NCBI RefSeq assembly: GCF_000283515.1
Contig: NC_015976.1
Location: 2,822,501-2,886,500 of the forward strand
Direction of reading: 5' to 3'
DNA: 64,000 nt
From: Sphingobium sp. SYK-6
GTDB taxonomy: Bacteria; Pseudomonadota; Alphaproteobacteria; Sphingomonadales; Sphingomonadaceae
Shown here: positions 1-64,000 of the stretch, piece after piece
Layout: the number at the start of each line of letters is the position of its first letter
How positions within the stretch are numbered: the stretch's first letter is position 1
Position numbers and translations under genes: made by a program
Notes under the pieces: generated by a model
Database searches by the model: none
What the model saw: the letters and a program-made list of their open reading frames with translations, nothing else
What the model was told of the DNA's origin: nothing

Positions 1-2
1 TT

Positions 3-212
3 CAAACGACCGCGGCCGAAGGCGAGCGGCAATTTCGGTTCGATGCTTCCGATGCGATGGATTTCTTGACCCATCCTCGTGCTTGGACCGCGACTGGTCT
101 AAGGACGCCTGCCGACGGCCGGCTCGGCGATGAAAGGTACGAAGGCGATCCCGACGACTGGATCGAAATCGAGTTCGGCGAGCCGGATCCAGCCATTACT
201 CCCTTTCGTTGA
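3..212 (+). CDS. Partial hypothetical protein, C-terminal 69 residues
   Basis: An open frame enters from before the window and ends at a TGA at 210-212, twelve bases before the end of the convergent relaxase gene. The visible part is acidic and ends in EIEFGEPDPAITPFR. No domain is recognised. The reading frame is the only support, so this may be the tail of a real gene facing the relaxase or a chance open frame. Confidence 0.35.
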   Translation, partial: QTTAAEGERQFRFDASDAMDFLTHPRAWTATGLRTPADGRLGDERYEGDPDDWIEIEFGEPDPAITPFR

Positions 213-223
213 ACCTGTGCCGA

Positions 224-2209
224 TCAGGAAATGCTCGGCCCACTCCGTTGACGCCCTAGCGACCAACTGATCCCACCGTCGCGCATGATGCCGGACACCG
301 ACTTGCCAACATGCGGCCCCAGCACCGGGCGCCAAGGGACCAATGTGAAATCCCGCGAGCGCTCGATCAGCGCATGCCGGCCGCTCACCAGCTCGACCGT
401 GCGTGCGAACCGGCCCTCGATCCGCTCATGCTGCCCTGCCTCGGCGAACGGCAGGCCCAGCTCGTCGGAAAGCTGCCCGGCCACGCGCAGCAACTCGCGC
501 CGCTGAAGCGCGGTGAGCATATCTGGCCGCGGCGTCCATTGTCCGTCCATCTCCTCGGCAAGCCCCTGCGCCATCAGCCATTGCCGCCGCCGCGCCTGCG
601 CCTGAACGGCATCTTGCCCGAACGCGGCGTCGCGCAGCGGCTCCGGCGTGGGCGCGACCAGCTCGCGGTCGAGCCAGGTCGCCGCATCGGCGTCGACCAG
701 TTTCTCCAGGGGCAGGTGCGAGAGTGTTTCCACCGCAATCGGCCGATCCCTGGCGCGCGCCGCTTCATAGGCGGCGGCGCGGTCGAGATGATCGGGCGCG
801 ATGATCCAGGCGCCGTCGGGCTCCCGCTCAACCGCCTTCGTCAGTCGCCGCATCGCCTCCAGCCGGCGCACATGACTTTCGGCGAACGCTTCGGTGGCGC
901 TCGGATCGTGGCGAAGATGCGCATCAACCGTAAAACGCCCGCCATTGGCGGCAGCGACTTCAGCCACGGTGCGATCGGCAGCGCGGATGCCCGTTTCGAC
1001 CGGCGTAATGCGAACGATCGCGCCGGTCGCATGAGCCTCGACATTTTCGCCCTTGCCGATCGCAACATAGTGCGAGCGTCCGTCGGCCGCCTCGACGATC
1101 AGGTAATGGCGATCGGCATGTTCATCGGACAGGCCGCGCTCGGCGATACGACCGACCAGCGGACGGGCACCCGGCGCGGTGGGATCGTAGATTGCCTGGT
1201 CGGCGATCGCCAGCGCCTGGCCGCGCGCGGCATAAGCACGCTGCATCGTGCGGATGATGTCGCCGCGCTCGCCCATGCGCCGGAGCGTGCCTGCGAGATC
1301 CGGCGCAAGCCGCCAATGGGCCGCGCCGAACTGCGTTGCCAGGCCCAGGCGCTCCAGCTTCTTCAGCCGGCCCATGCGGATGGCCTGATCGAAGGCGCCA
1401 CGCGCGTCCGAGCTGACGAGGATATTGGCGTCGGCCTCGCGGATCAGCGCGCGGTCGATGCTGGTCAGTCGTTCCTGTCCGACCTCGGCGCGCAGTCGCT
1501 GCTCGATCGCGTCGTCAGTGCGCGGTCCCAGGTCGAGATCGACCAGCTCGCAGGCGCGCTCGCGCAGGCCGTGGCTGATATAGTCGCGGGCGATGACGAG
1601 ATCGCGGCCGCGCTCGTCGATCCCGCGGACGATGATATGGGTGTGCGGGTGGCCCGTATTGTAATGATCGACCGCCACCCAATCGAGCTTCGTTCCGAGA
1701 TCCTCCTCCATCCGGGTCATGAGACGCCGGGTGAGCGGCTTCAGATCCTCATAGTCCGCGCCGTCCTCGGGGCTGACGATGATGCGGAACTGGTGACGGT
1801 CGTCCCTGGCCTGGTCGAGCCAGGCGTTGCGATCGACCTTGTCGGTTTCGGCGCCATAGAGCTGGCCGCGATCGCCATCGCGGGTGGTGCCATCACGCTC
1901 GACATAGCGAAGATGCGCCTTGGCGACAGCGAAACCCTTGCCGCCCAGGGTGACCGGCCTGATCTTGACGATGACGCGGCGCTGGCGAAACGCGGCGAAG
2001 CGGTCGCGGCTGGCGAGCACGCGGCCGACCCCGGCGCCGCGCCCGATCCGGCTGCCGGTGAAGCCCGGCTTGCGCGACAGTCCCGGCGCGCCGCCGCGCG
2101 CGAGGTTGGCGGCGGCGATGACGCGGTGGAGAAACTTGCGCGGCGACCGCGACTTGCTACCGCCGCGGATGCGGCCCAGCCGAGGCTCGAACTCGTCTTC
2201 GGTGCTCAT
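224..2209 (-). CDS. rlxS: Relaxase/mobilization nuclease, DUF3363 type (RlxS)
   Basis: This is a VirD2-like relaxase that would nick DNA at an origin of transfer and lead the strand out of the cell. The protein is about 661 residues. The N-terminal third carries the three-histidine metal motif HPHTHIIVRG near residue 195, and the C-terminal part matches the DUF3363 region, ending in GISWSLGRQR, typical for the family. I chose the ATG at 2209 (MSTEDEFEPRLGRIRG) because that is the usual family start. An in-frame ATG at 2263 would add 18 atypical residues. No good Shine-Dalgarno is visible before either start. The genes that follow on the same strand (transglycosylase, TraF peptidase) fit a conjugation or mobilisation role. 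Confidence 0.9.
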   Translation of the reverse strand: MSTEDEFEPRLGRIRGGSKSRSPRKFLHRVIAAANLARGGAPGLSRKPGFTGSRIGRGAGVGRVLASRDRFAAFRQRRVIVKIRPVTLGGKGFAVAKAHLRYVERDGTTRDGDRGQLYGAETDKVDRNAWLDQARDDRHQFRIIVSPEDGADYEDLKPLTRRLMTRMEEDLGTKLDWVAVDHYNTGHPHTHIIVRGIDERGRDLVIARDYISHGLRERACELVDLDLGPRTDDAIEQRLRAEVGQERLTSIDRALIREADANILVSSDARGAFDQAIRMGRLKKLERLGLATQFGAAHWRLAPDLAGTLRRMGERGDIIRTMQRAYAARGQALAIADQAIYDPTAPGARPLVGRIAERGLSDEHADRHYLIVEAADGRSHYVAIGKGENVEAHATGAIVRITPVETGIRAADRTVAEVAAANGGRFTVDAHLRHDPSATEAFAESHVRRLEAMRRLTKAVEREPDGAWIIAPDHLDRAAAYEAARARDRPIAVETLSHLPLEKLVDADAATWLDRELVAPTPEPLRDAAFGQDAVQAQARRRQWLMAQGLAEEMDGQWTPRPDMLTALQRRELLRVAGQLSDELGLPFAEAGQHERIEGRFARTVELVSGRHALIERSRDFTLVPWRPVLGPHVGKSVSGIMRDGGISWSLGRQRSGPSIS

Positions 2210-2283
2210 GGAAAGGGTGATCCGGCCAGCGAAAAGCCGACCATGCGCGCTGGCGAAATCCATGAAAACCGGTGCCGCTGAAC

Positions 2284-2425
2284 ATGGCGGAAATCCGCCA
2301 TTTCTTGCCCAACCGGCACTGCCTTCGCACCGGCGGCACTGTTTTCCGCTCTAGAAAAACAATGTGCAGACAATAACTTATGGCATGGCGGCGGAGCCGG
2401 TAGTGCTGTAGCTTCTCTATCTTGC
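2284..2425. other. Candidate origin of transfer beside the relaxase gene
   Basis: The non-coding stretch 2210-2540 upstream of the relaxase holds a perfect palindrome at 2284-2301 (ATGGCGGA-AA-TCCGCCAT) and, on the + strand at 2418-2425, TATCTTGC, one base from the TATCCTGC-like nick site used by several VirD2/TraI-type relaxases. An inverted repeat plus a nick-like motif next to the relaxase is the usual oriT layout. This is inference from position and resemblance only. Confidence 0.3.
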
Positions 2426-2540
2426 CTTACCCCTTCTGCTCCTGCTCCCCGCCCCTGCTGCCACTTCGTGCTCGATCACGTTCTCCGTGCAACGATCAAA
2501 ATGGGGGAGCGACGCCCTTGCGGACATCGCTCCGGACCGG

Positions 2541-2699
2541 TCATTCCAGCGCTGCGTTTCCTGTTCCCAACGCGGCCTCGAGCCGCGCTTTCTCCGTCAG
2601 CGCCATCGCCAGTTCGGCCCTGATCTGAGCCTCCTCGACAGGGTTCGATATGGCTCCTAGCTCGGCGCGCAGCTCCTCGATCTGAGCTTCGATTGTCAT
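2541..2699 (-). CDS. Small hypothetical protein (52 aa)
   Basis: A short frame starting MTIEAQIEELRAELG and ending TGNAALE is preceded by GAGGAA eight bases before its ATG, a good ribosome binding site. The sequence is rich in Ala, Glu and Leu with heptad spacing, so it is probably one coiled-coil helix. It lies between the transglycosylase and relaxase genes on the same strand and is probably co-transcribed with them. The function is unknown. Confidence 0.5.
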   Translation of the reverse strand: MTIEAQIEELRAELGAISNPVEEAQIRAELAMALTEKARLEAALGTGNAALE

Positions 2700-2963
2700 G
2701 TCCGGTTCCTCGCTTTGCTGTGAAAGACGAGGCTGGCCGCTGGGTGGATCGGGTCGGGTCAGGAGATCGTGGCGCTGGGCGCCACGACCGCACGAGCGGC
2801 GATGGGGGTCACGATTTTCCTGGCGCCGCGCGACGCTGACGAAGGAGAGCCGACGCTGGTTCGCCAGGAAAATGGTGGGGCCCCGTCGTCTCTTGAGGCG
2901 GCCCGATCCAGCCTGCACACTGGGACGAACTGAGCAGACATCCCCTTTCCGGGTTGCGCCGCC

Positions 2964-3590
2964 CTATGGTCGCGCGCGGTCGGAAGCCGTGTTTAGATCG
3001 ACAAAAATGCCATTGCCATTCGGCTGTCGGGGGGGCTGTCCAGTAGCCCTGCCCGCAGAGAAAAACAGCCTGTCGCCGGAAAGAATGCCAGGCGGCATGG
3101 CAGGCGAAAATGGCATCCGGGCAAGCACCGCGAGATAGGCCCGGGTCTCGCCCGGAAGCGGACGGCCCGTCCGAAGGTGCTCCGCATAGCGTGTTGGGCC
3201 GGCATTGTAGGCCCCAAACAGCCCCGGGTAGCCGAACCGATCATGCATCAGCCGCAGATAGGCCGCGCCCGCCAGGATGTTGTCGCGCGGATCATGAGGA
3301 TCGGGCCCAAGCCCGAGCCGGCCGCGCATTTCCGCATAGGTGCCCGGCATGAGCTGCATCAGGCCCATCGCTCCGGCACGGCTGGTGATCGGTTGGCCAT
3401 CGAGGGTCGTCCTTCCGCGGCTTTCGGCGCGCATGACGGCAATGATCCAGGCTTCCGGTAGGCCGAAGCGCTGTGAGGCTTCGGCGATGATCGGCTGCCA
3501 TCTCGAGACCGGATCTTCAGCGACACGAGCGCTTGCCGGGGCCGCGACCAGCAGTGCCAGCGCGACCGCGATCGTCTTCAGCGCCGCCAC
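2964..3590 (-). CDS. Lytic transglycosylase (SLT domain)
   Basis: This is a periplasmic muramidase expected to open peptidoglycan locally for the mating channel. The protein has 208 residues, a signal peptide ending near APASA, and then the SLT fold. Visible motifs are the catalytic Glu in MRAESRG, the GAMGLMQLMPGT motif, and NILAGAAYLRLM followed by FGAYNAGP. The chosen GTG at 3590 sits inside the end of the TraF peptidase gene (13-base overlap), so the two are translationally coupled. A longer in-frame opening reaches 4328, but it runs antiparallel in codon sense to the peptidase and is a shadow. Its place in the mobilisation cluster supports a VirB1-like role. Confidence 0.88.
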   Translation of the reverse strand: MAALKTIAVALALLVAAPASARVAEDPVSRWQPIIAEASQRFGLPEAWIIAVMRAESRGRTTLDGQPITSRAGAMGLMQLMPGTYAEMRGRLGLGPDPHDPRDNILAGAAYLRLMHDRFGYPGLFGAYNAGPTRYAEHLRTGRPLPGETRAYLAVLARMPFSPAMPPGILSGDRLFFSAGRATGQPPRQPNGNGIFVDLNTASDRARP

Positions 3591-4138
3591 AAAAGATGCG
3601 CCTTGCCGATGATGCCATCCGCTTGGGTCGGCCCGAAATAGCGCCCGTCGAATGACGCCGGGTTGTCCATCAGGAGGAGCAATGCGCCATCGCGCAAGGT
3701 GACGCAGCCGGTCCACCAGGGCATCGGACGACCACGCGCATCGGTGGTCAGACGCCGCGCAATTGTCCGATCGTTGACGCTCAACGCCGACCCGGATGCG
3801 CAGACCCTGTCGCCCGGCGCGGCGGCGACGCGCTTCACCAGCGGTACATTGAAGGGGATGTAGCGGCGCTCCGCACCAAGCCGGCGCGCGGTCTCGGGTG
3901 GCCAGGCGATCACCATATCGCCGGTCCGAATTCGCTCGGGCGCGGTCACGGCATAGAGGCCGACCGGCGCGCTGGCCGATGTATTCCAGACCAGTAGCTG
4001 GCGCGGCGGCAGCGCGATCGTTGCGGCGAGACATGCGACCCCGATCCCGAGGATCGCTGCGCGATGGCGGAGCGTGCGGCGGCGCTGCCTGGCGTCCCGC
4101 AGCGCATCGCCCCAGCGGGAAAGCCCGCGCCCGCTCAT
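3578..4138 (-). CDS. traF: S26 family signal peptidase, TraF-like
   Basis: This is a membrane-anchored serine peptidase of 186 residues, of the kind that matures pilins or other conjugation proteins. The order is a basic N-terminus, one membrane segment around residues 27-45 (ILGIGVACLAATIAL), then the S26 catalytic region. The nucleophile Ser is in TSASAPVGLYAV and the general-base Lys is in VKRVAAAPGD. The C-terminal part has the family's FDGRYFGP motif. Its start overlaps the stop of the upstream HTH gene by ATGA, and its end overlaps the transglycosylase, so all three are one operon. Confidence 0.88.
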   Translation of the reverse strand: MSGRGLSRWGDALRDARQRRRTLRHRAAILGIGVACLAATIALPPRQLLVWNTSASAPVGLYAVTAPERIRTGDMVIAWPPETARRLGAERRYIPFNVPLVKRVAAAPGDRVCASGSALSVNDRTIARRLTTDARGRPMPWWTGCVTLRDGALLLLMDNPASFDGRYFGPTQADGIIGKAHLLWRR

Positions 4139-4359
4139 CGCCGGCCTCCGTTGCGCGAGGCCTCGGACCAGGCGATGAGATCGTCGATATGGTAGAGGAC
4201 ATAGCGCGCGTGGCGGCGGAAGGCGGGACCTTCTCCGCGCCGGCGCATGCGCTCCAGTGTGCGCATCGACAGGCCGAGAAAGTGTCCGGCCTGGGCGGTG
4301 TTGAGAAACGGATTGCTGGTGCGCGCACGCTCGGCGCGCGTCATATCATCATCGTCCAT
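4135..4359 (-). CDS. Helix-turn-helix DNA-binding protein (excisionase/AlpA-like)
   Basis: A 74-residue protein with a MerR/AlpA-like winged helix: FLNTAQAGHFLGLSMRTLERM for the helix-turn-helix, followed by the short wing GPAFRRHARYVLYHIDDLIAW. Proteins of this type act as directionality factors or regulators on mobile elements. The ATG at 4359 gives the compact family length, whereas the longer in-frame extension to 4542 crosses the hairpin at 4441-4477. The stop overlaps the traF start by four bases. Confidence 0.8.
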   Translation of the reverse strand: MDDDDMTRAERARTSNPFLNTAQAGHFLGLSMRTLERMRRRGEGPAFRRHARYVLYHIDDLIAWSEASRNGGRR

Positions 4360-4440
4360 GTCGGGCTCCGTTCCGGGCGGCGCCGTGCTGGTCTGGGGGC
4401 GGCCCGGTACGGCGTACTTCGCCTGCCGACGGCGATGGTG

Positions 4441-4477
4441 GGAGTGTCGAATCCGCCAGAGGCGAATTCGACACTCC
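4441..4477 (-). terminator. Strong hairpin between the DUF736 and HTH genes
   Basis: A 37-base inverted repeat with 12-bp perfect outer arms (GGAGTGTCGAAT / ATTCGACACTCC), one mismatch, 4 more pairs (CGCC/GGCG) and a 3-base loop. It begins ten bases after the DUF736 stop on the minus strand. It has no U-tract on the minus strand and only TTT on the plus strand, so it may stall or stabilise RNA, or be a protein binding site, rather than act as a classic terminator. Confidence 0.5.
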
Positions 4478-4486
4478 TTTGGCCGG

Positions 4487-4786
4487 TCAGCGCGACCAGA
4501 TGAGCTTGTGCTCGCCTTCGTCGCTCTGGGTGAGCGTCGCATAGATCGGGGCCGGGAAGGACGGATCGTCGAGCTTGAGGCTCAGATATTCGAGGCCGGT
4601 TTCGCGCGCCGCCTTGGTCCAGCCCGCGCCGAATTCGACGCCGTTGGCGTTGACGCGGTGGTCGGGCGCCTTGTCATGCTCGCGCTCGCAGGGCCGGATC
4701 GTGGCCTTGACGCGCAGGGTCAGGGTGCGGATTTCGCCGGTGTAGATGCCGTTCTCGCCGCGGATGAAGCTGCCAATCTGTGCCAT
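4487..4786 (-). CDS. DUF736 family protein
   Basis: A 99-residue protein starting MAQIGSFIRGENGIYTGEIRTL and carrying the family's EFGAGWTKAARETGLEYLSLKLDDPSFPAPIYATL block (given here in two adjoining parts: EFGAGWTKAARETGLEYL and SLKLDDPSFPAPIYATL). DUF736 proteins are found on conjugative plasmids and integrative elements of alphaproteobacteria. They are small, soluble and of unknown biochemical role. It is the first gene of the minus-strand run leading to traF. A strong hairpin follows it, which may uncouple its expression from the rest. Confidence 0.88.
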   Translation of the reverse strand: MAQIGSFIRGENGIYTGEIRTLTLRVKATIRPCEREHDKAPDHRVNANGVEFGAGWTKAARETGLEYLSLKLDDPSFPAPIYATLTQSDEGEHKLIWSR

Positions 4787-4974
4787 GTCGTCATTCCTTT
4801 TCAGTCTCGACGCCGCCCGATTGCGGCCTCGATGCGGTTGTCGGGCCGCAGGCCGGACGGCGCGCACCCGCAGGGCCGAAGCGGAAGCGGAGGACGGCGG
4901 GAGGCGGGCTTCTTGCCGCGCGAGGAAGGCGTGGCACACGCCGGGGAAGAAGCCCGTCGGTTCGCCGTTGCGCG

Positions 4975-5175
4975 ATGAAGGACGGACAGCGGCAAACCGC
5001 TCAATCGAACAGGCCGCCGGCAGCGCAGACCGAAAAGTCGGGCGACAATGAAACGGGAATGCGTCAGCCCCGATGGGACGGCCTACGCCCGAAACCAGCG
5101 CCTGTGGTCCCCCTGCCGCCCGTTGCCCGCCCGCCGCGACGCTCCTACAAGCGGCGGACGGAGGGGGAACGATGA
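4975..5175 (+). CDS. Small basic, proline-rich hypothetical protein (66 aa)
   Basis: The frame starts MKDGQRQTAQSNRPP and ends RRSYKRRTEGER. Its TGA overlaps the ATG of the next gene (ATGA at 5172-5175), which suggests translational coupling and is the main reason to call it. It is rich in Pro, Arg and Gln, looks unstructured, and could bind nucleic acid. No ribosome binding site is obvious. The 190 bases before it, up to the divergent DUF736 start, show nothing else. Confidence 0.4.
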   Translation: MKDGQRQTAQSNRPPAAQTEKSGDNETGMRQPRWDGLRPKPAPVVPLPPVARPPRRSYKRRTEGER

Positions 5176-5387
5176 CGGTACTGGATCAGGTGCGGGGATT
5201 GGTCGAGCGGCTGGCGCCGACACCGATCTGCGACGACTGCATCACCGGCAAGCTCGGCCTTTCGGTGCGCCAGCATGCCAATCACAAGACACGCGAGCTG
5301 GCTGGCAGTGCGGGGTTCGAGCGCCGCAAGGATGTCTGCTCAATCTGCGGCGAGACACGAATCGTGATCCGCCGCGCGCGGAAATAG
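5172..5387 (+). CDS. Small zinc-ribbon-like hypothetical protein (71 aa)
   Basis: The frame starts MTVLDQVRGLVERLAPTPIC and ends RIVIRRARK. It has two CxxC knuckles, CDDC in the N-terminal third and CSIC near the C-terminus, with a conserved helix (LGLSVRQHANHKTRELAG) between them, suggesting one structural zinc site. GGAGGGGG lies five bases before the ATG. Similar small proteins occur in mobile elements of this group, but no function is known to me. Confidence 0.6.
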   Translation: MTVLDQVRGLVERLAPTPICDDCITGKLGLSVRQHANHKTRELAGSAGFERRKDVCSICGETRIVIRRARK

Positions 5388-5389
5388 CA

Positions 5390-5711
5390 TGCCGATCAGG
5401 CTGTCTTTTCCGGTCGGTGCGTTTGCCCTGCCGCTGACCGCGCCATTGGAGCACCTGTCACCGGTCGGATTGCTGATGTAACCGATGGCGATACCTTCCA
5501 GCTGGAGAGCGGCGAACGCATCCGGATCGGCGGTATCCATGCGCCGGAACTGCATCAATGCCAGGCGGCAAGAACAGCGGCAAGCGGTCGATCTGGTCCA
5601 ACGGCAAGCACACGCGCGCAGACTGAGCCTGTAAAGCCGCAATATCAGAAATATGTCGCAACCGGTTTCCGCCGCATCGTCGAGGATGACCCGGACCTGC
5701 CCGTTCCCTGA
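5390..5711 (+). pseudogene. Decayed thermonuclease (SNase-like) gene
   Basis: Just after the zinc-ribbon gene, an ATG at 5390 opens a signal-like stretch (MPIRLSFPVGAFALPLTAP) that stops at 5480. The nuclease core is in another frame: GRIADVTDGDTFQLESGERI, then RIGGIHAPELHQCQ, clearly the N-terminal half of a staphylococcal-nuclease-like domain (DGDT and the D/HAPE motif). After HQCQ the similarity is lost and the frame ends at 5711. The original C-terminal Arg/Glu catalytic region is not recognisable. At least one frameshift and a deletion have occurred. An intact relative is at 44163-44642. Confidence 0.65.
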
Positions 5712-5817
5712 AACGAAATGCCGCGCGCCGACGCCCGTCAGGGCCGAGGCGAGCGGCGAAATTTTCAACCAGCCGGAAAGAAGAGCGGACGGCGGAAAAC
5801 CGCCGCCCGCATCGAGA

Positions 5818-7575
5818 TCAGGCCGCGAGCGCCATCGGCTCGGCCTCGGCTTCGCCCGCAAGCATCGCCCGCGCCGCTTCGACCCTGGCATGGGCGGCGA
5901 CGGTGGCGACGCCGCCGCGCGCGGTATAGGCGGCGGGGGGGAAGGCCATCCATTTCGGCACCCAGCGTTCGACCCTGGTCCTCCCATCCTTGCCGTCGAG
6001 ATGATCGCGGACGATGCGCTTCAGGGTCATGGTCGTCTCGTCCGCATTGGCGCTGGCGACCTGCTCGCCCGCCATTTCGGCGACGATCTGGCCGAGCACT
6101 TCCTTATCACGGATCAGCTCGAACAAAGCCGCGTCGGCCTGCCACCAGTCGGCCATATCGACGGTCAGACAGGCGCCGACCGCATCGACGGCGGCGCTGC
6201 CGACTGCCAGCGTTTCGCCCATGACAAGGACGATGACCTCCATCAGCGCCGGGTCGGACAGGTTGAGCAGGCGCAGGAACAGGCTCGCCACGCCATAATC
6301 GTCGCCATTGCCGCCGGTCACGGTCGCTTCCTCGGGCGAGAAACCGAGCAGCGCGAACACGGCGCGGCGATGCTCGTCGAAGCGGGTTTCGGCAAGGCAG
6401 GTTTCGACGGACTCGCGCACCGCATCGTTGCGAGCGGTCTGCGGGTCGGGCTTCACGCTCCACAGGTGCGAGCCGACGATGGCATGGGCGACCATGAGAC
6501 GCAGCGCGACCGCCGGATGGCTAAGGAGAGCGGCCCGCACCGCCGCATGGCGATGGAGATGGACATAGGCGGCGAGGGTGCTGGTGAGTTCGGCGCGCAC
6601 CGGCTTCGTCCCGCTCGCGGGGGTCGCGCCCGTTTCAGCGCGGCGGGCTTCCTTGCGCGTGAGATAGCCCTCATGGAACACCACCTCGCCATTGGCGCGC
6701 AGGGCAATATAGACGCGCCCGCCCTTGCGCTTCTGCGCGCGTTCATGCTCCCAGGTCTGGAAATGCTCGCCGGGCGGCACGATCACGACATCGCTCCAGC
6801 CATTTTCCAGATAGGCGGCCTTCTTGGTCTCGATCGCCGCATTCTGTGCGGTCCAGAAAGCATCAGCGTCCGCGAAATAGCGGTCCTCGCCGAAAAGATC
6901 GCCGGTGATCGGCCCCTTGAAGCTGTCCACGTCGAACAGGGCGTGCCTGACCGGGATCGCCTGTCCTCCGAACAGCCATGCCTTCACCTGATGCCCGGTC
7001 GGCGCCCGGGCTTGCGGATCGTCGATCAGCGCCAGCCATGCCTTTTGCTGGCTCTCTCTGGCAAGGGTCAGGTGGCGGACAGTGGCCGCATCGATCTTCT
7101 CCCTGCGGTAGAGATCGCGGATACGCGGGAGCAGATTGCCAAGGGCGAGGACGCGCCGGACCGTCAACTCGGGCAGCCCGAAGGTCTCCGAAATGTCGGC
7201 CACGTCGCGGCCTTCCCTGACCAGCCGGGCGAAGCTCTCCCACTGGGTCACCTCGTCGGGGTCGAGCCGCGCCATGTTCTCGATCATCGAGGCTTCGATG
7301 GCGGCGGCATCATCGCCGTCCCCGAGAATGGCGCAGGGCAAAGGCCCGTGGTCGATGCCTTCGGCGCGGGCAATGCCATCGGCGGTCCAGCGCCGCGCGC
7401 CTGCGACGATGCCGCAACGGCCTTCGTCATTGGCGGGCTTGACCAGCAGCGGCAGTATGATGCCGCGCTTGCGGACAGTGGCGATGATGTCGCTCACGTC
7501 CAGGGCGCGTCTGCCGTAGCGCATATTTGTCTTGTCGATGAACAGCTTGTCATGATCGATGAAGTCGAGTTTCAT
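5818..7575 (-). CDS. ParB/RepB/Spo0J-family nuclease-like protein (585 aa)
   Basis: The N-terminal 95 residues form a ParB-type domain (start MKLDFIDHDKLFIDKTNMRYG, with LLVKPANDEGRCGIVAGARRW as the NTP-binding box), followed by an HTH region (VADISETFGLPELTVRRVLAL). The long C-terminal part (about 370 residues) is typical of the large ParB-like proteins on sphingomonad plasmids and integrative elements. It probably helps maintain or regulate the element. AGGAG precedes the ATG. It ends well before any ParA, and no parA is seen in the window, so a partition role is not proven. Confidence 0.85.
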   Translation of the reverse strand: MKLDFIDHDKLFIDKTNMRYGRRALDVSDIIATVRKRGIILPLLVKPANDEGRCGIVAGARRWTADGIARAEGIDHGPLPCAILGDGDDAAAIEASMIENMARLDPDEVTQWESFARLVREGRDVADISETFGLPELTVRRVLALGNLLPRIRDLYRREKIDAATVRHLTLARESQQKAWLALIDDPQARAPTGHQVKAWLFGGQAIPVRHALFDVDSFKGPITGDLFGEDRYFADADAFWTAQNAAIETKKAAYLENGWSDVVIVPPGEHFQTWEHERAQKRKGGRVYIALRANGEVVFHEGYLTRKEARRAETGATPASGTKPVRAELTSTLAAYVHLHRHAAVRAALLSHPAVALRLMVAHAIVGSHLWSVKPDPQTARNDAVRESVETCLAETRFDEHRRAVFALLGFSPEEATVTGGNGDDYGVASLFLRLLNLSDPALMEVIVLVMGETLAVGSAAVDAVGACLTVDMADWWQADAALFELIRDKEVLGQIVAEMAGEQVASANADETTMTLKRIVRDHLDGKDGRTRVERWVPKWMAFPPAAYTARGGVATVAAHARVEAARAMLAGEAEAEPMALAA

Positions 7576-7661
7576 GGGACTACTCCTTTTGAGTGCCGGT
7601 CCCGTTGATCTTGCCGGATGGCGGGACCGGCTTTCTGATCGGCGGCGAACGGCCGCCCGCG

Positions 7662-8063
7662 TCATCCGCCGTTGCCGGTCGGAAGCTCGGAAGCGCCGCG
7701 CGCTGCGCGGCGGAGCAGCGATTCGGCTTGGAGGATCGAACCGGCGCGGCGCGCCCATTCGGCCCAGACCGACAGCGGCCGGTCCGTCCCGAACGCGATG
7801 TCGCGTTCGATGCGCAGGCCGTACGGCAGGCGGACGCTGGCGATTTCGGACAGGCTGAACACCCCGAGCCCGGGGCAGCCGAACCCGAGATCGGCAAGGC
7901 CGAACAGGGTGTCGCCATCCTCGTAAAGCTCGGTCGCCAGCCATGTGGCCGCGCCCAGGGGATTGAACAATTTGACCAGGGGCAGCGGATCGTGGCCGGG
8001 CAGATTGATGTTGCCGGCGTTGGCCTGCAGGGCGGCGCGAAGCCCGGGCGTGAGGAGGATCAT
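7662..8063 (-). CDS. DUF2958 domain-containing protein
   Basis: A 133-residue protein of the DUF2958 family: start MILLTPGLRAALQANAG, then DPLPLVKLFNPLGAATWLATEL and DTLFGLADLGFGCPGLGVFS. These proteins are common next to ArdC genes on mobile elements. Their role is unknown. The ATG at 8063 overlaps the ArdC stop by ATGA, so the two are co-translated, and the ParB-like gene follows on the same strand. Confidence 0.85.
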   Translation of the reverse strand: MILLTPGLRAALQANAGNINLPGHDPLPLVKLFNPLGAATWLATELYEDGDTLFGLADLGFGCPGLGVFSLSEIASVRLPYGLRIERDIAFGTDRPLSVWAEWARRAGSILQAESLLRRAARGASELPTGNGG

Positions 8064-9040
8064 GCCGCGATCCTCCCTCCGACGCGCGCATCCTGCGCTT
8101 CGCGATGCCGGGTCAGCAGCCAGTCGGCGGCCTTGCTTGCCTGACTGGCGGCGCGGAAGATCGCCCGGCTGTCCTCCTGGCAAACCTCAAGCCATGACGC
8201 GAGGTAGTCGGCATGGCGGACGGTCGGCACGATGCCCAGCGCGGCGCACAGGAAGGCCGATCCCATTTCGGCGACCAGTTCCTCGCGGGCATAGTCGTTC
8301 GATCCGAAGGCGCCGGTCAGGTTGCGATTGAGCCGCCTGGCGTGGCCGGTGGCATGGGTCAGTTCGTGCAGGCAGGTGCGGTAATAATTGATCTGCTCGA
8401 AGAAAGCGGGCTGCGGGGGCACCTGTACGAAGTCATGGGCGGGCACATAGAAGGCGCGATCGCCGCCGATGCGAAAATCCACGCCGCTGGCCGCGATCAC
8501 CTCTTCCGCAACCGGCACGATCTCGCGCGCGGGAAGCCGCACCGGATCAGGCATGAGACCGGGCCGCAGCCCCTCGCACTGCGCGACATTGAAGACGGTG
8601 AAGCGTCTGAGGAACGGGATCGCCCGGGCCTCGTCGCCGCGTTCCCGCGCGCGCTCGGCCTCGGCTTCGGGGACGAAGCGGTCGGCATAGACAACGGTCG
8701 TTCCGCGCTCGCCCTTGCGGACCGCACCGCCCGCTTGCGAAGCCTGACGGAAGGTGAGCCAGCCTTGTGAGGGCCAGCCCCGCTCGATGACCGCGCCCCA
8801 CAGGATCAGGATATTGATGCCGGAATAAGCGCGGCGGGTCAGCGCGTTCATCGGCAGACCGGGAACGGGCGAACCGTCCCCGACCTTTCCCCACGGCTGT
8901 ACCCAGGGGAAGCGGCCCGCCTCCAGTTCGGCGACGATGCGGGCGGTGACGGTCTGGTAGAGATCGGCGCGCGGCGAGGAGCCCTGTTCGCGTTCCTGTT
9001 TCCCGGCTTTGCCCCGCACACGGGCGTTGGATTGGCGCAT
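8060..9040 (-). CDS. ardC: ArdC family antirestriction protein
   Basis: A 326-residue ArdC protein with an N-terminal ssDNA-binding domain (DLYQTVTARIVAELEAG, then PWVQPWG and NALTRRAYSGINILILW) and a C-terminal zincin-like metallopeptidase domain with HELTHATGH as the HExxH zinc motif and EELVAEMGSAFL as the following Glu helix. ArdC protects incoming single-stranded DNA during conjugation and counters restriction. GGAGGAA lies seven bases before the ATG. It heads the ardC-DUF2958-parB-like operon. Confidence 0.9.
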   Translation of the reverse strand: MRQSNARVRGKAGKQEREQGSSPRADLYQTVTARIVAELEAGRFPWVQPWGKVGDGSPVPGLPMNALTRRAYSGINILILWGAVIERGWPSQGWLTFRQASQAGGAVRKGERGTTVVYADRFVPEAEAERARERGDEARAIPFLRRFTVFNVAQCEGLRPGLMPDPVRLPAREIVPVAEEVIAASGVDFRIGGDRAFYVPAHDFVQVPPQPAFFEQINYYRTCLHELTHATGHARRLNRNLTGAFGSNDYAREELVAEMGSAFLCAALGIVPTVRHADYLASWLEVCQEDSRAIFRAASQASKAADWLLTRHREAQDARVGGRIAA

Positions 9041-9393
9041 GACGTTTCCTCCTTCGCCACCCAAAATGCGCTTGGCCTCCCCGGAAAGCGGGGGTGGGCG
9101 GCGAGATGCGGACGGAAAGGGCCGGCAGGCGACGGCGGCACCCGAAGGGGCGCAATGCAATGGAGCACCCGGCGCGAAGCGCAGGGTTGCAAGCCGGCGA
9201 CCGCCGGCCCTAGCCGGGAGCGCTGCCCACTCCCGCGCCACCGGGAGAGGCTCCAGGCAACGCCGTCGCGCCGATGAGGCGCGGCGACTGCATTACGATC
9301 GTGACCGTCAGGCCGTGACCTGCAGGGGCCCGGCGGAGGCCGGCGGCAACGCCCCGGCCGGAGTAGAGCGCGGTCGCGCGTATGGGCGAGGCG
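9041..9393. other. Intergenic region upstream of ardC
   Basis: 353 GC-rich bases without a convincing gene. It should hold the promoter for the ardC operon. I see no strong palindrome, tRNA or recognisable protein fragment in either strand. Confidence 0.4.
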
Positions 9394-9783
9394 CTATCGA
9401 CCTTTTGGCCACCGACAGTCGACGCTCTTTCCGGACCGCCAGGCGATCCCGAAGCCGCTGACGAGGGCGAGTTCCATATCTTCCTTGCAGGGCTGATCGT
9501 CGATGACGATCAGCTTCGCGGGATTCCCCTTCGCGCGCTGATGAAAATCGAGAAGCTGCCCGATCGCGGCCCGAATAGCGAACCGGACCGTTGCCGGTTC
9601 CGTCGGCGTGATCCCGGCCAGGACCGGACCTTGCGTTGCATCCCGAAAGCGCACATCGACGCGGTCGGGCCTGGCATGGACGCCTGTGTCGCCAGCCGCC
9701 TTAAGGAAAGTCTCGAAATCCTGTTGCAGCAGATGATGCCCGGGCGAGATGACCAGCTCATGTTCCTGCATATGGCGAACCAT
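9394..9783 (-). CDS. Nuclease-like protein fragment (C-terminal PD-(D/E)XK-type region)
   Basis: The 129-residue frame resembles the C-terminal region of a family of restriction-nuclease-fold proteins: GHHLLQQDFETFL, then a beta hairpin VDVRFRD and a helix IRAAIGQLLDFHQ followed by KLIVIDDQP. In intact relatives, as I recall them, the strand after VDVRF carries an E-x-K pair. Here that position reads LAGITPTE, so the catalytic Glu and Lys appear lost. The start is uncertain and the sequence upstream to about 9850 may be a broken N-terminus. I treat it as a probably inactive remnant. Confidence 0.4.
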   Translation of the reverse strand: MVRHMQEHELVISPGHHLLQQDFETFLKAAGDTGVHARPDRVDVRFRDATQGPVLAGITPTEPATVRFAIRAAIGQLLDFHQRAKGNPAKLIVIDDQPCKEDMELALVSGFGIAWRSGKSVDCRWPKGR

Positions 9784-10093
9784 CGGGTCGGTGGCGGTCG
9801 ATGCCGGGCGGCGCCCTTCGTTCTATGGCGGCCGTGCGCTCTGGACGCCTTTGTTGCGGACGGGGTCGAAATCAGGCGTGGACTGCCAGGCACTCACGGA
9901 GTGATCCGGTGAGAGCGCGCGCTGAACAATCGACAGCGCCTGATCGGACGGGACAAACGACTATGCCGGCGATGGCGTGAAGGTGACCGCCCTGTTCGAT
10001 ACGGTGTGTGAGGGTCATTTCGGCCCGGCATCAAAAGGACAGGAGCAGACCGGACCTGAGCGCGGGCTATCGTCCTGGCGCGCCCGCAGCGCG
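9784..10093. other. Region without a clear gene
   Basis: 310 bases between the nuclease-like fragment and the DUF2285 gene, both on the minus strand. The part nearest the fragment may be its decayed N-terminus. I recognise no complete gene or RNA. Confidence 0.35.
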
Positions 10094-10901
10094 CTAAGGC
10101 AGGAGCAGATGCCGATATTCACCGCTGGCCATCCGCCGCGCTTCGGCCACACGACGACGCACGCGGGAAAGGAGAAAGTCCGAGCGGCCACCCCATTCCT
10201 CGCGAACACGCCTGATGCCAAACAGCGCAATGGCGACATCCCGATAGGAGGCGCCGTCCGCCAGTGCGTCGGAGACGCGCAGGGCTTCCAGCCGCTGTGC
10301 CATCCGGGGGAGACGTGGAAAGAGAGAAGGATCGAAGCCGTCGTCGCGTTGGAGAGCGAGTAACTGGCGAAGTGCGCGAAGACGGGGCTCAAGGCCGGTA
10401 AAGCCGGACAGCTGATAGTGCAGCCTGACCTGCCTGGACGCGCATATTGAACCTTCGATCACATCGAGCCGGACACGGTGCCACCCATTCGACAGGGCAA
10501 GATATTCGCGGCCATCGTCGTCGCGGGCAAGGGTTGCCTGATGGCCGAGCCGGGTCAGATCAAGCGCTTCGGGGTCGTCAGGGGCAGTCGGCTCGGCGCG
10601 CACCCGCAGCACGTGCGGGTCAAAAGCGGCACGCCAGAGCAGCCGTGCGGCGGGCGCCGGACGATCTGGACATTCCGCGAAAGTGGAGCCCCCACGGCCG
10701 TGCCGACGCATCTGCCTGCAAAGGAAATACCTGCGTTCCGGGGGCCGAAGTCCCTCCAAAACCGTGCCAGGACGCCACATAGCCCGGATCGCGGCGCAAC
10801 CATTCCCAGGCGAGGCCGGCACGATCGATGCCCTCCAGCGCGCAATAAGGCGCGCCGGAGCGCCAGTCAGGGCGATGATCAGCCCCGCGCTCCGCCGGCA
10901 T
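10094..10901 (-). pseudogene. DUF6499 + DUF2285 DNA-binding protein, frameshifted
   Basis: The N-terminal domain is read from 10901 in one frame (DWRSGAPYCALEGIDRAGLA, WEWLRRDPGY, typical of DUF6499). The rest is read in a second frame (AECPDRPAPAARLLW through the C-terminal DUF2285 domain with SYRDVAIALFGIRRVREEW and LLSRVRRRVAEAR). The frames meet at about 10688-10692, where one extra base splits the protein after RPWGLHF. An intact version would be about 268 residues. Such proteins regulate or accompany integrative elements. Either the gene is inactivated or there is a base error here. Confidence 0.7.
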
Positions 10902-11073
10902 GAAAGGAACAGCCGTACCGGGAACGAAAGCAAATATATTTGCACAGTCGCAACGGGCTACATAGCATTCCGCACTTGCCGAACGATCTGCCGCGCCGAC
11001 TGAGAATCGGTGTCTGCAGACTCTTGAATGCTGTCACGGGAGCATCGCAGCCTGGGGCGTCTCCCGCATCGAT

Positions 11074-11832
11074 GTGGCGCATGCTATGTTGCTGACCAGG
11101 ATCGCCCGGGAGTTTGCAGATGCGGTGGATGAGGCGCAGACGGCCGAGGCGCTGGCCACGATATTGCACGATGTGGCGCGCGAAATGGGGTTTCACTATT
11201 TCGCGCTGACCCACCATGTGGACGTTCCTCTCGCGCCGCAACCGGCAATCAGGCTGCACAATTATCCTGCAGCATGGGTCGACTATTTTGACGCGCACCA
11301 TCTGGGACTGTCCGATCCCGTGCATCGGGCAAGCCAGCAGACCAACGTTGGCTTTTCCTGGTCGCGACTGGCCGGGATGATCGAACTGACGGCGCGCGAC
11401 CGCGACATTCTCGAGCGCTCGCAGCGTGCCGGTATCGGCGAAGGATTTACGGTGCCGGCGCATGTCCCGGGCGAATCCGCGGGCTCCTGTTCTTTCGCCG
11501 TTGCAGCGGGGCAGCCATTGCGGGAAGAACGGCTCCCGCTCATCCAGCTTGTCGGGGCGATCGCATTCGAAGGCGCGCGCAGGGTCTCGGCCCTGCGCAT
11601 GCCGGCACCCGCCCGGCCGCGGCTCACCGACCGGCAGCGGGACTGCGTCTACTGGGCCGCGCGCGGCAAATCCGACTGGGAGATCGCGAAGATACTTGGC
11701 ATCAGTCATGAAACGGTGATCCAGCATCTCAAGCAGGCGCGCGAGCGCTATGGTGTCGGCAAGCGGGCGCAACTGACGGTGCATGCGCTGTTCGACGGAA
11801 CGCTGACCTTCGTCGATGTGCTGCGGCGTTGA
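11074..11832 (+). CDS. LuxR-family autoinducer-binding regulator (TraR/LuxR type)
   Basis: A 252-residue quorum-sensing receptor. The N-terminal domain (residues 15-165) has the ligand-pocket pattern of acyl-homoserine-lactone receptors (HNYPAAWVDYF, LSDPVHR, SWSRL, GFTVPAH). The C-terminal domain is a LuxR HTH (LTDRQRDCVYWAARGKSDWE, IAKILGISHETVIQHLKQAR). The GTG at 11074 is the longest start and an ATG at 11086 is equally possible. Neither has a clear ribosome binding site. It is followed by luxI with a dyad between them, and the four genes 11074-14034 form one operon. Confidence 0.9.
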   Translation: MAHAMLLTRIAREFADAVDEAQTAEALATILHDVAREMGFHYFALTHHVDVPLAPQPAIRLHNYPAAWVDYFDAHHLGLSDPVHRASQQTNVGFSWSRLAGMIELTARDRDILERSQRAGIGEGFTVPAHVPGESAGSCSFAVAAGQPLREERLPLIQLVGAIAFEGARRVSALRMPAPARPRLTDRQRDCVYWAARGKSDWEIAKILGISHETVIQHLKQARERYGVGKRAQLTVHALFDGTLTFVDVLRR

Positions 11833-11834
11833 TA

Positions 11835-11850
11835 TCCCCATTTCTGGGGA
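11835..11850. promoter_or_regulatory. lux-box-like dyad upstream of luxI
   Basis: TCCCCA-TTTC-TGGGGA, a 6+6 inverted repeat three bases after the luxR stop and 62 bases before the luxI start. Its position and symmetry fit a LuxR binding site driving luxI autoinduction. Confidence 0.5.
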
Positions 11851-11912
11851 ATGGTCCTGGCGGGCAGCCGGGCGGATGATCGGGGCCTTTCACGAGGCAG
11901 GGAGCTCCGGTC

Positions 11913-12521
11913 ATGCTCTTTACGGTCAGTGCGGGCAGCAGCAGCGAGGACGCGGCGATGCGCGCGATGTTCGAGGCGCGCAAGCGCGTGTTTGTCGACC
12001 TTCTCGGATGGGACCTTCCCATTCTCGACGGGCGCTATGAAGTCGACCAGTTCGATGATGTCCATGCGCGCTACCTGATCCTCACCGACGGCGAGGGGCG
12101 GCATCGGGCATCGGCGCGGCTGCTGCCGACCACACGGCCGCATATCCTCGACAGCCTGTTCGGTACGCTGTGCGAGGAAGCGCCACCGCGCGGGGAGGAT
12201 ATTCTCGAGATCACCCGGTTCTGCCTCGACCGCGGCCTCAACGCCGCGCGGCGGCGGCAGGCACGCGATACGCTGGTCACGGCACTTGTCGATCACGCGC
12301 TGAAAACGGGGATTTCGATGTATACGGGTGTGGCCGAGATCGGCTGGCTGCAGCAGATCCTGGCCTTCGGCTGGCGCTGCCGGCCGCTCGGGCTGCCGCA
12401 GAGGATCGACGGCATGATGCTGGGCGCGCTTCGCATCGACATCACGCGCGATACGCCGGCGCTGCTGGCACGGGCGGGTATTCGCAGCGAGCAACCCGAA
12501 ACGAGGCGGGAGGCGGCGTGA
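11913..12521 (+). CDS. Acyl-homoserine-lactone synthase (LuxI/TraI family)
   Basis: A 202-residue autoinducer synthase that would make N-acyl-homoserine lactone from S-adenosylmethionine and an acyl carrier. Family residues are visible: RKRVFVDLLGWDL (the Arg, Phe and Trp of the substrate entrance), the acidic trio in YEVDQFDDVHARY, the ARLLPT strand, and EITRFCLD with the conserved Glu and Arg. AGGGAG lies eight bases before the ATG. Its TGA shares one base with the ATG of the next gene, so the dioxygenase gene is translationally coupled. Confidence 0.92.
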   Translation: MLFTVSAGSSSEDAAMRAMFEARKRVFVDLLGWDLPILDGRYEVDQFDDVHARYLILTDGEGRHRASARLLPTTRPHILDSLFGTLCEEAPPRGEDILEITRFCLDRGLNAARRRQARDTLVTALVDHALKTGISMYTGVAEIGWLQQILAFGWRCRPLGLPQRIDGMMLGALRIDITRDTPALLARAGIRSEQPETRREAA

Positions 12522-13429
12522 TGCAGATGATCCGCCCGGTGCCATCGGCCGATCGCGACATGGAGATCGACGCCTGGACCACGCGCCTGCTCGATCAGGG
12601 CTATTGTGTCATTCCCGATGTCATGTCGCCCGGCACCATTGCGGCGCTCGACCAGGATCTTGCCGGGGACTTCGCAGACACGCCCTTTTGTCAGGGCGGC
12701 TTCTACGGCGCGCGGACACGGCGGTTTGGGCGCCTGCTCGCCCGTTCATCACATGCGGCAGCGCTGGTCATGAACCCGCTGGTCCTCGGCATTGCCGGAC
12801 GCGTGCTGGGGCCATGGTGCGAGAACATCCAGCTCAACCTGACGCAGGCGATCGCCCTGCATCCGGGGGCGCTTGCGCAACTCCCGCACCGGGATCAGGA
12901 CATGTGGCGGGGAACGCCCGGCGAAGTCGAATATCTGGTCAATGTGATGTGGCCGTTCACGCCGTATCGCGAGGAAAACGGTGCCACGCTTGTCTGGCCG
13001 CACAGCCACGGACAGCATGCGCTGCAGCCCGGGCCCGCCGGATCGCCGGTCACGGTCGAAATCGATCCCGGCGCGGCTCTGCTGTTCCTGGGCTCGACGC
13101 TGCACGGTGCCGGCGGCAACCGGAGCGACAGCGTGCGGCGCGGGACGATCGTGAGCTACTGTCTGGGCTGGCTCAAACCCTATGAGAATCAGTGGCTGGC
13201 CTATCCGCCTGCGATCGCGCGTCACTTTGCGCCCGACCTTGCCGCGCTTGTCGGATACCGGCAGCACCGTCCCAATCTCGGCAATTACGAAGGTCAGTGC
13301 CCGTCGGTGCTGCTGGCGGACAATCTTGCGGCTCATCTCGGGGCGGTCGACGCGTTGCGGCCCGACCAGCAGGCGCTGGTCGACGCCTATGTTGCCGGCC
13401 AGGAAGAATGCCGGTCGGCGGGAGAATGA
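12521..13429 (+). CDS. Phytanoyl-CoA dioxygenase (PhyH) family protein
   Basis: A 302-residue Fe(II)/2-oxoglutarate oxygenase. The iron site is visible as the H-x-D pair in LPHRDQDMW and the distal His in STLHGAG, followed by the 2-oxoglutarate-binding Arg in RRGTIVSYCLGW. A PhyH-type gene directly after luxR-luxI is a recurrent arrangement in sphingomonads, and its substrate is unknown to me. The start overlaps the luxI stop by one base and its stop overlaps the next start (ATGA). Confidence 0.88.
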   Translation: MQMIRPVPSADRDMEIDAWTTRLLDQGYCVIPDVMSPGTIAALDQDLAGDFADTPFCQGGFYGARTRRFGRLLARSSHAAALVMNPLVLGIAGRVLGPWCENIQLNLTQAIALHPGALAQLPHRDQDMWRGTPGEVEYLVNVMWPFTPYREENGATLVWPHSHGQHALQPGPAGSPVTVEIDPGAALLFLGSTLHGAGGNRSDSVRRGTIVSYCLGWLKPYENQWLAYPPAIARHFAPDLAALVGYRQHRPNLGNYEGQCPSVLLADNLAAHLGAVDALRPDQQALVDAYVAGQEECRSAGE

Positions 13430-14034
13430 GCCCCGGCGTCACATTCGAGCGCATTTACCGGGAGCTGAAACGCCAGCTTCGCGATGGCGTGCTCGCCCCG
13501 GGCGCGCCGGTCGAGCCGGCCGTCATCGGCCATGAACTTGGCGCAAGCATCACACCGGTCCGCGATGCGCTCCACCGTCTGACCGGCGAGCAGCTGGTGG
13601 AGACGCCGCAGCACAACGGGTTCCGGGTGCCCCGGCTCACCGAGATGGAGCTGCGCGATCTCTATGCCTGGAACGGACTGGTGATCGGGGTCGCCACGAG
13701 CCGGGCGAAAGTCGATATGGTCCGCGATATCCGCCCGCCGGAAGACGCAGAGACCATCGCCGGAAGAACCGCGGCCATGTTCCTGCGGATCGCTGCTGCA
13801 ACCGGCAGTGGTGAAAATCTGCGGGCGGTCGGACAGCTCAACGACCGCCTGGCGCCCTTCCGGCGTGCCGAGCAGCAGGTGCTCGATGGACTGGCAGAGG
13901 AACTGGAGGAAATGACCGGACTGGCAGCCGCCATCGGACGGACCCGTCTGAACCGCGCTCTCGCGCGTTATCACCAGCGACGAACGACCGAAACGCCGCG
14001 CATCCTTGCGGCGACCCTCAACGCCCATGCCTGA
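13426..14034 (+). CDS. GntR-family transcriptional regulator
   Basis: 202 residues with an N-terminal GntR winged helix (FERIYRELKRQLRDGVLAPG, then HELGASITPVRDALHRLTGE and the wing LVETPQHNGFRVPRLTEMEL). The C-terminal region is short and helical, like a reduced FCD domain that might bind a small effector. It is the last gene of the luxR-luxI-phyH operon (ATGA overlap), so it may pass a quorum or metabolite signal to further targets. The 218 bases after it are unassigned. Confidence 0.85.
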   Translation: MSPGVTFERIYRELKRQLRDGVLAPGAPVEPAVIGHELGASITPVRDALHRLTGEQLVETPQHNGFRVPRLTEMELRDLYAWNGLVIGVATSRAKVDMVRDIRPPEDAETIAGRTAAMFLRIAAATGSGENLRAVGQLNDRLAPFRRAEQQVLDGLAEELEEMTGLAAAIGRTRLNRALARYHQRRTTETPRILAATLNAHA

Positions 14035-14252
14035 TCTGCTTTCACCAGGCACCGTTCGGGTGACATCCTGGTAGACGACCAGCTGAAGCATGCTCCTCTC
14101 CGGGAGGAGGCCGGTGGTATTTTTGTGCACCCAGGGATGCGAAGACGACGATCGCGGCGCTGACGAATCTGATTCCAGCATTTCGCGACCGAACCCCGGT
14201 TCGTCGCGAGCTGATCCTGGAACGACTCGTTCGTCGCGTCATTTCGAGCGGT

Positions 14253-15032
14253 GTGAAGATTGCGACCTACAATGTGAATGGGGTCAACGGCCGCCTCCCC
14301 GTCCTGCTTCGCTGGCTCCAGGAAGCCGGGCCAGATATCGTTTGTCTCCAGGAACTGAAGAGCCCTGATGAGCGCTTTCCGGCGCAGCCGATCCGTGAGC
14401 TGGGTTACGATGCGATCTGGCAGGGCCAGAAAAGCTGGAACGGCGTCGCGATTCTGAGCCGCGTCGGCGAGATTCACGAGACACGTCGCGGCCTTCCGGG
14501 CGATCCCGATGACCGTCACAGCCGCTATATCGAAGCAGCTGTCAACGGGATCCTGATCGGAGCGCTCTATCTCCCCAACGGCAACCCTCGCCCGGGACCT
14601 AAGTTCGATTACAAGCTGCGCTGGTTTGAGCGACTTATCGAGCACGCCAGAGGCCTGATCGAGACGGGCCTGCCCGTCATGCTGGCCGGGGACTTCAATG
14701 TGATGCCGACTGACCTCGACGTATACAAGCCGGAGCGCTGGCTCGACGACGCGCTGTTCGCACCCGACGTGAGAGCGGCCTATTCCCGGCTTCTGGATCA
14801 GGGCTGGACCGACGCGCTACGCTCGGTTCATCCCGGGGAGACGATCTACACTTTCTGGGATTATTTCCGGAATGCCTATGCCCGTAATGCAGGCTTGCGG
14901 ATCGACCACCTTCTCCTCAGCCCAACGCTGTCGGATCGGCTTCTCGACGCGCAGGTCGACCGCCATGTCCGGGGCTGGGAAAAGACCAGCGATCATGCGC
15001 CGGTCTGGATCGAACTGGCGGACAAGGCATAG
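14253..15032 (+). CDS. xth: Exodeoxyribonuclease III
   Basis: A 259-residue Mg-dependent AP endonuclease/3'-5' exonuclease of the XthA family used in base-excision repair. Motifs in order are IATYNVNGVNGRL, CLQELKSPDERFP (metal-binding Glu), ARYLPNGNP-like LYLPNGNPRPGPKFDYKLRW (catalytic Tyr region), AGDFNVMPTDLDVY and a C-terminal KTSDHAPVWIEL. It begins with GTG (VKIATYN), read as Met. It reads in the same direction as the decayed gene that follows. Confidence 0.92.
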   Translation: MKIATYNVNGVNGRLPVLLRWLQEAGPDIVCLQELKSPDERFPAQPIRELGYDAIWQGQKSWNGVAILSRVGEIHETRRGLPGDPDDRHSRYIEAAVNGILIGALYLPNGNPRPGPKFDYKLRWFERLIEHARGLIETGLPVMLAGDFNVMPTDLDVYKPERWLDDALFAPDVRAAYSRLLDQGWTDALRSVHPGETIYTFWDYFRNAYARNAGLRIDHLLLSPTLSDRLLDAQVDRHVRGWEKTSDHAPVWIELADKA

Positions 15033-15060
15033 GCAGGCGACGCAGGCCCGGAGACTGACG

Positions 15061-15333
15061 ATGGCGGTGATCGGCTGGAAACCCGATGTGATCGATCGCG
15101 CAGCGCTGCTGAACCGATTTCCGCCCATATGGCCCGATATCATCGCGGATCATGTGACATTCGGTGGCAAGCTGGCGAGCGGTCAGCTGCCGCCCTCAGT
15201 TGCAGCCCCGGATTGTCGGCCCCGCTGATGACGGCATCGGCCTGGAGGCCTGGTGGTTGCGATCGACGGGACGACCACCCGCATCGAGGGCAGCAGTTGT
15301 CATATAACCTGGTCTCCTGATCGTACCGCAGGG
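15061..15333 (+). pseudogene. Decayed conserved hypothetical gene, truncated by an IS end
   Basis: The frame begins MAVIGWKPDVIDRAALLNRF and ends at a TGA at 15228, but the protein continues in other frames: IVGPADDGIGLEA (frame 2) and then VVAIDGTTTRIEGSSCHITW (frame 1 again). Two single-base shifts, at about 15211 and 15251, are needed to join them. The gene is then cut at 15334 by the terminal repeat of an IS3-family element. I recognise it as a conserved sphingomonad family without known function. It follows xth by 28 bases. Confidence 0.6.
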
Positions 15334-15815
15334 TGAACCGCGCCGGGTCTGCCGGAGGCATTGGGTGGTGAGACACGCTGCCATATCGATGTTGGCCGCG
15401 GCAGCATAATATTGTTCTTCGGCTTCGGCAGGAGGGATGTTGCCGATGGGCTCCAGCAGCCGACGATGGTTGAACCAGTCGACCCATTCGAGCGTGGCAT
15501 ATTCGACGGCTTCGAAGCTGCGCCATGGTCCACGCCTGTGGATCACCTCAGCCTTGTAAAGGTCATTGATCGTCTCGGCCAAAGCGTTGTCGTAGCTATC
15601 GCCGACGCTGCCGACCGAGGGTTCTATCCCGGCTTCGGCGAGGCGCTCGGTGTACTTGATGGAGACGTATTGCGACCCGCGATCGCTATGATGGATGAGG
15701 CCGCCCCGATGGGCCGGCCGACGATCGTGAAGCGCCTGCTCCAGAGCATCGAGCACGAAGCTGGCATGGGCCGTTCTGCTGGCCCGCCAACCGACAATCC
15801 GCCGAGCTTTGTCAT
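15334..15815 (-). mobile_element. IS3-family insertion sequence remnant (transposase C-terminal part)
   Basis: The minus strand encodes the C-terminal half of an IS3-group OrfB with the rve integrase core: IVGWRASRTAHASFVLDALE, HHSDRGSQYVS (catalytic Asp), SVGSVGDSYDNALAETINDL (catalytic Glu) and [20 protein letters not shown]. One terminal repeat is intact on the + strand from 15334 (TGAACCGCGCCGGGTCTGCC). The OrfB N-terminus, OrfA and the other end are missing. The homology fades at about 15815, near the start of the next locus. The usual OrfB stop is also lost, so the frame reads out of the element. Confidence 0.8.
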
Positions 15816-15896
15816 AGCCCCTCTTTCTTGGCGTGAGTTTTAAGAGGCCTTGAAGTCGAGGCGTCATGCCGTGACCGCCTCGATTTATCGGCATTC

Positions 15897-16991
15897 TCAG
15901 ATGCCCGTCGGCGCCTCGAACGTCACATCGCGCGCATGGTCAGACATGCCCTGCTCCCAAGTACTCCAGCCTGAATTCAACCCATAAGGCGCGCGTTCAA
16001 GCAAGGCGTCGATCTTGGAAATCAAGCCATTCTTCTCGATCTTGAAGATCTCCGCAATCTGCCATGTATGCGGTTGGACCGGCCCGGCGGTGACCGTTCG
16101 GCCATTGGCAGTGGTGAAAGTCCGCGTCGCGCCACCCGAATGATCGAAGAAAGCAAAAGCGAATACGAGGCCTCGTTCAGGATCAACGGCAACGAACCGG
16201 CGATCGCGAATACGATTGACGAACGCCATCAGCCCCGACTTGAATTGTTCGGTGCAACTCCACTGACCCGAATAACCGGTCGCCGTGGCGGGGTCGGGAC
16301 GCTTTTCCCCGGCGGGCGTTGGCGCGAGCGTCGCTTGTTTTCCATTTTCATGACGCAGACAATCGGGCGTGAACGGATAATCCCCTTTTCCGTCATTCTT
16401 CTGAAGGCCGGTGAAATATTTGTTGGCCTGCGCGATTAACTGGTCGCGTGAAAGCCGTGCGCTTTGAGGGATCACCTCTACGAGCTTGGGATGAACCGCC
16501 ATGCCATCCAGCCGGTTATAGCTCGCATTGTCGGTCTCGGCCGGATAGCGGAACACGATCTGTTCCACTTCCGTGATTTGCTGATCGCGCACGAGCAGAC
16601 GCAGTGCAATGAACGAGCCGTTGAACTTGGCGGCGTCGCGATGATCCTCCTGGATAGTCCCGAAGAATGTGACTTGTCCGGCCGCGACGTCCGTGACGAA
16701 CAGCTTATAGTTGCCGCGGGCTTTCATTGTGTTCCACAAGCCGTCGCCGACTAACAGGCGCTGGCCGTTTTCCGTGAAGCGCACATTCGGCGAGATCGGC
16801 ACTGCGCTCGGCTGATTTGCCGCAACGGCATCGAGATAGCGACCGACAAAGCCTTCCAGGCACGCGCGCTCACACGGCGCTGCTGCTGGCGCGGGCGTGG
16901 TTGCGGGCGCAACACTCGTGCAGAGCAAGGCTGCAATAAGACCGGCGCAAACCCGTCCTCCACGCAAATTCAGTGATTGTGCGCGCATCAT
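15897..16991 (-). CDS. Secreted DUF8021-like (NTF2-fold) protein, paralogue 1
   Basis: 364 residues: a signal peptide (CAGLIAALLCTSVAPA), then the cluster's recurrent pattern. This is CERACLEGFVGRYLDAV, VRFTENGQRLLVGDGLW, TFFGTIQEDHRD, ANKYFTGLQKNDGKGDYPF with a Cys in TPDCLRHENG, IRDRRFVAVDPERGLVFAF, AFFDHSGG and the end motif RAPYGLNSGWSTWEQG. Two NTF2/SnoaL-like halves are likely. The catalytic role is unknown. I chose the ATG at 16991, which sits after GGAAGG, over in-frame ATGs at 17006 and 16997. It lies about 40 bases after the SnoaL-like gene on the same strand and should share its MarR-box promoter. Confidence 0.8.
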   Translation of the reverse strand: MMRAQSLNLRGGRVCAGLIAALLCTSVAPATTPAPAAAPCERACLEGFVGRYLDAVAANQPSAVPISPNVRFTENGQRLLVGDGLWNTMKARGNYKLFVTDVAAGQVTFFGTIQEDHRDAAKFNGSFIALRLLVRDQQITEVEQIVFRYPAETDNASYNRLDGMAVHPKLVEVIPQSARLSRDQLIAQANKYFTGLQKNDGKGDYPFTPDCLRHENGKQATLAPTPAGEKRPDPATATGYSGQWSCTEQFKSGLMAFVNRIRDRRFVAVDPERGLVFAFAFFDHSGGATRTFTTANGRTVTAGPVQPHTWQIAEIFKIEKNGLISKIDALLERAPYGLNSGWSTWEQGMSDHARDVTFEAPTGI

Positions 16992-17030
16992 CCTCATCCT
17001 TCCCATGATCGTGTCGTCCGATAGAAGTGT

Positions 17031-17639
17031 TTATCGATTGGCTGATATGCCCTGTGCAGGAGTCGCGCGCTGGCGCGGCGGGGCGCTGGGTGTGACAACC
17101 GGGTTGGCGTCCTGGGCCGACCATTCGGGGATGGCCTGATTGTAGATGCGGCGACGCGCATACAGCCACTGGCCATCAACCTTGACGAGTTCGTCTTCGT
17201 AGTGGCCCCAGAAATCGACCGTGCCATAACCTGTCGGTCCGCTCGTCATATGGGTCCAGTAGGCCAGTCCGTGCGCCTTGTTCCCGTCGAGTTTGACGAC
17301 GATATTTGAAATGATGTGGCGTCCTCCCTTCGGACGCTCCCCGGCAGGCGCCTTTGCGCGCGCTTCAGCAGTCCGTTTACGGCCTTCTTCAATAAATGCC
17401 GCGATCGCCTTGCGACCTTTGATCTCGCCAGCACCATAATCGAGAATGCCATCTTCGGCGAAGGTGGCTGCATAGCTCGCCGCGTCGTGCCAATCGAATG
17501 CAAACAAGTAGCGGCCATGAAGATCCTCAATCGCCGCACGATCATCCGCAGGGCTTGCAAGGGCTCCGCTGGAAATGACCACACCGCCAAGCATCGCCAA
17601 CGCGATCATGAAATTGCCCGGCCGCCCCGTTCGAAACAT
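17031..17639 (-). CDS. Secreted SnoaL-like polyketide cyclase/isomerase-fold protein
   Basis: 202 residues with a signal peptide (MIALAMLGGVVISSGALA) and a single SnoaL_4-type NTF2 domain: ADDRAAIEDLHGRYLFAFDW, ATFAEDGILDYGAGEIKGRK, and GGRHIISNIVVKLDGNKAHG followed by FWGHYEDELVKVDGQWLYAR. Proteins of this fold catalyse isomerisation, dehydration or hydroxylation of small molecules. GAGGAGA precedes the ATG. A MarR-box copy lies 59 bases upstream (17698-17711), and the DUF8021-like gene follows, so the two form an operon. Confidence 0.82.
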   Translation of the reverse strand: MFRTGRPGNFMIALAMLGGVVISSGALASPADDRAAIEDLHGRYLFAFDWHDAASYAATFAEDGILDYGAGEIKGRKAIAAFIEEGRKRTAEARAKAPAGERPKGGRHIISNIVVKLDGNKAHGLAYWTHMTSGPTGYGTVDFWGHYEDELVKVDGQWLYARRRIYNQAIPEWSAQDANPVVTPSAPPRQRATPAQGISANR

Positions 17640-17697
17640 GTCCGCTCTCCTCTTGTTTGATGCCTCGTTCCTTCGCGACACCATAAGGGCAATTATA

Positions 17698-17711
17698 GTC
17701 TCATTTGGGAC
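17698..17711. promoter_or_regulatory. MarR-box copy 1 (GTCTCATTTGGGAC)
   Basis: A 14-base imperfect palindrome upstream of the SnoaL-like gene. The same element occurs at 20877-20890, 21499-21512 and 28745-28758, all within the cluster centred on the MarR gene at 20900-21424. It is probably the operator of that MarR protein. Confidence 0.65.
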
Positions 17712-17805
17712 CGGATTGCAAAATCTTTGCCGATGGTGAGCGGAAATTTTGCCGGGTTTGGAGAAGCGCCATTGCGCGCGGGATTCAAGGCGCAATCAGC
17801 AGCAT

Positions 17806-20022
17806 TCAGTCCGCCAGCGGCTCGTGAGTACCTCGAGAAAAGCGGCGAACAACATTTTCGAGAATGCGACTCACGGGGCCGCCGAACGCGCCATTGCACC
17901 AGAGGCTCCCGTTGAAACTTATGGAAGAGGCGGCAAACACAGCGCCGCCGCCCTCGGTAACGAAATAGGTCATGTCACCCCGCACGAGTGCTCCGGCATC
18001 CTCGCCGGTAAGCGCTTGAGGGGGAAAGCGCATGTCCTCCATGAGCGGCAGGAAGCCCGCCTGTAGGCCTTCAGACCGAGCGATGACGACTGCCCCGTCC
18101 GGTGTGCCCAGTCGCGTGTCAGCACGGTCAAGTTCGTAACCTGCGGCGCCTCCGGAATTGAGGCCGCAATCCCCGAAAACTTCGCCGTCCACGCCCTCGA
18201 ATATCCACGAAACTGCCGGGTGGCGAGACTCGTCGGTGCGCCGGAACCATGCAGATTCATATCGACCCTGCGTCGAGAATCCGGTCAAAACAAGCTGCTG
18301 TGGATCACGCCGGTTGCGCTTCCATAGGCCTCCGAACTTGCCATCGAGCGCATGATAATATTCGCCGGGCTCGGCTGCCCAGGCGCGTACGCCATTTTCA
18401 GCGCGACGAACCTCGAGGGCCCATGGCAGCGACGGGTTTCGGCCGATCCGCCAATAAAAGCCGTTGCCACCAAGATAGCAAAGGCGCCCGCCCCTCTGCA
18501 CATGCGCTTGCAAGGCATCGAGCGTTTCGGCGGTATGATATTCCGGATGGCCGCCCGTCAACACCACCCGATATCCGCCGAGCAGCGCGACTCCTTCCTC
18601 ATGGAGATCTTCGTCCGTTATCACGTCAAACTCGATCTCCCGCGCCTCCAGCCAGCCGAGCAGGTGCGAATCCGAGGCGTAGTGGCGCACACCTGACCCG
18701 CCCTCGGCCCTGTCCTTGAAAGTGAGGAACCCTGGCCGCATCGTCAGGATCGGCCGCGCTCTCGAGGCATAGGCGATACCCGATCCGTCCGGGTGATGAT
18801 TGTACGTGCAGCGGCCATAGATCGGAAAGTCATCAGGCGTATGAGGGTAAGCCCCCCATTCTGCTATCCGGGCGCGCAGCGCGTCATCGGTCCAGCCAAT
18901 CGCATGGTTGCCATAGGCCTGATAGGTGAAGGTGGGCGCGAGAAACACCACGTTCGCGCGCGGCCCGTCACGCGGGGCGAGCACATAAAAGGGCAGCCAA
19001 TCCTCACCATCCTCGCAGCGGAGATGGAGCGCATAGGATCCGCTCTTCAGCCCCTCGGGAACCGCGAATGCGAAGCTTTGCGCCCAGCCGCAATCACCCA
19101 GATCATCTTCGTGGAACCTGATCGCGGCATAATGGCCAGGAGCATGCCGCCAGCTCTGCTCGGCGCCAGTCCAGCGTGCACCGACCACGCCGCGCATGGG
19201 CAGATTGACGAGCGTCCCGTCGCAGCCTTGCCCGCCGACGCTCACAATCTGCTGCGTATCAATCCCGATCCCGAGATCCCAGCCACAGATGAGGCGATTG
19301 CCAAGCTCCTCAAGCGATTCAAGCGGGCGGGGCCATTCTGCGCGGAACGAGGCGAGAATGGCCGGGTCCTCGATCTTCCCGTTGAAAGTCTCCTCCTGTC
19401 CGCCGGGTCTGGCCGCCGCGAGCCGCACGAGACCTCGACCAGGCATCGAGGCGTGAACCACCTCCACCTCATTGGAACCGCTCTGGGCTGGCTCATAAAG
19501 ATGAGCGGGCGTATGGAAGCCAACGAGCAGCCGGCCCGACCCGAGGTCGAGACTGGCCCAGATACGGTGCCAGCGATCATGGCGCAGCCGCCCCGCGACC
19601 TCAGCAACGAAGACCCCCTGCCCCGTGTCCAGCCGCGCCTCAACCTTTCCGCTTCCGATGCTCAACGTAAGCTTGGCCGCCGCACCCGCATGATGAAGCA
19701 CGACGCGCGGCGCAGATTGCGCCATTGAGGGCATGACGAGCGCTGTCCAGCAGGCGGCATCGGTGATGATGCCGGGCCCCGGCGCTTCGGCAAAGGAGCC
19801 GAGACGGATCGGCTGGCGATGCCCCAGCTGCTCGGTCTGGTACAGGGATGACAAATCCTCGAACTGCAACCCTGGTCCGGCAGGGTTGGGATCAGCCGAG
19901 ATGACCCGCACCAGCCGCACCTGATAGCGTCCCCCACGCCGAACGCTGATCCGCGCCTCAAGCTGCTCACCAGGACGTGCAGAGAGGCGGTTAAGATACC
20001 CTGTGATCGGCAGCTCGTTCAT
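17806..20022 (-). CDS. N,N-dimethylformamidase large-subunit-like protein
   Basis: 738 residues resembling the beta (large) subunit of dimethylformamidase, an iron-dependent amide hydrolase. The N-terminal half includes a laminin-G/concanavalin-like domain (about residues 95-220). The C-terminal half has the petal-like glutamine-amidotransferase-type core. Candidate ligands of the family's two-Tyr/one-Glu iron site are visible: TFTYQAYGNH, a Tyr in GRCTYNHHPDGSG, and the Glu in GGHPEYHT. There is no signal peptide. The small alpha subunit is not seen nearby. It follows the MoaF-like gene by 30 bases. The substrate is unknown, and an amide or related C-N bond is the reasonable guess. Confidence 0.8.
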   Translation of the reverse strand: MNELPITGYLNRLSARPGEQLEARISVRRGGRYQVRLVRVISADPNPAGPGLQFEDLSSLYQTEQLGHRQPIRLGSFAEAPGPGIITDAACWTALVMPSMAQSAPRVVLHHAGAAAKLTLSIGSGKVEARLDTGQGVFVAEVAGRLRHDRWHRIWASLDLGSGRLLVGFHTPAHLYEPAQSGSNEVEVVHASMPGRGLVRLAAARPGGQEETFNGKIEDPAILASFRAEWPRPLESLEELGNRLICGWDLGIGIDTQQIVSVGGQGCDGTLVNLPMRGVVGARWTGAEQSWRHAPGHYAAIRFHEDDLGDCGWAQSFAFAVPEGLKSGSYALHLRCEDGEDWLPFYVLAPRDGPRANVVFLAPTFTYQAYGNHAIGWTDDALRARIAEWGAYPHTPDDFPIYGRCTYNHHPDGSGIAYASRARPILTMRPGFLTFKDRAEGGSGVRHYASDSHLLGWLEAREIEFDVITDEDLHEEGVALLGGYRVVLTGGHPEYHTAETLDALQAHVQRGGRLCYLGGNGFYWRIGRNPSLPWALEVRRAENGVRAWAAEPGEYYHALDGKFGGLWKRNRRDPQQLVLTGFSTQGRYESAWFRRTDESRHPAVSWIFEGVDGEVFGDCGLNSGGAAGYELDRADTRLGTPDGAVVIARSEGLQAGFLPLMEDMRFPPQALTGEDAGALVRGDMTYFVTEGGGAVFAASSISFNGSLWCNGAFGGPVSRILENVVRRFSRGTHEPLAD

Positions 20023-20052
20023 CGCTCTCTCCGGGGGCGCTGGTCGGCAGGA

Positions 20053-20844
20053 TCAGCCAGGCTCAAATCCTTGCGGATAATCGATGTAACCGAGCGGAAT
20101 GATTTTGGCGCCAACGGGCCGACTGACGATCCCGCCCTCCGTCCCGCCAAATAGCTGGCCGACATTACGACCTTGGGCGAAATCCATCAGCAATGTCAGT
20201 TCGATGGAGCCGCCATCGTGCAGCGCGAGAAGAAAGAGCTCATCGCCGACCTTGCACGTACTCACGGCCTCGATCCCAACCTCCGTCCTCAGCACATCGA
20301 AGCGGGGATCGCTCGGTAAGATCAGCCATTGCCACAGGATTGCCCGCGAATTGACGTACACATGTTCCAGCGCGGCTTCTTCACTATATTGGCAGTAAGC
20401 GCGCCTGCCGATCAGTTCGCGGCTCTCCGCTATTGGCAGATAATCGACAGTGCTGCCCGCGATCCGCGCCGGACGGACCAGGCGGCGCATCGCGCTTTCA
20501 CCTTCGATCAATTGGTCCCAGACCGTAATTGCACGCCCCTGCTCGCGGTCAATCACATGCGTGAGGCCGAGTTTGCGCTCCGCCTCGGCGATATGAACGA
20601 AGAAGATGCCTGGGCGAACCTCAACCGCATCATAAGGGGCGCCTCCAGAGGCGGGCTCCGCCGCTCCGCTCATCTCCCATGTCACCCTGTCGATCCCGAA
20701 CCGGAGGATAAGGGCAGCGCCATCGTCATGGTCGAGCTGGATGTCCTGCCCGGCCAGTATCGTGGTCGATTCCTGGCGGTTCTTGCCCAGGTCCATGTCG
20801 CGCACCATGGGCGGGACCGGACGGATCGGTGCGACTTCGTACAT
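20053..20844 (-). CDS. MoaF-like protein (single unit)
   Basis: 263 residues with the two lipocalin-like halves of MoaF: the N-terminal domain (QLDHDDGAALILRFGIDRVT, EVRPGIFFVHIAEAERKLGL, THVIDREQGRAITVWDQL) and the C-terminal domain (LIGRRAYCQYSEEAALEHVY, VGDELFLLALHDGGSIELTL). The name comes from a monoamine-regulated operon. No reaction is established to my knowledge. The ATG at 20844 follows GAGAGGAA, and the longer in-frame start at 20883 would cross the MarR box at 20877-20890. It is the first gene of a pair with the dimethylformamidase-like gene. Confidence 0.8.
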   Translation of the reverse strand: MYEVAPIRPVPPMVRDMDLGKNRQESTTILAGQDIQLDHDDGAALILRFGIDRVTWEMSGAAEPASGGAPYDAVEVRPGIFFVHIAEAERKLGLTHVIDREQGRAITVWDQLIEGESAMRRLVRPARIAGSTVDYLPIAESRELIGRRAYCQYSEEAALEHVYVNSRAILWQWLILPSDPRFDVLRTEVGIEAVSTCKVGDELFLLALHDGGSIELTLLMDFAQGRNVGQLFGGTEGGIVSRPVGAKIIPLGYIDYPQGFEPG

Positions 20845-20876
20845 GACAATTCCTCTCCCGCGCTGGGGCAGGAATA

Positions 20877-20890
20877 GTCCCAAATGAGAT
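20877..20890. promoter_or_regulatory. MarR-box copy 2 (GTCCCAAATGAGAT)
   Basis: The reverse complement is ATCTCATTTGGGAC, 13 of 14 identical to copy 1. It lies 33 bases upstream of the MoaF-like start and ten bases after the marR stop, so it should control the moaF-like/amidase-like operon. Confidence 0.65.
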
Positions 20891-20899
20891 TATGTCAAC

Positions 20900-21424
20900 T
20901 CAACGTGCATGCCAGTGGGCGAGGATTTTCATCAGCAGATCGTCCAGCTTGGCCAAATCGCGTCGCGACAAAAAGCCGAATATCTCCTCTTCTCGCTCCC
21001 GGAACAGCTTCATTGCCTGCATGTAAAGCGCGCGACCCTCGTCGGTCACGTCGAGCACCATATAACGGCGATCCTCTTCGCTCGGTCGCGCGGTAATGAG
21101 CTTGTTGGCCGTGAGCTTGATCACCCCGCGACTGATGCTGTTCTTCGGTCGCCCGCTCATCGCGCAGATCACATTCGCGGTCATCTCTCCATAGTCGGAC
21201 AGATAGCCAAGAATGGTGAACTCGTCACGAAGCAGACCATGGTCCTGGGCAAGCGCTGCAAAGGCCTCCGCTGAATAATAATTGCCGATGAGGATCATGC
21301 GAAGCCCGAACCAGTCTCCGCCCTCCCCCAGCACGCGCTGGCGAAGCTCTGCAGGAATGCGGTCGATTGCCCCTGTGGATATCTTTCGCCCCAAGTCCGT
21401 TCCGCCCTCAATTTCCAATCGCAA
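20900..21424 (-). CDS. MarR-family transcriptional regulator
   Basis: 174 residues with a MarR winged helix: LLRDEFTILGYLSDYGEMTA, NVICAMSGRPKNSISRGVIK (recognition helix), LTANKLITARPSEEDRRYMV (wing) and a C-terminal dimerisation helix. MarR proteins usually repress catabolic or efflux operons until a small phenolic or similar ligand binds. It sits at the centre of four copies of one palindrome that mark the promoters of the cluster, including its own upstream region (21499-21512), so it is the likely local repressor and probably autoregulated. Confidence 0.88.
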   Translation of the reverse strand: MRLEIEGGTDLGRKISTGAIDRIPAELRQRVLGEGGDWFGLRMILIGNYYSAEAFAALAQDHGLLRDEFTILGYLSDYGEMTANVICAMSGRPKNSISRGVIKLTANKLITARPSEEDRRYMVLDVTDEGRALYMQAMKLFREREEEIFGFLSRRDLAKLDDLLMKILAHWHAR

Positions 21425-21498
21425 GACGTCTGTTCGTGCACGTTCAGGAAGCCCGGCTAGCCGATGTGAACGGCGGGGGTCAACTGCCCAACTTGACA

Positions 21499-21512
21499 GT
21501 CCCGTTTGGGAC
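21499..21512. promoter_or_regulatory. MarR-box copy 3 (GTCCCGTTTGGGAC)
   Basis: GTCCC and GGGAC form perfect 5-bp arms. It lies in the divergent intergenic region between marR (start 21424) and the plus-strand DUF8021-like gene (start 21542), so one site could control both. A TTGACA-like hexamer overlaps its left side (21494-21499). Confidence 0.65.
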
Positions 21513-21541
21513 CATCACTATTGCGGTGAGGAGAATGCTTG

Positions 21542-22417
21542 ATGCACTATAACCGCGATGATCTTGAACAACTCGGTATGCGATATCTCGATGGGCTGAT
21601 CGCGCGTGACCCCGGCAACTTACCTCTTCACCCAGAGTTCCGCCTCACAGAAAATGGGCAAGAGCTGACGCTGGGCGATGGGCTGTGGGGCACCGCGAAT
21701 GGCACCGGCCGCTATCAGCATATTGTCATCGATCGCGAAACGGGCGGCATCGCGATGACGGCGGTGATACTTGAAAATGACCGACCTGTGATCGCCGGAA
21801 TTCGCCTTGCATTGCGCGGCGATCGCATTGCCGAGGCGGAAATGGTGATCTCGCGCACCGACATCCTGTTCTACAAGGATGGCCCAAAAAAGTTGGCTGC
21901 CATGGGCAAGCCCCTCCCCATCTGGAAGGAAGTGCCTCCGGAGCAGGACCGCATGTCGCGGGAGGCGCTCGCCGCTCTGGCCGATTCCTACTTCCGCACG
22001 CTCGAGCGCAACGACGGGCATTTCATTGCTCCATTTGAGGAGGGATGCCGTCGGCTCGACAATGGCGTCTATGCCACGCAGGCGCCAGAGTTCGACAAGG
22101 AGGGCTCGCCACCCTTTTATGGCCTCGGCCCGGCAGAACAGTTCGCTCTTGGCTATTTCGTGTTCGTGACGCAGGTGCGTGATCGGCGCTTTCCGGTTAT
22201 CGACACAGAGCGCGGCGTTGTGGCCAGCCTGCCCTTCCTCGATCATGCAGGAACCGTCCACGAAGCAAAGCTGACCGACGGCCGCACCGTGCCGATCAGC
22301 GTGCGACAGCCCTATTCCTGGCAAATCTTTGAACTGTTCAAACTACGGCGCGGCAAGATCGCGCAAATAGAAGTTGTGCTCAATATGGTGCCTTATGGCA
22401 TGAGATCGGGCTGGTGA
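21542..22417 (+). CDS. Cytosolic DUF8021-like protein, paralogue 2
   Basis: 291 residues without a signal peptide, otherwise like the secreted paralogues: LGMRYLDGLIARDPGNLPLH, FRLTENGQELTLGDGLWGTA, YFRTLERNDGHFIAPFEEGC, VRDRRFPVIDTERGVVASLP, FLDHAGTVHEA and the end motif VPYGMRSGW. GAGGAGA at 21528-21534 is seven bases before the ATG at 21542, so I prefer it to the TTG three bases earlier. It is monocistronic and divergent from marR, with a MarR-box copy upstream. It might act on the imported product of the secreted relatives. Confidence 0.82.
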   Translation: MHYNRDDLEQLGMRYLDGLIARDPGNLPLHPEFRLTENGQELTLGDGLWGTANGTGRYQHIVIDRETGGIAMTAVILENDRPVIAGIRLALRGDRIAEAEMVISRTDILFYKDGPKKLAAMGKPLPIWKEVPPEQDRMSREALAALADSYFRTLERNDGHFIAPFEEGCRRLDNGVYATQAPEFDKEGSPPFYGLGPAEQFALGYFVFVTQVRDRRFPVIDTERGVVASLPFLDHAGTVHEAKLTDGRTVPISVRQPYSWQIFELFKLRRGKIAQIEVVLNMVPYGMRSGW

Positions 22418-22482
22418 ACCGCAGCTGCCCTTGATCTGTCGCTTGGCGCGAGGGGCTTGGCTCGCGCACACCCGCATTTATC

Positions 22483-22947
22483 TTAGGCCTCGGCAAACCG
22501 GACCTTCGTGACGACCCATCCATCATCATGTTTGGCCAATGTCGTAATCAGCACACGGCGCTCGGTCTGGCGCATGCAACGATTGCCTTGCGCCAAGGCC
22601 ATTTGCGCGAATGTGCAATCTGCCTCCAGCGTCGACGCAGACTCGACGACACAGGGCTGACGGGCGATGGCACTGCGGCCATCGTCTGCAATCTGGATCG
22701 CGAGGGGCTGGGCATCATGGTCTGGGGTCACCGCGCTCGCGCCATCAAGATGCGTCACGGCCCCTGCGGTGTCGCGCAGCCAGCGCTCATGCACTTTGCG
22801 CACGGCCGCCTCGTCCTCCAATTGCGCCAGCCGCACAGCAGCGCCGTCGTCGGCGAGCGCGGCAGTGGGCACGGTGATGAGCGGCATTGCGATGAACGCG
22901 CTGCTTTTCAGGAATGAGCGGCGGGATGCAGTGGTGTCGGTGGTCAT
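22483..22947 (-). CDS. Tat-exported NTF2/SnoaL-like protein
   Basis: 154 residues beginning with a twin-arginine signal (SRRSFLKSSAFIAMPLITVP), so it is exported folded, which is unusual among its neighbours that use Sec-type signals. The rest (AQLEDEAAVRKVHERWLRDT, then a C-terminal strand DDGWVVTKVRFAEA) fits an NTF2-like domain. The start overlaps the stop of the tandem MoaF-like gene (ATGA), making it the last gene of the TonB-receptor operon. Confidence 0.7.
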   Translation of the reverse strand: MTTDTTASRRSFLKSSAFIAMPLITVPTAALADDGAAVRLAQLEDEAAVRKVHERWLRDTAGAVTHLDGASAVTPDHDAQPLAIQIADDGRSAIARQPCVVESASTLEADCTFAQMALAQGNRCMRQTERRVLITTLAKHDDGWVVTKVRFAEA

Positions 22948-24674
22948 GCGTCGCTCCTCTTTGTCTTTTGCGCGTAGAACCGGTCGAGGTCCAACTTGCC
23001 AGCGTGGCGCGAATGCGCACCGATGGGGCCAAGGCTCAGCCCCTTCTCGTCACAATGATAGCCGATGCCGGCGTCATGCATGGTGCGCATGTTGATCAGG
23101 AAGGTGCCCATCGACCCGTTGCACGCTTCTTCAAGCCAATGCGCAAAATAGATCTGATCGCGAATTTTCACGAAATCCCCCGAACCGCTCCACTCCATTC
23201 CCCCCGCGTTTTCATCGGTGAAGATGATCCAGGAGACAGTGCGCGGTGTCGAATAGAGGTGCATCGACGTGAGGCCGGGCGCGTAATTCCACGTCAACGC
23301 ACGACCGAGCAATTCATTGGTTCGCTCATGACGTCTGAACTTGGGCGGCTGGATCCCCTCCCCTTCCACCGTGCCGAACAGCGTCCGGGCGGCAGCCTCA
23401 TTGGCGATATAGGGTGTATTGACGTAGCCGTTGAAACAGGTGGCCAGCCCCGCATCGAGATCGATCACGGTCGAATGGCAGTCGTGGTTCGGCGCGCCTT
23501 CCAGCAGATGGCCGAAAATATACAAGCCCGGCGCGGATTCCCAAGCATTGTAGCGGGCAGTGATCCAGTTTACCTCCCCCACATAGCGCCATCGCAAACG
23601 ATCGGCCTCATCAAAGCGATATTCGATGGAGGGGCCATTGTCGTAACGGACGGTCAGCGCCTTGCCCGTCAGCTTGTCCGTGGGGGGATTGCCGTTTTTT
23701 GCCATTTGGCTCGGCTTGTCGAACACCAGCTTCGTCTTCGCCGCTTCATCGACCTGTGCCTTGGTGAGCGTCTTCCAGGTGCGCAAAGGACGATACACGC
23801 GGCGCGCGCCTTTACCAGGCTCATCCGGGGGCACGACATTCCCCCTTGTATCGCCGAATTTCTCAAACTGGGCGAGCTGACCAAGCCATTCGCCCTGGCC
23901 GCGGAACATGTAATATTCCAGCTTGTCGCGCTGATCGAAGCCTAATCGAAATCCAATCTGCTCAATCCGGTTCACATCCATCACGTAAAGGGTGAAGATC
24001 CCCGAGAACTCGCACTCGGTGCGTGTGTAGATATAGGCTTCTTCGGACAGGCGGATATAATCGGAGGGTCCGCAAAATCCCAGTTCGCCGCCTGTGCGGG
24101 TGAGTTCCACGAAATGAGAATAGGCCGCGCTCGGATAAAATTCGAGCGTCTCTATGCCATTGTCCTGCGTCCAGTGATAGGCCTTCCCTTCAACGCGATT
24201 GGTCGCTGCGTGGCGAGCGGCTGGCGGGCCGCTACCCGCAACATCGACATAACCGTGGTAGATTTCGCGCATCACCTCGCGCTTGTCGACAAACCCGCCG
24301 AACCAGACCTCAAACACCGTCGCAAGATTGGTGGCTTGGTCGATGATCACAGCAAAGCCGCGCTCACTGTTCGGGATCAGGTGAGTGAGCACGACAATCT
24401 CGTCCAGTGCGAGTGCCCCATAGCCTGCAGTCACGGCCTTGGCGCCATTCTCCGCAACCGTCAGCCTGTCTGCGCCGGTAAAACGATAATTGAGCGTGAG
24501 CCCCTTGTCGGTCACGATGCGCAACTGCTTGCCCGCGAGCAGATCGGGCCTCTTGCCGTGGCTCGCCGGCCCCGTCTCAGCCACTGGCCGGAGTGCTGAC
24601 AGGATCTGGGCGTCGCTGAGCTTGGTCCACGGAATGCGGTTATATTGTTCCTTGGGATAGGGTGTGCCCGCCAT
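22944..24674 (-). CDS. Tandem-duplicated MoaF-like protein (two MoaF units)
   Basis: 576 residues in which the MoaF N- and C-domains occur twice. Unit 1 is about residues 45-290 (GKQLRIVTDKGLTLNYRFTG, then VEGKAYHWTQDNGIETLEFY). Unit 2 is about 330-560 (GKALTVRYDNGPSIEYRFDE, then LLGRALTWNYAPGLTSMHLY). Both end in Trp- and Tyr-rich strands of the lipocalin-like fold. No signal peptide is seen. GGGAGA precedes the ATG. It lies between the DUF8021-related gene and the Tat protein in what looks like one operon with the TonB receptor. The reaction is unknown, and a lyase or isomerase acting on a hydrophobic substrate is possible. Confidence 0.75.
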   Translation of the reverse strand: MAGTPYPKEQYNRIPWTKLSDAQILSALRPVAETGPASHGKRPDLLAGKQLRIVTDKGLTLNYRFTGADRLTVAENGAKAVTAGYGALALDEIVVLTHLIPNSERGFAVIIDQATNLATVFEVWFGGFVDKREVMREIYHGYVDVAGSGPPAARHAATNRVEGKAYHWTQDNGIETLEFYPSAAYSHFVELTRTGGELGFCGPSDYIRLSEEAYIYTRTECEFSGIFTLYVMDVNRIEQIGFRLGFDQRDKLEYYMFRGQGEWLGQLAQFEKFGDTRGNVVPPDEPGKGARRVYRPLRTWKTLTKAQVDEAAKTKLVFDKPSQMAKNGNPPTDKLTGKALTVRYDNGPSIEYRFDEADRLRWRYVGEVNWITARYNAWESAPGLYIFGHLLEGAPNHDCHSTVIDLDAGLATCFNGYVNTPYIANEAAARTLFGTVEGEGIQPPKFRRHERTNELLGRALTWNYAPGLTSMHLYSTPRTVSWIIFTDENAGGMEWSGSGDFVKIRDQIYFAHWLEEACNGSMGTFLINMRTMHDAGIGYHCDEKGLSLGPIGAHSRHAGKLDLDRFYAQKTKRSDA

Positions 24675-24719
24675 CCGAATTCTCCCTTGCAGTCTCTGTT
24701 ATCTGGACGTCACCCTCGT

Positions 24720-25574
24720 TCAGCCGCGCGGCGGATTGGGGATGGGCTTGACCGGGAAACCGCAGTTGAGCGTCTTGCAGACCGTGATGGTATGCACATA
24801 GCGAAGCAGGCCATTTTCAACCCGGAACAGGTGGCTGTCGGGCAGGCTGCTGTTGCCGAAGCGCAGCAACACGACGACCGAGCCAAGATCCTGGTCGACA
24901 AGATAGCGACGGTCGACCAGCGGCGTGTTCTTAGGCACACCAACGGCGCAGCTATCCTCTTTGCTTACCACGCCGGGCGCGCCCTTGGCGGTATAGATGC
25001 CTCCCTCCAGTCGCGCGCATGGACTGCCCCACGGCACTCTGACCGTCGGGTCGTTGAAGAGGTTGAGATAGGCATCGGCGGCGGCGATGATTGTCTCGCG
25101 GTTGTCCTGCTTCTCCGTGGGGATCATGTCCCACTTCTCTGCCCGTGAATAAGCCAGCGTGTTGGACGCCTTGAACAGCCAGTCATCCGCATCCGTAACC
25201 AGTGTTTCTATTTCGCGGACCAGATCGCCCGTGAGCTTGATCCGCGTGCCCAGCACATAGGGATGCGCTGGATCGGTGATGATCACTTCCACGAAGCTTT
25301 CACAGCCCTGGGTGTCATGAATCGCGCGATGAAAATCTATTTTCTGCGGTTTGTTGAGCAGAGCAGCGGCAAGCGTGATGGGCTCCATCTGCTCCTGAAG
25401 CTTGGCATCGGGAGCCAGCTTGATCAGGCTGGGATTTCCCGCCTGCTGAGCTGCCACATAGGATTGGGTTGCTTCCTCCAGGGCCGTGCGTGTGCAGCTT
25501 TGCTGCGCCATCGCAGGCATGGCGGTGAGAGCAATACAAGATCCGAGCGCCAGACCGGCTATCTTTCTCAGCAT
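24720..25574 (-). CDS. Secreted, diverged DUF8021-like protein, paralogue 5
   Basis: 284 residues with a clear signal peptide (LALGSCIALTAMPAMA-Q). It keeps the general layout of the family (CTRTALEEATQSYVAAQQAG, a central AAADAYLNLFND helix, CARLEGG, then VDRRYLVDQDLGSVVVLLRF), but the RDRRF and PYGxxSGW signatures are weakened or missing. It is therefore a distant member or a related NTF2-like family. ATG 25574 is spaced correctly after GGAAGGG, and an in-frame ATG at 25580 is immediately next to it. It lies between the TonB receptor and the tandem MoaF-like gene on the same strand. Confidence 0.7.
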   Translation of the reverse strand: MLRKIAGLALGSCIALTAMPAMAQQSCTRTALEEATQSYVAAQQAGNPSLIKLAPDAKLQEQMEPITLAAALLNKPQKIDFHRAIHDTQGCESFVEVIITDPAHPYVLGTRIKLTGDLVREIETLVTDADDWLFKASNTLAYSRAEKWDMIPTEKQDNRETIIAAADAYLNLFNDPTVRVPWGSPCARLEGGIYTAKGAPGVVSKEDSCAVGVPKNTPLVDRRYLVDQDLGSVVVLLRFGNSSLPDSHLFRVENGLLRYVHTITVCKTLNCGFPVKPIPNPPRG

Positions 25575-25696
25575 TCCCATCCCTTCCGTAATTGAACATG
25601 TCCATCCTGCGCATGATGTTGACGATCCGCAGGCTGCATCTTGTGAGAAATTGGCGAGCGCAGATTGCGCGCTCGCCAGAGTGAAAATCGGACTGC

Positions 25697-28594
25697 CTAC
25701 AGTTGCACCCGCACGCCGACGGTGAAGGAGCGCCCGATCTGGTCGTAAAGGAAGGTATTCGTGGGCCGCGTCGCGAACACGAAGAAATTCCCGGCATTGC
25801 CCGGAGGATCCTGATCGAGCAGATTGTTCACTGTCGCGAATATCTGGAACTTCCGGCCATTCTCGGTTGTGATATCCTGCGTCAGGCTCAGGTCCGTGTA
25901 AGTAATTGCCGGAACATGATTATCATCGATGGTCACGCCTTCCACGAACGTCGCGTCATATGTGCCGGCGCCGATAATCCGCTCGTCCACACTCGCGGTG
26001 AAACCGCCGAATTTGAGCGTGGCATTGATGTTGAAGGTCCACTTCGGCACACCGCCATCGACACCGACCTGACCTGCGCGATTCACGACCGTCGACCCCG
26101 GAATGAGCGTCGAAAGCTCGAACACGCGCGATGCAATGGCCCTGAGGCCAAGCGAACCGCTCCCCAGCTCGGTGCGATAGCTGCCTTCGATATCCAGGCC
26201 ACGCGTTTTCAGGCGATTGATGTTGAGGAAGCCATTATCGACCCGGAACAGAACGCCATTGGGCGCGCGTTCGAGCCTTGGGCACAATGCCGTGGCACCT
26301 CGGAAGCACTGATCGATGATGTTCTGGACGCCAAGCTGTCCGATCGCATCATCAATCTGCACCGTATAATAATCAGCCGATATGTTGAGTCCGGGAATGA
26401 AGGAAGGCGTGAATACACCGCCGACAGTGAGCGTGTCGGCCACTTCCGGCTTAAGCGCGGTCGAGCCATTTGCCTGGCTGACGACCACTGGTGTTTCATT
26501 GTTGCGAAACGGGTCGACCGCGGCGGACGCCCCCGCAGCGGATGTCGAAAACAGCTCGCGCAAGTTTGGCGCACGGATATCACGCGACCGGGTCGCGCGG
26601 AAGCGGATATCATCGATCGGCTGCCAGTTGAGCCCGACCTTCCAGGTGTTGACGCCGCCGCTGGTGCTGTAGCTCGTGTGCCGACCAGCAAGGTTCAGGT
26701 CCAGCTTCTGCGCGAATGGCACTCCATCGGCGAGCGGGATCAGCGCTTCGCCGAAGACTTCCCACAAATCATATCCGCCCACAATCGGGCGTTGATTTGA
26801 GAGGAAATAGGCGCCGAACGTGCTGGTGGCATAACGCGTATTCGCCACGCCGCGCGGCTGACCGTTCGGGAATTTGAGCCCGTCCGAACCCGGGTCAACA
26901 GTCCGATTGACCGATTCCTTTCGATAGCCGCCGCCAACGGCGATCGCGACGTCGCCCGCCCAGGTCGCAAAGGGCGTACCGCTCAGGACGATTTCGGCCA
27001 CATGCTGCTTGGTGCGTTCGAAGGTCCGCGATCCGGTTCCCCCGTAAGGGCTGGACCGGATATAGTCGATGGCGGCCTGCGACGCGGCGTCTGGGCCGAA
27101 CACGTTGAACGGCACACAGCCCTGCACGGCTGGCACCGTCAACGAGCGATTGCAAACGATGTTGCCTGTCACAGGATCGCGGACCGCATCGACCGCATCG
27201 AACACGCGTTCGATCGTCAGATTGCCTTCCGCGCGGATCGTCTGGAGGTTGGTACCGTAGCCATAATGGCCATCGAGGCTCCAATCGCCACCGACCTTCG
27301 CTTTGAAGCCGCCAGAAAAGCGCACCGTTTCGCTCTCGCCAAGGTTCCGTAACAGACCGGTCTGGCGCATGGTATGACCCAACGTAAATTGGGTGATGCC
27401 CGCCGCATCCATCTGCGCCGCCACGGATGGCGGAAGGAAGGCGTTGTCGCGATAAATGGTGAGCGCCGTATTGCCGTAAAAGCCCATCAACGTGCCGCCA
27501 AACTTGGCGAGGCTGTTGCCGTAGAGCGCGTCGGCATAGAGATCGATGGAATCACTCGCTTCGTAAAGCGCATGGGCATAGGCCGTCTTGCGTTCGATCG
27601 CCGCAACCGGTGTAAAGTCGAGCCCCTGATCCTCTCCGCTGCCGCCGACCATCTGACTTGGCGTCAGCGGATTTCCGAACGTGAATGGCTGCGGCACGCC
27701 GCCAGGGCCGAACTGGATTCCGCGCAAGGGGCCGGAAACGATCAGGCCGCCATCCGCCTCGAGCGGCGTCTTGAGGTTGCAGGTGCGCACGCGCAGCGGC
27801 GTCTGACCCGCAAGCACCAGCGGCGCGCAGGACTGGAACCAGTCGCGATCGCGATAGTCCCGCACGCCAGATTGCATGAAATAACTGCCGCTCGCGACAA
27901 TGTGCAGCCGCTCGCCGACATTGGCGCCAACCGTCAGCGAGATTTTCTGGGTCTCATTGTCGCCGCGCTGCGTAATGCCCGCCTGCGCTGCAGCCTTTAT
28001 GCCCTTGAACCTTGTATCGAGCACGAAGTTGACAACGCCGGCCACAGCGTCCGATCCGTAAGCGGCAGAGGCGCCGCCGGTGACGATGTCAACGCGCTGC
28101 ACCAGCTCTTCCGGCAAGATCGACACATCGACGATGCCATCGGATGTGCTCGGCGTAACCCGGCGCCCGTCCAGTAGGATCAGGCTGCGCTGTGCGCCAA
28201 GCGAGCGCAGGTTGAGCTGGGTCGCCGCACCGCTCTCAGGCGCAAACTGCGACGTCGTTGGACGCACCGAGTTGGCGAACTGCGGCAGCTTGTTGAGTGC
28301 TTCGCCAATCGTCGAGGGTGTGCTGGTAAGAAGCTGCTGCGCCGCTACGACCGTGACCGGCGAGGGCGCGGAAAAGCCATCGCTGATCACGCGCGAGCCG
28401 GTGACGACGATGTCGTTATTGCCGCCCTCGATCGATGCGCCAGCGGCAGCCGAATTGGTGCTGCCCCCAACAGCAGGATCGGTGGCTTCTTGTGCAAACG
28501 CCGCGGACGGCATGACGCAGACCAGCACCGTCGAGAAAAGCGCGGCAGAGCTCAACAGATAGTGACGAAAAAAACGCTGTGATTGTACGGCCAT
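25697..28594 (-). CDS. TonB-dependent outer-membrane receptor
   Basis: 965 residues: signal peptide ending in SAAFA, TonB-box region and plug (NDIVVTGSRVISDGFSAPSP, LPQFANSVRP, LRSLGAQRSLILLDGRRVTP), then a long beta barrel ending in RSFTVGVRVQL with a terminal aromatic-containing strand pattern usual for outer-membrane proteins. It should take up a substrate too large or too scarce for porins, using TonB energy. GGGGAGG precedes the ATG. A MarR-box copy lies about 150 bases upstream. It is the first gene of an operon with the three genes down to 22483. Confidence 0.9.
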   Translation of the reverse strand: MAVQSQRFFRHYLLSSAALFSTVLVCVMPSAAFAQEATDPAVGGSTNSAAAGASIEGGNNDIVVTGSRVISDGFSAPSPVTVVAAQQLLTSTPSTIGEALNKLPQFANSVRPTTSQFAPESGAATQLNLRSLGAQRSLILLDGRRVTPSTSDGIVDVSILPEELVQRVDIVTGGASAAYGSDAVAGVVNFVLDTRFKGIKAAAQAGITQRGDNETQKISLTVGANVGERLHIVASGSYFMQSGVRDYRDRDWFQSCAPLVLAGQTPLRVRTCNLKTPLEADGGLIVSGPLRGIQFGPGGVPQPFTFGNPLTPSQMVGGSGEDQGLDFTPVAAIERKTAYAHALYEASDSIDLYADALYGNSLAKFGGTLMGFYGNTALTIYRDNAFLPPSVAAQMDAAGITQFTLGHTMRQTGLLRNLGESETVRFSGGFKAKVGGDWSLDGHYGYGTNLQTIRAEGNLTIERVFDAVDAVRDPVTGNIVCNRSLTVPAVQGCVPFNVFGPDAASQAAIDYIRSSPYGGTGSRTFERTKQHVAEIVLSGTPFATWAGDVAIAVGGGYRKESVNRTVDPGSDGLKFPNGQPRGVANTRYATSTFGAYFLSNQRPIVGGYDLWEVFGEALIPLADGVPFAQKLDLNLAGRHTSYSTSGGVNTWKVGLNWQPIDDIRFRATRSRDIRAPNLRELFSTSAAGASAAVDPFRNNETPVVVSQANGSTALKPEVADTLTVGGVFTPSFIPGLNISADYYTVQIDDAIGQLGVQNIIDQCFRGATALCPRLERAPNGVLFRVDNGFLNINRLKTRGLDIEGSYRTELGSGSLGLRAIASRVFELSTLIPGSTVVNRAGQVGVDGGVPKWTFNINATLKFGGFTASVDERIIGAGTYDATFVEGVTIDDNHVPAITYTDLSLTQDITTENGRKFQIFATVNNLLDQDPPGNAGNFFVFATRPTNTFLYDQIGRSFTVGVRVQL

Positions 28595-28744
28595 TCAGAC
28601 CTCCCCTTTTTGGAGCTGTCCCGCTCCATCCCATGTTTATGTCGCAAATTTAGCTTGAGGATGGCTCACGGCGGGGCGCGCTTTCGTCACCCTCGCGACG
28701 CGGGTTCATCCGCACAACGATCACTGTACGATGGCTCAGTATCC

Positions 28745-28758
28745 GTCCCATATGAGAC
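28745..28758. promoter_or_regulatory. MarR-box copy 4 (GTCCCATATGAGAC)
   Basis: The reverse complement GTCTCATATGGGAC differs from copy 1 by one base. It lies between the TonB receptor start (28594) and the end of the next gene, so it should control the TonB receptor operon. Confidence 0.65.
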
Positions 28759-28816
28759 GATCATTTGATGCCTGTGTCAACTGGCTTGCGGTGGACGATC
28801 TCCGATAGATGCCAAG

Positions 28817-29803
28817 TTATTTGTCCCAGACATCCGAATGCATGCCGTAAGGGACGGTATTGATGACAGCCTCGATCTGATCATGCTTGCCTGCATCGAT
28901 CTGAAAGAGCTCTGCCACCTGAAACGTCAGAGGAGCGCGGAAGGGTGATGGCACGGTGAGGCCATTGGTCAGCACCAGATCCTTCACTACACCCGTATGA
29001 TCCCAATAAGAAAAGCTCAGGACCAGCCCGCGCTGACGATCCACGACCGGATAGCGCCGATTCCTGATGCCTGTCACAAAAGCATAGAAGCCACTGAGTT
29101 GCTGGCCCTCGCAACTCAATGTCAGCGCGTCAAACCGCTCGCGGCCCGGCCTCACCGTCTTCAGATTTGTGGTCTGTCCGCCATTCTCAATGCGCTCACA
29201 GCCCTTTGCAAAAGGAGCGCTGGTCTTGCCCGTGCTCCCTTGGAGATTGGCGAAATAGGCATCTGCGACACGCAGAAGCTCTTCGCGTGACATGCGCTGG
29301 CGCTCCGGCACGTTGCGCTCGAACTGCGGGCGCGGCGTACCGATCTCCTCGATTTTCGCGCCAGGCGATGTAACGGAGAGACCGGCCGCTCCCCCGCGCG
29401 CGACCACCGTTTCGATCTCACCGATCTTCTGCTCGCGTACGCCGATGCGGAGGGCGATATAGACGGGTCGCCCGTCCTCCATCATGGTCCCGACGAAGCC
29501 CGCCTGGCCGGTCTCAGCATCGATGGCGGTGATGCGATAGCGACCGCGCGCATTGGCCGTCCCCCATAGCCCGTCCCATAATGCGCGCTCAACGCCATTC
29601 TCGGTCGCCTTCACATCGCCGGCGAGCGGGAGCCGGCTGATGTCGTTCGCTGCCATTGCATCGAGCGTCTGATCGAGCAGCGCTTCGAGGCAACCACGAT
29701 CGCATGAGACCGGAACTGAATAGGATGCAGGGTTGCTCTTGGCCGCGACGCCAGAGACAGCGAGGCATAGCGCGGCAGTCGTGGCAGGAATGCGGGCTGA
29801 CAT
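28817..29803 (-). CDS. Secreted DUF8021-like protein, paralogue 3
   Basis: 328 residues: signal peptide (TAALCLAVSGVAAKS), then CDRGCLEALLDQTLDAMAAN, VKATENGVERALWDGLWGTA, FVGTMMEDGRPVYIALRIGV, ADAYFANLQGSTGKTSAPFA, a Cys in KGCERIENGG, IRNRRYPVVDRQRGLVLSFS, YWDHTG and the end motif VPYGMHSDVW. It starts four bases after the stop of a small gene on the same strand, so it is probably translated together with it. Control is probably by the TetR element at 30085-30100 rather than the MarR box. Confidence 0.8.
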   Translation of the reverse strand: MSARIPATTAALCLAVSGVAAKSNPASYSVPVSCDRGCLEALLDQTLDAMAANDISRLPLAGDVKATENGVERALWDGLWGTANARGRYRITAIDAETGQAGFVGTMMEDGRPVYIALRIGVREQKIGEIETVVARGGAAGLSVTSPGAKIEEIGTPRPQFERNVPERQRMSREELLRVADAYFANLQGSTGKTSAPFAKGCERIENGGQTTNLKTVRPGRERFDALTLSCEGQQLSGFYAFVTGIRNRRYPVVDRQRGLVLSFSYWDHTGVVKDLVLTNGLTVPSPFRAPLTFQVAELFQIDAGKHDQIEAVINTVPYGMHSDVWDK

Positions 29804-29807
29804 CGCC

Positions 29808-30014
29808 TTACCCCGCCCGACTGAAGAACAGCCCGCGGCTTGGCAGCGCAGCAGGGATCGTGATGCCCGCCTTCAACCCCATCAGGTCATCGGCAAGGCC
29901 GCTCAAATGCTCCATCGCGCGCGCCTCGGAGAACCTGAAGAGCTCTTCTTGAAGCGACGACGGCAGGGCACATGCGGCCACCGACAGTCGCTCGATCCAT
30001 GTTCGTCGAGACAT
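29808..30014 (-). CDS. Small hypothetical protein (68 aa), coupled to paralogue 3
   Basis: The frame starts MSRRTWIERLSVAACALPSS and has GGGAGAG a few bases before its ATG. The middle is helical (LQEELFRFSEARAMEHLSGL, ADDLMGLKAG). It ends four bases before the DUF8021-like start. Good ribosome binding site, codon use and tight spacing support it, but I recognise no family. It is the first gene after the TetR-type dyad on the minus strand. Confidence 0.5.
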   Translation of the reverse strand: MSRRTWIERLSVAACALPSSLQEELFRFSEARAMEHLSGLADDLMGLKAGITIPAALPSRGLFFSRAG

Positions 30015-30084
30015 CCCACTCTCCCGGCAACGCTGGGAGACTTGCAGCGCGCCATAGCAATTTCTTATTTTCTAACGCTGTTAG

Positions 30085-30100
30085 CCTAACGACGATAGGG
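30085..30100. promoter_or_regulatory. TetR-type operator copy A (CCTAACGACGATAGGG)
   Basis: CCTA-N7-TAGG with shared flanks. It lies between the divergent small gene (30014) and tetR (30144). A matching element, CCTAACAGTGGTAGGG, lies at 30782-30797 in front of the next gene. Confidence 0.55.
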
Positions 30101-30143
30101 CAGGTGTCAACCCACGAAACATCACTTGCCAAAGGAGCCGCTG

Positions 30144-30716
30144 GTGAGGAAAGTTCGCAGGATGCCACTCGACCGACAGCAAATTATCGCAGCGACGTTC
30201 GACCTGCTCCGCGAAGGCGGGCTGGACGGGCTGAGCATGCGTACGCTGGCGAAACGGCTCGATGTCCAAGGCGCCACGCTCTACCATCATTTTGCGAGCA
30301 AACGGGTTCTGCTGGATCATGTGGCGGAGGAATTGCTTGCGCCCAGTTGGCGTGATCCATTGCCCGGAGAAGACTGGCGCGCATGGATCTTGGCCATCTC
30401 GACAATGACGAGGGGCGCAATGCTGTCTTGCAAGGATGGCGCAATTCTCTGCGCTGGTGGAGGGCCAACCGGTACGGAACGATCGCAGCGGCTCATCCAG
30501 ACATTGTATCAGCCGCTCCTCGAAGCTGGCTTCGCTCATTCGCAGGCAAGGTTCATTCGCATGTCGGCCTATCGCTTCACGCTCGGCTGGACCATCGATG
30601 AGCAAGCATCGCTCGCAGCGAAGCGCGGCCGCGAAGTAACGTCAGCGGACGACGCCTTCCATTTCGGCCTGTCTGCGCTCATCCGCGGTTTCCCGGACCC
30701 TGATCCGCAAACCTGA
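30144..30716 (+). CDS. TetR-family transcriptional regulator
   Basis: 190 residues with an N-terminal TetR HTH (RQQIIAATFDLLREGGLDGL, SMRTLAKRLDVQGATLYHHF, ASKRVLLDHVAEELL) and a ligand-binding C-terminal domain of the tetracycline-repressor type (HFGLSALIRGF near the end). I chose the GTG at 30144 because AGGAG is seven bases upstream, whereas the TTG at 30126 lacks a site. Matching dyads in both flanking promoters suggest that it controls the genes at 28817-30014 and 30816-31790 and itself. Confidence 0.87.
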   Translation: MRKVRRMPLDRQQIIAATFDLLREGGLDGLSMRTLAKRLDVQGATLYHHFASKRVLLDHVAEELLAPSWRDPLPGEDWRAWILAISTMTRGAMLSCKDGAILCAGGGPTGTERSQRLIQTLYQPLLEAGFAHSQARFIRMSAYRFTLGWTIDEQASLAAKRGREVTSADDAFHFGLSALIRGFPDPDPQT

Positions 30717-30781
30717 GGCATCAGCCCTCGCGCAACAATTTCGCTTGCGCGTTCGCATCGTCCCGCTACCAATAGTTAAAA

Positions 30782-30797
30782 CCTAACAGTGGTAGGG
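30782..30797. promoter_or_regulatory. TetR-type operator copy B (CCTAACAGTGGTAGGG)
   Basis: CCTA-N7-TAGG, identical to copy A in the outer six and five bases. It lies seven bases before the ribosome binding site of the next DUF8021-like gene, where a bound repressor would block transcription. Confidence 0.55.
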
Positions 30798-30815
30798 TGG
30801 ATCGGGAGAGGTTCG

Positions 30816-31790
30816 ATGTGTCGCATGAAACTATTCGTGACGCCGGCAATCGCGCTGATGGTGGGGTCGACGGCACCTGCTCAGCAGCCGGCCCCTCCCT
30901 CTTGCACGCGCACTTGTCTTGAAGGCTGGGTCGACCGCTATCTGGTCGCCATGCGCGACGCCAAAGTGGACGAAGCCATGTTTGCGCGAGACGTGAAATT
31001 CACCGAAAACGGCATCCAGCTGCCGCTGGGTGATGAAGGCCTGTGGCATTCGATGAGTGCGCTCGGCACGTATAAATTCACCGTACCGGACATCGAAACC
31101 CAGCAGGTCGCGTTTCTTGGCACGGTTCGTGAAAAGAATCGCGATGGTAAGGAATCTGTCGTCGCAATCGCCTTGCGACTGAAAATACGCGGCGATCGGA
31201 TAACCGAGATCGAGCAGCTCGCGTCTCGCCCTGCCGACACGAACAGCAGCCGCAGCGACATCCCGCCGACCGGCGTGGGCGTTGAAAAGATGGGGCAGCC
31301 CCATCCATGGTTCACGGCGCCGATCCCGGTTGCGCAACGTCAAACGCGCGAAGAGCTGGTGAAAACCGCAAATTATTACTTCACCGGGCTCCAGCGGAAC
31401 GACGGCAAAGGTTATTATCCCTTCACGGATGACTGCATCCGCTTTGAAAACGGCATGGATGTTCTTGCCAATGCGCTTGATCCGACGACAGGCAAGCGCG
31501 GGCGGATGACCTGCAAATATCAGTTCGAAGCCGCGCTCAAGAACATCGTTTCCCGCGTCCGCGACCGTCGCTTCGTAGCCGTTGATCGAGAGCGCGGGAT
31601 CGTGTTCGCATTCGCCTTTTTCGACCATGAGCAGATTAACTGGACGTGGCAGTTAGGTGAGCTTTTCCGAATCGAAAATGGTCAGATCCGTCGGATCGAA
31701 GCGATCTTCCACCGCGCGCCTTATGGCATCAACTCGGGGTGGAGCACCTACGAACAAGGTCTGTCCGACCAAATTCAAGATATACGTTGA
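30816..31790 (+). CDS. Secreted DUF8021-like protein, paralogue 4
   Basis: 324 residues: signal peptide (MKLFVTPAIALMVGSTAPA), then CTRTCLEGWVDRYLVAMRDA, VKFTENGIQLPLGDEGLWHS, VAFLGTVREKNRDGKESVVA, ANYYFTGLQRNDGKGYYPFT, a Cys in DDCIRFENG, CKYQFEAALKNIVSRVRDRR, FVAVDRERGIVFAFAFFDH and RAPYGINSGWSTYEQG. It is closest to paralogue 1. The ATG at 30816 follows GGGAGAG. An ATG nine bases later is also possible. A TetR-type operator sits just upstream. It is the last gene of the cluster. Confidence 0.82.
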   Translation: MCRMKLFVTPAIALMVGSTAPAQQPAPPSCTRTCLEGWVDRYLVAMRDAKVDEAMFARDVKFTENGIQLPLGDEGLWHSMSALGTYKFTVPDIETQQVAFLGTVREKNRDGKESVVAIALRLKIRGDRITEIEQLASRPADTNSSRSDIPPTGVGVEKMGQPHPWFTAPIPVAQRQTREELVKTANYYFTGLQRNDGKGYYPFTDDCIRFENGMDVLANALDPTTGKRGRMTCKYQFEAALKNIVSRVRDRRFVAVDRERGIVFAFAFFDHEQINWTWQLGELFRIENGQIRRIEAIFHRAPYGINSGWSTYEQGLSDQIQDIR

Positions 31791-32400
31791 ACCCTAATGC
31801 CTCAAATGCCCAAAAACAGAATGTTCGCCTTCGGCCACTTCCCACTGGTTACCAAACATTGCTCTCCTAAACTCAACCTCCGCAATCATACGTTGAAGTT
31901 AATAATAACTCTTGTCTCACTATTTAGATCCGCAATTTCGTCGCACTTTGGTTCGGATTTCATAAGAATATCGAAGGATACCAACATGCTCCCGCCCTCA
32001 TCGAGTACTGTTGAGGTTCTCAGTCTTACTGAATTATAAAGTTCTCGTACTATCCACTTTAGATTTAGAATATCTACCTACCCAGCTTATAAATGCAGCA
32101 TGGCGCCGAACATTCGCCCAGTTCTTTAATTCAAAGCGGACATTCTGGATCGTTCGCAATCACAGGCATTCGCGAGCGGACGTTCAACGGGATGCCCGAA
32201 GGGCGGCTTGGGCGAGATGGGGCTCGTAAGGAGACTTACCGGAGTGTCCGAAGAAGATGACGCTGTCCTAGCCTCTCGGTAGTCCGGTGACCTGGCCATG
32301 CAACGTACCCTAAATCACCAGGGGCACGGGGTAGGCGAGCCACCTTTGTTGCGCATCACCGACTGGACTAGACATTCATTTCCGCCCTCACACAAAAACG
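31791..32400. other. AT-rich intergenic stretch
   Basis: About 600 bases without a convincing gene. From roughly 31,850 to 32,100 the composition is clearly more AT-rich than the rest of the window (AATAATAACT, ATTTAGATCC, ATTATAAAGTTC, TTTAGATTTAGAATATC), which suggests foreign or promoter-rich DNA at the edge of the catabolic cluster. Only short frames with no similarity are seen. Confidence 0.5.
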
Positions 32401-32430
32401 AAGGGCCGCCCCAGCCGGGACGACCCTTCC
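32401..32430 (-). terminator. Rho-independent terminator
   Basis: A 13-bp stem with two mismatches and an AGCC loop. On the minus strand it is followed by GTTTTTGTG, a U-rich tail. It ends the transcript carrying the small frame at 32457-32525 and perhaps alkB. Confidence 0.75.
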
Positions 32431-32456
32431 ATTGTCTGTGCCTTATGCGGCAGGCT

Positions 32457-32525
32457 TAGAGCCTGACCCCCGCGGAGGCCATGTCCAGACAATCTCCCGC
32501 ACGTAGCGTGGGACAATGAGACATC
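32457..32525 (-). CDS. 22-residue peptide with a very strong ribosome binding site
   Basis: The peptide begins MSHCPTLRAGDC and ends AGVRL, with two Cys. AAAGGAGG is seven bases before its ATG and a terminator follows 27 bases after its stop. It lies about 80 bases after the alkB stop on the same strand. Either this is a real short gene or the RNA is a small regulatory RNA with a decoy-like Shine-Dalgarno. The function is unknown. Confidence 0.45.
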
Positions 32526-32605
32526 TGACCACCTCCTTTCCGTTGTTGAACGATAGGTTGGATGTGGGGCGCGCCTTGCCCCTCTTCAAGATACCGGCCC
32601 GTCAG

Positions 32606-33169
32606 TCATCGTGCGAGACTTCGAAACGTGATTGACCATCGGGGGAGCTCCATCGGTGCAATGCTGTGCTCCCAATTGTGTCGCACCTCGCCAGAGAGAT
32701 GGTAGATCGACCGGGGCGGGAGTTCGATCTTGGCCCGCGTGAAGCCGTCCGCGCGGCGCTGTCGCAAGCGAAGGGTGGCTGCATTGCCTAAGGAAAGACC
32801 GACGACGTGCCCGAAGACCGGACGGTCCCTGTGCCAGCCGATGCCGGCCCCCGGATCGTAGCGGATGAGAAGTGCCTGGACGAGATCGCCTTCGGCGAGG
32901 CCCGCAAATCGCTCGGCCCGCCGTTTCACGGTATAAAGCCACTCGGGTATCGGCTCCGTCTGCGTGAAGGATCCAGTCTCGAAATCGTAACTCCAACCGA
33001 AGGATCGCGTCAGGCGTTTGCCGGTCCACTGCTGGAAGCGGAACGGACTGAGCGACTGTTCATCGATCCGCTCGATGAGGTCTGCTTCTTCGCCGGACGC
33101 GACTGCCTCCCCCTGAAAGGCCAGACCAGAGACGACAGGCGTCGGAAACAGGTCTAGGTTAGAAGCCAT
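32606..33169 (-). CDS. alkB: AlkB-like 2-oxoglutarate-dependent DNA repair dioxygenase
   Basis: 187 residues. This is an Fe(II)/2-oxoglutarate enzyme that removes alkyl groups from DNA bases. Motifs are IRYDPGAGIGWHRDRPVFG (the H-x-D iron pair), LSGEVRHNWEHSI (distal His) and RWSITFRSL (2-oxoglutarate Arg). The length fits the short ABH2-like bacterial type. The ATG at 33169 (MASNLDLFPTPVVSGLAF) lies one base from the end of the zinc-finger gene upstream, so the two are one operon. A LexA box about 400 bases upstream could control it. Confidence 0.88.
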   Translation of the reverse strand: MASNLDLFPTPVVSGLAFQGEAVASGEEADLIERIDEQSLSPFRFQQWTGKRLTRSFGWSYDFETGSFTQTEPIPEWLYTVKRRAERFAGLAEGDLVQALLIRYDPGAGIGWHRDRPVFGHVVGLSLGNAATLRLRQRRADGFTRAKIELPPRSIYHLSGEVRHNWEHSIAPMELPRWSITFRSLAR

Positions 33170-33170
33170 G

Positions 33171-33434
33171 TCAGCGTAGCTGGCTATCCTTGCTGCCCCG
33201 GCGATTGATAGCAGAATAGCCTGGACGCCTGTCGCGCGCCGACTGGCAACCGACACATGTTCGCGCCCCAGGAAGGGCAATCCGGCGCGCATCCGGAATT
33301 GGCTCGCCGCATTCCTCGCATTCGGACAACCCCTCTCCGGTGGGCAGACGCGCACGCGCCATCGCCAGCGCGTCCTTCACGCTGTCGTCGATCTGATCCT
33401 GAACGGCGCCATCGGGCGCCCAGCCATTCGCCAT
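33171..33434 (-). CDS. TraR/DksA-type zinc finger protein
   Basis: 87 residues with a C4 zinc finger: CEECGEPIPDARRIALPGAR followed by TCVGCQSARD. The N-terminal helix is short, so this is a TraR-like RNA-polymerase secondary-channel binder rather than a full DksA. I prefer the ATG at 33434 because GAGAGG is eight bases upstream, while the ATG at 33440 abuts it. It is co-transcribed with alkB. Confidence 0.8.
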   Translation of the reverse strand: MANGWAPDGAVQDQIDDSVKDALAMARARLPTGEGLSECEECGEPIPDARRIALPGARTCVGCQSARDRRPGYSAINRRGSKDSQLR

Positions 33435-33565
33435 GGGCATTCCCTCTCATTGCTAAGCCAGTGTCTATGTAGGATGCCTGCCGAGATTTTCATCCTCCCG
33501 AGCCCCGGCTTACAACGATCGCCGGGAGGGATTGCGCAACGAGCGCCCTATCGGCCTTGATCATC

Positions 33566-33580
33566 GTTCTTCTTTCGTTC
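33566..33580. promoter_or_regulatory. LexA box (GTTCTTCTTTCGTTC)
   Basis: This matches the alphaproteobacterial SOS box GTTC-N7-GTTC exactly. It lies 49 bases before a small plus-strand gene (33629) and 132 bases before the divergent zinc finger/alkB operon. Two more copies lie at 36840 and 37563 in front of known SOS genes. Confidence 0.7.
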
Positions 33581-33628
33581 TACCCAAGCCGACCATGAAG
33601 ATCGAATCGACGCGCGGGAGTAAAAGCA

Positions 33629-33763
33629 GTGCAATCCGGTGACCGGCCCTATGATCCGAACGAGCGGGCCGAAGACAGCAGCCTTTTTGAGATCATGATG
33701 GGCATGACGCCGGAGGAATGGAACACGCCCGTTCTCCCGAAGGGCAGTGAGGCGGATGACTAA
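33629..33763 (+). CDS. Small acidic protein (44 aa) behind a LexA box
   Basis: A GTG-started frame (read MQSGDRPYDPNERAEDSS..., ending LPKGSEADD) with GGGAG eight bases upstream and a LexA box 49 bases upstream. The product is acidic with a short hydrophobic helix (LFEIMMGMTPEEW). It is too short for family recognition. SOS-induced small proteins often inhibit cell division or modulate repair, but nothing here shows which. Confidence 0.45.
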   Translation: MQSGDRPYDPNERAEDSSLFEIMMGMTPEEWNTPVLPKGSEADD

Positions 33764-33783
33764 GCCCGCTCACGCACCGATCC

Positions 33784-34026
33784 ATGGATGAGGCAATGGA
33801 GGTTTTGCGCGCTGCGGTGAGCCGCAGCGGCGCAGGAAAACAGACTGGCGCCGATGTGCGGCTCGCCCTCAAGGCCCTTCGGTTCGTTGGCATTCCAGCA
33901 GAAGCGATCCGTTATTTCTGGGACTCGTGTCAGTCAGACAATGAGATCGGGCGCTCCCAGAATATGAGTGCTGCTCTACGACGCATTGAGTTGCTGAGCG
34001 CTGCCGCGCGTCTGCGGCAGGACTAG
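33784..34026 (+). CDS. Small helical hypothetical protein (80 aa)
   Basis: The frame starts MDEAMEVLRAAVSRSGAGKQ and continues with ADVRLALKALRFVGIPAEAI. It looks all-helical and soluble. It lies 20 bases after the small acidic gene and may share its LexA-controlled transcript. No ribosome binding site stands out. The stop overlaps the end of the convergent frameshifted gene by four bases. Confidence 0.5.
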   Translation: MDEAMEVLRAAVSRSGAGKQTGADVRLALKALRFVGIPAEAIRYFWDSCQSDNEIGRSQNMSAALRRIELLSAAARLRQD

Positions 34027-34384
34027 TCTGGAGGGCCTGAGATCTCGGCCAGTCCGGCGAACCATGGTGCATAAGGGGTGCTGCGGACCATGTGGCGATT
34101 ATAGTCAGGCGCGCCATCGTCCCACCAGACCGGTCCCCGTTCGCCCGGTGCGCGCTTCAGCCGGTCGACCTCCGTTCGCGCAGTCGCCCGGCCAGCCTCG
34201 TCATTCGACCGACTGGCCTGTGCAACCGCGCGGCGGGCCCTCATGAGGGCGCGAACCAGCGCATCTTTTTCCGTAGTCGGCAGGGCAGGATTTGCCAGGC
34301 GCCACAGCCGGCCACGGACGACGAAATAATCTCCGTCAGGCGTGACCGGACGGCCCGATCTTGGGGGCTCGTTTGCTCAGGCAT
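34023..34384 (-). pseudogene. Conserved hypothetical protein, frameshifted at a C tract
   Basis: The ATG at 34382-34384 opens MPEQTSP, and the body of the protein follows in the next frame: RSGRPVTPDGDYFVVRGRLW, RLANPALPTTEKDALVRALM, RARRAVAQAS and GPVWWDDGAPDYNRHMV. The shift lies in the five-C tract at 34363-34367 (five G on the + strand). One more C would restore a protein of about 120 residues. I recognise the VVRGRLWRLANPAL block as a conserved small-protein family without known function. Confidence 0.55.
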
Positions 34385-34405
34385 GGCAGGAGCGATCCAG
34401 CATTC

Positions 34406-35221
34406 TCACCGTCTCGTGAGCCGCCAGGCTCCGGAAATCTGTTCGAGCACCGAGGTGATCAATTCACGACGCTCCGGATCCCGGGTGATTTCAAGCATGG
34501 CACTGAGGCTCTTGCGGGCGGGATCGATGTGTCCTGCCGTGAGCTGCAGTCGTGCAAGTGACCACCAGCCGTCCGGATTGCTCGGGGCAACCAGTGTCAT
34601 GCGTTGGTAGATTGTCATGGCCCGGCCCGGATCGTTCGCGCTTTCGGCTCGCATGGCCTGGTTCATCAGGAGGCGGACCAGCGTGTTGCGGTTGCTCATG
34701 GGGCCGGATTGTTTCGCAGATACCGCGACACCTGCGGCTGCGGCCCTGCCGAGGAGCGCGAGGAGCTGTTCCGGTCGGACAATCGCGCCGCCGTTGAATG
34801 GATCGATCACCACCGCATCATCTCCGCCGAGGCGGACCAGAACATGACCCGGTGTATCGAGAGGGTCGGCGGTCCATCCGACCCGCCGCGCTGCCGCGAC
34901 ATAGAGGATAGAGAGGCTCACCGGCAGACCCTGACGTCTGTCGAGCACGCGGATCAGATCACCATTGAGCGGCGCATCATAGCTCTCCACGTCGCCTTTG
35001 AACCCGAACTCCTCGTGAAGCACCTTTGCCAGAACGGCTGCCTGGTCCGCCGGACGTGTCGCGTCAACGCCGTCGTCCGCAAGACGGCTCGAAATATCCT
35101 GGAGCAGACTGGCATAAAGCTCAAGGTCCGTGCCCGGATGATCGAGCTCACTGAGGGCCAAAGCTGCCAGATCGAGGGTGATTTGCTCGTCATCGAGCAG
35201 GCCGATAGTCGCAATGGTCAT
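34406..35221 (-). CDS. SirB1/transglutaminase-like protein with TPR-like C-terminus
   Basis: 271 residues. The N-terminal part has the SirB1 pattern (DQAAVLAKVLHEEFGFKGDV, then RVLDRRQGLPVSLSILYVAA, DTPGHVLVRL and VVIDPFNGG), a transglutaminase-like fold whose usual Cys is replaced, so an enzyme activity is doubtful. The C-terminal 80 residues form TPR-like helices (PSNPDGWWSLARLQLTAGHI, DPARKSLSAMLEI). The ATG at 35221 is the first Met of the conserved region. Confidence 0.8.
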   Translation of the reverse strand: MTIATIGLLDDEQITLDLAALALSELDHPGTDLELYASLLQDISSRLADDGVDATRPADQAAVLAKVLHEEFGFKGDVESYDAPLNGDLIRVLDRRQGLPVSLSILYVAAARRVGWTADPLDTPGHVLVRLGGDDAVVIDPFNGGAIVRPEQLLALLGRAAAAGVAVSAKQSGPMSNRNTLVRLLMNQAMRAESANDPGRAMTIYQRMTLVAPSNPDGWWSLARLQLTAGHIDPARKSLSAMLEITRDPERRELITSVLEQISGAWRLTRR

Positions 35222-35368
35222 TAGCCTTATGTCGGCGGCGGGTGACTTCGCTTCAAGGCGTATGCGCAAGCCGTCGCGATCCGAGGATTTCGACAGACTG
35301 ACAATTTAGATATGCGGCAGCTGCGTTTGGCAGTTGATGCCCGATCAGCTCGGCGTCAGAAGCGACCG

Positions 35369-36277
35369 ATGAAATTCCTCCTCGCGCTTCCCCTCGCCTG
35401 CCTTGTTGGCCTCTCCGCCTGCGCGACGCCAGCGGCACCGCCATCTCGCGCCGAAACACGCGCCGACCGTCCGCTCAAGCTTGTGAGCTGGAACATGGAA
35501 TTTCTGGCCGAAAAGGATGGCGTCGGTTGCGAGCCACGTGTCGAGAGTGATTACGCCGCTATGCGCAGGATCGTCGATGGTCTCGATGCGGACGTCATCG
35601 CTTTCCAGGAAGTCGAGACCGAGGCGGCAGCGGCCCGCGTGTTCGATCCTGCGCGCTACACCATCGTCATAGAGGCGCGAAAGGGCTCGCCTGGCGGCAC
35701 CTGTGGCGGGCAGTTCAAAGAGCAGGCCGTCATTCGTCAGGCCGTGGGATTTGCCATTCGCAAGGGCCTTGCCTTTGAGCGTCATCCTGATGTGACATCG
35801 TTGATGCTCGGCAATGAGCAGCTTCGCTCGGGCGTGGACCTGACATTGAGGCCGGCCGGCCGCAAGCCGCTGCGCCTTCTCTCGGTTCACCTCAAGTCGG
35901 GCTGCTTCACCGGGCAGGATGCGAAAGCTTGTCCTGTCCTGCTCGACCAGATTCCGAAGCTTGAAGCCTGGATCGACGAGGCCGCGAGAGGTCCTCTCCC
36001 GTTCGTGATCCTGGGCGACTGGAACCGACGCCTTGGCTTGCCTGATGACCGGGTCTGGGCAGAGATAGACGATGGTGAACCAGCAAATGCGGATCTCAGG
36101 CTCGCCGACGCCGGCACGCCGCCGACCTGCGATCCCCGCTATGACAGCTTCATCGATCATATCGTGCTGGATCGCCGTGCCGCGGGCCGTATGATCGCGT
36201 TCGGGGAGACCCGCTATGCTCCAGGCGAGAAGCATTATTCAGATCATTGCCCGGTCTCGGTGACACTGAGCGAGTGA
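35369..36277 (+). CDS. Exported endonuclease/exonuclease/phosphatase family lipoprotein
   Basis: 302 residues. The N-terminus is a lipoprotein signal (ALPLACLVGLSAC, Cys acylated). The mature part has the EEP fold: LKLVSWNMEFL, IAFQEVETEAA (metal Glu), LLSVHLKSGC, ILGDWNRRL (Asp-x-Asn) and HYSDHCPVSVTL (catalytic His). It probably hydrolyses phosphodiesters of nucleic acid or lipid at the envelope. The ATG at 35369 is placed just before the signal. Confidence 0.85.
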   Translation: MKFLLALPLACLVGLSACATPAAPPSRAETRADRPLKLVSWNMEFLAEKDGVGCEPRVESDYAAMRRIVDGLDADVIAFQEVETEAAAARVFDPARYTIVIEARKGSPGGTCGGQFKEQAVIRQAVGFAIRKGLAFERHPDVTSLMLGNEQLRSGVDLTLRPAGRKPLRLLSVHLKSGCFTGQDAKACPVLLDQIPKLEAWIDEAARGPLPFVILGDWNRRLGLPDDRVWAEIDDGEPANADLRLADAGTPPTCDPRYDSFIDHIVLDRRAAGRMIAFGETRYAPGEKHYSDHCPVSVTLSE

Positions 36278-36339
36278 CCAGCTGATCCCGATACTCAGCG
36301 CGTCAGCGTGCGCCGCTCCGGCCGGGCTGATGCTGCGCG

Positions 36340-36834
36340 TCAGATTTGCTCGACGATGAATGTGTTCCTGGGCGGCGTGATCAGCAGTTCCTCATTGGAA
36401 AGGGTCCGATCCAGCCAGTGCATGACCTGTCGCGGAAAGAGGATCGCGCCGTGTCGATCCTGGAAAGGCGCGACCTCAATATTAGCCGCAACCGTCACGA
36501 TCCGGAAGAAGGGGAGATCGGAGTCCGTCCCCATGGGCGGCTCCCAGACCCCGGCCAGATAGAAATGCTGGCCACTGTCGAGCATCACCCGGTAGCGCTT
36601 CCTGCCGACCTTCATGTGGAATTCGGAAGCCGGCATCAGACAGCGATGGCTGGGAAATGTCTGTCCCTCGGATCGAACGAAACGATAGTTCACCCCGTCG
36701 CTGAACCGGGGATTGGAACCCCAGCGCGCTTCGATCATCTCAAGCTCATCGACATCTTCCGGATTGCGCCGGATGATCGGTCGCGTCGCGCCCAGAGGCG
36801 CGTCGGAGTCGAAGGGTGTTGCAGTGACGCTCAT
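36340..36834 (-). CDS. SRAP (YedK/HMCES)-like protein lacking the N-terminal catalytic Cys
   Basis: 164 residues related to SOS response-associated peptidases that crosslink abasic sites in single-stranded DNA. The conserved core is present (MIEARWGSNPRFSDGVNYRF, HRCLMPASEFHMKVG with the Glu, FYLAGVWEP, and QDRHGAILFP with the His). The N-terminal 35-40 residues with the essential Cys2 are missing, since the protein starts MSVTATPF. The LexA box ends six bases upstream of the ATG. It may be a truncated, inactive or regulatory form. It is divergent from a complete SRAP gene. Confidence 0.75.
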   Translation of the reverse strand: MSVTATPFDSDAPLGATRPIIRRNPEDVDELEMIEARWGSNPRFSDGVNYRFVRSEGQTFPSHRCLMPASEFHMKVGRKRYRVMLDSGQHFYLAGVWEPPMGTDSDLPFFRIVTVAANIEVAPFQDRHGAILFPRQVMHWLDRTLSNEELLITPPRNTFIVEQI

Positions 36835-36839
36835 GACTG

Positions 36840-36854
36840 GAACATACAGGGAAC
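36840..36854. promoter_or_regulatory. LexA box (GAACATACAGGGAAC)
   Basis: GAAC-N7-GAAC, the reverse of the alphaproteobacterial SOS box. It lies between the two divergent SRAP-like genes, so one site could induce both on DNA damage. Confidence 0.75.
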
Positions 36855-36881
36855 AAGAACGATGAACAAGGGCCCCGGACG

Positions 36882-37529
36882 ATGTGCAATGATTATCGCC
36901 TGCTTCTCGACATCGCCACGATCGCCGATGACTTTGAAGGACTGAAGATCAGGATCAGGATGCCGGAAGGCGCGCCAAACGTGCAGGCGCGTCAGGACAT
37001 CAGGATGACCGATATGGCTCCGATCGTGCGGACGCCCGCCGATGGGCAGCGCGGCGCCGGGGAGCTGGTGAACCGACGATGGGGTTGGCCGGGCAAGTCG
37101 GGGCCGGTCTATAATTTCCGGACTGAGGGCTTTGGCGGCCGACCTCCCGATCTCAGCGTCCAGCGCTGCCTTATCCTCGCCGACGGCTTCTACGAATTTA
37201 CGGATCCCGAAGTCCCGCGCCCGAAGGACAAACGCCTCGACAAATGGCTGTTCACGATGAGGGACCATGACTGGTTCTGTATCGCCGGGATCTGGCGGGA
37301 TAGTCCCGTCGGCGAATGCTTCTCGATGCTAACGATGGACGCTGGCGAGGAGATCGCACCCTATCATAACCGGCAGATCATTCCGCTGACGCGCGACCAG
37401 TGGGCGGACTGGCTCAATCCCGAAGTGCCGGCGCAGGACGTGCTGCGTTATTTGCCGGCTGGAAGCCTGCCAGTCGAGCGCGTCTACCCGCCACCCGGCC
37501 TGCTCGCCCAGGCAACGCTTTCACTCTGA
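36882..37529 (+). CDS. SRAP/YedK-family abasic-site processing protein
   Basis: 215 residues. The protein begins Met-Cys (MCNDYRLLLDIATIADDF), keeping Cys2 that forms the thiazolidine crosslink with abasic sites. Other family parts are LVNRRWGWPGKSGPVYNFRT (Asn), RCLILADGFYEFT (Glu), FCIAGIWRDSPVGECFSML and APYHNRQIIPLT (His). It protects abasic sites in single-stranded DNA during replication. The LexA box is 28 bases upstream, and the SOS mutasome operon follows. Confidence 0.88.
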   Translation: MCNDYRLLLDIATIADDFEGLKIRIRMPEGAPNVQARQDIRMTDMAPIVRTPADGQRGAGELVNRRWGWPGKSGPVYNFRTEGFGGRPPDLSVQRCLILADGFYEFTDPEVPRPKDKRLDKWLFTMRDHDWFCIAGIWRDSPVGECFSMLTMDAGEEIAPYHNRQIIPLTRDQWADWLNPEVPAQDVLRYLPAGSLPVERVYPPPGLLAQATLSL

Positions 37530-37562
37530 CGCAGCCGCCTTGACGGAACCTTCACATGAGTA

Positions 37563-37577
37563 GAACATAATGGGAAC
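37563..37577. promoter_or_regulatory. LexA box (GAACATAATGGGAAC)
   Basis: GAAC-N7-GAAC, 21 bases before the imuA start. It fits the known LexA control of imuA-imuB-dnaE2 in alphaproteobacteria. Confidence 0.85.
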
Positions 37578-37597
37578 ATCTGAGTCGATGTCTCACT

Positions 37598-38377
37598 ATG
37601 ACAGAACCAAACATCTCTCCCGATCGCCTTCGGGCCGATCAACTGTCGGCGCTTCGCGCCGAGCTCATGCACGCGCAAAGCGTGCGCGGCCCCGTGCTGC
37701 CATTTGGCGTGCCTGCGCTCGATGATCGGCTCGTCGATCATGGCCTGTCGGGCGCTGGTCTGCATGAAATGGCGCCCCGGTCCGCCGAGCTGACCGACGA
37801 TGCAGCGACCAGCCTGTTCATCGCCGGGATTGCCGCGCGCTTCGCGGCGAAGCCTGGAGCCAATGTGCTCTGGGCCCTCTCGACGTTTGATCTTTATGCG
37901 CCTGCGCTCGAACATGTCGGCCTCGGTCCGGATAAGCTTCTCTATGCCCAGGGACGCCGTGACAGCGAGGTTCTTGCGCTTGCCGAGGATGGTCTGCGCG
38001 ACGGATCGCTGGCCTGCGTGGTCGCGGAGGTGAAGGGTGCCGACCAGGTGGCGACTCGCCGTCTGCAACTGGCTGCATCCGATGGCGGCACGCCGATCCT
38101 GCTCTATCGCCGCCACCGCGCGCGCGATCGGTGCCCGCTGGCGCAACCTTCGTCGGCCATGACCCGCTGGCTGATCGGCTCCGCCCCGTCCGGCCCCCTG
38201 CCCCATGCCGGCGTCGGCCGCGCGCGATGGTCGGTCGAGCTGGTTCGCCAGCGGGGCGGCAATCCCTTCCAGCTTGAGATCGAGGCCTGCGATGATCAGG
38301 GTCGCCTCGCTCTTCCTGCCGCAGCTCCCCATCGAGCGCCTGCGCAGGATGGAGCGGCCATCAGCGCTGCTGCCTGA
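37598..38377 (+). CDS. imuA: ImuA, RecA-like SOS mutagenesis protein
   Basis: 259 residues, RecA/SulA-like: VLPFGVPALDDRLVDHGLSG, LHEMAPRS, and a central ATPase-like core (AKPGANVLWALSTFDLYAPA, HVGLGPDKLLYAQGRRDSEV). ImuA supports translesion synthesis with ImuB and DnaE2. The Walker motif is degenerate, as is usual for the family. The C-terminal end overlaps the imuB start by 86 bases in another frame. A LexA box lies just upstream. Confidence 0.9.
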   Translation: MTEPNISPDRLRADQLSALRAELMHAQSVRGPVLPFGVPALDDRLVDHGLSGAGLHEMAPRSAELTDDAATSLFIAGIAARFAAKPGANVLWALSTFDLYAPALEHVGLGPDKLLYAQGRRDSEVLALAEDGLRDGSLACVVAEVKGADQVATRRLQLAASDGGTPILLYRRHRARDRCPLAQPSSAMTRWLIGSAPSGPLPHAGVGRARWSVELVRQRGGNPFQLEIEACDDQGRLALPAAAPHRAPAQDGAAISAAA

Positions 38378-40108
38378 GCCGTTTCCGCAGTCCGCTCAGA
38401 CGCCTCTGCCGCCCATCGATGATGAGCCAGGCGCCTGCTCGGTTCCGCGCGGCGGAGGCTGGAGGCCCGGTGCGCGCTGGGCACGCGACGGCGCGCTGGG
38501 TCGCCGCCCCTCGCAGGCCGAACCGGATGCCATGCCGGGTCATCAGCGGCCCACCATGCGCGAGATGGGACGCCGCAGCGAAGCAGCGGACAATCCATAC
38601 AAGGCCATGCGGCCTGACGATGGCAGCACGGGCGGCGGCCAGGTCCTGCCAACGACGATGACAAATCCATGGGCCAGGCCGCTCATCCTGATCGAGCGGA
38701 TCGGGCAAAAGGAAGTGATCAGTGCGGCCTGCCCGATCGCAATCGATCTGGGCCTGCGCCCCGGTATGCCGGCGGCGCAGGCCCGGGCACAGGTCACCGG
38801 CCTGGAAGTACGCGACGCAGAGCCGGATGCCGATCGGGCCTTTCTCGATCGCCTGGCGTTTCATGCGGTCGGGCATTGGACGCCGACCGCAAGTGTAGCC
38901 GGTCCCGACAGCCTTTGGCTCGACCTGACGGGCACGACGCATCTGTTCGGCGGCGAGGCGCGCTTCTGCCAGCGGCTGCTCAATTTTCTGCGCAGGCTGG
39001 GCTTCACGGGCGGGATCGCAATCGCAGGAACGCCCGGCGCGGCCCATGCGCTCGCCCGGTTCAGCGGGCGCGCGACAACGATCCTCCAGTCCGGCCAGGA
39101 AACGCAGGCGCTTGCCGACCTTCCCGTTGCTGCTCTGCGACTGTCTCCGGCCGCCCTGGTCTCGGCGGCGCGCTTTGGTCTGGAGCGTGTCGGCGATTTC
39201 TATCCGATGCCGCGCGGCCCGCTCGCTCGTCGCTTTGGTCTCGAAACGGTCCAGCGTCTGGATCAGGCGCGAGGCCTCTCGCCTGAGCCGATCGCTTCAG
39301 TCGTGCCGTTCGAGGAGCCCTCGGTCGAACGGCGACTGCTCGAGCCGATCGGAACAGCCGAAGCCATTACGCAGGTCATCGGCGATCTGGTCGACGATCT
39401 GGTTGAACTGCTGCAGGTGCGCGGCCTCGGCCTGCGCACTCTGGTGCTCTCCTGCACAAGGGTCGATAGCAACGAACAGCGCATCGGCCTCGGCACAGCA
39501 CGAGCAACCCGCGATGCCAGGCATCTGAAACGCATGCTGGGCCTGCAGATCGAGCGGATCGAGCCAGGCCTCGGTATCGAGGCGATGCGGTTGCGCACCC
39601 CGCGCGTCGAGGATCTTCAACCCGAAGCGCTAGGGGGCCCGCTCGGCGGCGAGACCGCCGCGCCGGACATCGCTCAGCTGGTGGACCAGCTTTCGGGCCG
39701 CGTTGGTGAGGAAGCGCTGTTTCGCGCGAGGGGCATCGAAAGCGACGTTCCGGAGCGCGCGGTCGGTCGCGCGCCGCCCCTGTCGACACCAACGGGATGG
39801 GCCCCCTGGCGCCGACCGGTCCGCCTTCTGGCGCGGCCGGAGCCCTTGGGCCAGGTCATCGCCTTGCTGCCCGATCATCCGCCACGGCGTTTCATCTGGC
39901 GCCGCCAGCTCTACACGGTCGTTGCTGGCGATGGTCCGGAACGCGTCCATGGCGAGTGGTGGCAGCGGCCCGGGGAGCTCTGGGCCGTGCGGGACTATTT
40001 CGCGGTCGAGACGCACGGTGGCGCGCGCTTCTGGATCTTCCGGCGCGGCGATGGCGTCGAAGCGCCCACGGGCGATCTCAGCTGGTACATGCACGGGGCG
40101 TTCGGCTG

Positions 40109-40109
<1 letters not shown>
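38292..40109 (+). CDS. imuB: ImuB, Y-family polymerase-like protein
   Basis: 605 residues starting [20 protein letters not shown]. ImuB is a non-catalytic Y-family homologue that bridges DnaE2 and the beta clamp. Visible parts are [40 protein letters not shown] and the little-finger region ([20 protein letters not shown] onward). The N-terminal region has a longer, low-complexity insert (about residues 35-110) compared with other members. The start lies inside imuA, and the stop shares a base with the dnaE2 start. Confidence 0.9.
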
Positions 40110-43369
<3,260 letters not shown>

Positions 43370-43516
43370 ACGCGCAATCCTGATCCGCCAGAGCTGCGTC
43401 GCTGCCCCTCTGGTCTGACGTCGCATTCCCCGCGACCGGGACAGCAACTGTCAGGCTTTGCCGCCACGGGGTCAAAGTATTGCTTTGTTGGCGAACACAG
43501 ATATTCCTGCTTCAGA

Positions 43517-43769
43517 CTAGACCGGCTTTGGCAAGAGCAAGAGGTGCTTGTCCAGGGTCACCGGATAATCGTGCAACCGCACGCCGGTCGCATTGTAAAT
43601 GGCGTGGGCGATCGCCGCTCCCACACTGCAAATTCCTGATTCTCCGACGCCCTTCGCCTTCATCGGAGTGGACCAGGGGTCGGTGGGATCAAGGAAGATG
43701 ACGTCCTGGTGCGGGATATCGGCATGGACACGTACTTCGTACCCAGCGAGGTCATAATTGACGAAGAAG
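43517..43769 (-). pseudogene. C-terminal remnant of a xanthine/aldehyde dehydrogenase molybdopterin subunit
   Basis: Read on the minus strand, 84 codons match the C-terminal end of molybdopterin-binding subunits: VNYDLAGYEVRVHADIPHQD, STPMKAKGVGESGICSVGAA (with the GVGE motif), IAHAIYNATGVRLHDYPVTL, ending at a TAG. Everything before it is gone and an unrelated TetR fragment abuts at about 43770. The 147 bases between dnaE2 and this remnant contain nothing recognised. Confidence 0.75.
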
Positions 43770-43789
43770 CCTTTAGCATATCCGGATCG

Positions 43790-44090
43790 GTGTCTGCCGA
43801 CGCGGCACGGAACTCAATCGCTTCCGGGGCGTCGCGACAGAGCGGCGCCGGTTGTGAAGCGCCGCGGATCGGCGCCTCCTCGCACGCAGACCGCAGAAAG
43901 GCATGGACGAGCGTGCGCACCCCGGACCCTCGGGGGGCTTGCTTCTGTCCCCCAGCATGCCGCGCAGCAGATCGGACGTGCAGCGCCTCTCGTCGCTCTG
44001 GAGGCGGAAGAGGATCGACGCCTTGTTGCGGAAATATTGGCAGAGCGACCCGGGGGCCGTGGTGAATGGCTTCGCGCCTTCGGTCGTCAA
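43790..44090 (-). pseudogene. Decayed TetR-family regulator
   Basis: Pieces of a TetR protein are split over two minus-strand frames: YFRNKASILFRLQSDERRCT, SDLLRGMLGDRSKPP (first frame), then RTLVHAFLRSACEEAPIRGA and RDAPEAIEFRAASADTD (second frame). The HTH before YFRNK is mostly lost and the end is cut at the dehydrogenase remnant. Together with 43517-43769, this marks a deletion junction. Confidence 0.6.
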
Positions 44091-44162
44091 AACCTGAACA
44101 GCAACATGACTTCGCGCCTGTCACTTACCGTTGGTTAAGCTGCTCCCCCGCATTATAGGGCT

Positions 44163-44642
44163 ATGTCCAGGCTCTCAACGCCCATCATCATCGGTACGGC
44201 GGCGGTCATCGGACTGGGCGCTGGAGCGCTCTGGTCAAACGTCGAAGGCCGTCAGGCGCAAGCGCAACCTGCAGCAACAATGGTGTCGATCGCACCACGC
44301 GTCTTCAGCCTCTGCCATACGGGTGGGGGCACCAATTGCGTGGTCGATGGCGACACCATCTGGGTGGATGCTGTCAAAATCCGCATCGCGGACATTGACG
44401 CGCCTGAAACCCATCCACCGCGTTGCGATCAGGAAGCCGAGCTTGGCCGACGCGCAACGGGACGGCTGCTCCAGCTTGTGAACGCCGGGCCCTTTGAGAT
44501 GCGCGCCCTGAATGGCCGCGATGCGGATCTCTATGGCCGAAAGCTCAGGGTCTTCCTGCGGAACGGCCAATCCCTTGGCGATCAGCTGGTTCGCGAAGGG
44601 CTTGCCCGGGCCTGGTCCGGGCGCCGGGAACCCTGGTGCTGA
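44163..44642 (+). CDS. Thermonuclease (SNase-like) family protein
   Basis: 159 residues with an N-terminal membrane or signal segment (IIIGTAAVIGLGAGALW) and an SNase-like OB fold: CVVDGDTIWVDAVKIRIADI, DAPETHPPRCDQEAELGRRA, RKLRVFLRNGQSLGDQLVRE and GLARAW. DGDT and DAPE supply the Ca-binding Asp residues, and the Arg/Glu catalytic positions are partly recognisable. It is probably periplasmic and may degrade foreign DNA or RNA. It is about 30 bases upstream of the next reading frame on the same strand. Confidence 0.82.
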   Translation: MSRLSTPIIIGTAAVIGLGAGALWSNVEGRQAQAQPAATMVSIAPRVFSLCHTGGGTNCVVDGDTIWVDAVKIRIADIDAPETHPPRCDQEAELGRRATGRLLQLVNAGPFEMRALNGRDADLYGRKLRVFLRNGQSLGDQLVREGLARAWSGRREPWC

Positions 44643-44679
44643 CCCTTCGATGGCTGTCTGGCCAGGAAGGACCGGTCGT

Positions 44680-44864
44680 GTGATTGCTGCTTTCGAACTT
44701 CGGGCTTGCGCCCATGCGGTGTTACAGGATCAGGGTCCTAATGCGCTGACCTTCGTGACCAAACGCATCGGCCCGCTGGCCATTAAAGGGATGTCGAGGG
44801 CGTAGAGACATGGAAGCAAATCGCGCACCGGTTGGAGCAGCCCATGGGAACCCCGCTTCGCTGA
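44680..44864 (+). pseudogene. DUF6961-like small protein, frameshifted at a G tract
   Basis: A GTG start after AGGAAGG opens MIAAFELRACAHAVLQDQGP, NALTFVTKRIGPLAIKG. The next frame then continues DVEGVETWKQIAHRLEQPMG. This matches the small sphingomonad DUF6961-type layout (helix, ERIGxLAxxGD, W..I). One missing G at 44788-44790 explains the split. The region from 44865 to the hxsA end (45037) holds no gene. Confidence 0.5.
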
Positions 44865-45036
44865 GCTGAAGCGTCGCCCTGAATCAGGGCTGCCTGCCAC
44901 AGCCAGCCAGGTCATCATTCTGTCGCTGTCGCTCATCTTCTCTCCATCAAAGACGGCTCAGCCAGTTGATCACGGTTGCAGACCGCTTAGGAGAGCATAT
45001 CACCGTGAAACCATCTTTGCCGGCGCCGCGGCGATG

Positions 45037-45717
45037 TCAGTTGCTCGCGATGCGCAGAGCATCGAGCACCTGAGGCGTGATTGTACCGGTGACGGTCAAA
45101 CCATGACTTGTCTGAAATCTGCGCAAGGCGGCCCGCGTGGCAGGGCCGACATCACCATCGATAATGCCTCGATATTCGCCCTGGCCCATCAACCCGATCT
45201 GCACCCGTCGCACGATCGCCCTGAACCGATCCGCGCGCGCCTGGATCGCAGCGCCTGGGCCCAGTTGCGGCGGCGTAGCGCGGTCCGGCGCTGCCGAAGA
45301 TGGCATCTCCAGCAAAGAGCGCGGCCCCAGGGTTGACGTTGAAGAGGGAGCGGCAGTGTCCGCTGGCGGCGTTGGCGTGGAGGTTGGCGATGGCTCGCTC
45401 GGCCTGGGAGCGGGCGCCTGGTAAAAGGACCCGCCACTGTAGCCCCCCGTGCTCGATCTGTGACTGGTATGGCTCGTGTGACTATAATGACCGCCACTGC
45501 CGGAACGATGGCTACTATGGCTGCGGTGACTGCTGTGACTGCGATGGCTTCTGTGGTCGGCAAAAAACAGCGGATGATCCTGGGTGAATATCTGAAACAG
45601 CCTGGCACCCTCATCGGTCGGCGTTGAGGCGGCCTGGATCAGCTGGGCCTGGATCGTCTGGGGTTTGAAAAACCCGGCGGCCAACAGGCTCGAGACGAGA
45701 AACTTCTTAGGGATCAT
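45037..45717 (-). CDS. hxsA: His-Xaa-Ser repeat protein HxsA
   Basis: 226 residues. After an N-terminal export-type segment comes a run of His-X-Ser repeats (HRSHRSHSSHRSHSSHRS, then HYSHTSHTSHRS), the presumed site of modification by the two radical SAM proteins. A Pro/Ser/Thr-rich linker follows. The C-terminal 60 residues form a peptidoglycan-binding domain (IIDGDVGPATRAALRRFQTS). The ATG overlaps the hxsC stop (ATGA). The mature product probably sits at the cell wall. Confidence 0.92.
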   Translation of the reverse strand: MIPKKFLVSSLLAAGFFKPQTIQAQLIQAASTPTDEGARLFQIFTQDHPLFFADHRSHRSHSSHRSHSSHRSGSGGHYSHTSHTSHRSSTGGYSGGSFYQAPAPRPSEPSPTSTPTPPADTAAPSSTSTLGPRSLLEMPSSAAPDRATPPQLGPGAAIQARADRFRAIVRRVQIGLMGQGEYRGIIDGDVGPATRAALRRFQTSHGLTVTGTITPQVLDALRIASN

Positions 45718-46799
45718 AGCGGCGATATCCAGGCATTGGCGTGCTCATCAGGATGCCATTCGAAGAACCCGCAGCACTGGTCCTGCTCCCGGCAGGTGGC
45801 GCAGGCGGGTGCAAATTTCCGCTTCCAGTCGGAAATGGAGGCCGGCGCGAGCGCACGATACTGAGCTGGGACCGTACAGCGGGGAAAATTGAACAGATGC
45901 ACCGCTTTGCCATGCAGCAGCGCATAATCCAGAGCAGCAGCAACCGGTTCGAAGCCGACCTTGTGATCCGCGAACAGACCAGCCCAGCGATTGCGGGCAA
46001 AGCCGGTTTTCTCCAGTTGCATGATCGACCAGCTCTCGATGAAGCGCAGCCGGCTTGCGACCAGCCGGGCCAGTCGCGGCAGGTCGTCGATATTGTCCTG
46101 GATGAGCACCGTGCGCAGCTCGATCCGCGCCCCGGCCAGAAGCAGCACATGAAAGCTGCGTTGCAAACGATCGAAGGCGCCAGTCTTGCCGACAATCTCA
46201 TCATGGCGCGCGGGTTCGTGCGAATAGAGCGGGATGCCCCAGCTTACGCGCCGGAACACGTCCTGGCGCAGGCGATCGACGTCGGACGCTTCAAAATGCT
46301 GCGCATTGGTGAGGATATGGAATTCGATATCCGGGCGTACCGTTCCAACGCGCTCAATCAGGCCAAACAAGTCGTCCTTGTAAAGAGTCGGTTCGCCCCC
46401 GGTGATGCCAATAACGATATTGGGCCGGGCCAGCAGGCAAGCCTGTTCAAAGAGCGCGAAACGATCAACGTGCGTCTTCCTGGGCGGCTGCGAGCACATG
46501 ACACAGAGCTGATCGCAGCGTTCAGTCACAAGCAGCGTATTGTGCGAAGACCCATGGCGCAGCAATCGGTCAGCCCGACCAGTATCGGGTTGCACGAGCA
46601 TGACATCGCCTTCGAGCGCGTCAGCACACACACCTTCCAGGGTCAGCAGGCCGTGCAGGCCGCTAAAGCTCGCTCCTTCCTCGTCTTCAACAACAAGGAC
46701 AGCGTCAGCCTCATCGATCGCCGTTGCCGGATCAACCCGCAGGCGCGCCACATAAGGCATGGTCGCTTCCGACACGGCCGGAAGGCTGAGCGGGATCAC
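45714..46799 (-). CDS. hxsC: Radical SAM protein HxsC
   Basis: 361 residues starting from a GTG that overlaps the hxsB stop (IPLSLPAVSEATMPYVARLR). The radical SAM cluster motif is CDQLCVMC in LLVTERCDQLCVMCSQPPRK, followed by NIVIGITGGEPTLYKDDLFG. Extra Cys at the C-terminus (CATCREQDQCC) may hold an auxiliary cluster. Together with HxsB it is expected to modify the His-X-Ser repeats of HxsA. Confidence 0.92.
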   Translation of the reverse strand: MIPLSLPAVSEATMPYVARLRVDPATAIDEADAVLVVEDEEGASFSGLHGLLTLEGVCADALEGDVMLVQPDTGRADRLLRHGSSHNTLLVTERCDQLCVMCSQPPRKTHVDRFALFEQACLLARPNIVIGITGGEPTLYKDDLFGLIERVGTVRPDIEFHILTNAQHFEASDVDRLRQDVFRRVSWGIPLYSHEPARHDEIVGKTGAFDRLQRSFHVLLLAGARIELRTVLIQDNIDDLPRLARLVASRLRFIESWSIMQLEKTGFARNRWAGLFADHKVGFEPVAAALDYALLHGKAVHLFNFPRCTVPAQYRALAPASISDWKRKFAPACATCREQDQCCGFFEWHPDEHANAWISPL

Positions 46800-48196
46800 A
46801 GCCTGGTCCCGAAGCTTGCAGGAACGCCTGGCAAACGGAGCCACCGGGCCAGCGAATAGTGAATCGCCGGCTCGTCCGAATAAACCATCTCGAAGATGAG
46901 ATCGAACATATGCAGGTGCCGACGGCAGAACTCGGTCTGGGTCCGCTCGACGTCAATGCGACCATAGCGGGCCAGGTCATCGACCAGATCGCGCCCGCAA
47001 AATGGCTGGTAGGCGCAGCGACGACAGCTCTCGTCGAACTGGTTGGTCGCATGCGCATTGAGCAGTTGCCGCTTCTCGCTGTCCCAACCCGAAAAGACAT
47101 TTCCGATCGAGAGGTCAATGATCCCCGAGCGCGTCAACATGCGGCTCTCATCAGTCGGGTAGACGGTCCCGTCATGGTCGATGACTACATAATCGACACC
47201 CATCGGATTGGGATTGCGCAGATCGACATGACGATCATGGCCGGGCTGGAAAATCCGTCGCAGGCAAATGCTGAAATAGGTTTCCTCCAGCACCACCTCC
47301 CGATCGGCCCAATTGCGTTCGATGATCCGTCGGACGAAACGTTCATGAAACCGTCGCCAGTCATTCGACTGCTCGCGCGCGCCGCTATGTCGTTTGCGCG
47401 CGAAGCCCTGATAGTTGATGGGCCGCAGAAAGATGCTGTGAAGGCCGCGCCTAGCATAGCTGTCGATCAGGGCATCGATCGCAGGGGGGGTCTGCGGATC
47501 GATCGTCGGGAGCGCGGAAACCTTATCGGGACCGAATTCACTCAGAATGCGCTCGAGATTGTCGAGGAACTGCTGCGTTCCTGCGCCGGTGCGGTTATGG
47601 GCATGTGTGTCGACATCCCCATCGAGCGACGTGCTGATATAGACATCTGGTCGCGCCAGTATGGCGAGAAAATCGCCGTGCAGGTCCTGAAGATTGGTGC
47701 AGATGACAAACTGCTTATGCTCGAACCGCTCGCAGCGTTCGATGACGGCCGTGATGAGATCAGGACGTAAGCTCGGCTCGCCACCCTGAAACTCGATTTT
47801 GATACGCTGCGTCGGAAGTGTGTCGAGCAAAGTCAGGACGGCATCCAGCGTCTCGCCACTCCAGTCAAACCCTTTACGTTCCAGCCCCACGCGCGAAACC
47901 TGACAATAGCTGCAGCTTAAATTGCACCGCAAAGTGGGGACCAGGATCAGATAATCGAGTTCTCCGGTCCGGTCCCACCGCGAGGCGCAGCCATAGGCGT
48001 GCGCATCGAACGCGAAGGCATCATCCTCCGAAAAGAAGTGTCCGCCACAGGCAAGTTCAGCCCGGTCACTCTGCGTGAGGGCATCTCCGATGACACGCTC
48101 GACCAGATAATCCGACGCGAGAAAGAAGCGTCCGGTGTCATTGACTGCGAGCGTGCCCCGATCAATCGCCCGGAACCTCAGCGGAATGACGCTCAT
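46796..48196 (-). CDS. hxsB: Radical SAM/SPASM protein HxsB
   Basis: 466 residues. The CxxxCxxC motif is in LRCNLSCSYCQVSRVG, followed by IKIEFQGGEPSLRPDLITAV. The C-terminal SPASM-type Cys set is in CRRCAYQPFCGRDLV, with another Cys in TEFCRRHLHMFD. This peptide-maturase type commonly installs crosslinks in ribosomally made peptides. Its start overlaps hxsD and its stop overlaps hxsC, so all four genes are translated as a chain. Confidence 0.92.
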   Translation of the reverse strand: MSVIPLRFRAIDRGTLAVNDTGRFFLASDYLVERVIGDALTQSDRAELACGGHFFSEDDAFAFDAHAYGCASRWDRTGELDYLILVPTLRCNLSCSYCQVSRVGLERKGFDWSGETLDAVLTLLDTLPTQRIKIEFQGGEPSLRPDLITAVIERCERFEHKQFVICTNLQDLHGDFLAILARPDVYISTSLDGDVDTHAHNRTGAGTQQFLDNLERILSEFGPDKVSALPTIDPQTPPAIDALIDSYARRGLHSIFLRPINYQGFARKRHSGAREQSNDWRRFHERFVRRIIERNWADREVVLEETYFSICLRRIFQPGHDRHVDLRNPNPMGVDYVVIDHDGTVYPTDESRMLTRSGIIDLSIGNVFSGWDSEKRQLLNAHATNQFDESCRRCAYQPFCGRDLVDDLARYGRIDVERTQTEFCRRHLHMFDLIFEMVYSDEPAIHYSLARWLRLPGVPASFGTRL

Positions 48197-48438
48197 TGCA
48201 GCAACCGTTCGATCACAGCCAGACGCGCCGACTCACTGCGCCGCACACTCCACTCATTCACGATCATAACCTGAAGAATCCGGCGCAGAGCATCGTCCGA
48301 GCGCGCATCACTCGACAAAGTCACCAGCTGCTCGTCAATGGACACGGTCACGTCGGGATAGAAACGCACAGCCATATCGGCCAGTGATGTTTTGAGTTCG
48401 CGCATTTGTGGCGCGAGCAGATGTTGAACCACCCCCAT
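48193..48438 (-). CDS. hxsD: HxsD, small protein of the His-Xaa-Ser system
   Basis: 81 residues (MAVRFYPDVTVSIDEQLVTL, LRRILQVMIVNEWSVRRSES), first gene of the hxsDBCA operon. The role is unknown. Size and place suggest a peptide-recognition or scaffold protein for the maturases. The ATG is followed by a run of four overlapping genes. Confidence 0.8.
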   Translation of the reverse strand: MGVVQHLLAPQMRELKTSLADMAVRFYPDVTVSIDEQLVTLSSDARSDDALRRILQVMIVNEWSVRRSESARLAVIERLLQ

Positions 48439-48603
48439 GGCTTACCCCCTCCCTGCCATGTCTAACAGGAAGTCCTGGTCCGCCAAAGACCCTTTGCATC
48501 GTCATTGACTTGAATATCGCAACCGCTGCACATTCATGCCCGGGATCAATATTCCTGGGAGCACAGATTCCCCGGGGATGTTTCGAAAATCAGGGGAAGT
48601 CAT

Positions 48604-49191
48604 ATGGCGCCAATGCCACATGGCACACAGAACGGATTGGGGGCATGGCTCGGGCTGGGCGCTATCGTCATCATTCTCGTCGCTGTGGCCTCCCAATGCT
48701 CCACAGAAACGCAGACACCGGCGCAACTGGCGGCGGCCGAGTTCGCGCAGAACACCAGCCAAGGCATCGCAGCGCAGACGGCCGATCCGATTGAACCGAT
48801 GAATCGTGCCAGTCTCCGGCAGGGACTTGCCGATATGCGGGCGGCGATAAAGGCCGAAGGCATCTCCGGGGCCATGATCTACAGTCAGAATTGCTACGAG
48901 GGCTTGTCGCGGAAATTCACATGGGTGCGAATGGATGTTTGCGGCGCCGCAGACATGTTGGCCGTTCAAGCCGTCGATGTCGCCGACAGCATTCGATTAT
49001 CGGAAATTGGCTATTTCGAAAGCGAGGTGGCAGCCGGGCGATATCTGGCGGCGGCCACGAGCGCCGGCCAGGATGCGTCCGAGGCCGATCAGCGGCTCGA
49101 GAAACTGAAAGCACAAACGCGCGATCGTGTGGAAGCGATAGATCCTCAACAATCAAGCGCGGAAAATGAAGATAACGGTATCAGCTTCTAA
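48604..49191 (+). CDS. Membrane-anchored hypothetical protein next to hxs
   Basis: 195 residues: an N-terminal membrane helix (GLGAIVIILVAVASQC), then an Ala/Glu/Gln-rich periplasmic part with three Cys (SQNCYEGLSRKF, MDVCGAAD). GGGGAAG lies five bases before the ATG. It is divergent from hxsD and shares the intergenic promoter region (48439-48603), so it may be co-regulated with the His-Xaa-Ser system. No family is recognised. Confidence 0.65.
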   Translation: MAPMPHGTQNGLGAWLGLGAIVIILVAVASQCSTETQTPAQLAAAEFAQNTSQGIAAQTADPIEPMNRASLRQGLADMRAAIKAEGISGAMIYSQNCYEGLSRKFTWVRMDVCGAADMLAVQAVDVADSIRLSEIGYFESEVAAGRYLAAATSAGQDASEADQRLEKLKAQTRDRVEAIDPQQSSAENEDNGISF

Positions 49192-49739
49192 CACTACCTG
49201 GCAGAAGTTCATTGAGACGCCTGGCTGCATCCGCATGAGGACAACGGTCCGGCGGTGAGCGAAACAGGCGCTCAATGATGGCCTGGCGTACTGCCGGCAA
49301 GGTGGGTGAGGAGGTGGGCTGACGACTCTTTTGTCTGCCCCGCCTGGCCGCCGGCAACTCACCCCGCCCTACGTAGTTCAGCTTATTGACAGGCGTCGTG
49401 AATGGGGCCGACACCGTCTCCGGGAGTGGGCGGAAGCTGGCTTCCTGGTGGGGGGGGAAGCCTTGGGAGAAGCGTTTGGGTCCTGCCGGACATGACAACA
49501 GGGCCCTTGGTGCTCGGTAAAGGTCCAGACCAGCCGAGTATTGTCATCCGCCGTTGGGTAATGCCACAAGCACGACCAGCCGCCCGGCCTGGACGGCTCC
49601 AGCCTTGTCTCAAGGTGCCTTCATCTCACCCAGTCGTTTTGCACGGTCGAGGGCGTCGCGATCGTCCATTGCCAGGCGTTGCTACCATGTGGTTGGCGCC
49701 TTCGTAGTTGGCGCTGGGCGCGGTTTGGGTTCCTCCAGG
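49192..49739. other. Region without a recognisable gene
   Basis: About 550 bases with only short frames on both strands, none with a good start and family pattern. Probably the debris of an older insertion or deletion, followed by the decayed gene at 49740-50220. Confidence 0.4.
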
Positions 49740-50220
49740 CGCGCAAGTCTAACATCCGTCGTGGCGTCCGCCGCCCCACTGGCAGAACTGGCGGGCCCGA
49801 ACTAGCGCTTGCTGACGCCTTCGTCGGGCCGGATTCAGCGAAGCTGACTGCCGAGCTGATTGCGAACGCGAACTGGGATCGCGCGAAGCCGATCTTTACG
49901 GCGACCCTCGAAATCTTCCCCTGAAGAGCAACGCGCCGGCGATCTGGTCGGCGCTCGCGGAGGACATCATGCCCCCGATGAGCGCGCTCATGCCTGCAGA
50001 AGGTGCCATGATCGTCTGGCGCGACGATGAGATTTCGCGTTTCCGTGCAATCGATGCCGCTGAACTTCGCGCGATCTTGAACATCAGAGCCTGCACAACA
50101 TTTGCCGATTTTTACGCTGCGATGGTTGAGCATGCCGGGGAAGCTGAAGGCGTTACAAAAGCTGGCGCCTGGCTTGGCGAATGGCTCAAGGACGGCCTGC
50201 TCTTCGACATCATCGAATGA
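49740..50220 (+). pseudogene. Decayed HvfC/BufC-like (DUF2063) protein
   Basis: Protein pieces lie in three + strand frames: LTSVVASAAPLAELAGP, then ALADAFVGPDSAKLTAELIA and NWDRAKPIFTATLEIFP, then LPLKSNAPAIWSALAEDIMP, VWRDDEISRFRAIDAAELRA and EWLKDGLLFDIIE. Joined, they resemble the C-terminal part of the putative DNA-binding proteins that accompany DUF692 proteins in copper and RiPP-type (buf) operons. At least two frameshifts separate the pieces and the N-terminus is missing. The family assignment is tentative. Confidence 0.4.
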
Positions 50221-50574
50221 GCCTTGGCTGATCACGCCCCGATGCCGGCCATTCGCATCCAATGTTGAGGTTCCAATAGCCGTCAGCTGTTCGAGCGGCC
50301 TTGCGACGGGGTTGTGCGTTAATAAGCTCAACTGGAAACCCTTCCTTGGCGACCGCGATAGAGGGCGGCGCGGCCAAGTATAGCGACCGAGACCCTTGAG
50401 GTCTCGGGCCAGCTTGCTGGCGTGGCTCGAACGCCGGGCGGCACGGTGAACGACTATGTTTTCCCGAGCCGGGTTGATCACAATAGGCACCTGAGCAACG
50501 GCAGTATGCTCGGCTTGTCGACGAATGCGTGACCGGTGTCGACCTCATGCGAAGCGAGTATGGCATCCACTCGC
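50221..50574. other. Region without a recognisable gene
   Basis: 354 bases between the decayed HvfC-like gene and the IS481 remnant. Only shadows of the transposase and short frames are present. Confidence 0.35.
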
Positions 50575-50896
50575 TTAGGTGTTTAGTCCCGGCATCTGGT
50601 GGATCGGGTTGATGATGAACCGGTCTGGTTCTGACGTCCATATCTTGGCGATGTATTCGTAGGGTGTGAGGCCACTGAGCGTCTTGAGCCGGCGGGCGAA
50701 GTTGTAGGCGGCCATGAAGTCGGCGAGGTGCGTCCGCAGCTGGTCGTGGCTCTAGTAGTGGATGCGTTTGACTGTCGCGTCTTTGATGGTGCAGTTCATC
50801 CGCTCGACCCGACCGTTGGTCCACGGATGGTTCGGTTTGGTGAGCCGGTGCTCGATGTCGTTTGCCTCGCAGATCATGTCGAAGCGCATCTGGCGC
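50575..50896 (-). pseudogene. IS481-family transposase remnant, C-terminal part
   Basis: The minus strand encodes RQMRFDMICEANDIEHRLTK, PNHPWTNGRVERMNCTIKDA (integrase core with the catalytic Glu), a premature TAG after RIHY at about 50755, and then in the same frame SHDQLRTHLADFMAAYNFAR, TLSGLTPYEYIAKIW and the family end HQMPGLNT with its stop at 50575. The N-terminal side continues beyond the IS66 element at 53377. It is inactive because of the stop and the insertion. Confidence 0.8.
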
Positions 50897-51002
50897 GTAA
50901 CCGTGGGCTGCAGGCCGCCTTGCACGGCGCGGGATTGAGGCGCTGATAGCCGCTCCTTTTGATGGGGTGGCCTGGATGGACGGTAGCGAGGCGGAGCGAG
51001 CA

Positions 51003-51032
51003 AGTAGTCATATGAGTGGTCATATGACTACT
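51003..51032. repeat. Perfect 13-bp inverted repeat over the tnpA start
   Basis: AGTAGTCATATGA-GTGG-TCATATGACTACT, 13-bp arms and a 4-base loop. It contains both candidate tnpA start codons (51012 and 51024), so in RNA the hairpin would hide the translation start from read-through transcripts. It could also be a repressor site. Confidence 0.6.
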
Positions 51033-51407
51033 CGGATTGAGGTCGTGGGCCGGGTGTCCGGCCGCCGTCGCTGGACGGTGGAGCAGAAGCTGGCGATCCT
51101 GCGGGATGCGTTTGGGCCGGAGGGTTCGGTCCGCGCAGCGTGCGACCGGCATGAGGTTGGCAGCGGCTCGATCTACACGTGGCGCCGACAGGCGATGTCG
51201 GGAGAACTGACCGGCGTCCGGCCACCGGCCTTGCCGGCATTCTCCGAGGTTGAGGTTGCGGATCCGGTCGTCCGCGATGTTGCACCGTCGGTGCCATCGC
51301 GTTGCGGGCAGATCGGCATCGAACTGCCGACGGGTGTCCGCCTGACCGTGGATGCGATGGTCGATGCCGACGCCCTTGCCCGGGTGATCGCCGTGCTCGG
51401 CCGATGA
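51012..51407 (+). CDS. tnpA: IS66 accessory protein TnpA
   Basis: 131 residues, IS66 Orf1/TnpA type: an HTH (WTVEQKLAILRDAFGPEGSV, RAACDRHEVGSGSIYTWRRQ) followed by a C-terminal beta region (IGIELPTGVRLTVDAMVDAD). It is needed for transposition together with TnpB and TnpC. The start may be 51012 or 51024. Both lie in the inverted repeat. The TGA overlaps the tnpB ATG (ATGA). Confidence 0.88.
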   Translation: MSGHMTTRIEVVGRVSGRRRWTVEQKLAILRDAFGPEGSVRAACDRHEVGSGSIYTWRRQAMSGELTGVRPPALPAFSEVEVADPVVRDVAPSVPSRCGQIGIELPTGVRLTVDAMVDADALARVIAVLGR

Positions 51408-51751
51408 TCCCGCTGCCACCTTCGACGCGGGTTTACCTGGCCTGCGGCGCGACAGACATGAGGAAGGGTTTTGACGGGCTGGCGGTACTGGTCCAGCAGG
51501 TGCTGGAGCAGTCTCCGCATTCCGGCGCGCTGTTTGCCTTCCGCGGCAAGCGCGGCGATCTGATCAAGCTGCTCTGGTTCGACGGCCAGGGGATGTGCCT
51601 GTTTTCCAAGCGCATGGATCGCGGCAAATTTGTCTGGCCGGTGACGAAGGCAGGCAAGGTCAGCCTTACCTCGGCCCAGCTTTCCATGCTGCTCGAAGGC
51701 ATCGACTGGCGCCGTCCCGAACGCACCGCTGCGCCGCTTCTGGCAGGATAA
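51404..51751 (+). CDS. tnpB: IS66 accessory protein TnpB
   Basis: 115 residues of the IS66 Orf2 family: PPSTRVYLACGATDMRKGFD, LFAFRGKRGDLIKLLWFDGQ, FSKRMDRGKFVWP and LLEGIDWRRP. The ATG overlaps the tnpA stop, and tnpC follows after 61 bases. It is intact, and the role in transposition is accessory. Confidence 0.93.
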   Translation: MIPLPPSTRVYLACGATDMRKGFDGLAVLVQQVLEQSPHSGALFAFRGKRGDLIKLLWFDGQGMCLFSKRMDRGKFVWPVTKAGKVSLTSAQLSMLLEGIDWRRPERTAAPLLAG

Positions 51752-51812
51752 AAAGTCCCAGATTTGCGCGGTTTTTCTGGTGCGGGATGGCCCACTTTGC
51801 TAGTGGGTCACG

Positions 51813-53351
51813 GTGTCGGACACAGCCACTTCCAACCTTGATAAAGATGCCCGGATCGCCGAGCTGGAAGCAGCCTTGGCAGCTCGTGACACGCTGATCG
51901 ACACGCTGCGTTTCCAGCTGGCGCAGTTGCGCCGCATGACGTTCGGCCAATCGTCGGAGAAGATGTCGGCCCAGATCGAGCAGCTCGAACTGACACTCGA
52001 GGAGCTCGAAGGCGAAGCCGCTGTCGCCGATGCCCGCAAGGATGCGCCAGCAGCCAAGCCCGAACGGCCAGCGCCGGTCCGCAGCCTTCCGCTCCATCTT
52101 CCTCGTGCCGAGCAGCGGATCGAACCGGAGGCAGGCCACTGCAATTGCCCCGATTGTGGCGGCGTCCTGCGCCCGCTGGGTGAGGACAGCGACGAGATGC
52201 TCGACGTCCTGCCGGTGCAGTGGCGCGTGATCCGCACCATCCGCCCCAAGTACAGCTGCCGGTCCTGCGAGAAGATCGTGCAGGCGCCGGCCCCGGCGAA
52301 GGCCATTGCCCGCGGCAAGGCGAGCTTCGCCACGCTCGCCCATGTGGTCGTGTCCAAGTTCGACCATCATCTCCCGCTCTACCGGCAGGCCGAGATGATG
52401 GCAGCGCAGGGCCTCGACATCGACCGCTCGACGCTGGCCGGGTGGGCAGGACAAGCCGCACATCTGCTCGACCCGGTCGTCTCCCGGATCCGCGAGGAAG
52501 GCCTGAAGGCCGGCAAGATCCACAGCGACGATACGCCCGTGCCGATGCTGATCCCCGGCAAGGGCAAGACCGCGCAGGGCCGGTTGTGGACCTATGTCGT
52601 CGATGACCGGGCCTGCGGATCAACCGCTCCGGCGCTGGTGTGGTACAAGTTCACGCCCGACCGTAGCGGCATTCATCCGCAGACCGAGCTGAAGAGCTTC
52701 ACCGGCCTCCTCCAGGCCGATGGCTATGCCGGGTACGAGAAGCTCTATGCCGGCAATCGTATCCAGGAGGTGGCCTGCTGGGCCCACTTCCGGCGCAAGA
52801 TATTCGACAACCACCAGACCAGCCCGACGCCGTTGACTACCGACCTGCTCGGGCGGATCGCCGCGCTCTACCGGATTGAGGACGAGGTTCGCGGCCAACC
52901 ACCGGATATGCGCCGGCAACGGCGGCAGGAGAAAACCAGGCCGCTGGTCGATGAGCTGCGCGCGGCCATCGACGATGCCTCGCGCCGCCTGTCGCCCAAG
53001 TCCGCGATGGCCAAGGCGCTCGCCTATGGTCGCAAGCGCTGGATTGCGCTCACACGCTTCCTCGATGACGGCCTGGCCGAGATCGACAACAACATTGCGG
53101 AACGCGCGATGCGCGGCGTCGCAATCGGCCGGAAAAACTGGCTCTTCGCAGGATCGAAGGCTGGCGGTGAGCGCGCCGCCGCCATTTATTCGGTCGTCGA
53201 AACGGCAAAGCTCAACGGCATCGAGCCGCAGGCCTACATCGCCGATGTCATCGCAAAGATTGCGGGTGGTTGGCCAGCCTCGCGCTGGGATGAACTCATG
53301 CCGTGGAATTGGGTTGCCACCGAGCAACCGCTGATTGCTGAGGCAGCATAA
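51813..53351 (+). CDS. tnpC: IS66 transposase TnpC
   Basis: 512 residues starting with GTG (MSDTATSNLDKDARIAELEA). Order: a leucine-zipper-like N-terminus, a zinc finger (CNCPDCGGVLRPLG, YSCRSCEKIV), the DDE core (HSDDTPVPMLIPGKG, LLQADGYAGYEKLY, and the conserved Glu in DGLAEIDNNIAERAMRGVAI) and the C-terminal VVETAKLNGIEPQAYIADVI region. It is full length and apparently functional. Its stop lies 25 bases before the right terminal repeat ends. Confidence 0.94.
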   Translation: MSDTATSNLDKDARIAELEAALAARDTLIDTLRFQLAQLRRMTFGQSSEKMSAQIEQLELTLEELEGEAAVADARKDAPAAKPERPAPVRSLPLHLPRAEQRIEPEAGHCNCPDCGGVLRPLGEDSDEMLDVLPVQWRVIRTIRPKYSCRSCEKIVQAPAPAKAIARGKASFATLAHVVVSKFDHHLPLYRQAEMMAAQGLDIDRSTLAGWAGQAAHLLDPVVSRIREEGLKAGKIHSDDTPVPMLIPGKGKTAQGRLWTYVVDDRACGSTAPALVWYKFTPDRSGIHPQTELKSFTGLLQADGYAGYEKLYAGNRIQEVACWAHFRRKIFDNHQTSPTPLTTDLLGRIAALYRIEDEVRGQPPDMRRQRRQEKTRPLVDELRAAIDDASRRLSPKSAMAKALAYGRKRWIALTRFLDDGLAEIDNNIAERAMRGVAIGRKNWLFAGSKAGGERAAAIYSVVETAKLNGIEPQAYIADVIAKIAGGWPASRWDELMPWNWVATEQPLIAEAA

Positions 53352-53376
53352 CCTGCGGCCTTCAGGCCACGCTTAC

Positions 53377-53470
53377 TCTGGCGCGACTAGGCGGTGTTCC
53401 GATTGCGGGGCTGCTCGGCAAAAAAGGATCCCATTATCGGTCAGGATCGTGTGGATGCGGTAATCTCTTT
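53377..53470 (-). pseudogene. IS481-family transposase remnant, upstream piece
   Basis: Just after the IS66 target duplication, the minus strand reads YRIHTILTDNGI (catalytic Asp of the integrase core), and after a one-base shift FAEQPRNRNTA and SRQ, joining to RQMRFDM at the other side of the IS66 element. The N-terminal HTH half of the transposase is missing. The 90 bases up to the next gene are unassigned. Confidence 0.7.
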
Positions 53471-53562
53471 GTCCGCCTTAGCGGAAAGCCCAAATCTAGC
53501 CGCTTCGCGAAGCGATGCACAATTCGCCTGCACCTGGGGTGACGGCTAGATTTCCAGTGATA

Positions 53563-54609
53563 TTATGAAGCGTACTCGCCGGCTCCCGACGGTCGGCTAT
53601 CGAGGTCCAGGCAGAAGAGCTCACTCTCCAGATAGGGACGAACCGCTGTATGCCATTCTGCGCGAGCCTTGGCGAATTGCAGTATCCGGGCGCTCGCCTC
53701 GACGGGATTCATCTTGAGCGTGAAATTCGAATTGGTCCTCCAAGCTGAACGCGTGTCAGCCGCGCCGTGCCGGCCCGAATCTTGGCTGCCATAGGCGTGG
53801 AACTCGAGGATACGGCCGTGTGGACAAACAGGCGATGAACCGTAATCCCGCGTTGCATGGGAGTCGGAGAACGAATCCTGCACCACATGGAGTATCGACC
53901 CGAGCGCGACGTCTGGGATAGTGGAGCGGCCAAGCGTGAACTTGGGCGCGAACAGGTGATTTACCGTCCAGCCGGACTGTTTGGTGAAATACTCGGTCAT
54001 TACGGGATCGTCGATATCACCGAGCTTTGTCTCGGCCTCGATGTTGCCGATCGCCACAGCATAGGCGAAGCCGATCCAGTTGATTGCCCGACGGCGCACC
54101 TCGGCTGCGGCCTCACCGTCGGCATTCGCCATCGCATGCAGGAACTGGAGATCACCGTAGTGGCTGCGATACTGCATCTTGTATGTCGCGTTCAGCGCCT
54201 TTGTTCGGCCTAGCCAGTCCCTATGGGTCTTCGCGATGCCTTGTGCGTCCCGCATCCAGATGGCCCATGTCGCGTAATGGACACCGAAGAGATGCTGATT
54301 GGGGTCGTCGTTCCACCACACCCCGCGGATCAATGCGTTCCACTTGTTGCCTTTCGTGTCAGCGGTCCGCCCTGGCGCGTCCAGTGAGCACGGCGCGCTA
54401 GGCATCGCGGTCTCCCGCCCGGCCATGCACCAGACTGCCGCGTCCGTGATATCCTCATGCACCGTTTCGGAGATGCGCTCCCAAAATCCACCCTCCGGCC
54501 GACCACCATGATACTTATTCTTAAGCGGGTTGAGTTCGTAGGCGCGTACCGCGCCTGAGCCAAGGCTGGAGATCACCGCAGCGATCGCGGCAATACGAAG
54601 TATTTGCAT
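53563..54609 (-). CDS. Secreted protein with phospholipase C/P1-nuclease-like fold
   Basis: 348 residues with a signal peptide (IAAIAAVISSLGSGAVRA) and a mostly helical body. Histidine- and aspartate-rich motifs recall zinc-dependent phospholipase C and S1/P1 nucleases: HEDITDAAVWCMAG, HLFGVHYATWAIWMRD, LQFLHAMANADGEAA and ILHVVQDSFSDSHATRDYG (H-x3-D with a further His). I infer a metal-dependent phosphoesterase acting outside the cytoplasm. It ends the operon-like pair with the lipoprotein 28 bases upstream. Confidence 0.6.
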   Translation of the reverse strand: MQILRIAAIAAVISSLGSGAVRAYELNPLKNKYHGGRPEGGFWERISETVHEDITDAAVWCMAGRETAMPSAPCSLDAPGRTADTKGNKWNALIRGVWWNDDPNQHLFGVHYATWAIWMRDAQGIAKTHRDWLGRTKALNATYKMQYRSHYGDLQFLHAMANADGEAAAEVRRRAINWIGFAYAVAIGNIEAETKLGDIDDPVMTEYFTKQSGWTVNHLFAPKFTLGRSTIPDVALGSILHVVQDSFSDSHATRDYGSSPVCPHGRILEFHAYGSQDSGRHGAADTRSAWRTNSNFTLKMNPVEASARILQFAKARAEWHTAVRPYLESELFCLDLDSRPSGAGEYAS

Positions 54610-54637
54610 CAGACTTATCCCCCGATCATGCCATCAC

Positions 54638-56209
54638 CTAGGTGGGCAGCACGTTGCACTTGGCGCTCCCGTCAGCGCGTTTCGCGGCAGCCGTGAGCGC
54701 GACGAGCGCAAGATCGCCGTTGGCCGACGCGTCTATCATTGTCTTCTCGAATGGGTCCGCGCCCGCAAAGGCCGTCCGGTCGGCTCCTGTCGTCGTCCAT
54801 GGCAGGAAAAAGGTCGAAACGAGCGACACGAGCTTTTCGCGGTCTGCCTGCTGGAACTCGGGTCCTATCGCCTTGCCGGTTTCGTCCTTGCGCTCGGCTG
54901 CGGCGGCCTGCTGGTACTCTGCCCGAAAATTCCTGATGGCATCACGGGCTTCGCGTTCGGAAACATCGAGATCGCGCAGCATCTGAACATCATCGCACTT
55001 GGTCGTTAGAGCGGCATATCGAATACCATAGGTTTCGAGTAGGTTTCGGGCCGTCGACCATTTCAGAGCCAACCCATTGCCCCAATTTCCGGATCGAGCC
55101 TTAACGAGCATCCTGCCGACGTCGGCTGTGACGGCATCGATCGGCGCGGCCTTCACGTCGGCGGCGATCTGAAGCGCACCGCGAAAGTCGGACCAGTCCT
55201 TCTGAAGATAGAACTCGGGGGCAGTCCCCGCCGGATAGCGGCGGACATTCATTACCATGTAGAGATCGGACCGAACCTCCACGTAGGGATCGTTATCCAA
55301 GGCGTCTTTTTTCTTCTGGAAAAGCCGAGAGGTGTTGTTGTCGAGGCGCAAGTTTGCCCAGTCCATATCCATGTCACGGACCTGAGAGCGCCGGAGCACA
55401 TAGCGACCAGGCGCAAAGGTTGCCTGTACCGCGCGTGTATCCGCGACACCTGATGAGAGCACGAACCGATATTCGAAAAGCTTATCGTCCTTGCTGCCCG
55501 CGAGCAGGCTCTCGCCTAGATCAAAAAGAATGTCTTTTGCCTCGCCAGGACCGGGTAGAGCCTGTTGTCCAAAGCGGGCCAGCGTCGTGAGGAGCGACGA
55601 GATAGGACCAGCCTGGGCGTCCACCTCCATCACGACGATCTGGATGCCGATAGAGCCGCCACCGTATGCAGTGCGAGCGCGGAGCGGGATATTGCTGAAG
55701 TTGAAGGCCTGCTGGCGTCGAATGTCCTCACCAAAGTAGACGAGCTTAAGCTCGACATCGCTAGGATCATCCGACTTGCCCGGGTACTCGCCCGCCTCCA
55801 GGAACCGGCGGGTCGCCGCATCTCCGCTCTGCCCCGCAAATTCGAAGACATTGGCGAGGATCGCGATTTCCGCGGTCTTGCCGAATTCCCGTCCTAGTAT
55901 CTTCCCCTCAAGAATATTGCTGCCGATCATGCCCTGTTCGATCTCGATCGAGTAGACGTCGTTCGACTGGAACGCGTCCCATCCAGTCTTCGGATCTGGC
56001 ATATAACGGCGCACAACGCGCGACGGCAGGATTGGGTCGCACAGTGTTGTCATGGCGCCACTGCAGTTGTTAGTGGCGTCTGCAGCCATGGACTTGGTGG
56101 ATAGAGTGGTGGGTGGTGCATCGGCGATACGATAGTCGATCTGCCCTGTATCGACATGTGAGCAGGCCGATGAGGTCAATAAAATAGCCAGTAAGCCAAG
56201 CCGCTTCAT
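54638..56209 (-). CDS. Large lipoprotein of unknown function
   Basis: 523 residues starting with a lipobox (LGLLAILLTSSAC, Cys acylated). The ATG at 56209 is spaced well after AGGGGG. An in-frame ATG at 56215 abuts it. The body is alpha/beta with many charged residues and no recognised domain (VYSIEIEQGMIGSNILEGKI, SLLTTLARFGQQALPGPGEA, WNLRLDNNTSRLF-like ANLRLDNNTSRLFQKKK). Two Cys near the ends (NNCSGAMTTLC) may form a disulfide. It is co-oriented with the phospholipase-like gene, so the pair may work together at the outer membrane. Confidence 0.65.
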   Translation of the reverse strand: MKRLGLLAILLTSSACSHVDTGQIDYRIADAPPTTLSTKSMAADATNNCSGAMTTLCDPILPSRVVRRYMPDPKTGWDAFQSNDVYSIEIEQGMIGSNILEGKILGREFGKTAEIAILANVFEFAGQSGDAATRRFLEAGEYPGKSDDPSDVELKLVYFGEDIRRQQAFNFSNIPLRARTAYGGGSIGIQIVVMEVDAQAGPISSLLTTLARFGQQALPGPGEAKDILFDLGESLLAGSKDDKLFEYRFVLSSGVADTRAVQATFAPGRYVLRRSQVRDMDMDWANLRLDNNTSRLFQKKKDALDNDPYVEVRSDLYMVMNVRRYPAGTAPEFYLQKDWSDFRGALQIAADVKAAPIDAVTADVGRMLVKARSGNWGNGLALKWSTARNLLETYGIRYAALTTKCDDVQMLRDLDVSEREARDAIRNFRAEYQQAAAAERKDETGKAIGPEFQQADREKLVSLVSTFFLPWTTTGADRTAFAGADPFEKTMIDASANGDLALVALTAAAKRADGSAKCNVLPT

Positions 56210-56215
56210 TTCCAT

Positions 56216-56601
56216 ACCCCCTGTGGCGTAATTGAAACGCTCTCATATTAGTAGCAGATTTTCGTGTGATTGGGAGGGACTCGTAGAAAGATTGCCTGCC
56301 GAACTGCGGAAGCCTGACAATCCGGGAACTTAATATGTCGCCCATCCCCATGGCGACTTCGGGGTGAGTTTCAGACTTCCAAGCGAGGGTATGTGAACGG
56401 CCAACAGCGGTCGGCACCTGCCGCCGACATTTCAGTCGTTCCCTTGCCATTTTGCGCGCGCTAATATCTGCCATCCGTTCAGGGGCTTTGTTGAGAACTG
56501 TTCTTGCCTCATTCACTCACGCCGACAAAGCAGAAGAGCCGGAACTGCTCACCGCTCTCACCGCCCAGATCTAATACCAGCAGAGTCAATGCCTAGCTTA
56601 T
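56216..56601. other. Intergenic region
   Basis: 386 bases between the lipoprotein start and the end of the protease gene, both on the minus strand. It should hold the lipoprotein promoter. A frame on the minus strand (up to 56516) has no family pattern. No repeat or RNA is recognised. Confidence 0.4.
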
Positions 56602-57456
56602 CTACTTGGGCAGCTTCGTACCCGTAAGCTGTTCGACGACGGTGCGGGTAACATCGGCCGGCACGGCAAGACCGATGCCGACATTGCCGTCGCCCGGCGT
56701 GATGATGGCGCTGTTCACCCCAATCACTTCACCGCGCATGTTGATGAGCGGCCCGCCGGAATTGCCGGGATTGATCGGCGCATCGGTCTGCACATAGCGA
56801 TAGCGGCCGTCAGAGGAGGTGCGGATCGCGCTTACGATGCCGGACGTCACGGTCTGACCGACTTGAAAGGGATTGCCGATGGCCACGACATAGTCGCCGA
56901 CCTCGGTGCGCCGCGCCTCGGCCAGCGGAAGTTGGCGAAGACCACGCGCGGCAATTCTCAGCACCGCGAGATCGGTGCGGGGGTCGCTGCCAATCAGTTC
57001 GGCCTCAACTCTGCGATCCCCGATACCGACCGCTATGGCGCGCGCATTGGCGATCACATGATGATTCGTGACCACCAACCCGCGCGCAGCGTCCACGATA
57101 AAACCTGAACCGGCCGAGACGCGCGGCGCCAGCGCCTCGTCAGGAACGCCCATGAACATGCGGTAGTAGGGATCGCGCAGAAGCGGATTCTGAAGATGTG
57201 GCGACGCTTGCAGGACGGCGATGTTGACCACCGCCGGCGACACCTGCCTGACAAGTGGCGCCAGCGTAAGCTGATCGAGCCGAACGGCATTGACCGGCAG
57301 AGACCCGGCGGCCCGCGCTTCCGGTTGTTCGAACAGCGTGGTCATCGCGGCGCCACCGGCAAAACTGCCAAGCCCGCATATGGCGAGAAGCGCAAGCGCG
57401 AAGCTCCGCGAACGCCCGGATGATGCCGATCCCCCGTTCACGACCAAGTCTCCCAT
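56602..57456 (-). CDS. DegP/HtrA-like serine protease without PDZ domain
   Basis: 284 residues with an N-terminal membrane or signal segment (FALALLAICGLGSFAGGAA) and a trypsin-like domain with the full triad: VVTNHHVIANA (His), SDPRTDLAVLRI (Asp) and INPGNSGGPLINMRG (Ser). The protein ends just after the protease domain (TRTVVEQLTGTKLPK), so the PDZ domains of normal DegP are missing. It is probably a periplasmic stress protease. It follows groL by about 80 bases on the same strand and belongs to the heat-shock island. Confidence 0.87.
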   Translation of the reverse strand: MGDLVVNGGSASSGRSRSFALALLAICGLGSFAGGAAMTTLFEQPEARAAGSLPVNAVRLDQLTLAPLVRQVSPAVVNIAVLQASPHLQNPLLRDPYYRMFMGVPDEALAPRVSAGSGFIVDAARGLVVTNHHVIANARAIAVGIGDRRVEAELIGSDPRTDLAVLRIAARGLRQLPLAEARRTEVGDYVVAIGNPFQVGQTVTSGIVSAIRTSSDGRYRYVQTDAPINPGNSGGPLINMRGEVIGVNSAIITPGDGNVGIGLAVPADVTRTVVEQLTGTKLPK

Positions 57457-57537
57457 GCGAAAAAGCCGCTGTCACGCGGAGCCCGCTTCATCTCTGGAAT
57501 CGCGTTTGGGGCCGGCGCGGAGCCAGCCCCGCCTTTC

Positions 57538-59175
<1,638 letters not shown>

Positions 59176-59217
59176 CTATTGATATCCTTCCTGAATGTTT
59201 GTGGTGAGGGCGGTGGA

Positions 59218-59532
59218 TCAGGCCGCCTGCTTGAGCGGTACGACGTTGTCGAGGACGCCGAGGATATCGCTCTCCTTCATGATGAGCAGATCCTCGCCAT
59301 CGATCCTGACTTCGGTACCGGACCATTTGCTGAACAGGATGCGATCACCCGCCTTGACGGACAGCTCGACGAACTGGCCCTTATCGTCGCGCGCCCCTGG
59401 GCCAATGGCGAGAACCTCGCCCTCTTGTGGCTTTTCTCTGACGGTGTCGGGGATGATGATGCCGCCCGAGGTCTTTTCCTCGGCGTCGATGCGGCGGACG
59501 ACCACACGGTCGTGCAAGGGGCGGAAATGCAT
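59218..59532 (-). CDS. groS: Co-chaperonin GroES
   Basis: 104 residues of the Cpn10 family: [40 protein letters not shown] (mobile loop), [20 protein letters not shown] and [14 protein letters not shown]. It starts from the ATG at 59532. It has a few extra residues at the C-terminus (NVVPLKQAA). First gene of the groSL operon. Confidence 0.95.
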
Positions 59533-59646
59533 GGCAAAACCTCCAGATGCAAAACAGGATGTGATGGCCCTGGCCGTTCATACGAACGACAGGTGTGGCG
59601 GAGCTAGGAAGTCATATTTTTCCATTCAAGAGCCGGAATGAAATTT

Positions 59647-59673
59647 TTGGCACTCTCCTGCACAAAGTGCCAA
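59647..59673. promoter_or_regulatory. CIRCE-like operator of groSL
   Basis: TTGGCACTC-N9-AAGTGCCAA, close to the HrcA site TTAGCACTC-N9-GAGTGCTAA. It lies about 115 bases upstream of groS. A CTTGAA hexamer downstream of it on the minus strand could be the -35 of a heat-shock sigma factor. Confidence 0.65.
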
Positions 59674-59801
59674 TCTGTTTGTTATCGGTGGCTTAGTCGC
59701 CAATTCCGCTCTTGACGCGACTCATCCAGGTACCAAAATTTGCCAGCGCGGCAGCGCGCCGCACTCGTGAAAGGAGCGACATCAGGAAAGGAGGCAAAGC
59801 C

Positions 59802-60035
59802 ATGTCGCAGCCATTTTCCCGTTTCCTGCATCCCTTCGACGTTGCGCGCCATCCGAGCCTGGAGCCGGAAGTGAAGCGCGCCATCCTCGCTTCATGGGCA
59901 TCGGATCGGTCGGCGGTGAAGGATCAGCCGGCAATGCGCAAACCGCCCGGTGCCCGCCGTGCCGTGCCGGTCGACGACATCTTCGCCGCGATGCGGACGC
60001 TGGAAAAACGGCTGGATCACACGTCGCTGCAATGA
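59802..60035 (+). CDS. Small hypothetical protein (77 aa) before usg
   Basis: The frame starts MSQPFSRFLHPFDVARHPSL and has AAAGGAGG eight bases before its ATG. EPEVKRAILASWASDRSAVK and VDDIFAAMRTLEKRLDHT suggest two helices. Its TGA overlaps the usg ATG. Proteins like this (RAILASWASDxxAV) recur next to stress genes in alphaproteobacteria. The function is unknown. Confidence 0.65.
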   Translation: MSQPFSRFLHPFDVARHPSLEPEVKRAILASWASDRSAVKDQPAMRKPPGARRAVPVDDIFAAMRTLEKRLDHTSLQ

Positions 60036-60301
60036 CCGATCGCGCGTTCATGATGCGGTTGCAGGGCTATGGCCTGACGACGGCCGAGATCCATTATTAT
60101 CGCCCCGATGCGCCGTCGCTGCTGCAACTGTTCGTCTGGCAGGAATATGACCTGGCGCCGGACTTTCCGGTATTGTTCGATTTCATCGACCATTGGAACC
60201 GGGAGATCGAGGCGGCGCTCCATTCCATCCGCATCGCTCATGACCAGTTGGTCCGGCCGACGGAATGGCGTGCCGCGCGTGGCGAACTTCGGCTCGACTG
60301 A
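60032..60301 (+). CDS. usg: Usg family protein
   Basis: 89 residues: MRLQGYGLTTAEIHYYRPDA, PSLLQLFVWQEYDLAPDFPV, LFDFIDHWNREIEAALHSIR. This is the alphaproteobacterial Usg family, small and of unknown function, often with stress or tryptophan genes. It overlaps the previous gene by four bases (ATGA) and ends at a terminator shared with hdeD. Confidence 0.85.
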   Translation: MTDRAFMMRLQGYGLTTAEIHYYRPDAPSLLQLFVWQEYDLAPDFPVLFDFIDHWNREIEAALHSIRIAHDQLVRPTEWRAARGELRLD

Positions 60302-60314
60302 ACGACCACGCGCC

Positions 60315-60352
60315 AAAGGCCCGCCGTCCCGCTTCCGGGATGACGGGCCTTT
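60315..60352. terminator. Bidirectional terminator between usg and hdeD
   Basis: A long hairpin with arms AAAGGCCCG and CGGGCCTTT plus further pairs inside (two mismatches) and a CTTC loop. It ends the converging usg and hdeD transcripts, with a short T-rich tail on both strands. Confidence 0.8.
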
Positions 60353-60366
60353 CTTTGGCGTCCGCT

Positions 60367-61008
60367 TCAGGCGGCGGCTTCGCTCCTGCCAGCCTCGCGC
60401 TTGCGTAGACGCAGGCCGAGCGCGATCAACACACACCCGGCGAACAACGCCCAGACGGCAATCATCGTCCCCACGGAGAGGATGGTCGCGACCGGGTGCA
60501 GCCAGAGGAACGCCCAGACACCCAGGCCAAGTAGGAACGACAGCGCTCCGGAGAGACCCAGCAACCATTCGCCCTCGATCTCCTTGCGCAGCCGAATGGC
60601 GGCCGCGATCTCGAACGCGCCGGTCAGCAGCGCCCAGGCGATCACGGTGCCTAGCGTCACGAGCGCATAGCTGACCACGGCGAGACCAGGCAGGATCACG
60701 AAGATCACGGTGCAAGCGATCCCAACCACGCCCCGGAGCAGCGCGCTCCACCAGCGCTTTTCCTTGCGCGAAGCGCGCCGGATGCCGGCGATCAAAGACA
60801 GGATGCCGTCCGCGCCGGCATAGGCCGCGAACAGCAAGGTGAAGGCGAGCAGCGCATTCGCCGGGAACAGGAATGCCGCGACGCTGAGCGCGAGCGCGAG
60901 CACGCCGCGCAAGATGAACCAGCCGGGATGACGGGTGGTCAGCACCGGCTCAGACGGGTTGTCCCGCCCCAATTCCTGGAGCGGGAGAGTAGCGGATGAT
61001 CCAGTCAT
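60367..61008 (-). CDS. hdeD: HdeD-family acid-resistance membrane protein (DUF308)
   Basis: 213 residues with six hydrophobic segments: GWFILRGVLALALSVAAFLF, LLAFTLLFAAYAGADGILSL, GVVGIACTVIFVILPGLAVV, ALVTLGTVIAWALLTGAFEI, LGLSGALSFLLGLGVWAFLW and ATILSVGTMIAVWALFAGCV. It is an inner-membrane protein found in acid and heat stress loci. The ATG overlaps the end of the NDUFS4-like gene (ATGA), so it belongs to the hsp20 operon. Confidence 0.88.
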   Translation of the reverse strand: MTGSSATLPLQELGRDNPSEPVLTTRHPGWFILRGVLALALSVAAFLFPANALLAFTLLFAAYAGADGILSLIAGIRRASRKEKRWWSALLRGVVGIACTVIFVILPGLAVVSYALVTLGTVIAWALLTGAFEIAAAIRLRKEIEGEWLLGLSGALSFLLGLGVWAFLWLHPVATILSVGTMIAVWALFAGCVLIALGLRLRKREAGRSEAAA

Positions 61009-61388
61009 CTACTTCTCCCTTCACTATTGATATGACGTTGATTGTGATCCCCGGGCCAAGCCCGCACCGTATAGGGCAATCCCTGGCGCATGCAGTATCC
61101 AACCGCCGCTTCCGCGTTGGGAAAGCGCAGTCCAACATGGACGAGAGGATCGCTGCCACCGGTCCACCCGGTCAGCGGGTCGGCGAACGCCGGCGCCTTC
61201 TGCTCGAACCGCAGACGCCACTGGTCGCGCAGCTTGCGTGGCACGCGATCGCCGAGCAGCCGGATCGGCTCGATGATCGTGTGCGCGTCCGGTGGGAAAG
61301 TGCTTCCCCACGCCGGATGAGCGCCGCGATTGTCATTCGCCGCCGATTGCCGCGGTGCGTGACCGTAACGGCACGGCCCGGGGCTCAC
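61005..61388 (-). CDS. NDUFS4-like (ETC complex I subunit) protein
   Basis: 127 residues with the family's core: WRLRFEQKAPAFADPLTGWT, GGSDPLVHVGLRFPNAEAAV and GYCMRQGLPYTVRAW. Close relatives are accessory subunits of respiratory complex I, but stand-alone copies also occur in stress islands. It starts with a GTG at 61388, 17 bases after the hsp20 stop, and the exact start is uncertain. Its stop overlaps the hdeD start. Confidence 0.7.
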   Translation of the reverse strand: MSPGPCRYGHAPRQSAANDNRGAHPAWGSTFPPDAHTIIEPIRLLGDRVPRKLRDQWRLRFEQKAPAFADPLTGWTGGSDPLVHVGLRFPNAEAAVGYCMRQGLPYTVRAWPGDHNQRHINSEGRSR

Positions 61389-61404
61389 GCCCCGGACCGA
61401 CGGA

Positions 61405-61926
61405 TCAAGCCGCTTTCGCGTTGACCGGGATGCGCCGGACATTTTCATTCGCCTCCGCGGAGCGGGGCAGCGTGACGGTGAGCACACCGCTCCGGAAGCT
61501 TGCCTGCGCCTTGTCGCGTTCGATCCCGCGCGGCAGGCCGATGCGTCGCTCGAAACGGCCGTAGCTGCGCTCCGAATAGCCGCGTTTCTTGTCCTCGACC
61601 TCGGCCCGCTTCTCGCCGCGCAGCGTGAGCACGCCGTCCTCCACCAGGATATCGATGTCCTTCTCGTCGAGGCCTGGCAGTTCCGCGGTGATGCGGATTT
61701 CGGTGTCGTTCTCGTCCAGCTCCACCTGCGGCCAGCTCGCCGTGCGGCCCAAGCCGGCGAAAGCGGGCACGCCAAAGCCACGAAAAACGTCGTCGAACAG
61801 CCTGTTCACCTCACGATGGAGCGAGAGCAGGGGATGGGACTCCAACGCCGCTTCCCGCTCGGGTTCGACCGTCGCGGGCAGCCGGTTCTCCTGCCGGCTC
61901 CAGGGAATCAGATCACGCAATGCCAT
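61405..61926 (-). CDS. Hsp20 small heat-shock chaperone
   Basis: 173 residues. An N-terminal arm (HREVNRLFDDVFRGFGVPAF) is followed by an alpha-crystallin domain: WPQVELDENDTEIRITAELP, LDEKDIDILVEDGVLTLRGE, RSYGRFERRIGLPRGIERDK and FRSGVLTVTLPRS. It holds unfolded proteins during heat stress. ATG 61926 is spaced nine bases after AGGAG. An in-frame ATG nine bases earlier abuts that site. Confidence 0.92.
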   Translation of the reverse strand: MALRDLIPWSRQENRLPATVEPEREAALESHPLLSLHREVNRLFDDVFRGFGVPAFAGLGRTASWPQVELDENDTEIRITAELPGLDEKDIDILVEDGVLTLRGEKRAEVEDKKRGYSERSYGRFERRIGLPRGIERDKAQASFRSGVLTVTLPRSAEANENVRRIPVNAKAA

Positions 61927-62011
61927 GATAGTCATCTCCTTTTCTGGCTGGAATGGCATGACCCGCCGGCCCACCCGAAGGCAGCGCCGGCAAGTCACTT
62001 TTGTTTATGGA

Positions 62012-62491
62012 TCAGGCCGCTTCGAGCGCCTTTTCCTTCGGCGCCTCGATCCGCTCGCCAGCGGGCTTCGCCCCGCCAATCTCGATGCGGCGCGGCTTCA
62101 TCGCCTCGGGAACCACCCGCTTCAGCGCAATGCTGAGCAGGCCGGTGTCGAAGCTGGCCTCACCGACCTCGATATGGTCGGCAAGCTGGAAGCGCCGCTC
62201 GAACGCGCGCGTTGCGATGCCACGGTGCAGATATTCGCCCTTGCCGTCCTCATCGGCGCGCTTGCCGGTGACGGTGAGCTGATTCTGCTGGGCCACCACC
62301 TCGATTTCGTCGGGGCGGAAGCCAGCTACCGCAAGCGTGATACGATAGCTGTCCTCGCCTTCCTTCACGATGTCGAAGGGCGGATAGCCATCGGTTGCGT
62401 CGCCGCGCATGCCGGTCTCGAGCAAATCGAACAGACGATCGAAGCCGACCGTGGAACGCCGATAGGGCGTGAAGTCAAAGTTGGTTCTCAT
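62012..62491 (-). CDS. Hsp20 small heat-shock chaperone (IbpA-like)
   Basis: 159 residues, IbpA-type: DFTPYRRSTVGFDRLFDLLE, PFDIVKEGEDSYRITLAVAG, FRPDEIEVVAQQNQLTVTGK, YLHRGIATRAFERRFQLADH and FDTGLLSIALKRVVPEAMKP. AGGAGG lies before the ATG at 62491. It is the first gene of the hsp20-hsp20-NDUFS4-hdeD operon, with a heat-shock-type promoter and a structured leader upstream. Confidence 0.92.
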   Translation of the reverse strand: MRTNFDFTPYRRSTVGFDRLFDLLETGMRGDATDGYPPFDIVKEGEDSYRITLAVAGFRPDEIEVVAQQNQLTVTGKRADEDGKGEYLHRGIATRAFERRFQLADHIEVGEASFDTGLLSIALKRVVPEAMKPRRIEIGGAKPAGERIEAPKEKALEAA

Positions 62492-62622
62492 TTCCAAATC
62501 CTCCTAAAGCGATCTGGGCATGAGCTGCGTCGGTAAAGGAGAGCCGACGCCCCCTATGTCCCACCGGACCCGAACACGGCGCCCGGCAAGGATGAGTTAG
62601 AAAGCATTTTTTTCGTTTCAAG
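62492..62622 (-). promoter_or_regulatory. Heat-shock-type promoter and structured leader of hsp20
   Basis: On the minus strand, CTTGAAA (62616-62622) followed after 15 bases by CTAACTCATC fits a sigma-32-type promoter. The leader contains a hairpin with arms GCGTCGG/CCGACGC (62527-62550) whose loop includes CTCCT, able to pair with the AGGAG of the ribosome binding site. This could be a thermosensor, but that is inference. Confidence 0.45.
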
Positions 62623-62639
62623 ACCTGTATCGGTAGGCA

Positions 62640-63197
62640 CGTCGACCTCAAGCCAGCCGACCTGGATTCCAACATCCTTTCCAGCAAATCCGGCCGTATT
62701 GATCGCTAAACGCTGAACGCCGTCCGTTGCAAACGAGGGAGGGCTCGCATGATGTTGATGGCGTTGCGCCTGCTAAGCGACCTTGTAGGGGAGACGTTCC
62801 TGGAGATTGACCGCCAAACGGGACGTAAAGCAGCAAAGGCTAAGGGGGAGAGAGGAAGGCGATGACATTCGAGTAAGAACCGCCCTGCGCGCTCTCGCCA
62901 ACAAAGCCGCCGTTCGCGATACTTCGCTTGGCCGTTCAAACCGGCCGTACATTCACTCGGCGAGGTTTGGCGCCTCCATGGCCGATAGCAACTACTGTGG
63001 ACGAGAAACCGGAGAAAAACTGACCGTCTGCTCATCGTCCTTTCCGGGGGCTCTCGCCGATAGAGACTTCTCTAGCCTTACCACGAGTGCGCCAAGACCC
63101 GCATCTATTGACTCCCAAGTGAGGGAGTGAACTAAACGCCTCCTCCTGCGAGCGCATTTTTCTTGCGCAATCGGCGGTGATCGACGATCGTCGCATC
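62640..63197. other. Intergenic region without a recognisable gene
   Basis: About 560 bases with short frames on both strands, none convincing. The region separates the stress island from the methyltransferase gene and probably marks the border of a different module. Confidence 0.4.
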
Positions 63198-64000
63198 ATG
63201 GCGCTTCACGACCCCGATAGTCTCCCCTCGAATTCACGACGCGAGCCCCTGAAAATCGTGGATTTGTTCTGCGGCACCGGCGGATTCTCGCTGGGTGCGC
63301 ACGCGGCCGGATTCGAGGTGGTTGCCGCCTATGATCGCGATCCGATCCTCACTTCCTCGTTCGGGCTGAACTTTCCTTCGACGCCGCTGCATCTTCGCAA
63401 CCTCGCGTGGACGTCGGGAGAGCGTCTTCGACGCGATGCGGGCGGCGACGTCGACGGAATTATCGGTGGGCCACCGTGTCAAGGCTTCAGCGAGATGGGC
63501 CTGCGCTGCAAGGAGGATCCGCGCCGGGATCTGCTGCGCCACTTTTTCCGACTGGTCGCGGGAGTGCGCCCGAAGTTCTTCGTCATGGAGAACGTGCGCG
63601 GTCTGGGATTCCCCTCTGCCCGGCCGACGCTCGATGCCGCCCTCGATCTAGTGCGGGACGACTACGATATTCTCGGCCCGGTCGTGTGGGACGCGGCCTC
63701 GTTTGGTGCGGCGACCACGCGGCCCCGTCTGTTCGTGATCGGGACGCGCAAGGACCTTAAAGCCCCGGTCCGGCGGTCCGACGTCGAAGCCGGGATGCGG
63801 CCTGCGGCCACCGTCGAGGACGCGATCGCCGATTTGGAGGCAGCGCGCGAACTCGCCGTCGATCCTGAGGGTTTCGACCAGTGGCAAACGACCCGTCCGT
63901 TCCGGCCATCGACCTATGCGATGAAACTGCGTCGGGGCGGCCTGTTTACTGGTCATCGGCCTACGACGCATACCGAGGGCGTGGTCCGGCGCTTCGCTTC
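63198..64000 (+). CDS. C5-cytosine DNA methyltransferase (partial, runs off the window)
   Basis: At least 267 residues are visible from the ATG at 63198 (MALHDPDSLPSNSRRE). Motif I LKIVDLFCGTGGFSLGAHAA binds S-adenosylmethionine, motif IV GGPPCQGFSEMG has the catalytic Cys, motif VI FVMENVRGL has the Glu, and motif VIII TRPRLFVIGTRK follows. The target-recognition region begins at the end and the rest is outside. It may belong to a restriction-modification system or be a lone epigenetic enzyme. The neighbouring gene is needed to decide. Confidence 0.9.
   Translation, partial: MALHDPDSLPSNSRREPLKIVDLFCGTGGFSLGAHAAGFEVVAAYDRDPILTSSFGLNFPSTPLHLRNLAWTSGERLRRDAGGDVDGIIGGPPCQGFSEMGLRCKEDPRRDLLRHFFRLVAGVRPKFFVMENVRGLGFPSARPTLDAALDLVRDDYDILGPVVWDAASFGAATTRPRLFVIGTRKDLKAPVRRSDVEAGMRPAATVEDAIADLEAARELAVDPEGFDQWQTTRPFRPSTYAMKLRRGGLFTGHRPTTHTEGVVRRFA

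Follow-up and report, generated by a model that had tools for sequence, protein, structure and literature searches.

An NTF2-fold-rich genomic island of Sphingobium sp. SYK-6 as a possible accessory locus for the catabolism of a plant-type aromatic compound

INTRODUCTION

Interest in lignin valorisation has made sphingomonads an object of study, and the described systems closest to the locus analysed here are their lignin-dimer clusters (LdpA/PcfL, PhcF/PhcG, PinZ-PinU and the lignostilbene dioxygenases), which, according to the accounts in PMC12997858, PMC12607616 and PMC11323797, employ NTF2-fold enzymes too. PDB entry 8ABV is given as the lignin-dimer lyase LdpA (PMC11476836), and PinX is described as a lignin-dimer decarboxylase with a DUF3237 domain, whose identity is 42% with PhcG and 38% with PhcF (PMC12607616). 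A 2026 review speaks of 62 NTF2-superfamily homologues in SYK-6 and expects more lignin-associated pathways (PMC12997858).

Here we describe an island in the window (the whole stretch of 64,000 nucleotides analysed) that resembles these clusters through one of its protein families, designated D, whose relatives elsewhere adjoin RPE65/LSD-family, DUF3237, FAD oxidase and cytochrome c, NmrA and GST genes. The island itself contains no lignostilbene dioxygenase, DUF3237 or LdpA-type gene, any of which we took as the mark of a lignin-dimer cluster. In contrast to those clusters, it also encodes an iron amidase and MoaF proteins, and its D proteins have no detectable sequence similarity to SnoaL_4 proteins of the LdpA type. 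No described pathway with this gene set was found in the open-access literature searched, judged mostly from listings, in agreement with the earlier note on this DNA.

RESULTS AND DISCUSSION

A strain-variable island

The locus (15389 to 32228, about 17 kb) is a strain-variable island without homology to G272, a genome of the same species. Homology to G272 ends at position 15388 and picks up again at 32228, and different DNA is found at the equivalent spot in that genome. The GC content of the island is 0.596, against 0.661 in the left flank and 0.623 in the right, and varies little from gene to gene (0.57 to 0.64). An ORF matching an integrase-core transposase (15196 to 15894, minus strand; Pfam rve, 1.8e-13) straddles the left border, while direct repeats at the island edges amounted only to chance-length matches of 9 to 10 bases.

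Among 396 genomes of the order, the complete gene set was seen in the host genome only, as was the combination of MoaF, the amidase-like protein (DMFA) and D, and no relative was seen to have the same set together as a conserved unit. The draft genome G365 (about 40 contigs, so that separation there means different contigs) carries relatives of D5/D3, D3, MoaF, and MoaFx2 plus NTF2Tat on four different contigs and gave no DMFA match. Its D5 and D3 relatives neighbour each other, and its single MoaF, 59% identical, lies one gene away from a CCO gene, with a D gene at a distance of about 21 kb. The earlier note had named scattering of the genes in relatives as an argument against its own proposal of a novel system, and scattering is largely what we see, with the full trio in 1 of the 396 genomes and the parts in G365 dispersed over four contigs.

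Gene content and operon layout

All thirteen genes named in the earlier note are real and lie within 15897 to 31790. Five of them form a run on the minus strand headed by a MarR regulator (20900 to 21424; Pfam MarR_2, 6.4e-9), followed by MoaF (20053 to 20883; MoaF, 4.9e-20, and MoaF_C, 1.5e-10), an iron amidase-like protein of the DMFA2_C family (17806 to 20022; 4.6e-89), a SnoaL_4 protein (17031 to 17795; 2.3e-25) and D1 (15897 to 17006; 441 bits to the D profile), with gaps of 10 to 30 bp as measured between the longest ORFs, some of which real starts may widen. Divergent from MarR is D2 (21539 to 22417, plus strand; 413 bits). A second run, again on the minus strand, consists of a TonB-dependent outer-membrane receptor (25697 to 28594; Pfam 3.7e-29, Plug 8.8e-18), D3 (24720 to 25580; 71 bits, over the first two thirds only), the 576-residue MoaF protein MoaFx2 (22944 to 24674; Pfam MoaF, 5.1e-26, in three stretches, and MoaF_C in one) and the SnoaL-like NTF2Tat (22483 to 22947), the last two overlapping by 4 bases. 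The remaining genes are D4 (28817 to 29803, minus strand), a TetR regulator (30126 to 30716, plus strand; TetR_N, 2.8e-13) and, 72 bp after it, D5 (30789 to 31790, plus strand; 71% identical to a G365 protein), D4 and D5 both being recognised by the D profile.

In line with the earlier note, scans of ORFs from 15389 to 32228 (the main ORFs by Pfam, 63 ORFs by our own family models) revealed no ordinary oxygenase, dehydrogenase, ligase or further transporter. In particular, our models detected no CCO, DUF3237, VAO oxidase, PQQ-ADH, SDR, ALDH or GST inside the island.

A hydropathy scan, which is no signal-peptide predictor, gave strongly hydrophobic N-terminal stretches for NTF2Tat and for D1, D3, D4 and D5, these four D proteins being probably exported, and none for D2, MoaF, MoaFx2 and the DMFA protein. 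The twin-arginine signal ascribed to NTF2Tat agrees with a relative that passes the Tat-signal model. In the SnoaL_4 protein a hydrophobic stretch is visible by eye beyond the scanned residues; its true start probably lies downstream of the annotated one and, judged by eye, the protein is probably exported.

The D family

D1, D2, D4 and D5 are clear paralogues (39 to 50% identity in pairs with D1 or D4), and D3, the fifth member, has diverged further (25% identity to D1 and to D4) and clusters with a protein of G365 at 100/100. The fixed signatures reported earlier for the four paralogues are largely borne out: TENG, R(D/N)RR(F/Y) and ERG/QRG occur in all four, and the FFDH position reads FFDH in D1 and D5, FLDH in D2 and YWDH in D4. 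PYGxxSGW is the exception, found in D1, D2 and D5 and altered to PYGMHSDVW in D4. D3 retains DRRY alone. We have dropped DUF8021 as a verified label, since none of the five proteins reaches a Pfam cut-off (D5 has only a weak SnoaL_2 match, E 0.021) and NCBIfam returned nothing for D1, D3, D4 and D5.

In the best of five structure models of D4 (mean pLDDT 74, the others down to 38), which was used for the fold search, residues 32 to 138 match the ketosteroid isomerase-type (KSI) structure 4k1u (Z 11.9, rmsd 2.2, 102 residues aligned) and residues 170 to 319 match KSI 3mki (Z 11.7, rmsd 2.3, 116 aligned). As predicted from D4, the D proteins are tandem NTF2/KSI-fold proteins with two domains per chain. 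By sequence, no D protein had a meaningful match in the PDB, and the entries 8abt-8abw were not matched even at an E-value limit of 10; hhalign gave a probability of 2.4% when D was compared with aligned SnoaL_4 proteins including an LdpA relative. On these two results we rejected D as a sequence relative of the LdpA/PcfL formaldehyde lyases. LdpA-type structures are absent among the fifty D4 matches listed by VIA-align, an absence that excludes nothing.

Among the sampled genomes, D was seen in a single taxonomic family only, with plasmid matches in Novosphingobium and Croceicoccus. It is found in at least 31 of the 396 genomes, D3 relatives (at 165 bits or more) in at least 9, the host included, and DMFA in at least five others; these counts are lower bounds because at most 5, 6 and 2 candidates per genome, respectively, were scored, and at most 7 in one more search. 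Genomes with MoaFx2 also have D (6 of 6; background 31 of 396) and D3 (6 of 6; background 9 of 396). We rejected both associations as proof of joint function, because the genomes are related and share chromosomal surroundings in genera g4 and g5. These surroundings of the D3 and MoaFx2 relatives, shared among genera g4, g5 and g29, appear to be core, and the D3 relatives adjoin cell-wall and housekeeping genes there.

Amidase, MoaF and SnoaL proteins

Among solved structures, the DMFA protein is closest by sequence to those named as N-acetyl-(R)-beta-phenylalanine acylase (PDB 8huy, 8i59 and 8i5a; 610 bits to 8huy, the match spanning residues 4 to 731 of 738). It is less similar to N,N-dimethylformamidase (388 bits), so that its earlier description as dimethylformamidase-like holds at the level of the DMFA2_C family and not for the nearest relative. 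The large subunit of N,N-dimethylformamidase is described with Y/Y/E iron ligands and H, N and E residues (PDB 6lvb; PMC7686228), and all six are kept in the island protein (Y370, Y407, H492, E494, N520 and E630). With a DMFA2_C domain, the Tyr-Tyr-Glu iron site and the His, Asn and Glu residues, it is a putative DMFA2-type amidase. Dimethylformamidase has two subunits, and tblastn detected no DmfA1-like small-subunit gene anywhere in the window, its best hit having E 1.5 over 16 residues.

MoaF exceeds the Pfam cut-offs for both MoaF and MoaF_C and belongs to the MoaF family (PF10703/PF17409; PDB 4q51, matched by sequence), of which the 576-residue protein has additional stretches. MoaF matches occur in 8 of the 396 genomes. 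A MoaF gene followed by an NTF2 gene is found in Agrobacterium, in a cluster that includes hpaR and a 4-hydroxyphenylacetate hydroxylase, and also in Rhizobium. The structure model of MoaF (pLDDT 49) was too poor to search.

Although NTF2Tat itself has no Pfam match, an alignment of its family with SnoaL_4 proteins reached 95.6% probability, NTF2Tat being shorter than both aligned relatives. The SnoaL_4 protein of the window did not match LdpA at E<=0.01.

Catabolic neighbours of D genes elsewhere

Of 30 D loci, 20 were paired with control loci from the same 17 genomes. Genes of one or more of five marker families (lignostilbene dioxygenase, PinX-type DUF3237, flavin oxidase, PQQ-dehydrogenase and LdpA-like SnoaL) were present at 17 of these D loci and at none of the controls; p-values are optimistic because the families were picked from these same loci. 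Families absent from all 20 controls were PQQ-ADH (15 D loci), SnoaL_4 (11), MarR (10), a second SnoaL cluster (10), VAO-type FAD oxidase (8), DUF3237 (8), RPE65/CCO (7), cytochrome c (7), GST (6) and NmrA (5), and ALDH (14 versus 3) and SDR (14 versus 2) were also more frequent. TonB receptors (10 versus 5, p=0.095), MFS (5 versus 1) and GMC (4 versus 1) were not significantly enriched. Locus L122 had none of the families, and L104 and L110 had none of the five markers; the gene caller, a simple GC3 heuristic, missed the D gene itself in 3 of the 20 loci (L110, L116 and L122). DMFA, MoaFx2 and NTF2Tat were found at none of the 20.

The host genome, with eight RPE65-family genes, shows the same pattern, with D genes beside catabolic enzymes at three further loci (L011, L012 and L013). 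At L012 the nearby CCO has a lignostilbene dioxygenase as its best PDB match (369 bits), and at L013 the SnoaL_4 adjoining a pair of D genes matches 8abt-8abw (99 bits). The earlier view that the system stands apart from ordinary catabolic enzymes could not be maintained, as the D family accompanies them elsewhere, even in the same genome.

Proposed function and alternative explanations

We put at about 0.5 the probability that the island, as an accessory and strain-specific locus, serves the catabolism of a plant-type aromatic compound, possibly an aromatic amide, because D relatives adjoin lignin-dimer-degrading genes in other strains. Several observations weigh against this reading: the dioxygenase, DUF3237, oxidase and dehydrogenase families of the D loci are missing from the island; DMFA does not usually accompany D, being at none of the 20 paired loci, and the five other genomes with a DMFA match lie outside the 31 with D matches; the D3 and MoaFx2 relatives sit in apparently core surroundings; and TonB receptors are not significantly enriched at D loci. 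A small-molecule catabolic locus, as first suggested, is probable, given a TonB-linked, partly exported and conserved NTF2-fold family and an amidase-type protein; the picture of an isolated new pathway is borne out only in part. If one aromatic substrate is shared by all parts, the TonB receptor would carry it across the outer membrane, and exported D and SnoaL proteins may perform cofactor-free acid-base steps in the periplasm (eliminations, hydrations, isomerisations or lyase-type reactions). The cytoplasmic part would fall to D2, the two MoaF proteins and the Fe(III) amidase (dimethylformamidase/N-acyl-amino-acid acylase family), and other D-bearing clusters of the host, with lignostilbene-dioxygenase-family and aldehyde and alcohol dehydrogenase genes, may complete the products. 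MarR and TetR would regulate the operons. D is a candidate enzyme family, uncharacterised and testable, for some of the steps still missing from lignin-associated pathways, given that it has no Pfam match over cut-off and no meaningful PDB match by sequence, a tandem fold, a distribution confined here to one taxonomic family, and repeated nearness to lignin-dimer families. The island would be a TonB- and amidase-linked variant, open to test.

Lignanamides and hydroxycinnamoyl-amides are amide-bearing relatives of lignin dimers. A narrower proposal, in which the island degrades such plant aromatic amides, the iron amidase cuts the amide bond and D, in part periplasmic, is a new cofactor-free class of lyases or isomerases for phenylpropanoid dimers, seems quite improbable to us; no bacterial lignanamide pathway was among the open-access literature matches listed.

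The TonB, DMFA, MoaF, SnoaL and D genes might instead have arrived separately and serve different substrates. The restriction of the trio to the host, the transposase remnant at one edge and the distribution in G365, without DMFA, would be expected of such a composite. Nevertheless, the tight spacing of MarR-MoaF-DMFA-SnoaL_4-D1 on one strand, the second run of TonB-D3-MoaFx2-NTF2Tat, the fairly uniform GC and the adjoining D5 and D3 relatives in G365 too make a composite island somewhat doubtful. It is also conceivable, but unlikely, that the substrate is an N-acyl compound unrelated to lignin (such as a xenobiotic amide or an N-acyl-beta-amino acid), with the amidase as the key enzyme and D and SnoaL acting on the freed parts. 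The nearest solved relative of the amidase fits this idea, as do relatives with 54% and 44% identity (Roseomonas and Palleronia), whose neighbours include an aminotransferase and ABC or TRAP transporters; in Leisingera, a relative with 43% identity has TRAP genes nearby and no aminotransferase. Against it, Pfam found no aminotransferase on the main ORFs of the island, and the neighbours of D elsewhere indicate aromatic dimers. These neighbours and the TonB receptor likewise speak against the modification of a terpenoid or polyketide-like natural product by NTF2-fold and MoaF proteins acting as cyclases or isomerases, which we consider very unlikely. AusH, ChaU and IdmH are indeed among the fold matches of D4, but the same search lists many unrelated NTF2 proteins and does not single them out, and no biosynthetic core enzyme was found in the island (Pfam on main ORFs).

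In favour of the aromatic reading, a plasmid stretch of Novosphingobium capsulatum shows a TonB receptor gene adjoining a D gene and, within 12 kb, genes for muconate cycloisomerase as well as pcaF and catC.

A strain-variable island

All thirteen genes described in the earlier note are present within positions 15389-32228, confirming that observation; the window corresponds to 2822501-2886500 of contig C1, in a genome of 4.35 Mb. The genes for MarR, MoaF, a DMFA2_C iron amidase-like protein (17806-20022, minus strand), SnoaL_4 and D1, the first of five tandem NTF2/KSI-fold proteins (D1 to D5), form a one-strand run with gaps of 10 to 30 bp between the longest ORFs, and D2 is divergent from MarR. 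A second run comprises the TonB receptor, D3, a long 576-aa MoaF protein (MoaFx2) and a SnoaL-like protein with a twin-arginine signal (NTF2Tat), with gaps of 116 and 45 bp and then an overlap of 4 bp, while TetR lies 72 bp upstream of D5.

Genome comparison indicates that the locus is strain-variable, since homology (97 to 98%) to G272, a genome of the same species, stops at 15388 and restarts at 32228, about 17 kb of different DNA with groEL- and groES-like genes (labeled by eye) occupies this spot in G272, the GC content of the island (0.596) differs from that of its left (0.661) and right (0.623) flanks, and the ORF spanning the left edge matches an integrase core. The groEL- and groES-like genes of G272 are located at L097:1777-3819 and the window's own groEL at 57538-59160, beyond the right edge of the island by ca. 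25 kb, so that a rearrangement may have taken place. The right flank (32606-43369) contains an AlkB-type 2OG-Fe(II) oxygenase and an ImuB/DnaE2-like SOS mutagenesis pair, the latter carrying the Pfam domains IMS and DNA polymerase III alpha.

Fold and distribution of the D family

D1 to D5 all fell below the Pfam cutoff (weak SnoaL_2 match for D5, E value of 0.021), NCBIfam gave no match for the four scanned (D1, D3, D4 and D5), and the D profile had no meaningful match among PDB sequences. An AlphaFold2 model of D4, built on five sequences and with a mean pLDDT of 74 (best of five models), predicts two ketosteroid isomerase/NTF2-fold domains: residues 32 to 138 matched 4k1u (Z of 11.9, rmsd of 2.2, 102 aligned) and residues 170 to 319 matched 3mki (Z of 11.7, rmsd of 2.3, 116 aligned). 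Residues invariant in ten D members (D4 numbering) include T67-E68-N69, W80, D95, E109, R119, E131, R170, R173, Y183, C202, R204, N207, R249, R250, D255 and H269. Two loci (L102:8202-10001 and L106:8132-9940) encode fused pairs of D units, proteins of about 600 aa expected to hold four NTF2 domains in one chain, and at L013:10499-12436 of SYK-6 the C-terminal part after a D unit shows weak strictosidine synthase/SMP-30-like matches.

SYK-6 has at least 13 D members at five places, counting D3. Within the order, at least 31 of the 396 genomes had matches, every one in a single family. A sample of 289 genomes from the class gave matches in at least 2, again members of this family, and among 72,556 plasmid records there were 5 with matches, from Novosphingobium and Croceicoccus. 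In the tree, D1 and D5 group (100/97) with the D5 relative of G365, a draft genome of about 40 contigs, and D3 with its own G365 relative (100/100), D2 and D4 having no resolved position. Another SYK-6 locus, L009:2029-18368, combines four D genes and three TonB receptors with sulfatase-, FecR- and sigma factor-like genes, the last three labels assigned by eye.

Neighborhoods of D genes and aromatic catabolism

The best reading of the island, with about even chances (roughly 0.5), is an accessory aromatic-catabolic locus that draws on the protein families of aromatic-dimer clusters in sphingomonads and has a putative iron amidase in addition. We paired 20 D-anchored loci (out of 30) with an equal number of control stretches, all taken from the same 17 genomes. 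Of the 20 D loci, 17 contained one or more of five marker families, CCO (RPE65 family, lignostilbene dioxygenase type), DUF3237, VAO, PQQ-ADH and SnoaL_4, versus none of the 20 controls. The p-values of the family comparisons are optimistic because the families were picked from those same loci. Enriched families absent from all controls were PQQ-ADH (15 D loci), SnoaL_4 (11), MarR and a second SnoaL cluster (10 each), VAO-type oxidase and DUF3237 (8 each), RPE65/CCO and cytochrome c (7 each), GST (6) and NmrA (5), while ALDH (14 versus 3) and SDR (14 versus 2) also appeared in some. Differences were not significant, again with 20 loci on each side, for TonB (10 versus 5), MFS (5 versus 1), GMC (4 versus 1), acyl-CoA ligase and a third SnoaL cluster (3 versus 0 each) and tannase (0 versus 1); MoaFx2, NTF2Tat and the amidase were found in none of the 20 D loci or 20 controls. 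Pfam was checked on ten proteins, mostly representatives of neighbor clusters.

In SYK-6, which has eight RPE65-family genes, the CCO of locus L012 is closest to lignostilbene dioxygenase, and a SnoaL_4 protein of L013 scored 99 bits against 8abt-8abw, 8ABV being LdpA according to PMC11476836. PinX has a DUF3237 domain and shares 42% and 38% identity with PhcG and PhcF (PMC12607616), and a review (PMC12997858) covers LdpA, PcfL, PhcF/G and PinZ-U and gives 62 NTF2 homologues for SYK-6. In Novosphingobium capsulatum, a plasmid stretch with a TonB-D pair also carries pcaF, catC and a gene for muconate cycloisomerase.

A different role may apply to part of the family. D3 relatives of seven genomes from three genera (L186-L192) share a common housekeeping neighborhood (by eye, lytic transglycosylase-like, D-Ala-D-Ala carboxypeptidase-like, thymidylate kinase, metG and TatD), and therefore the D3-type subfamily may have a core role apart from catabolism.

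The gene set, the amidase and MoaF

The long MoaFx2 form was found in at least 6 of the 396 genomes, all 6 with D hits. At least 6 genomes had the amidase, and SYK-6 was the sole one of them among those in which D hits were found. In G365, island relatives are spread over four contigs, which counts against a conserved unit: C13 (D5, 71%; D3, 40%), C6 (D3, 57 to 58%), C3 (MoaF, 59%) and C29 (MoaFx2, 64%, with NTF2Tat, 40%). No amidase match was found in this genome.

The amidase-like protein, the only PF20254 match in SYK-6, scored 610 bits against N-acetyl-(R)-beta-phenylalanine acylase versus 388 against dimethylformamidase, and no gene for the dimethylformamidase small subunit was found within the window. 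The parDMFase residues Y399, Y440, H519, E521, N547 and E657 (PMC7686228) correspond to Y370, Y407, H492, E494, N520 and E630, as mapped via the Paracoccus aminophilus protein, which has the same residues at the same numbers. In Roseomonas and Palleronia, relatives of the amidase-like protein have aminotransferase and transporter genes nearby, and in Leisingera a relative is accompanied by TRAP genes.

All MoaF matches of SYK-6 lie inside the island, and 8 of the 396 genomes have such matches (7 over the cutoff). NTF2Tat adjoins MoaFx2 in G365 and in a further genome, G019, its cluster being present in the window and three of six MoaF loci, four of which have a tannase-family gene. MoaF also precedes an NTF2 gene within catabolic-looking clusters of Rhizobium brockwellii and Agrobacterium leguminum, the Agrobacterium cluster containing hpaR and a 4-hydroxyphenylacetate hydroxylase. 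In L036, L037 and L032, MoaFx2 adjoins a tannase/feruloyl esterase-family gene at a common chromosomal place.
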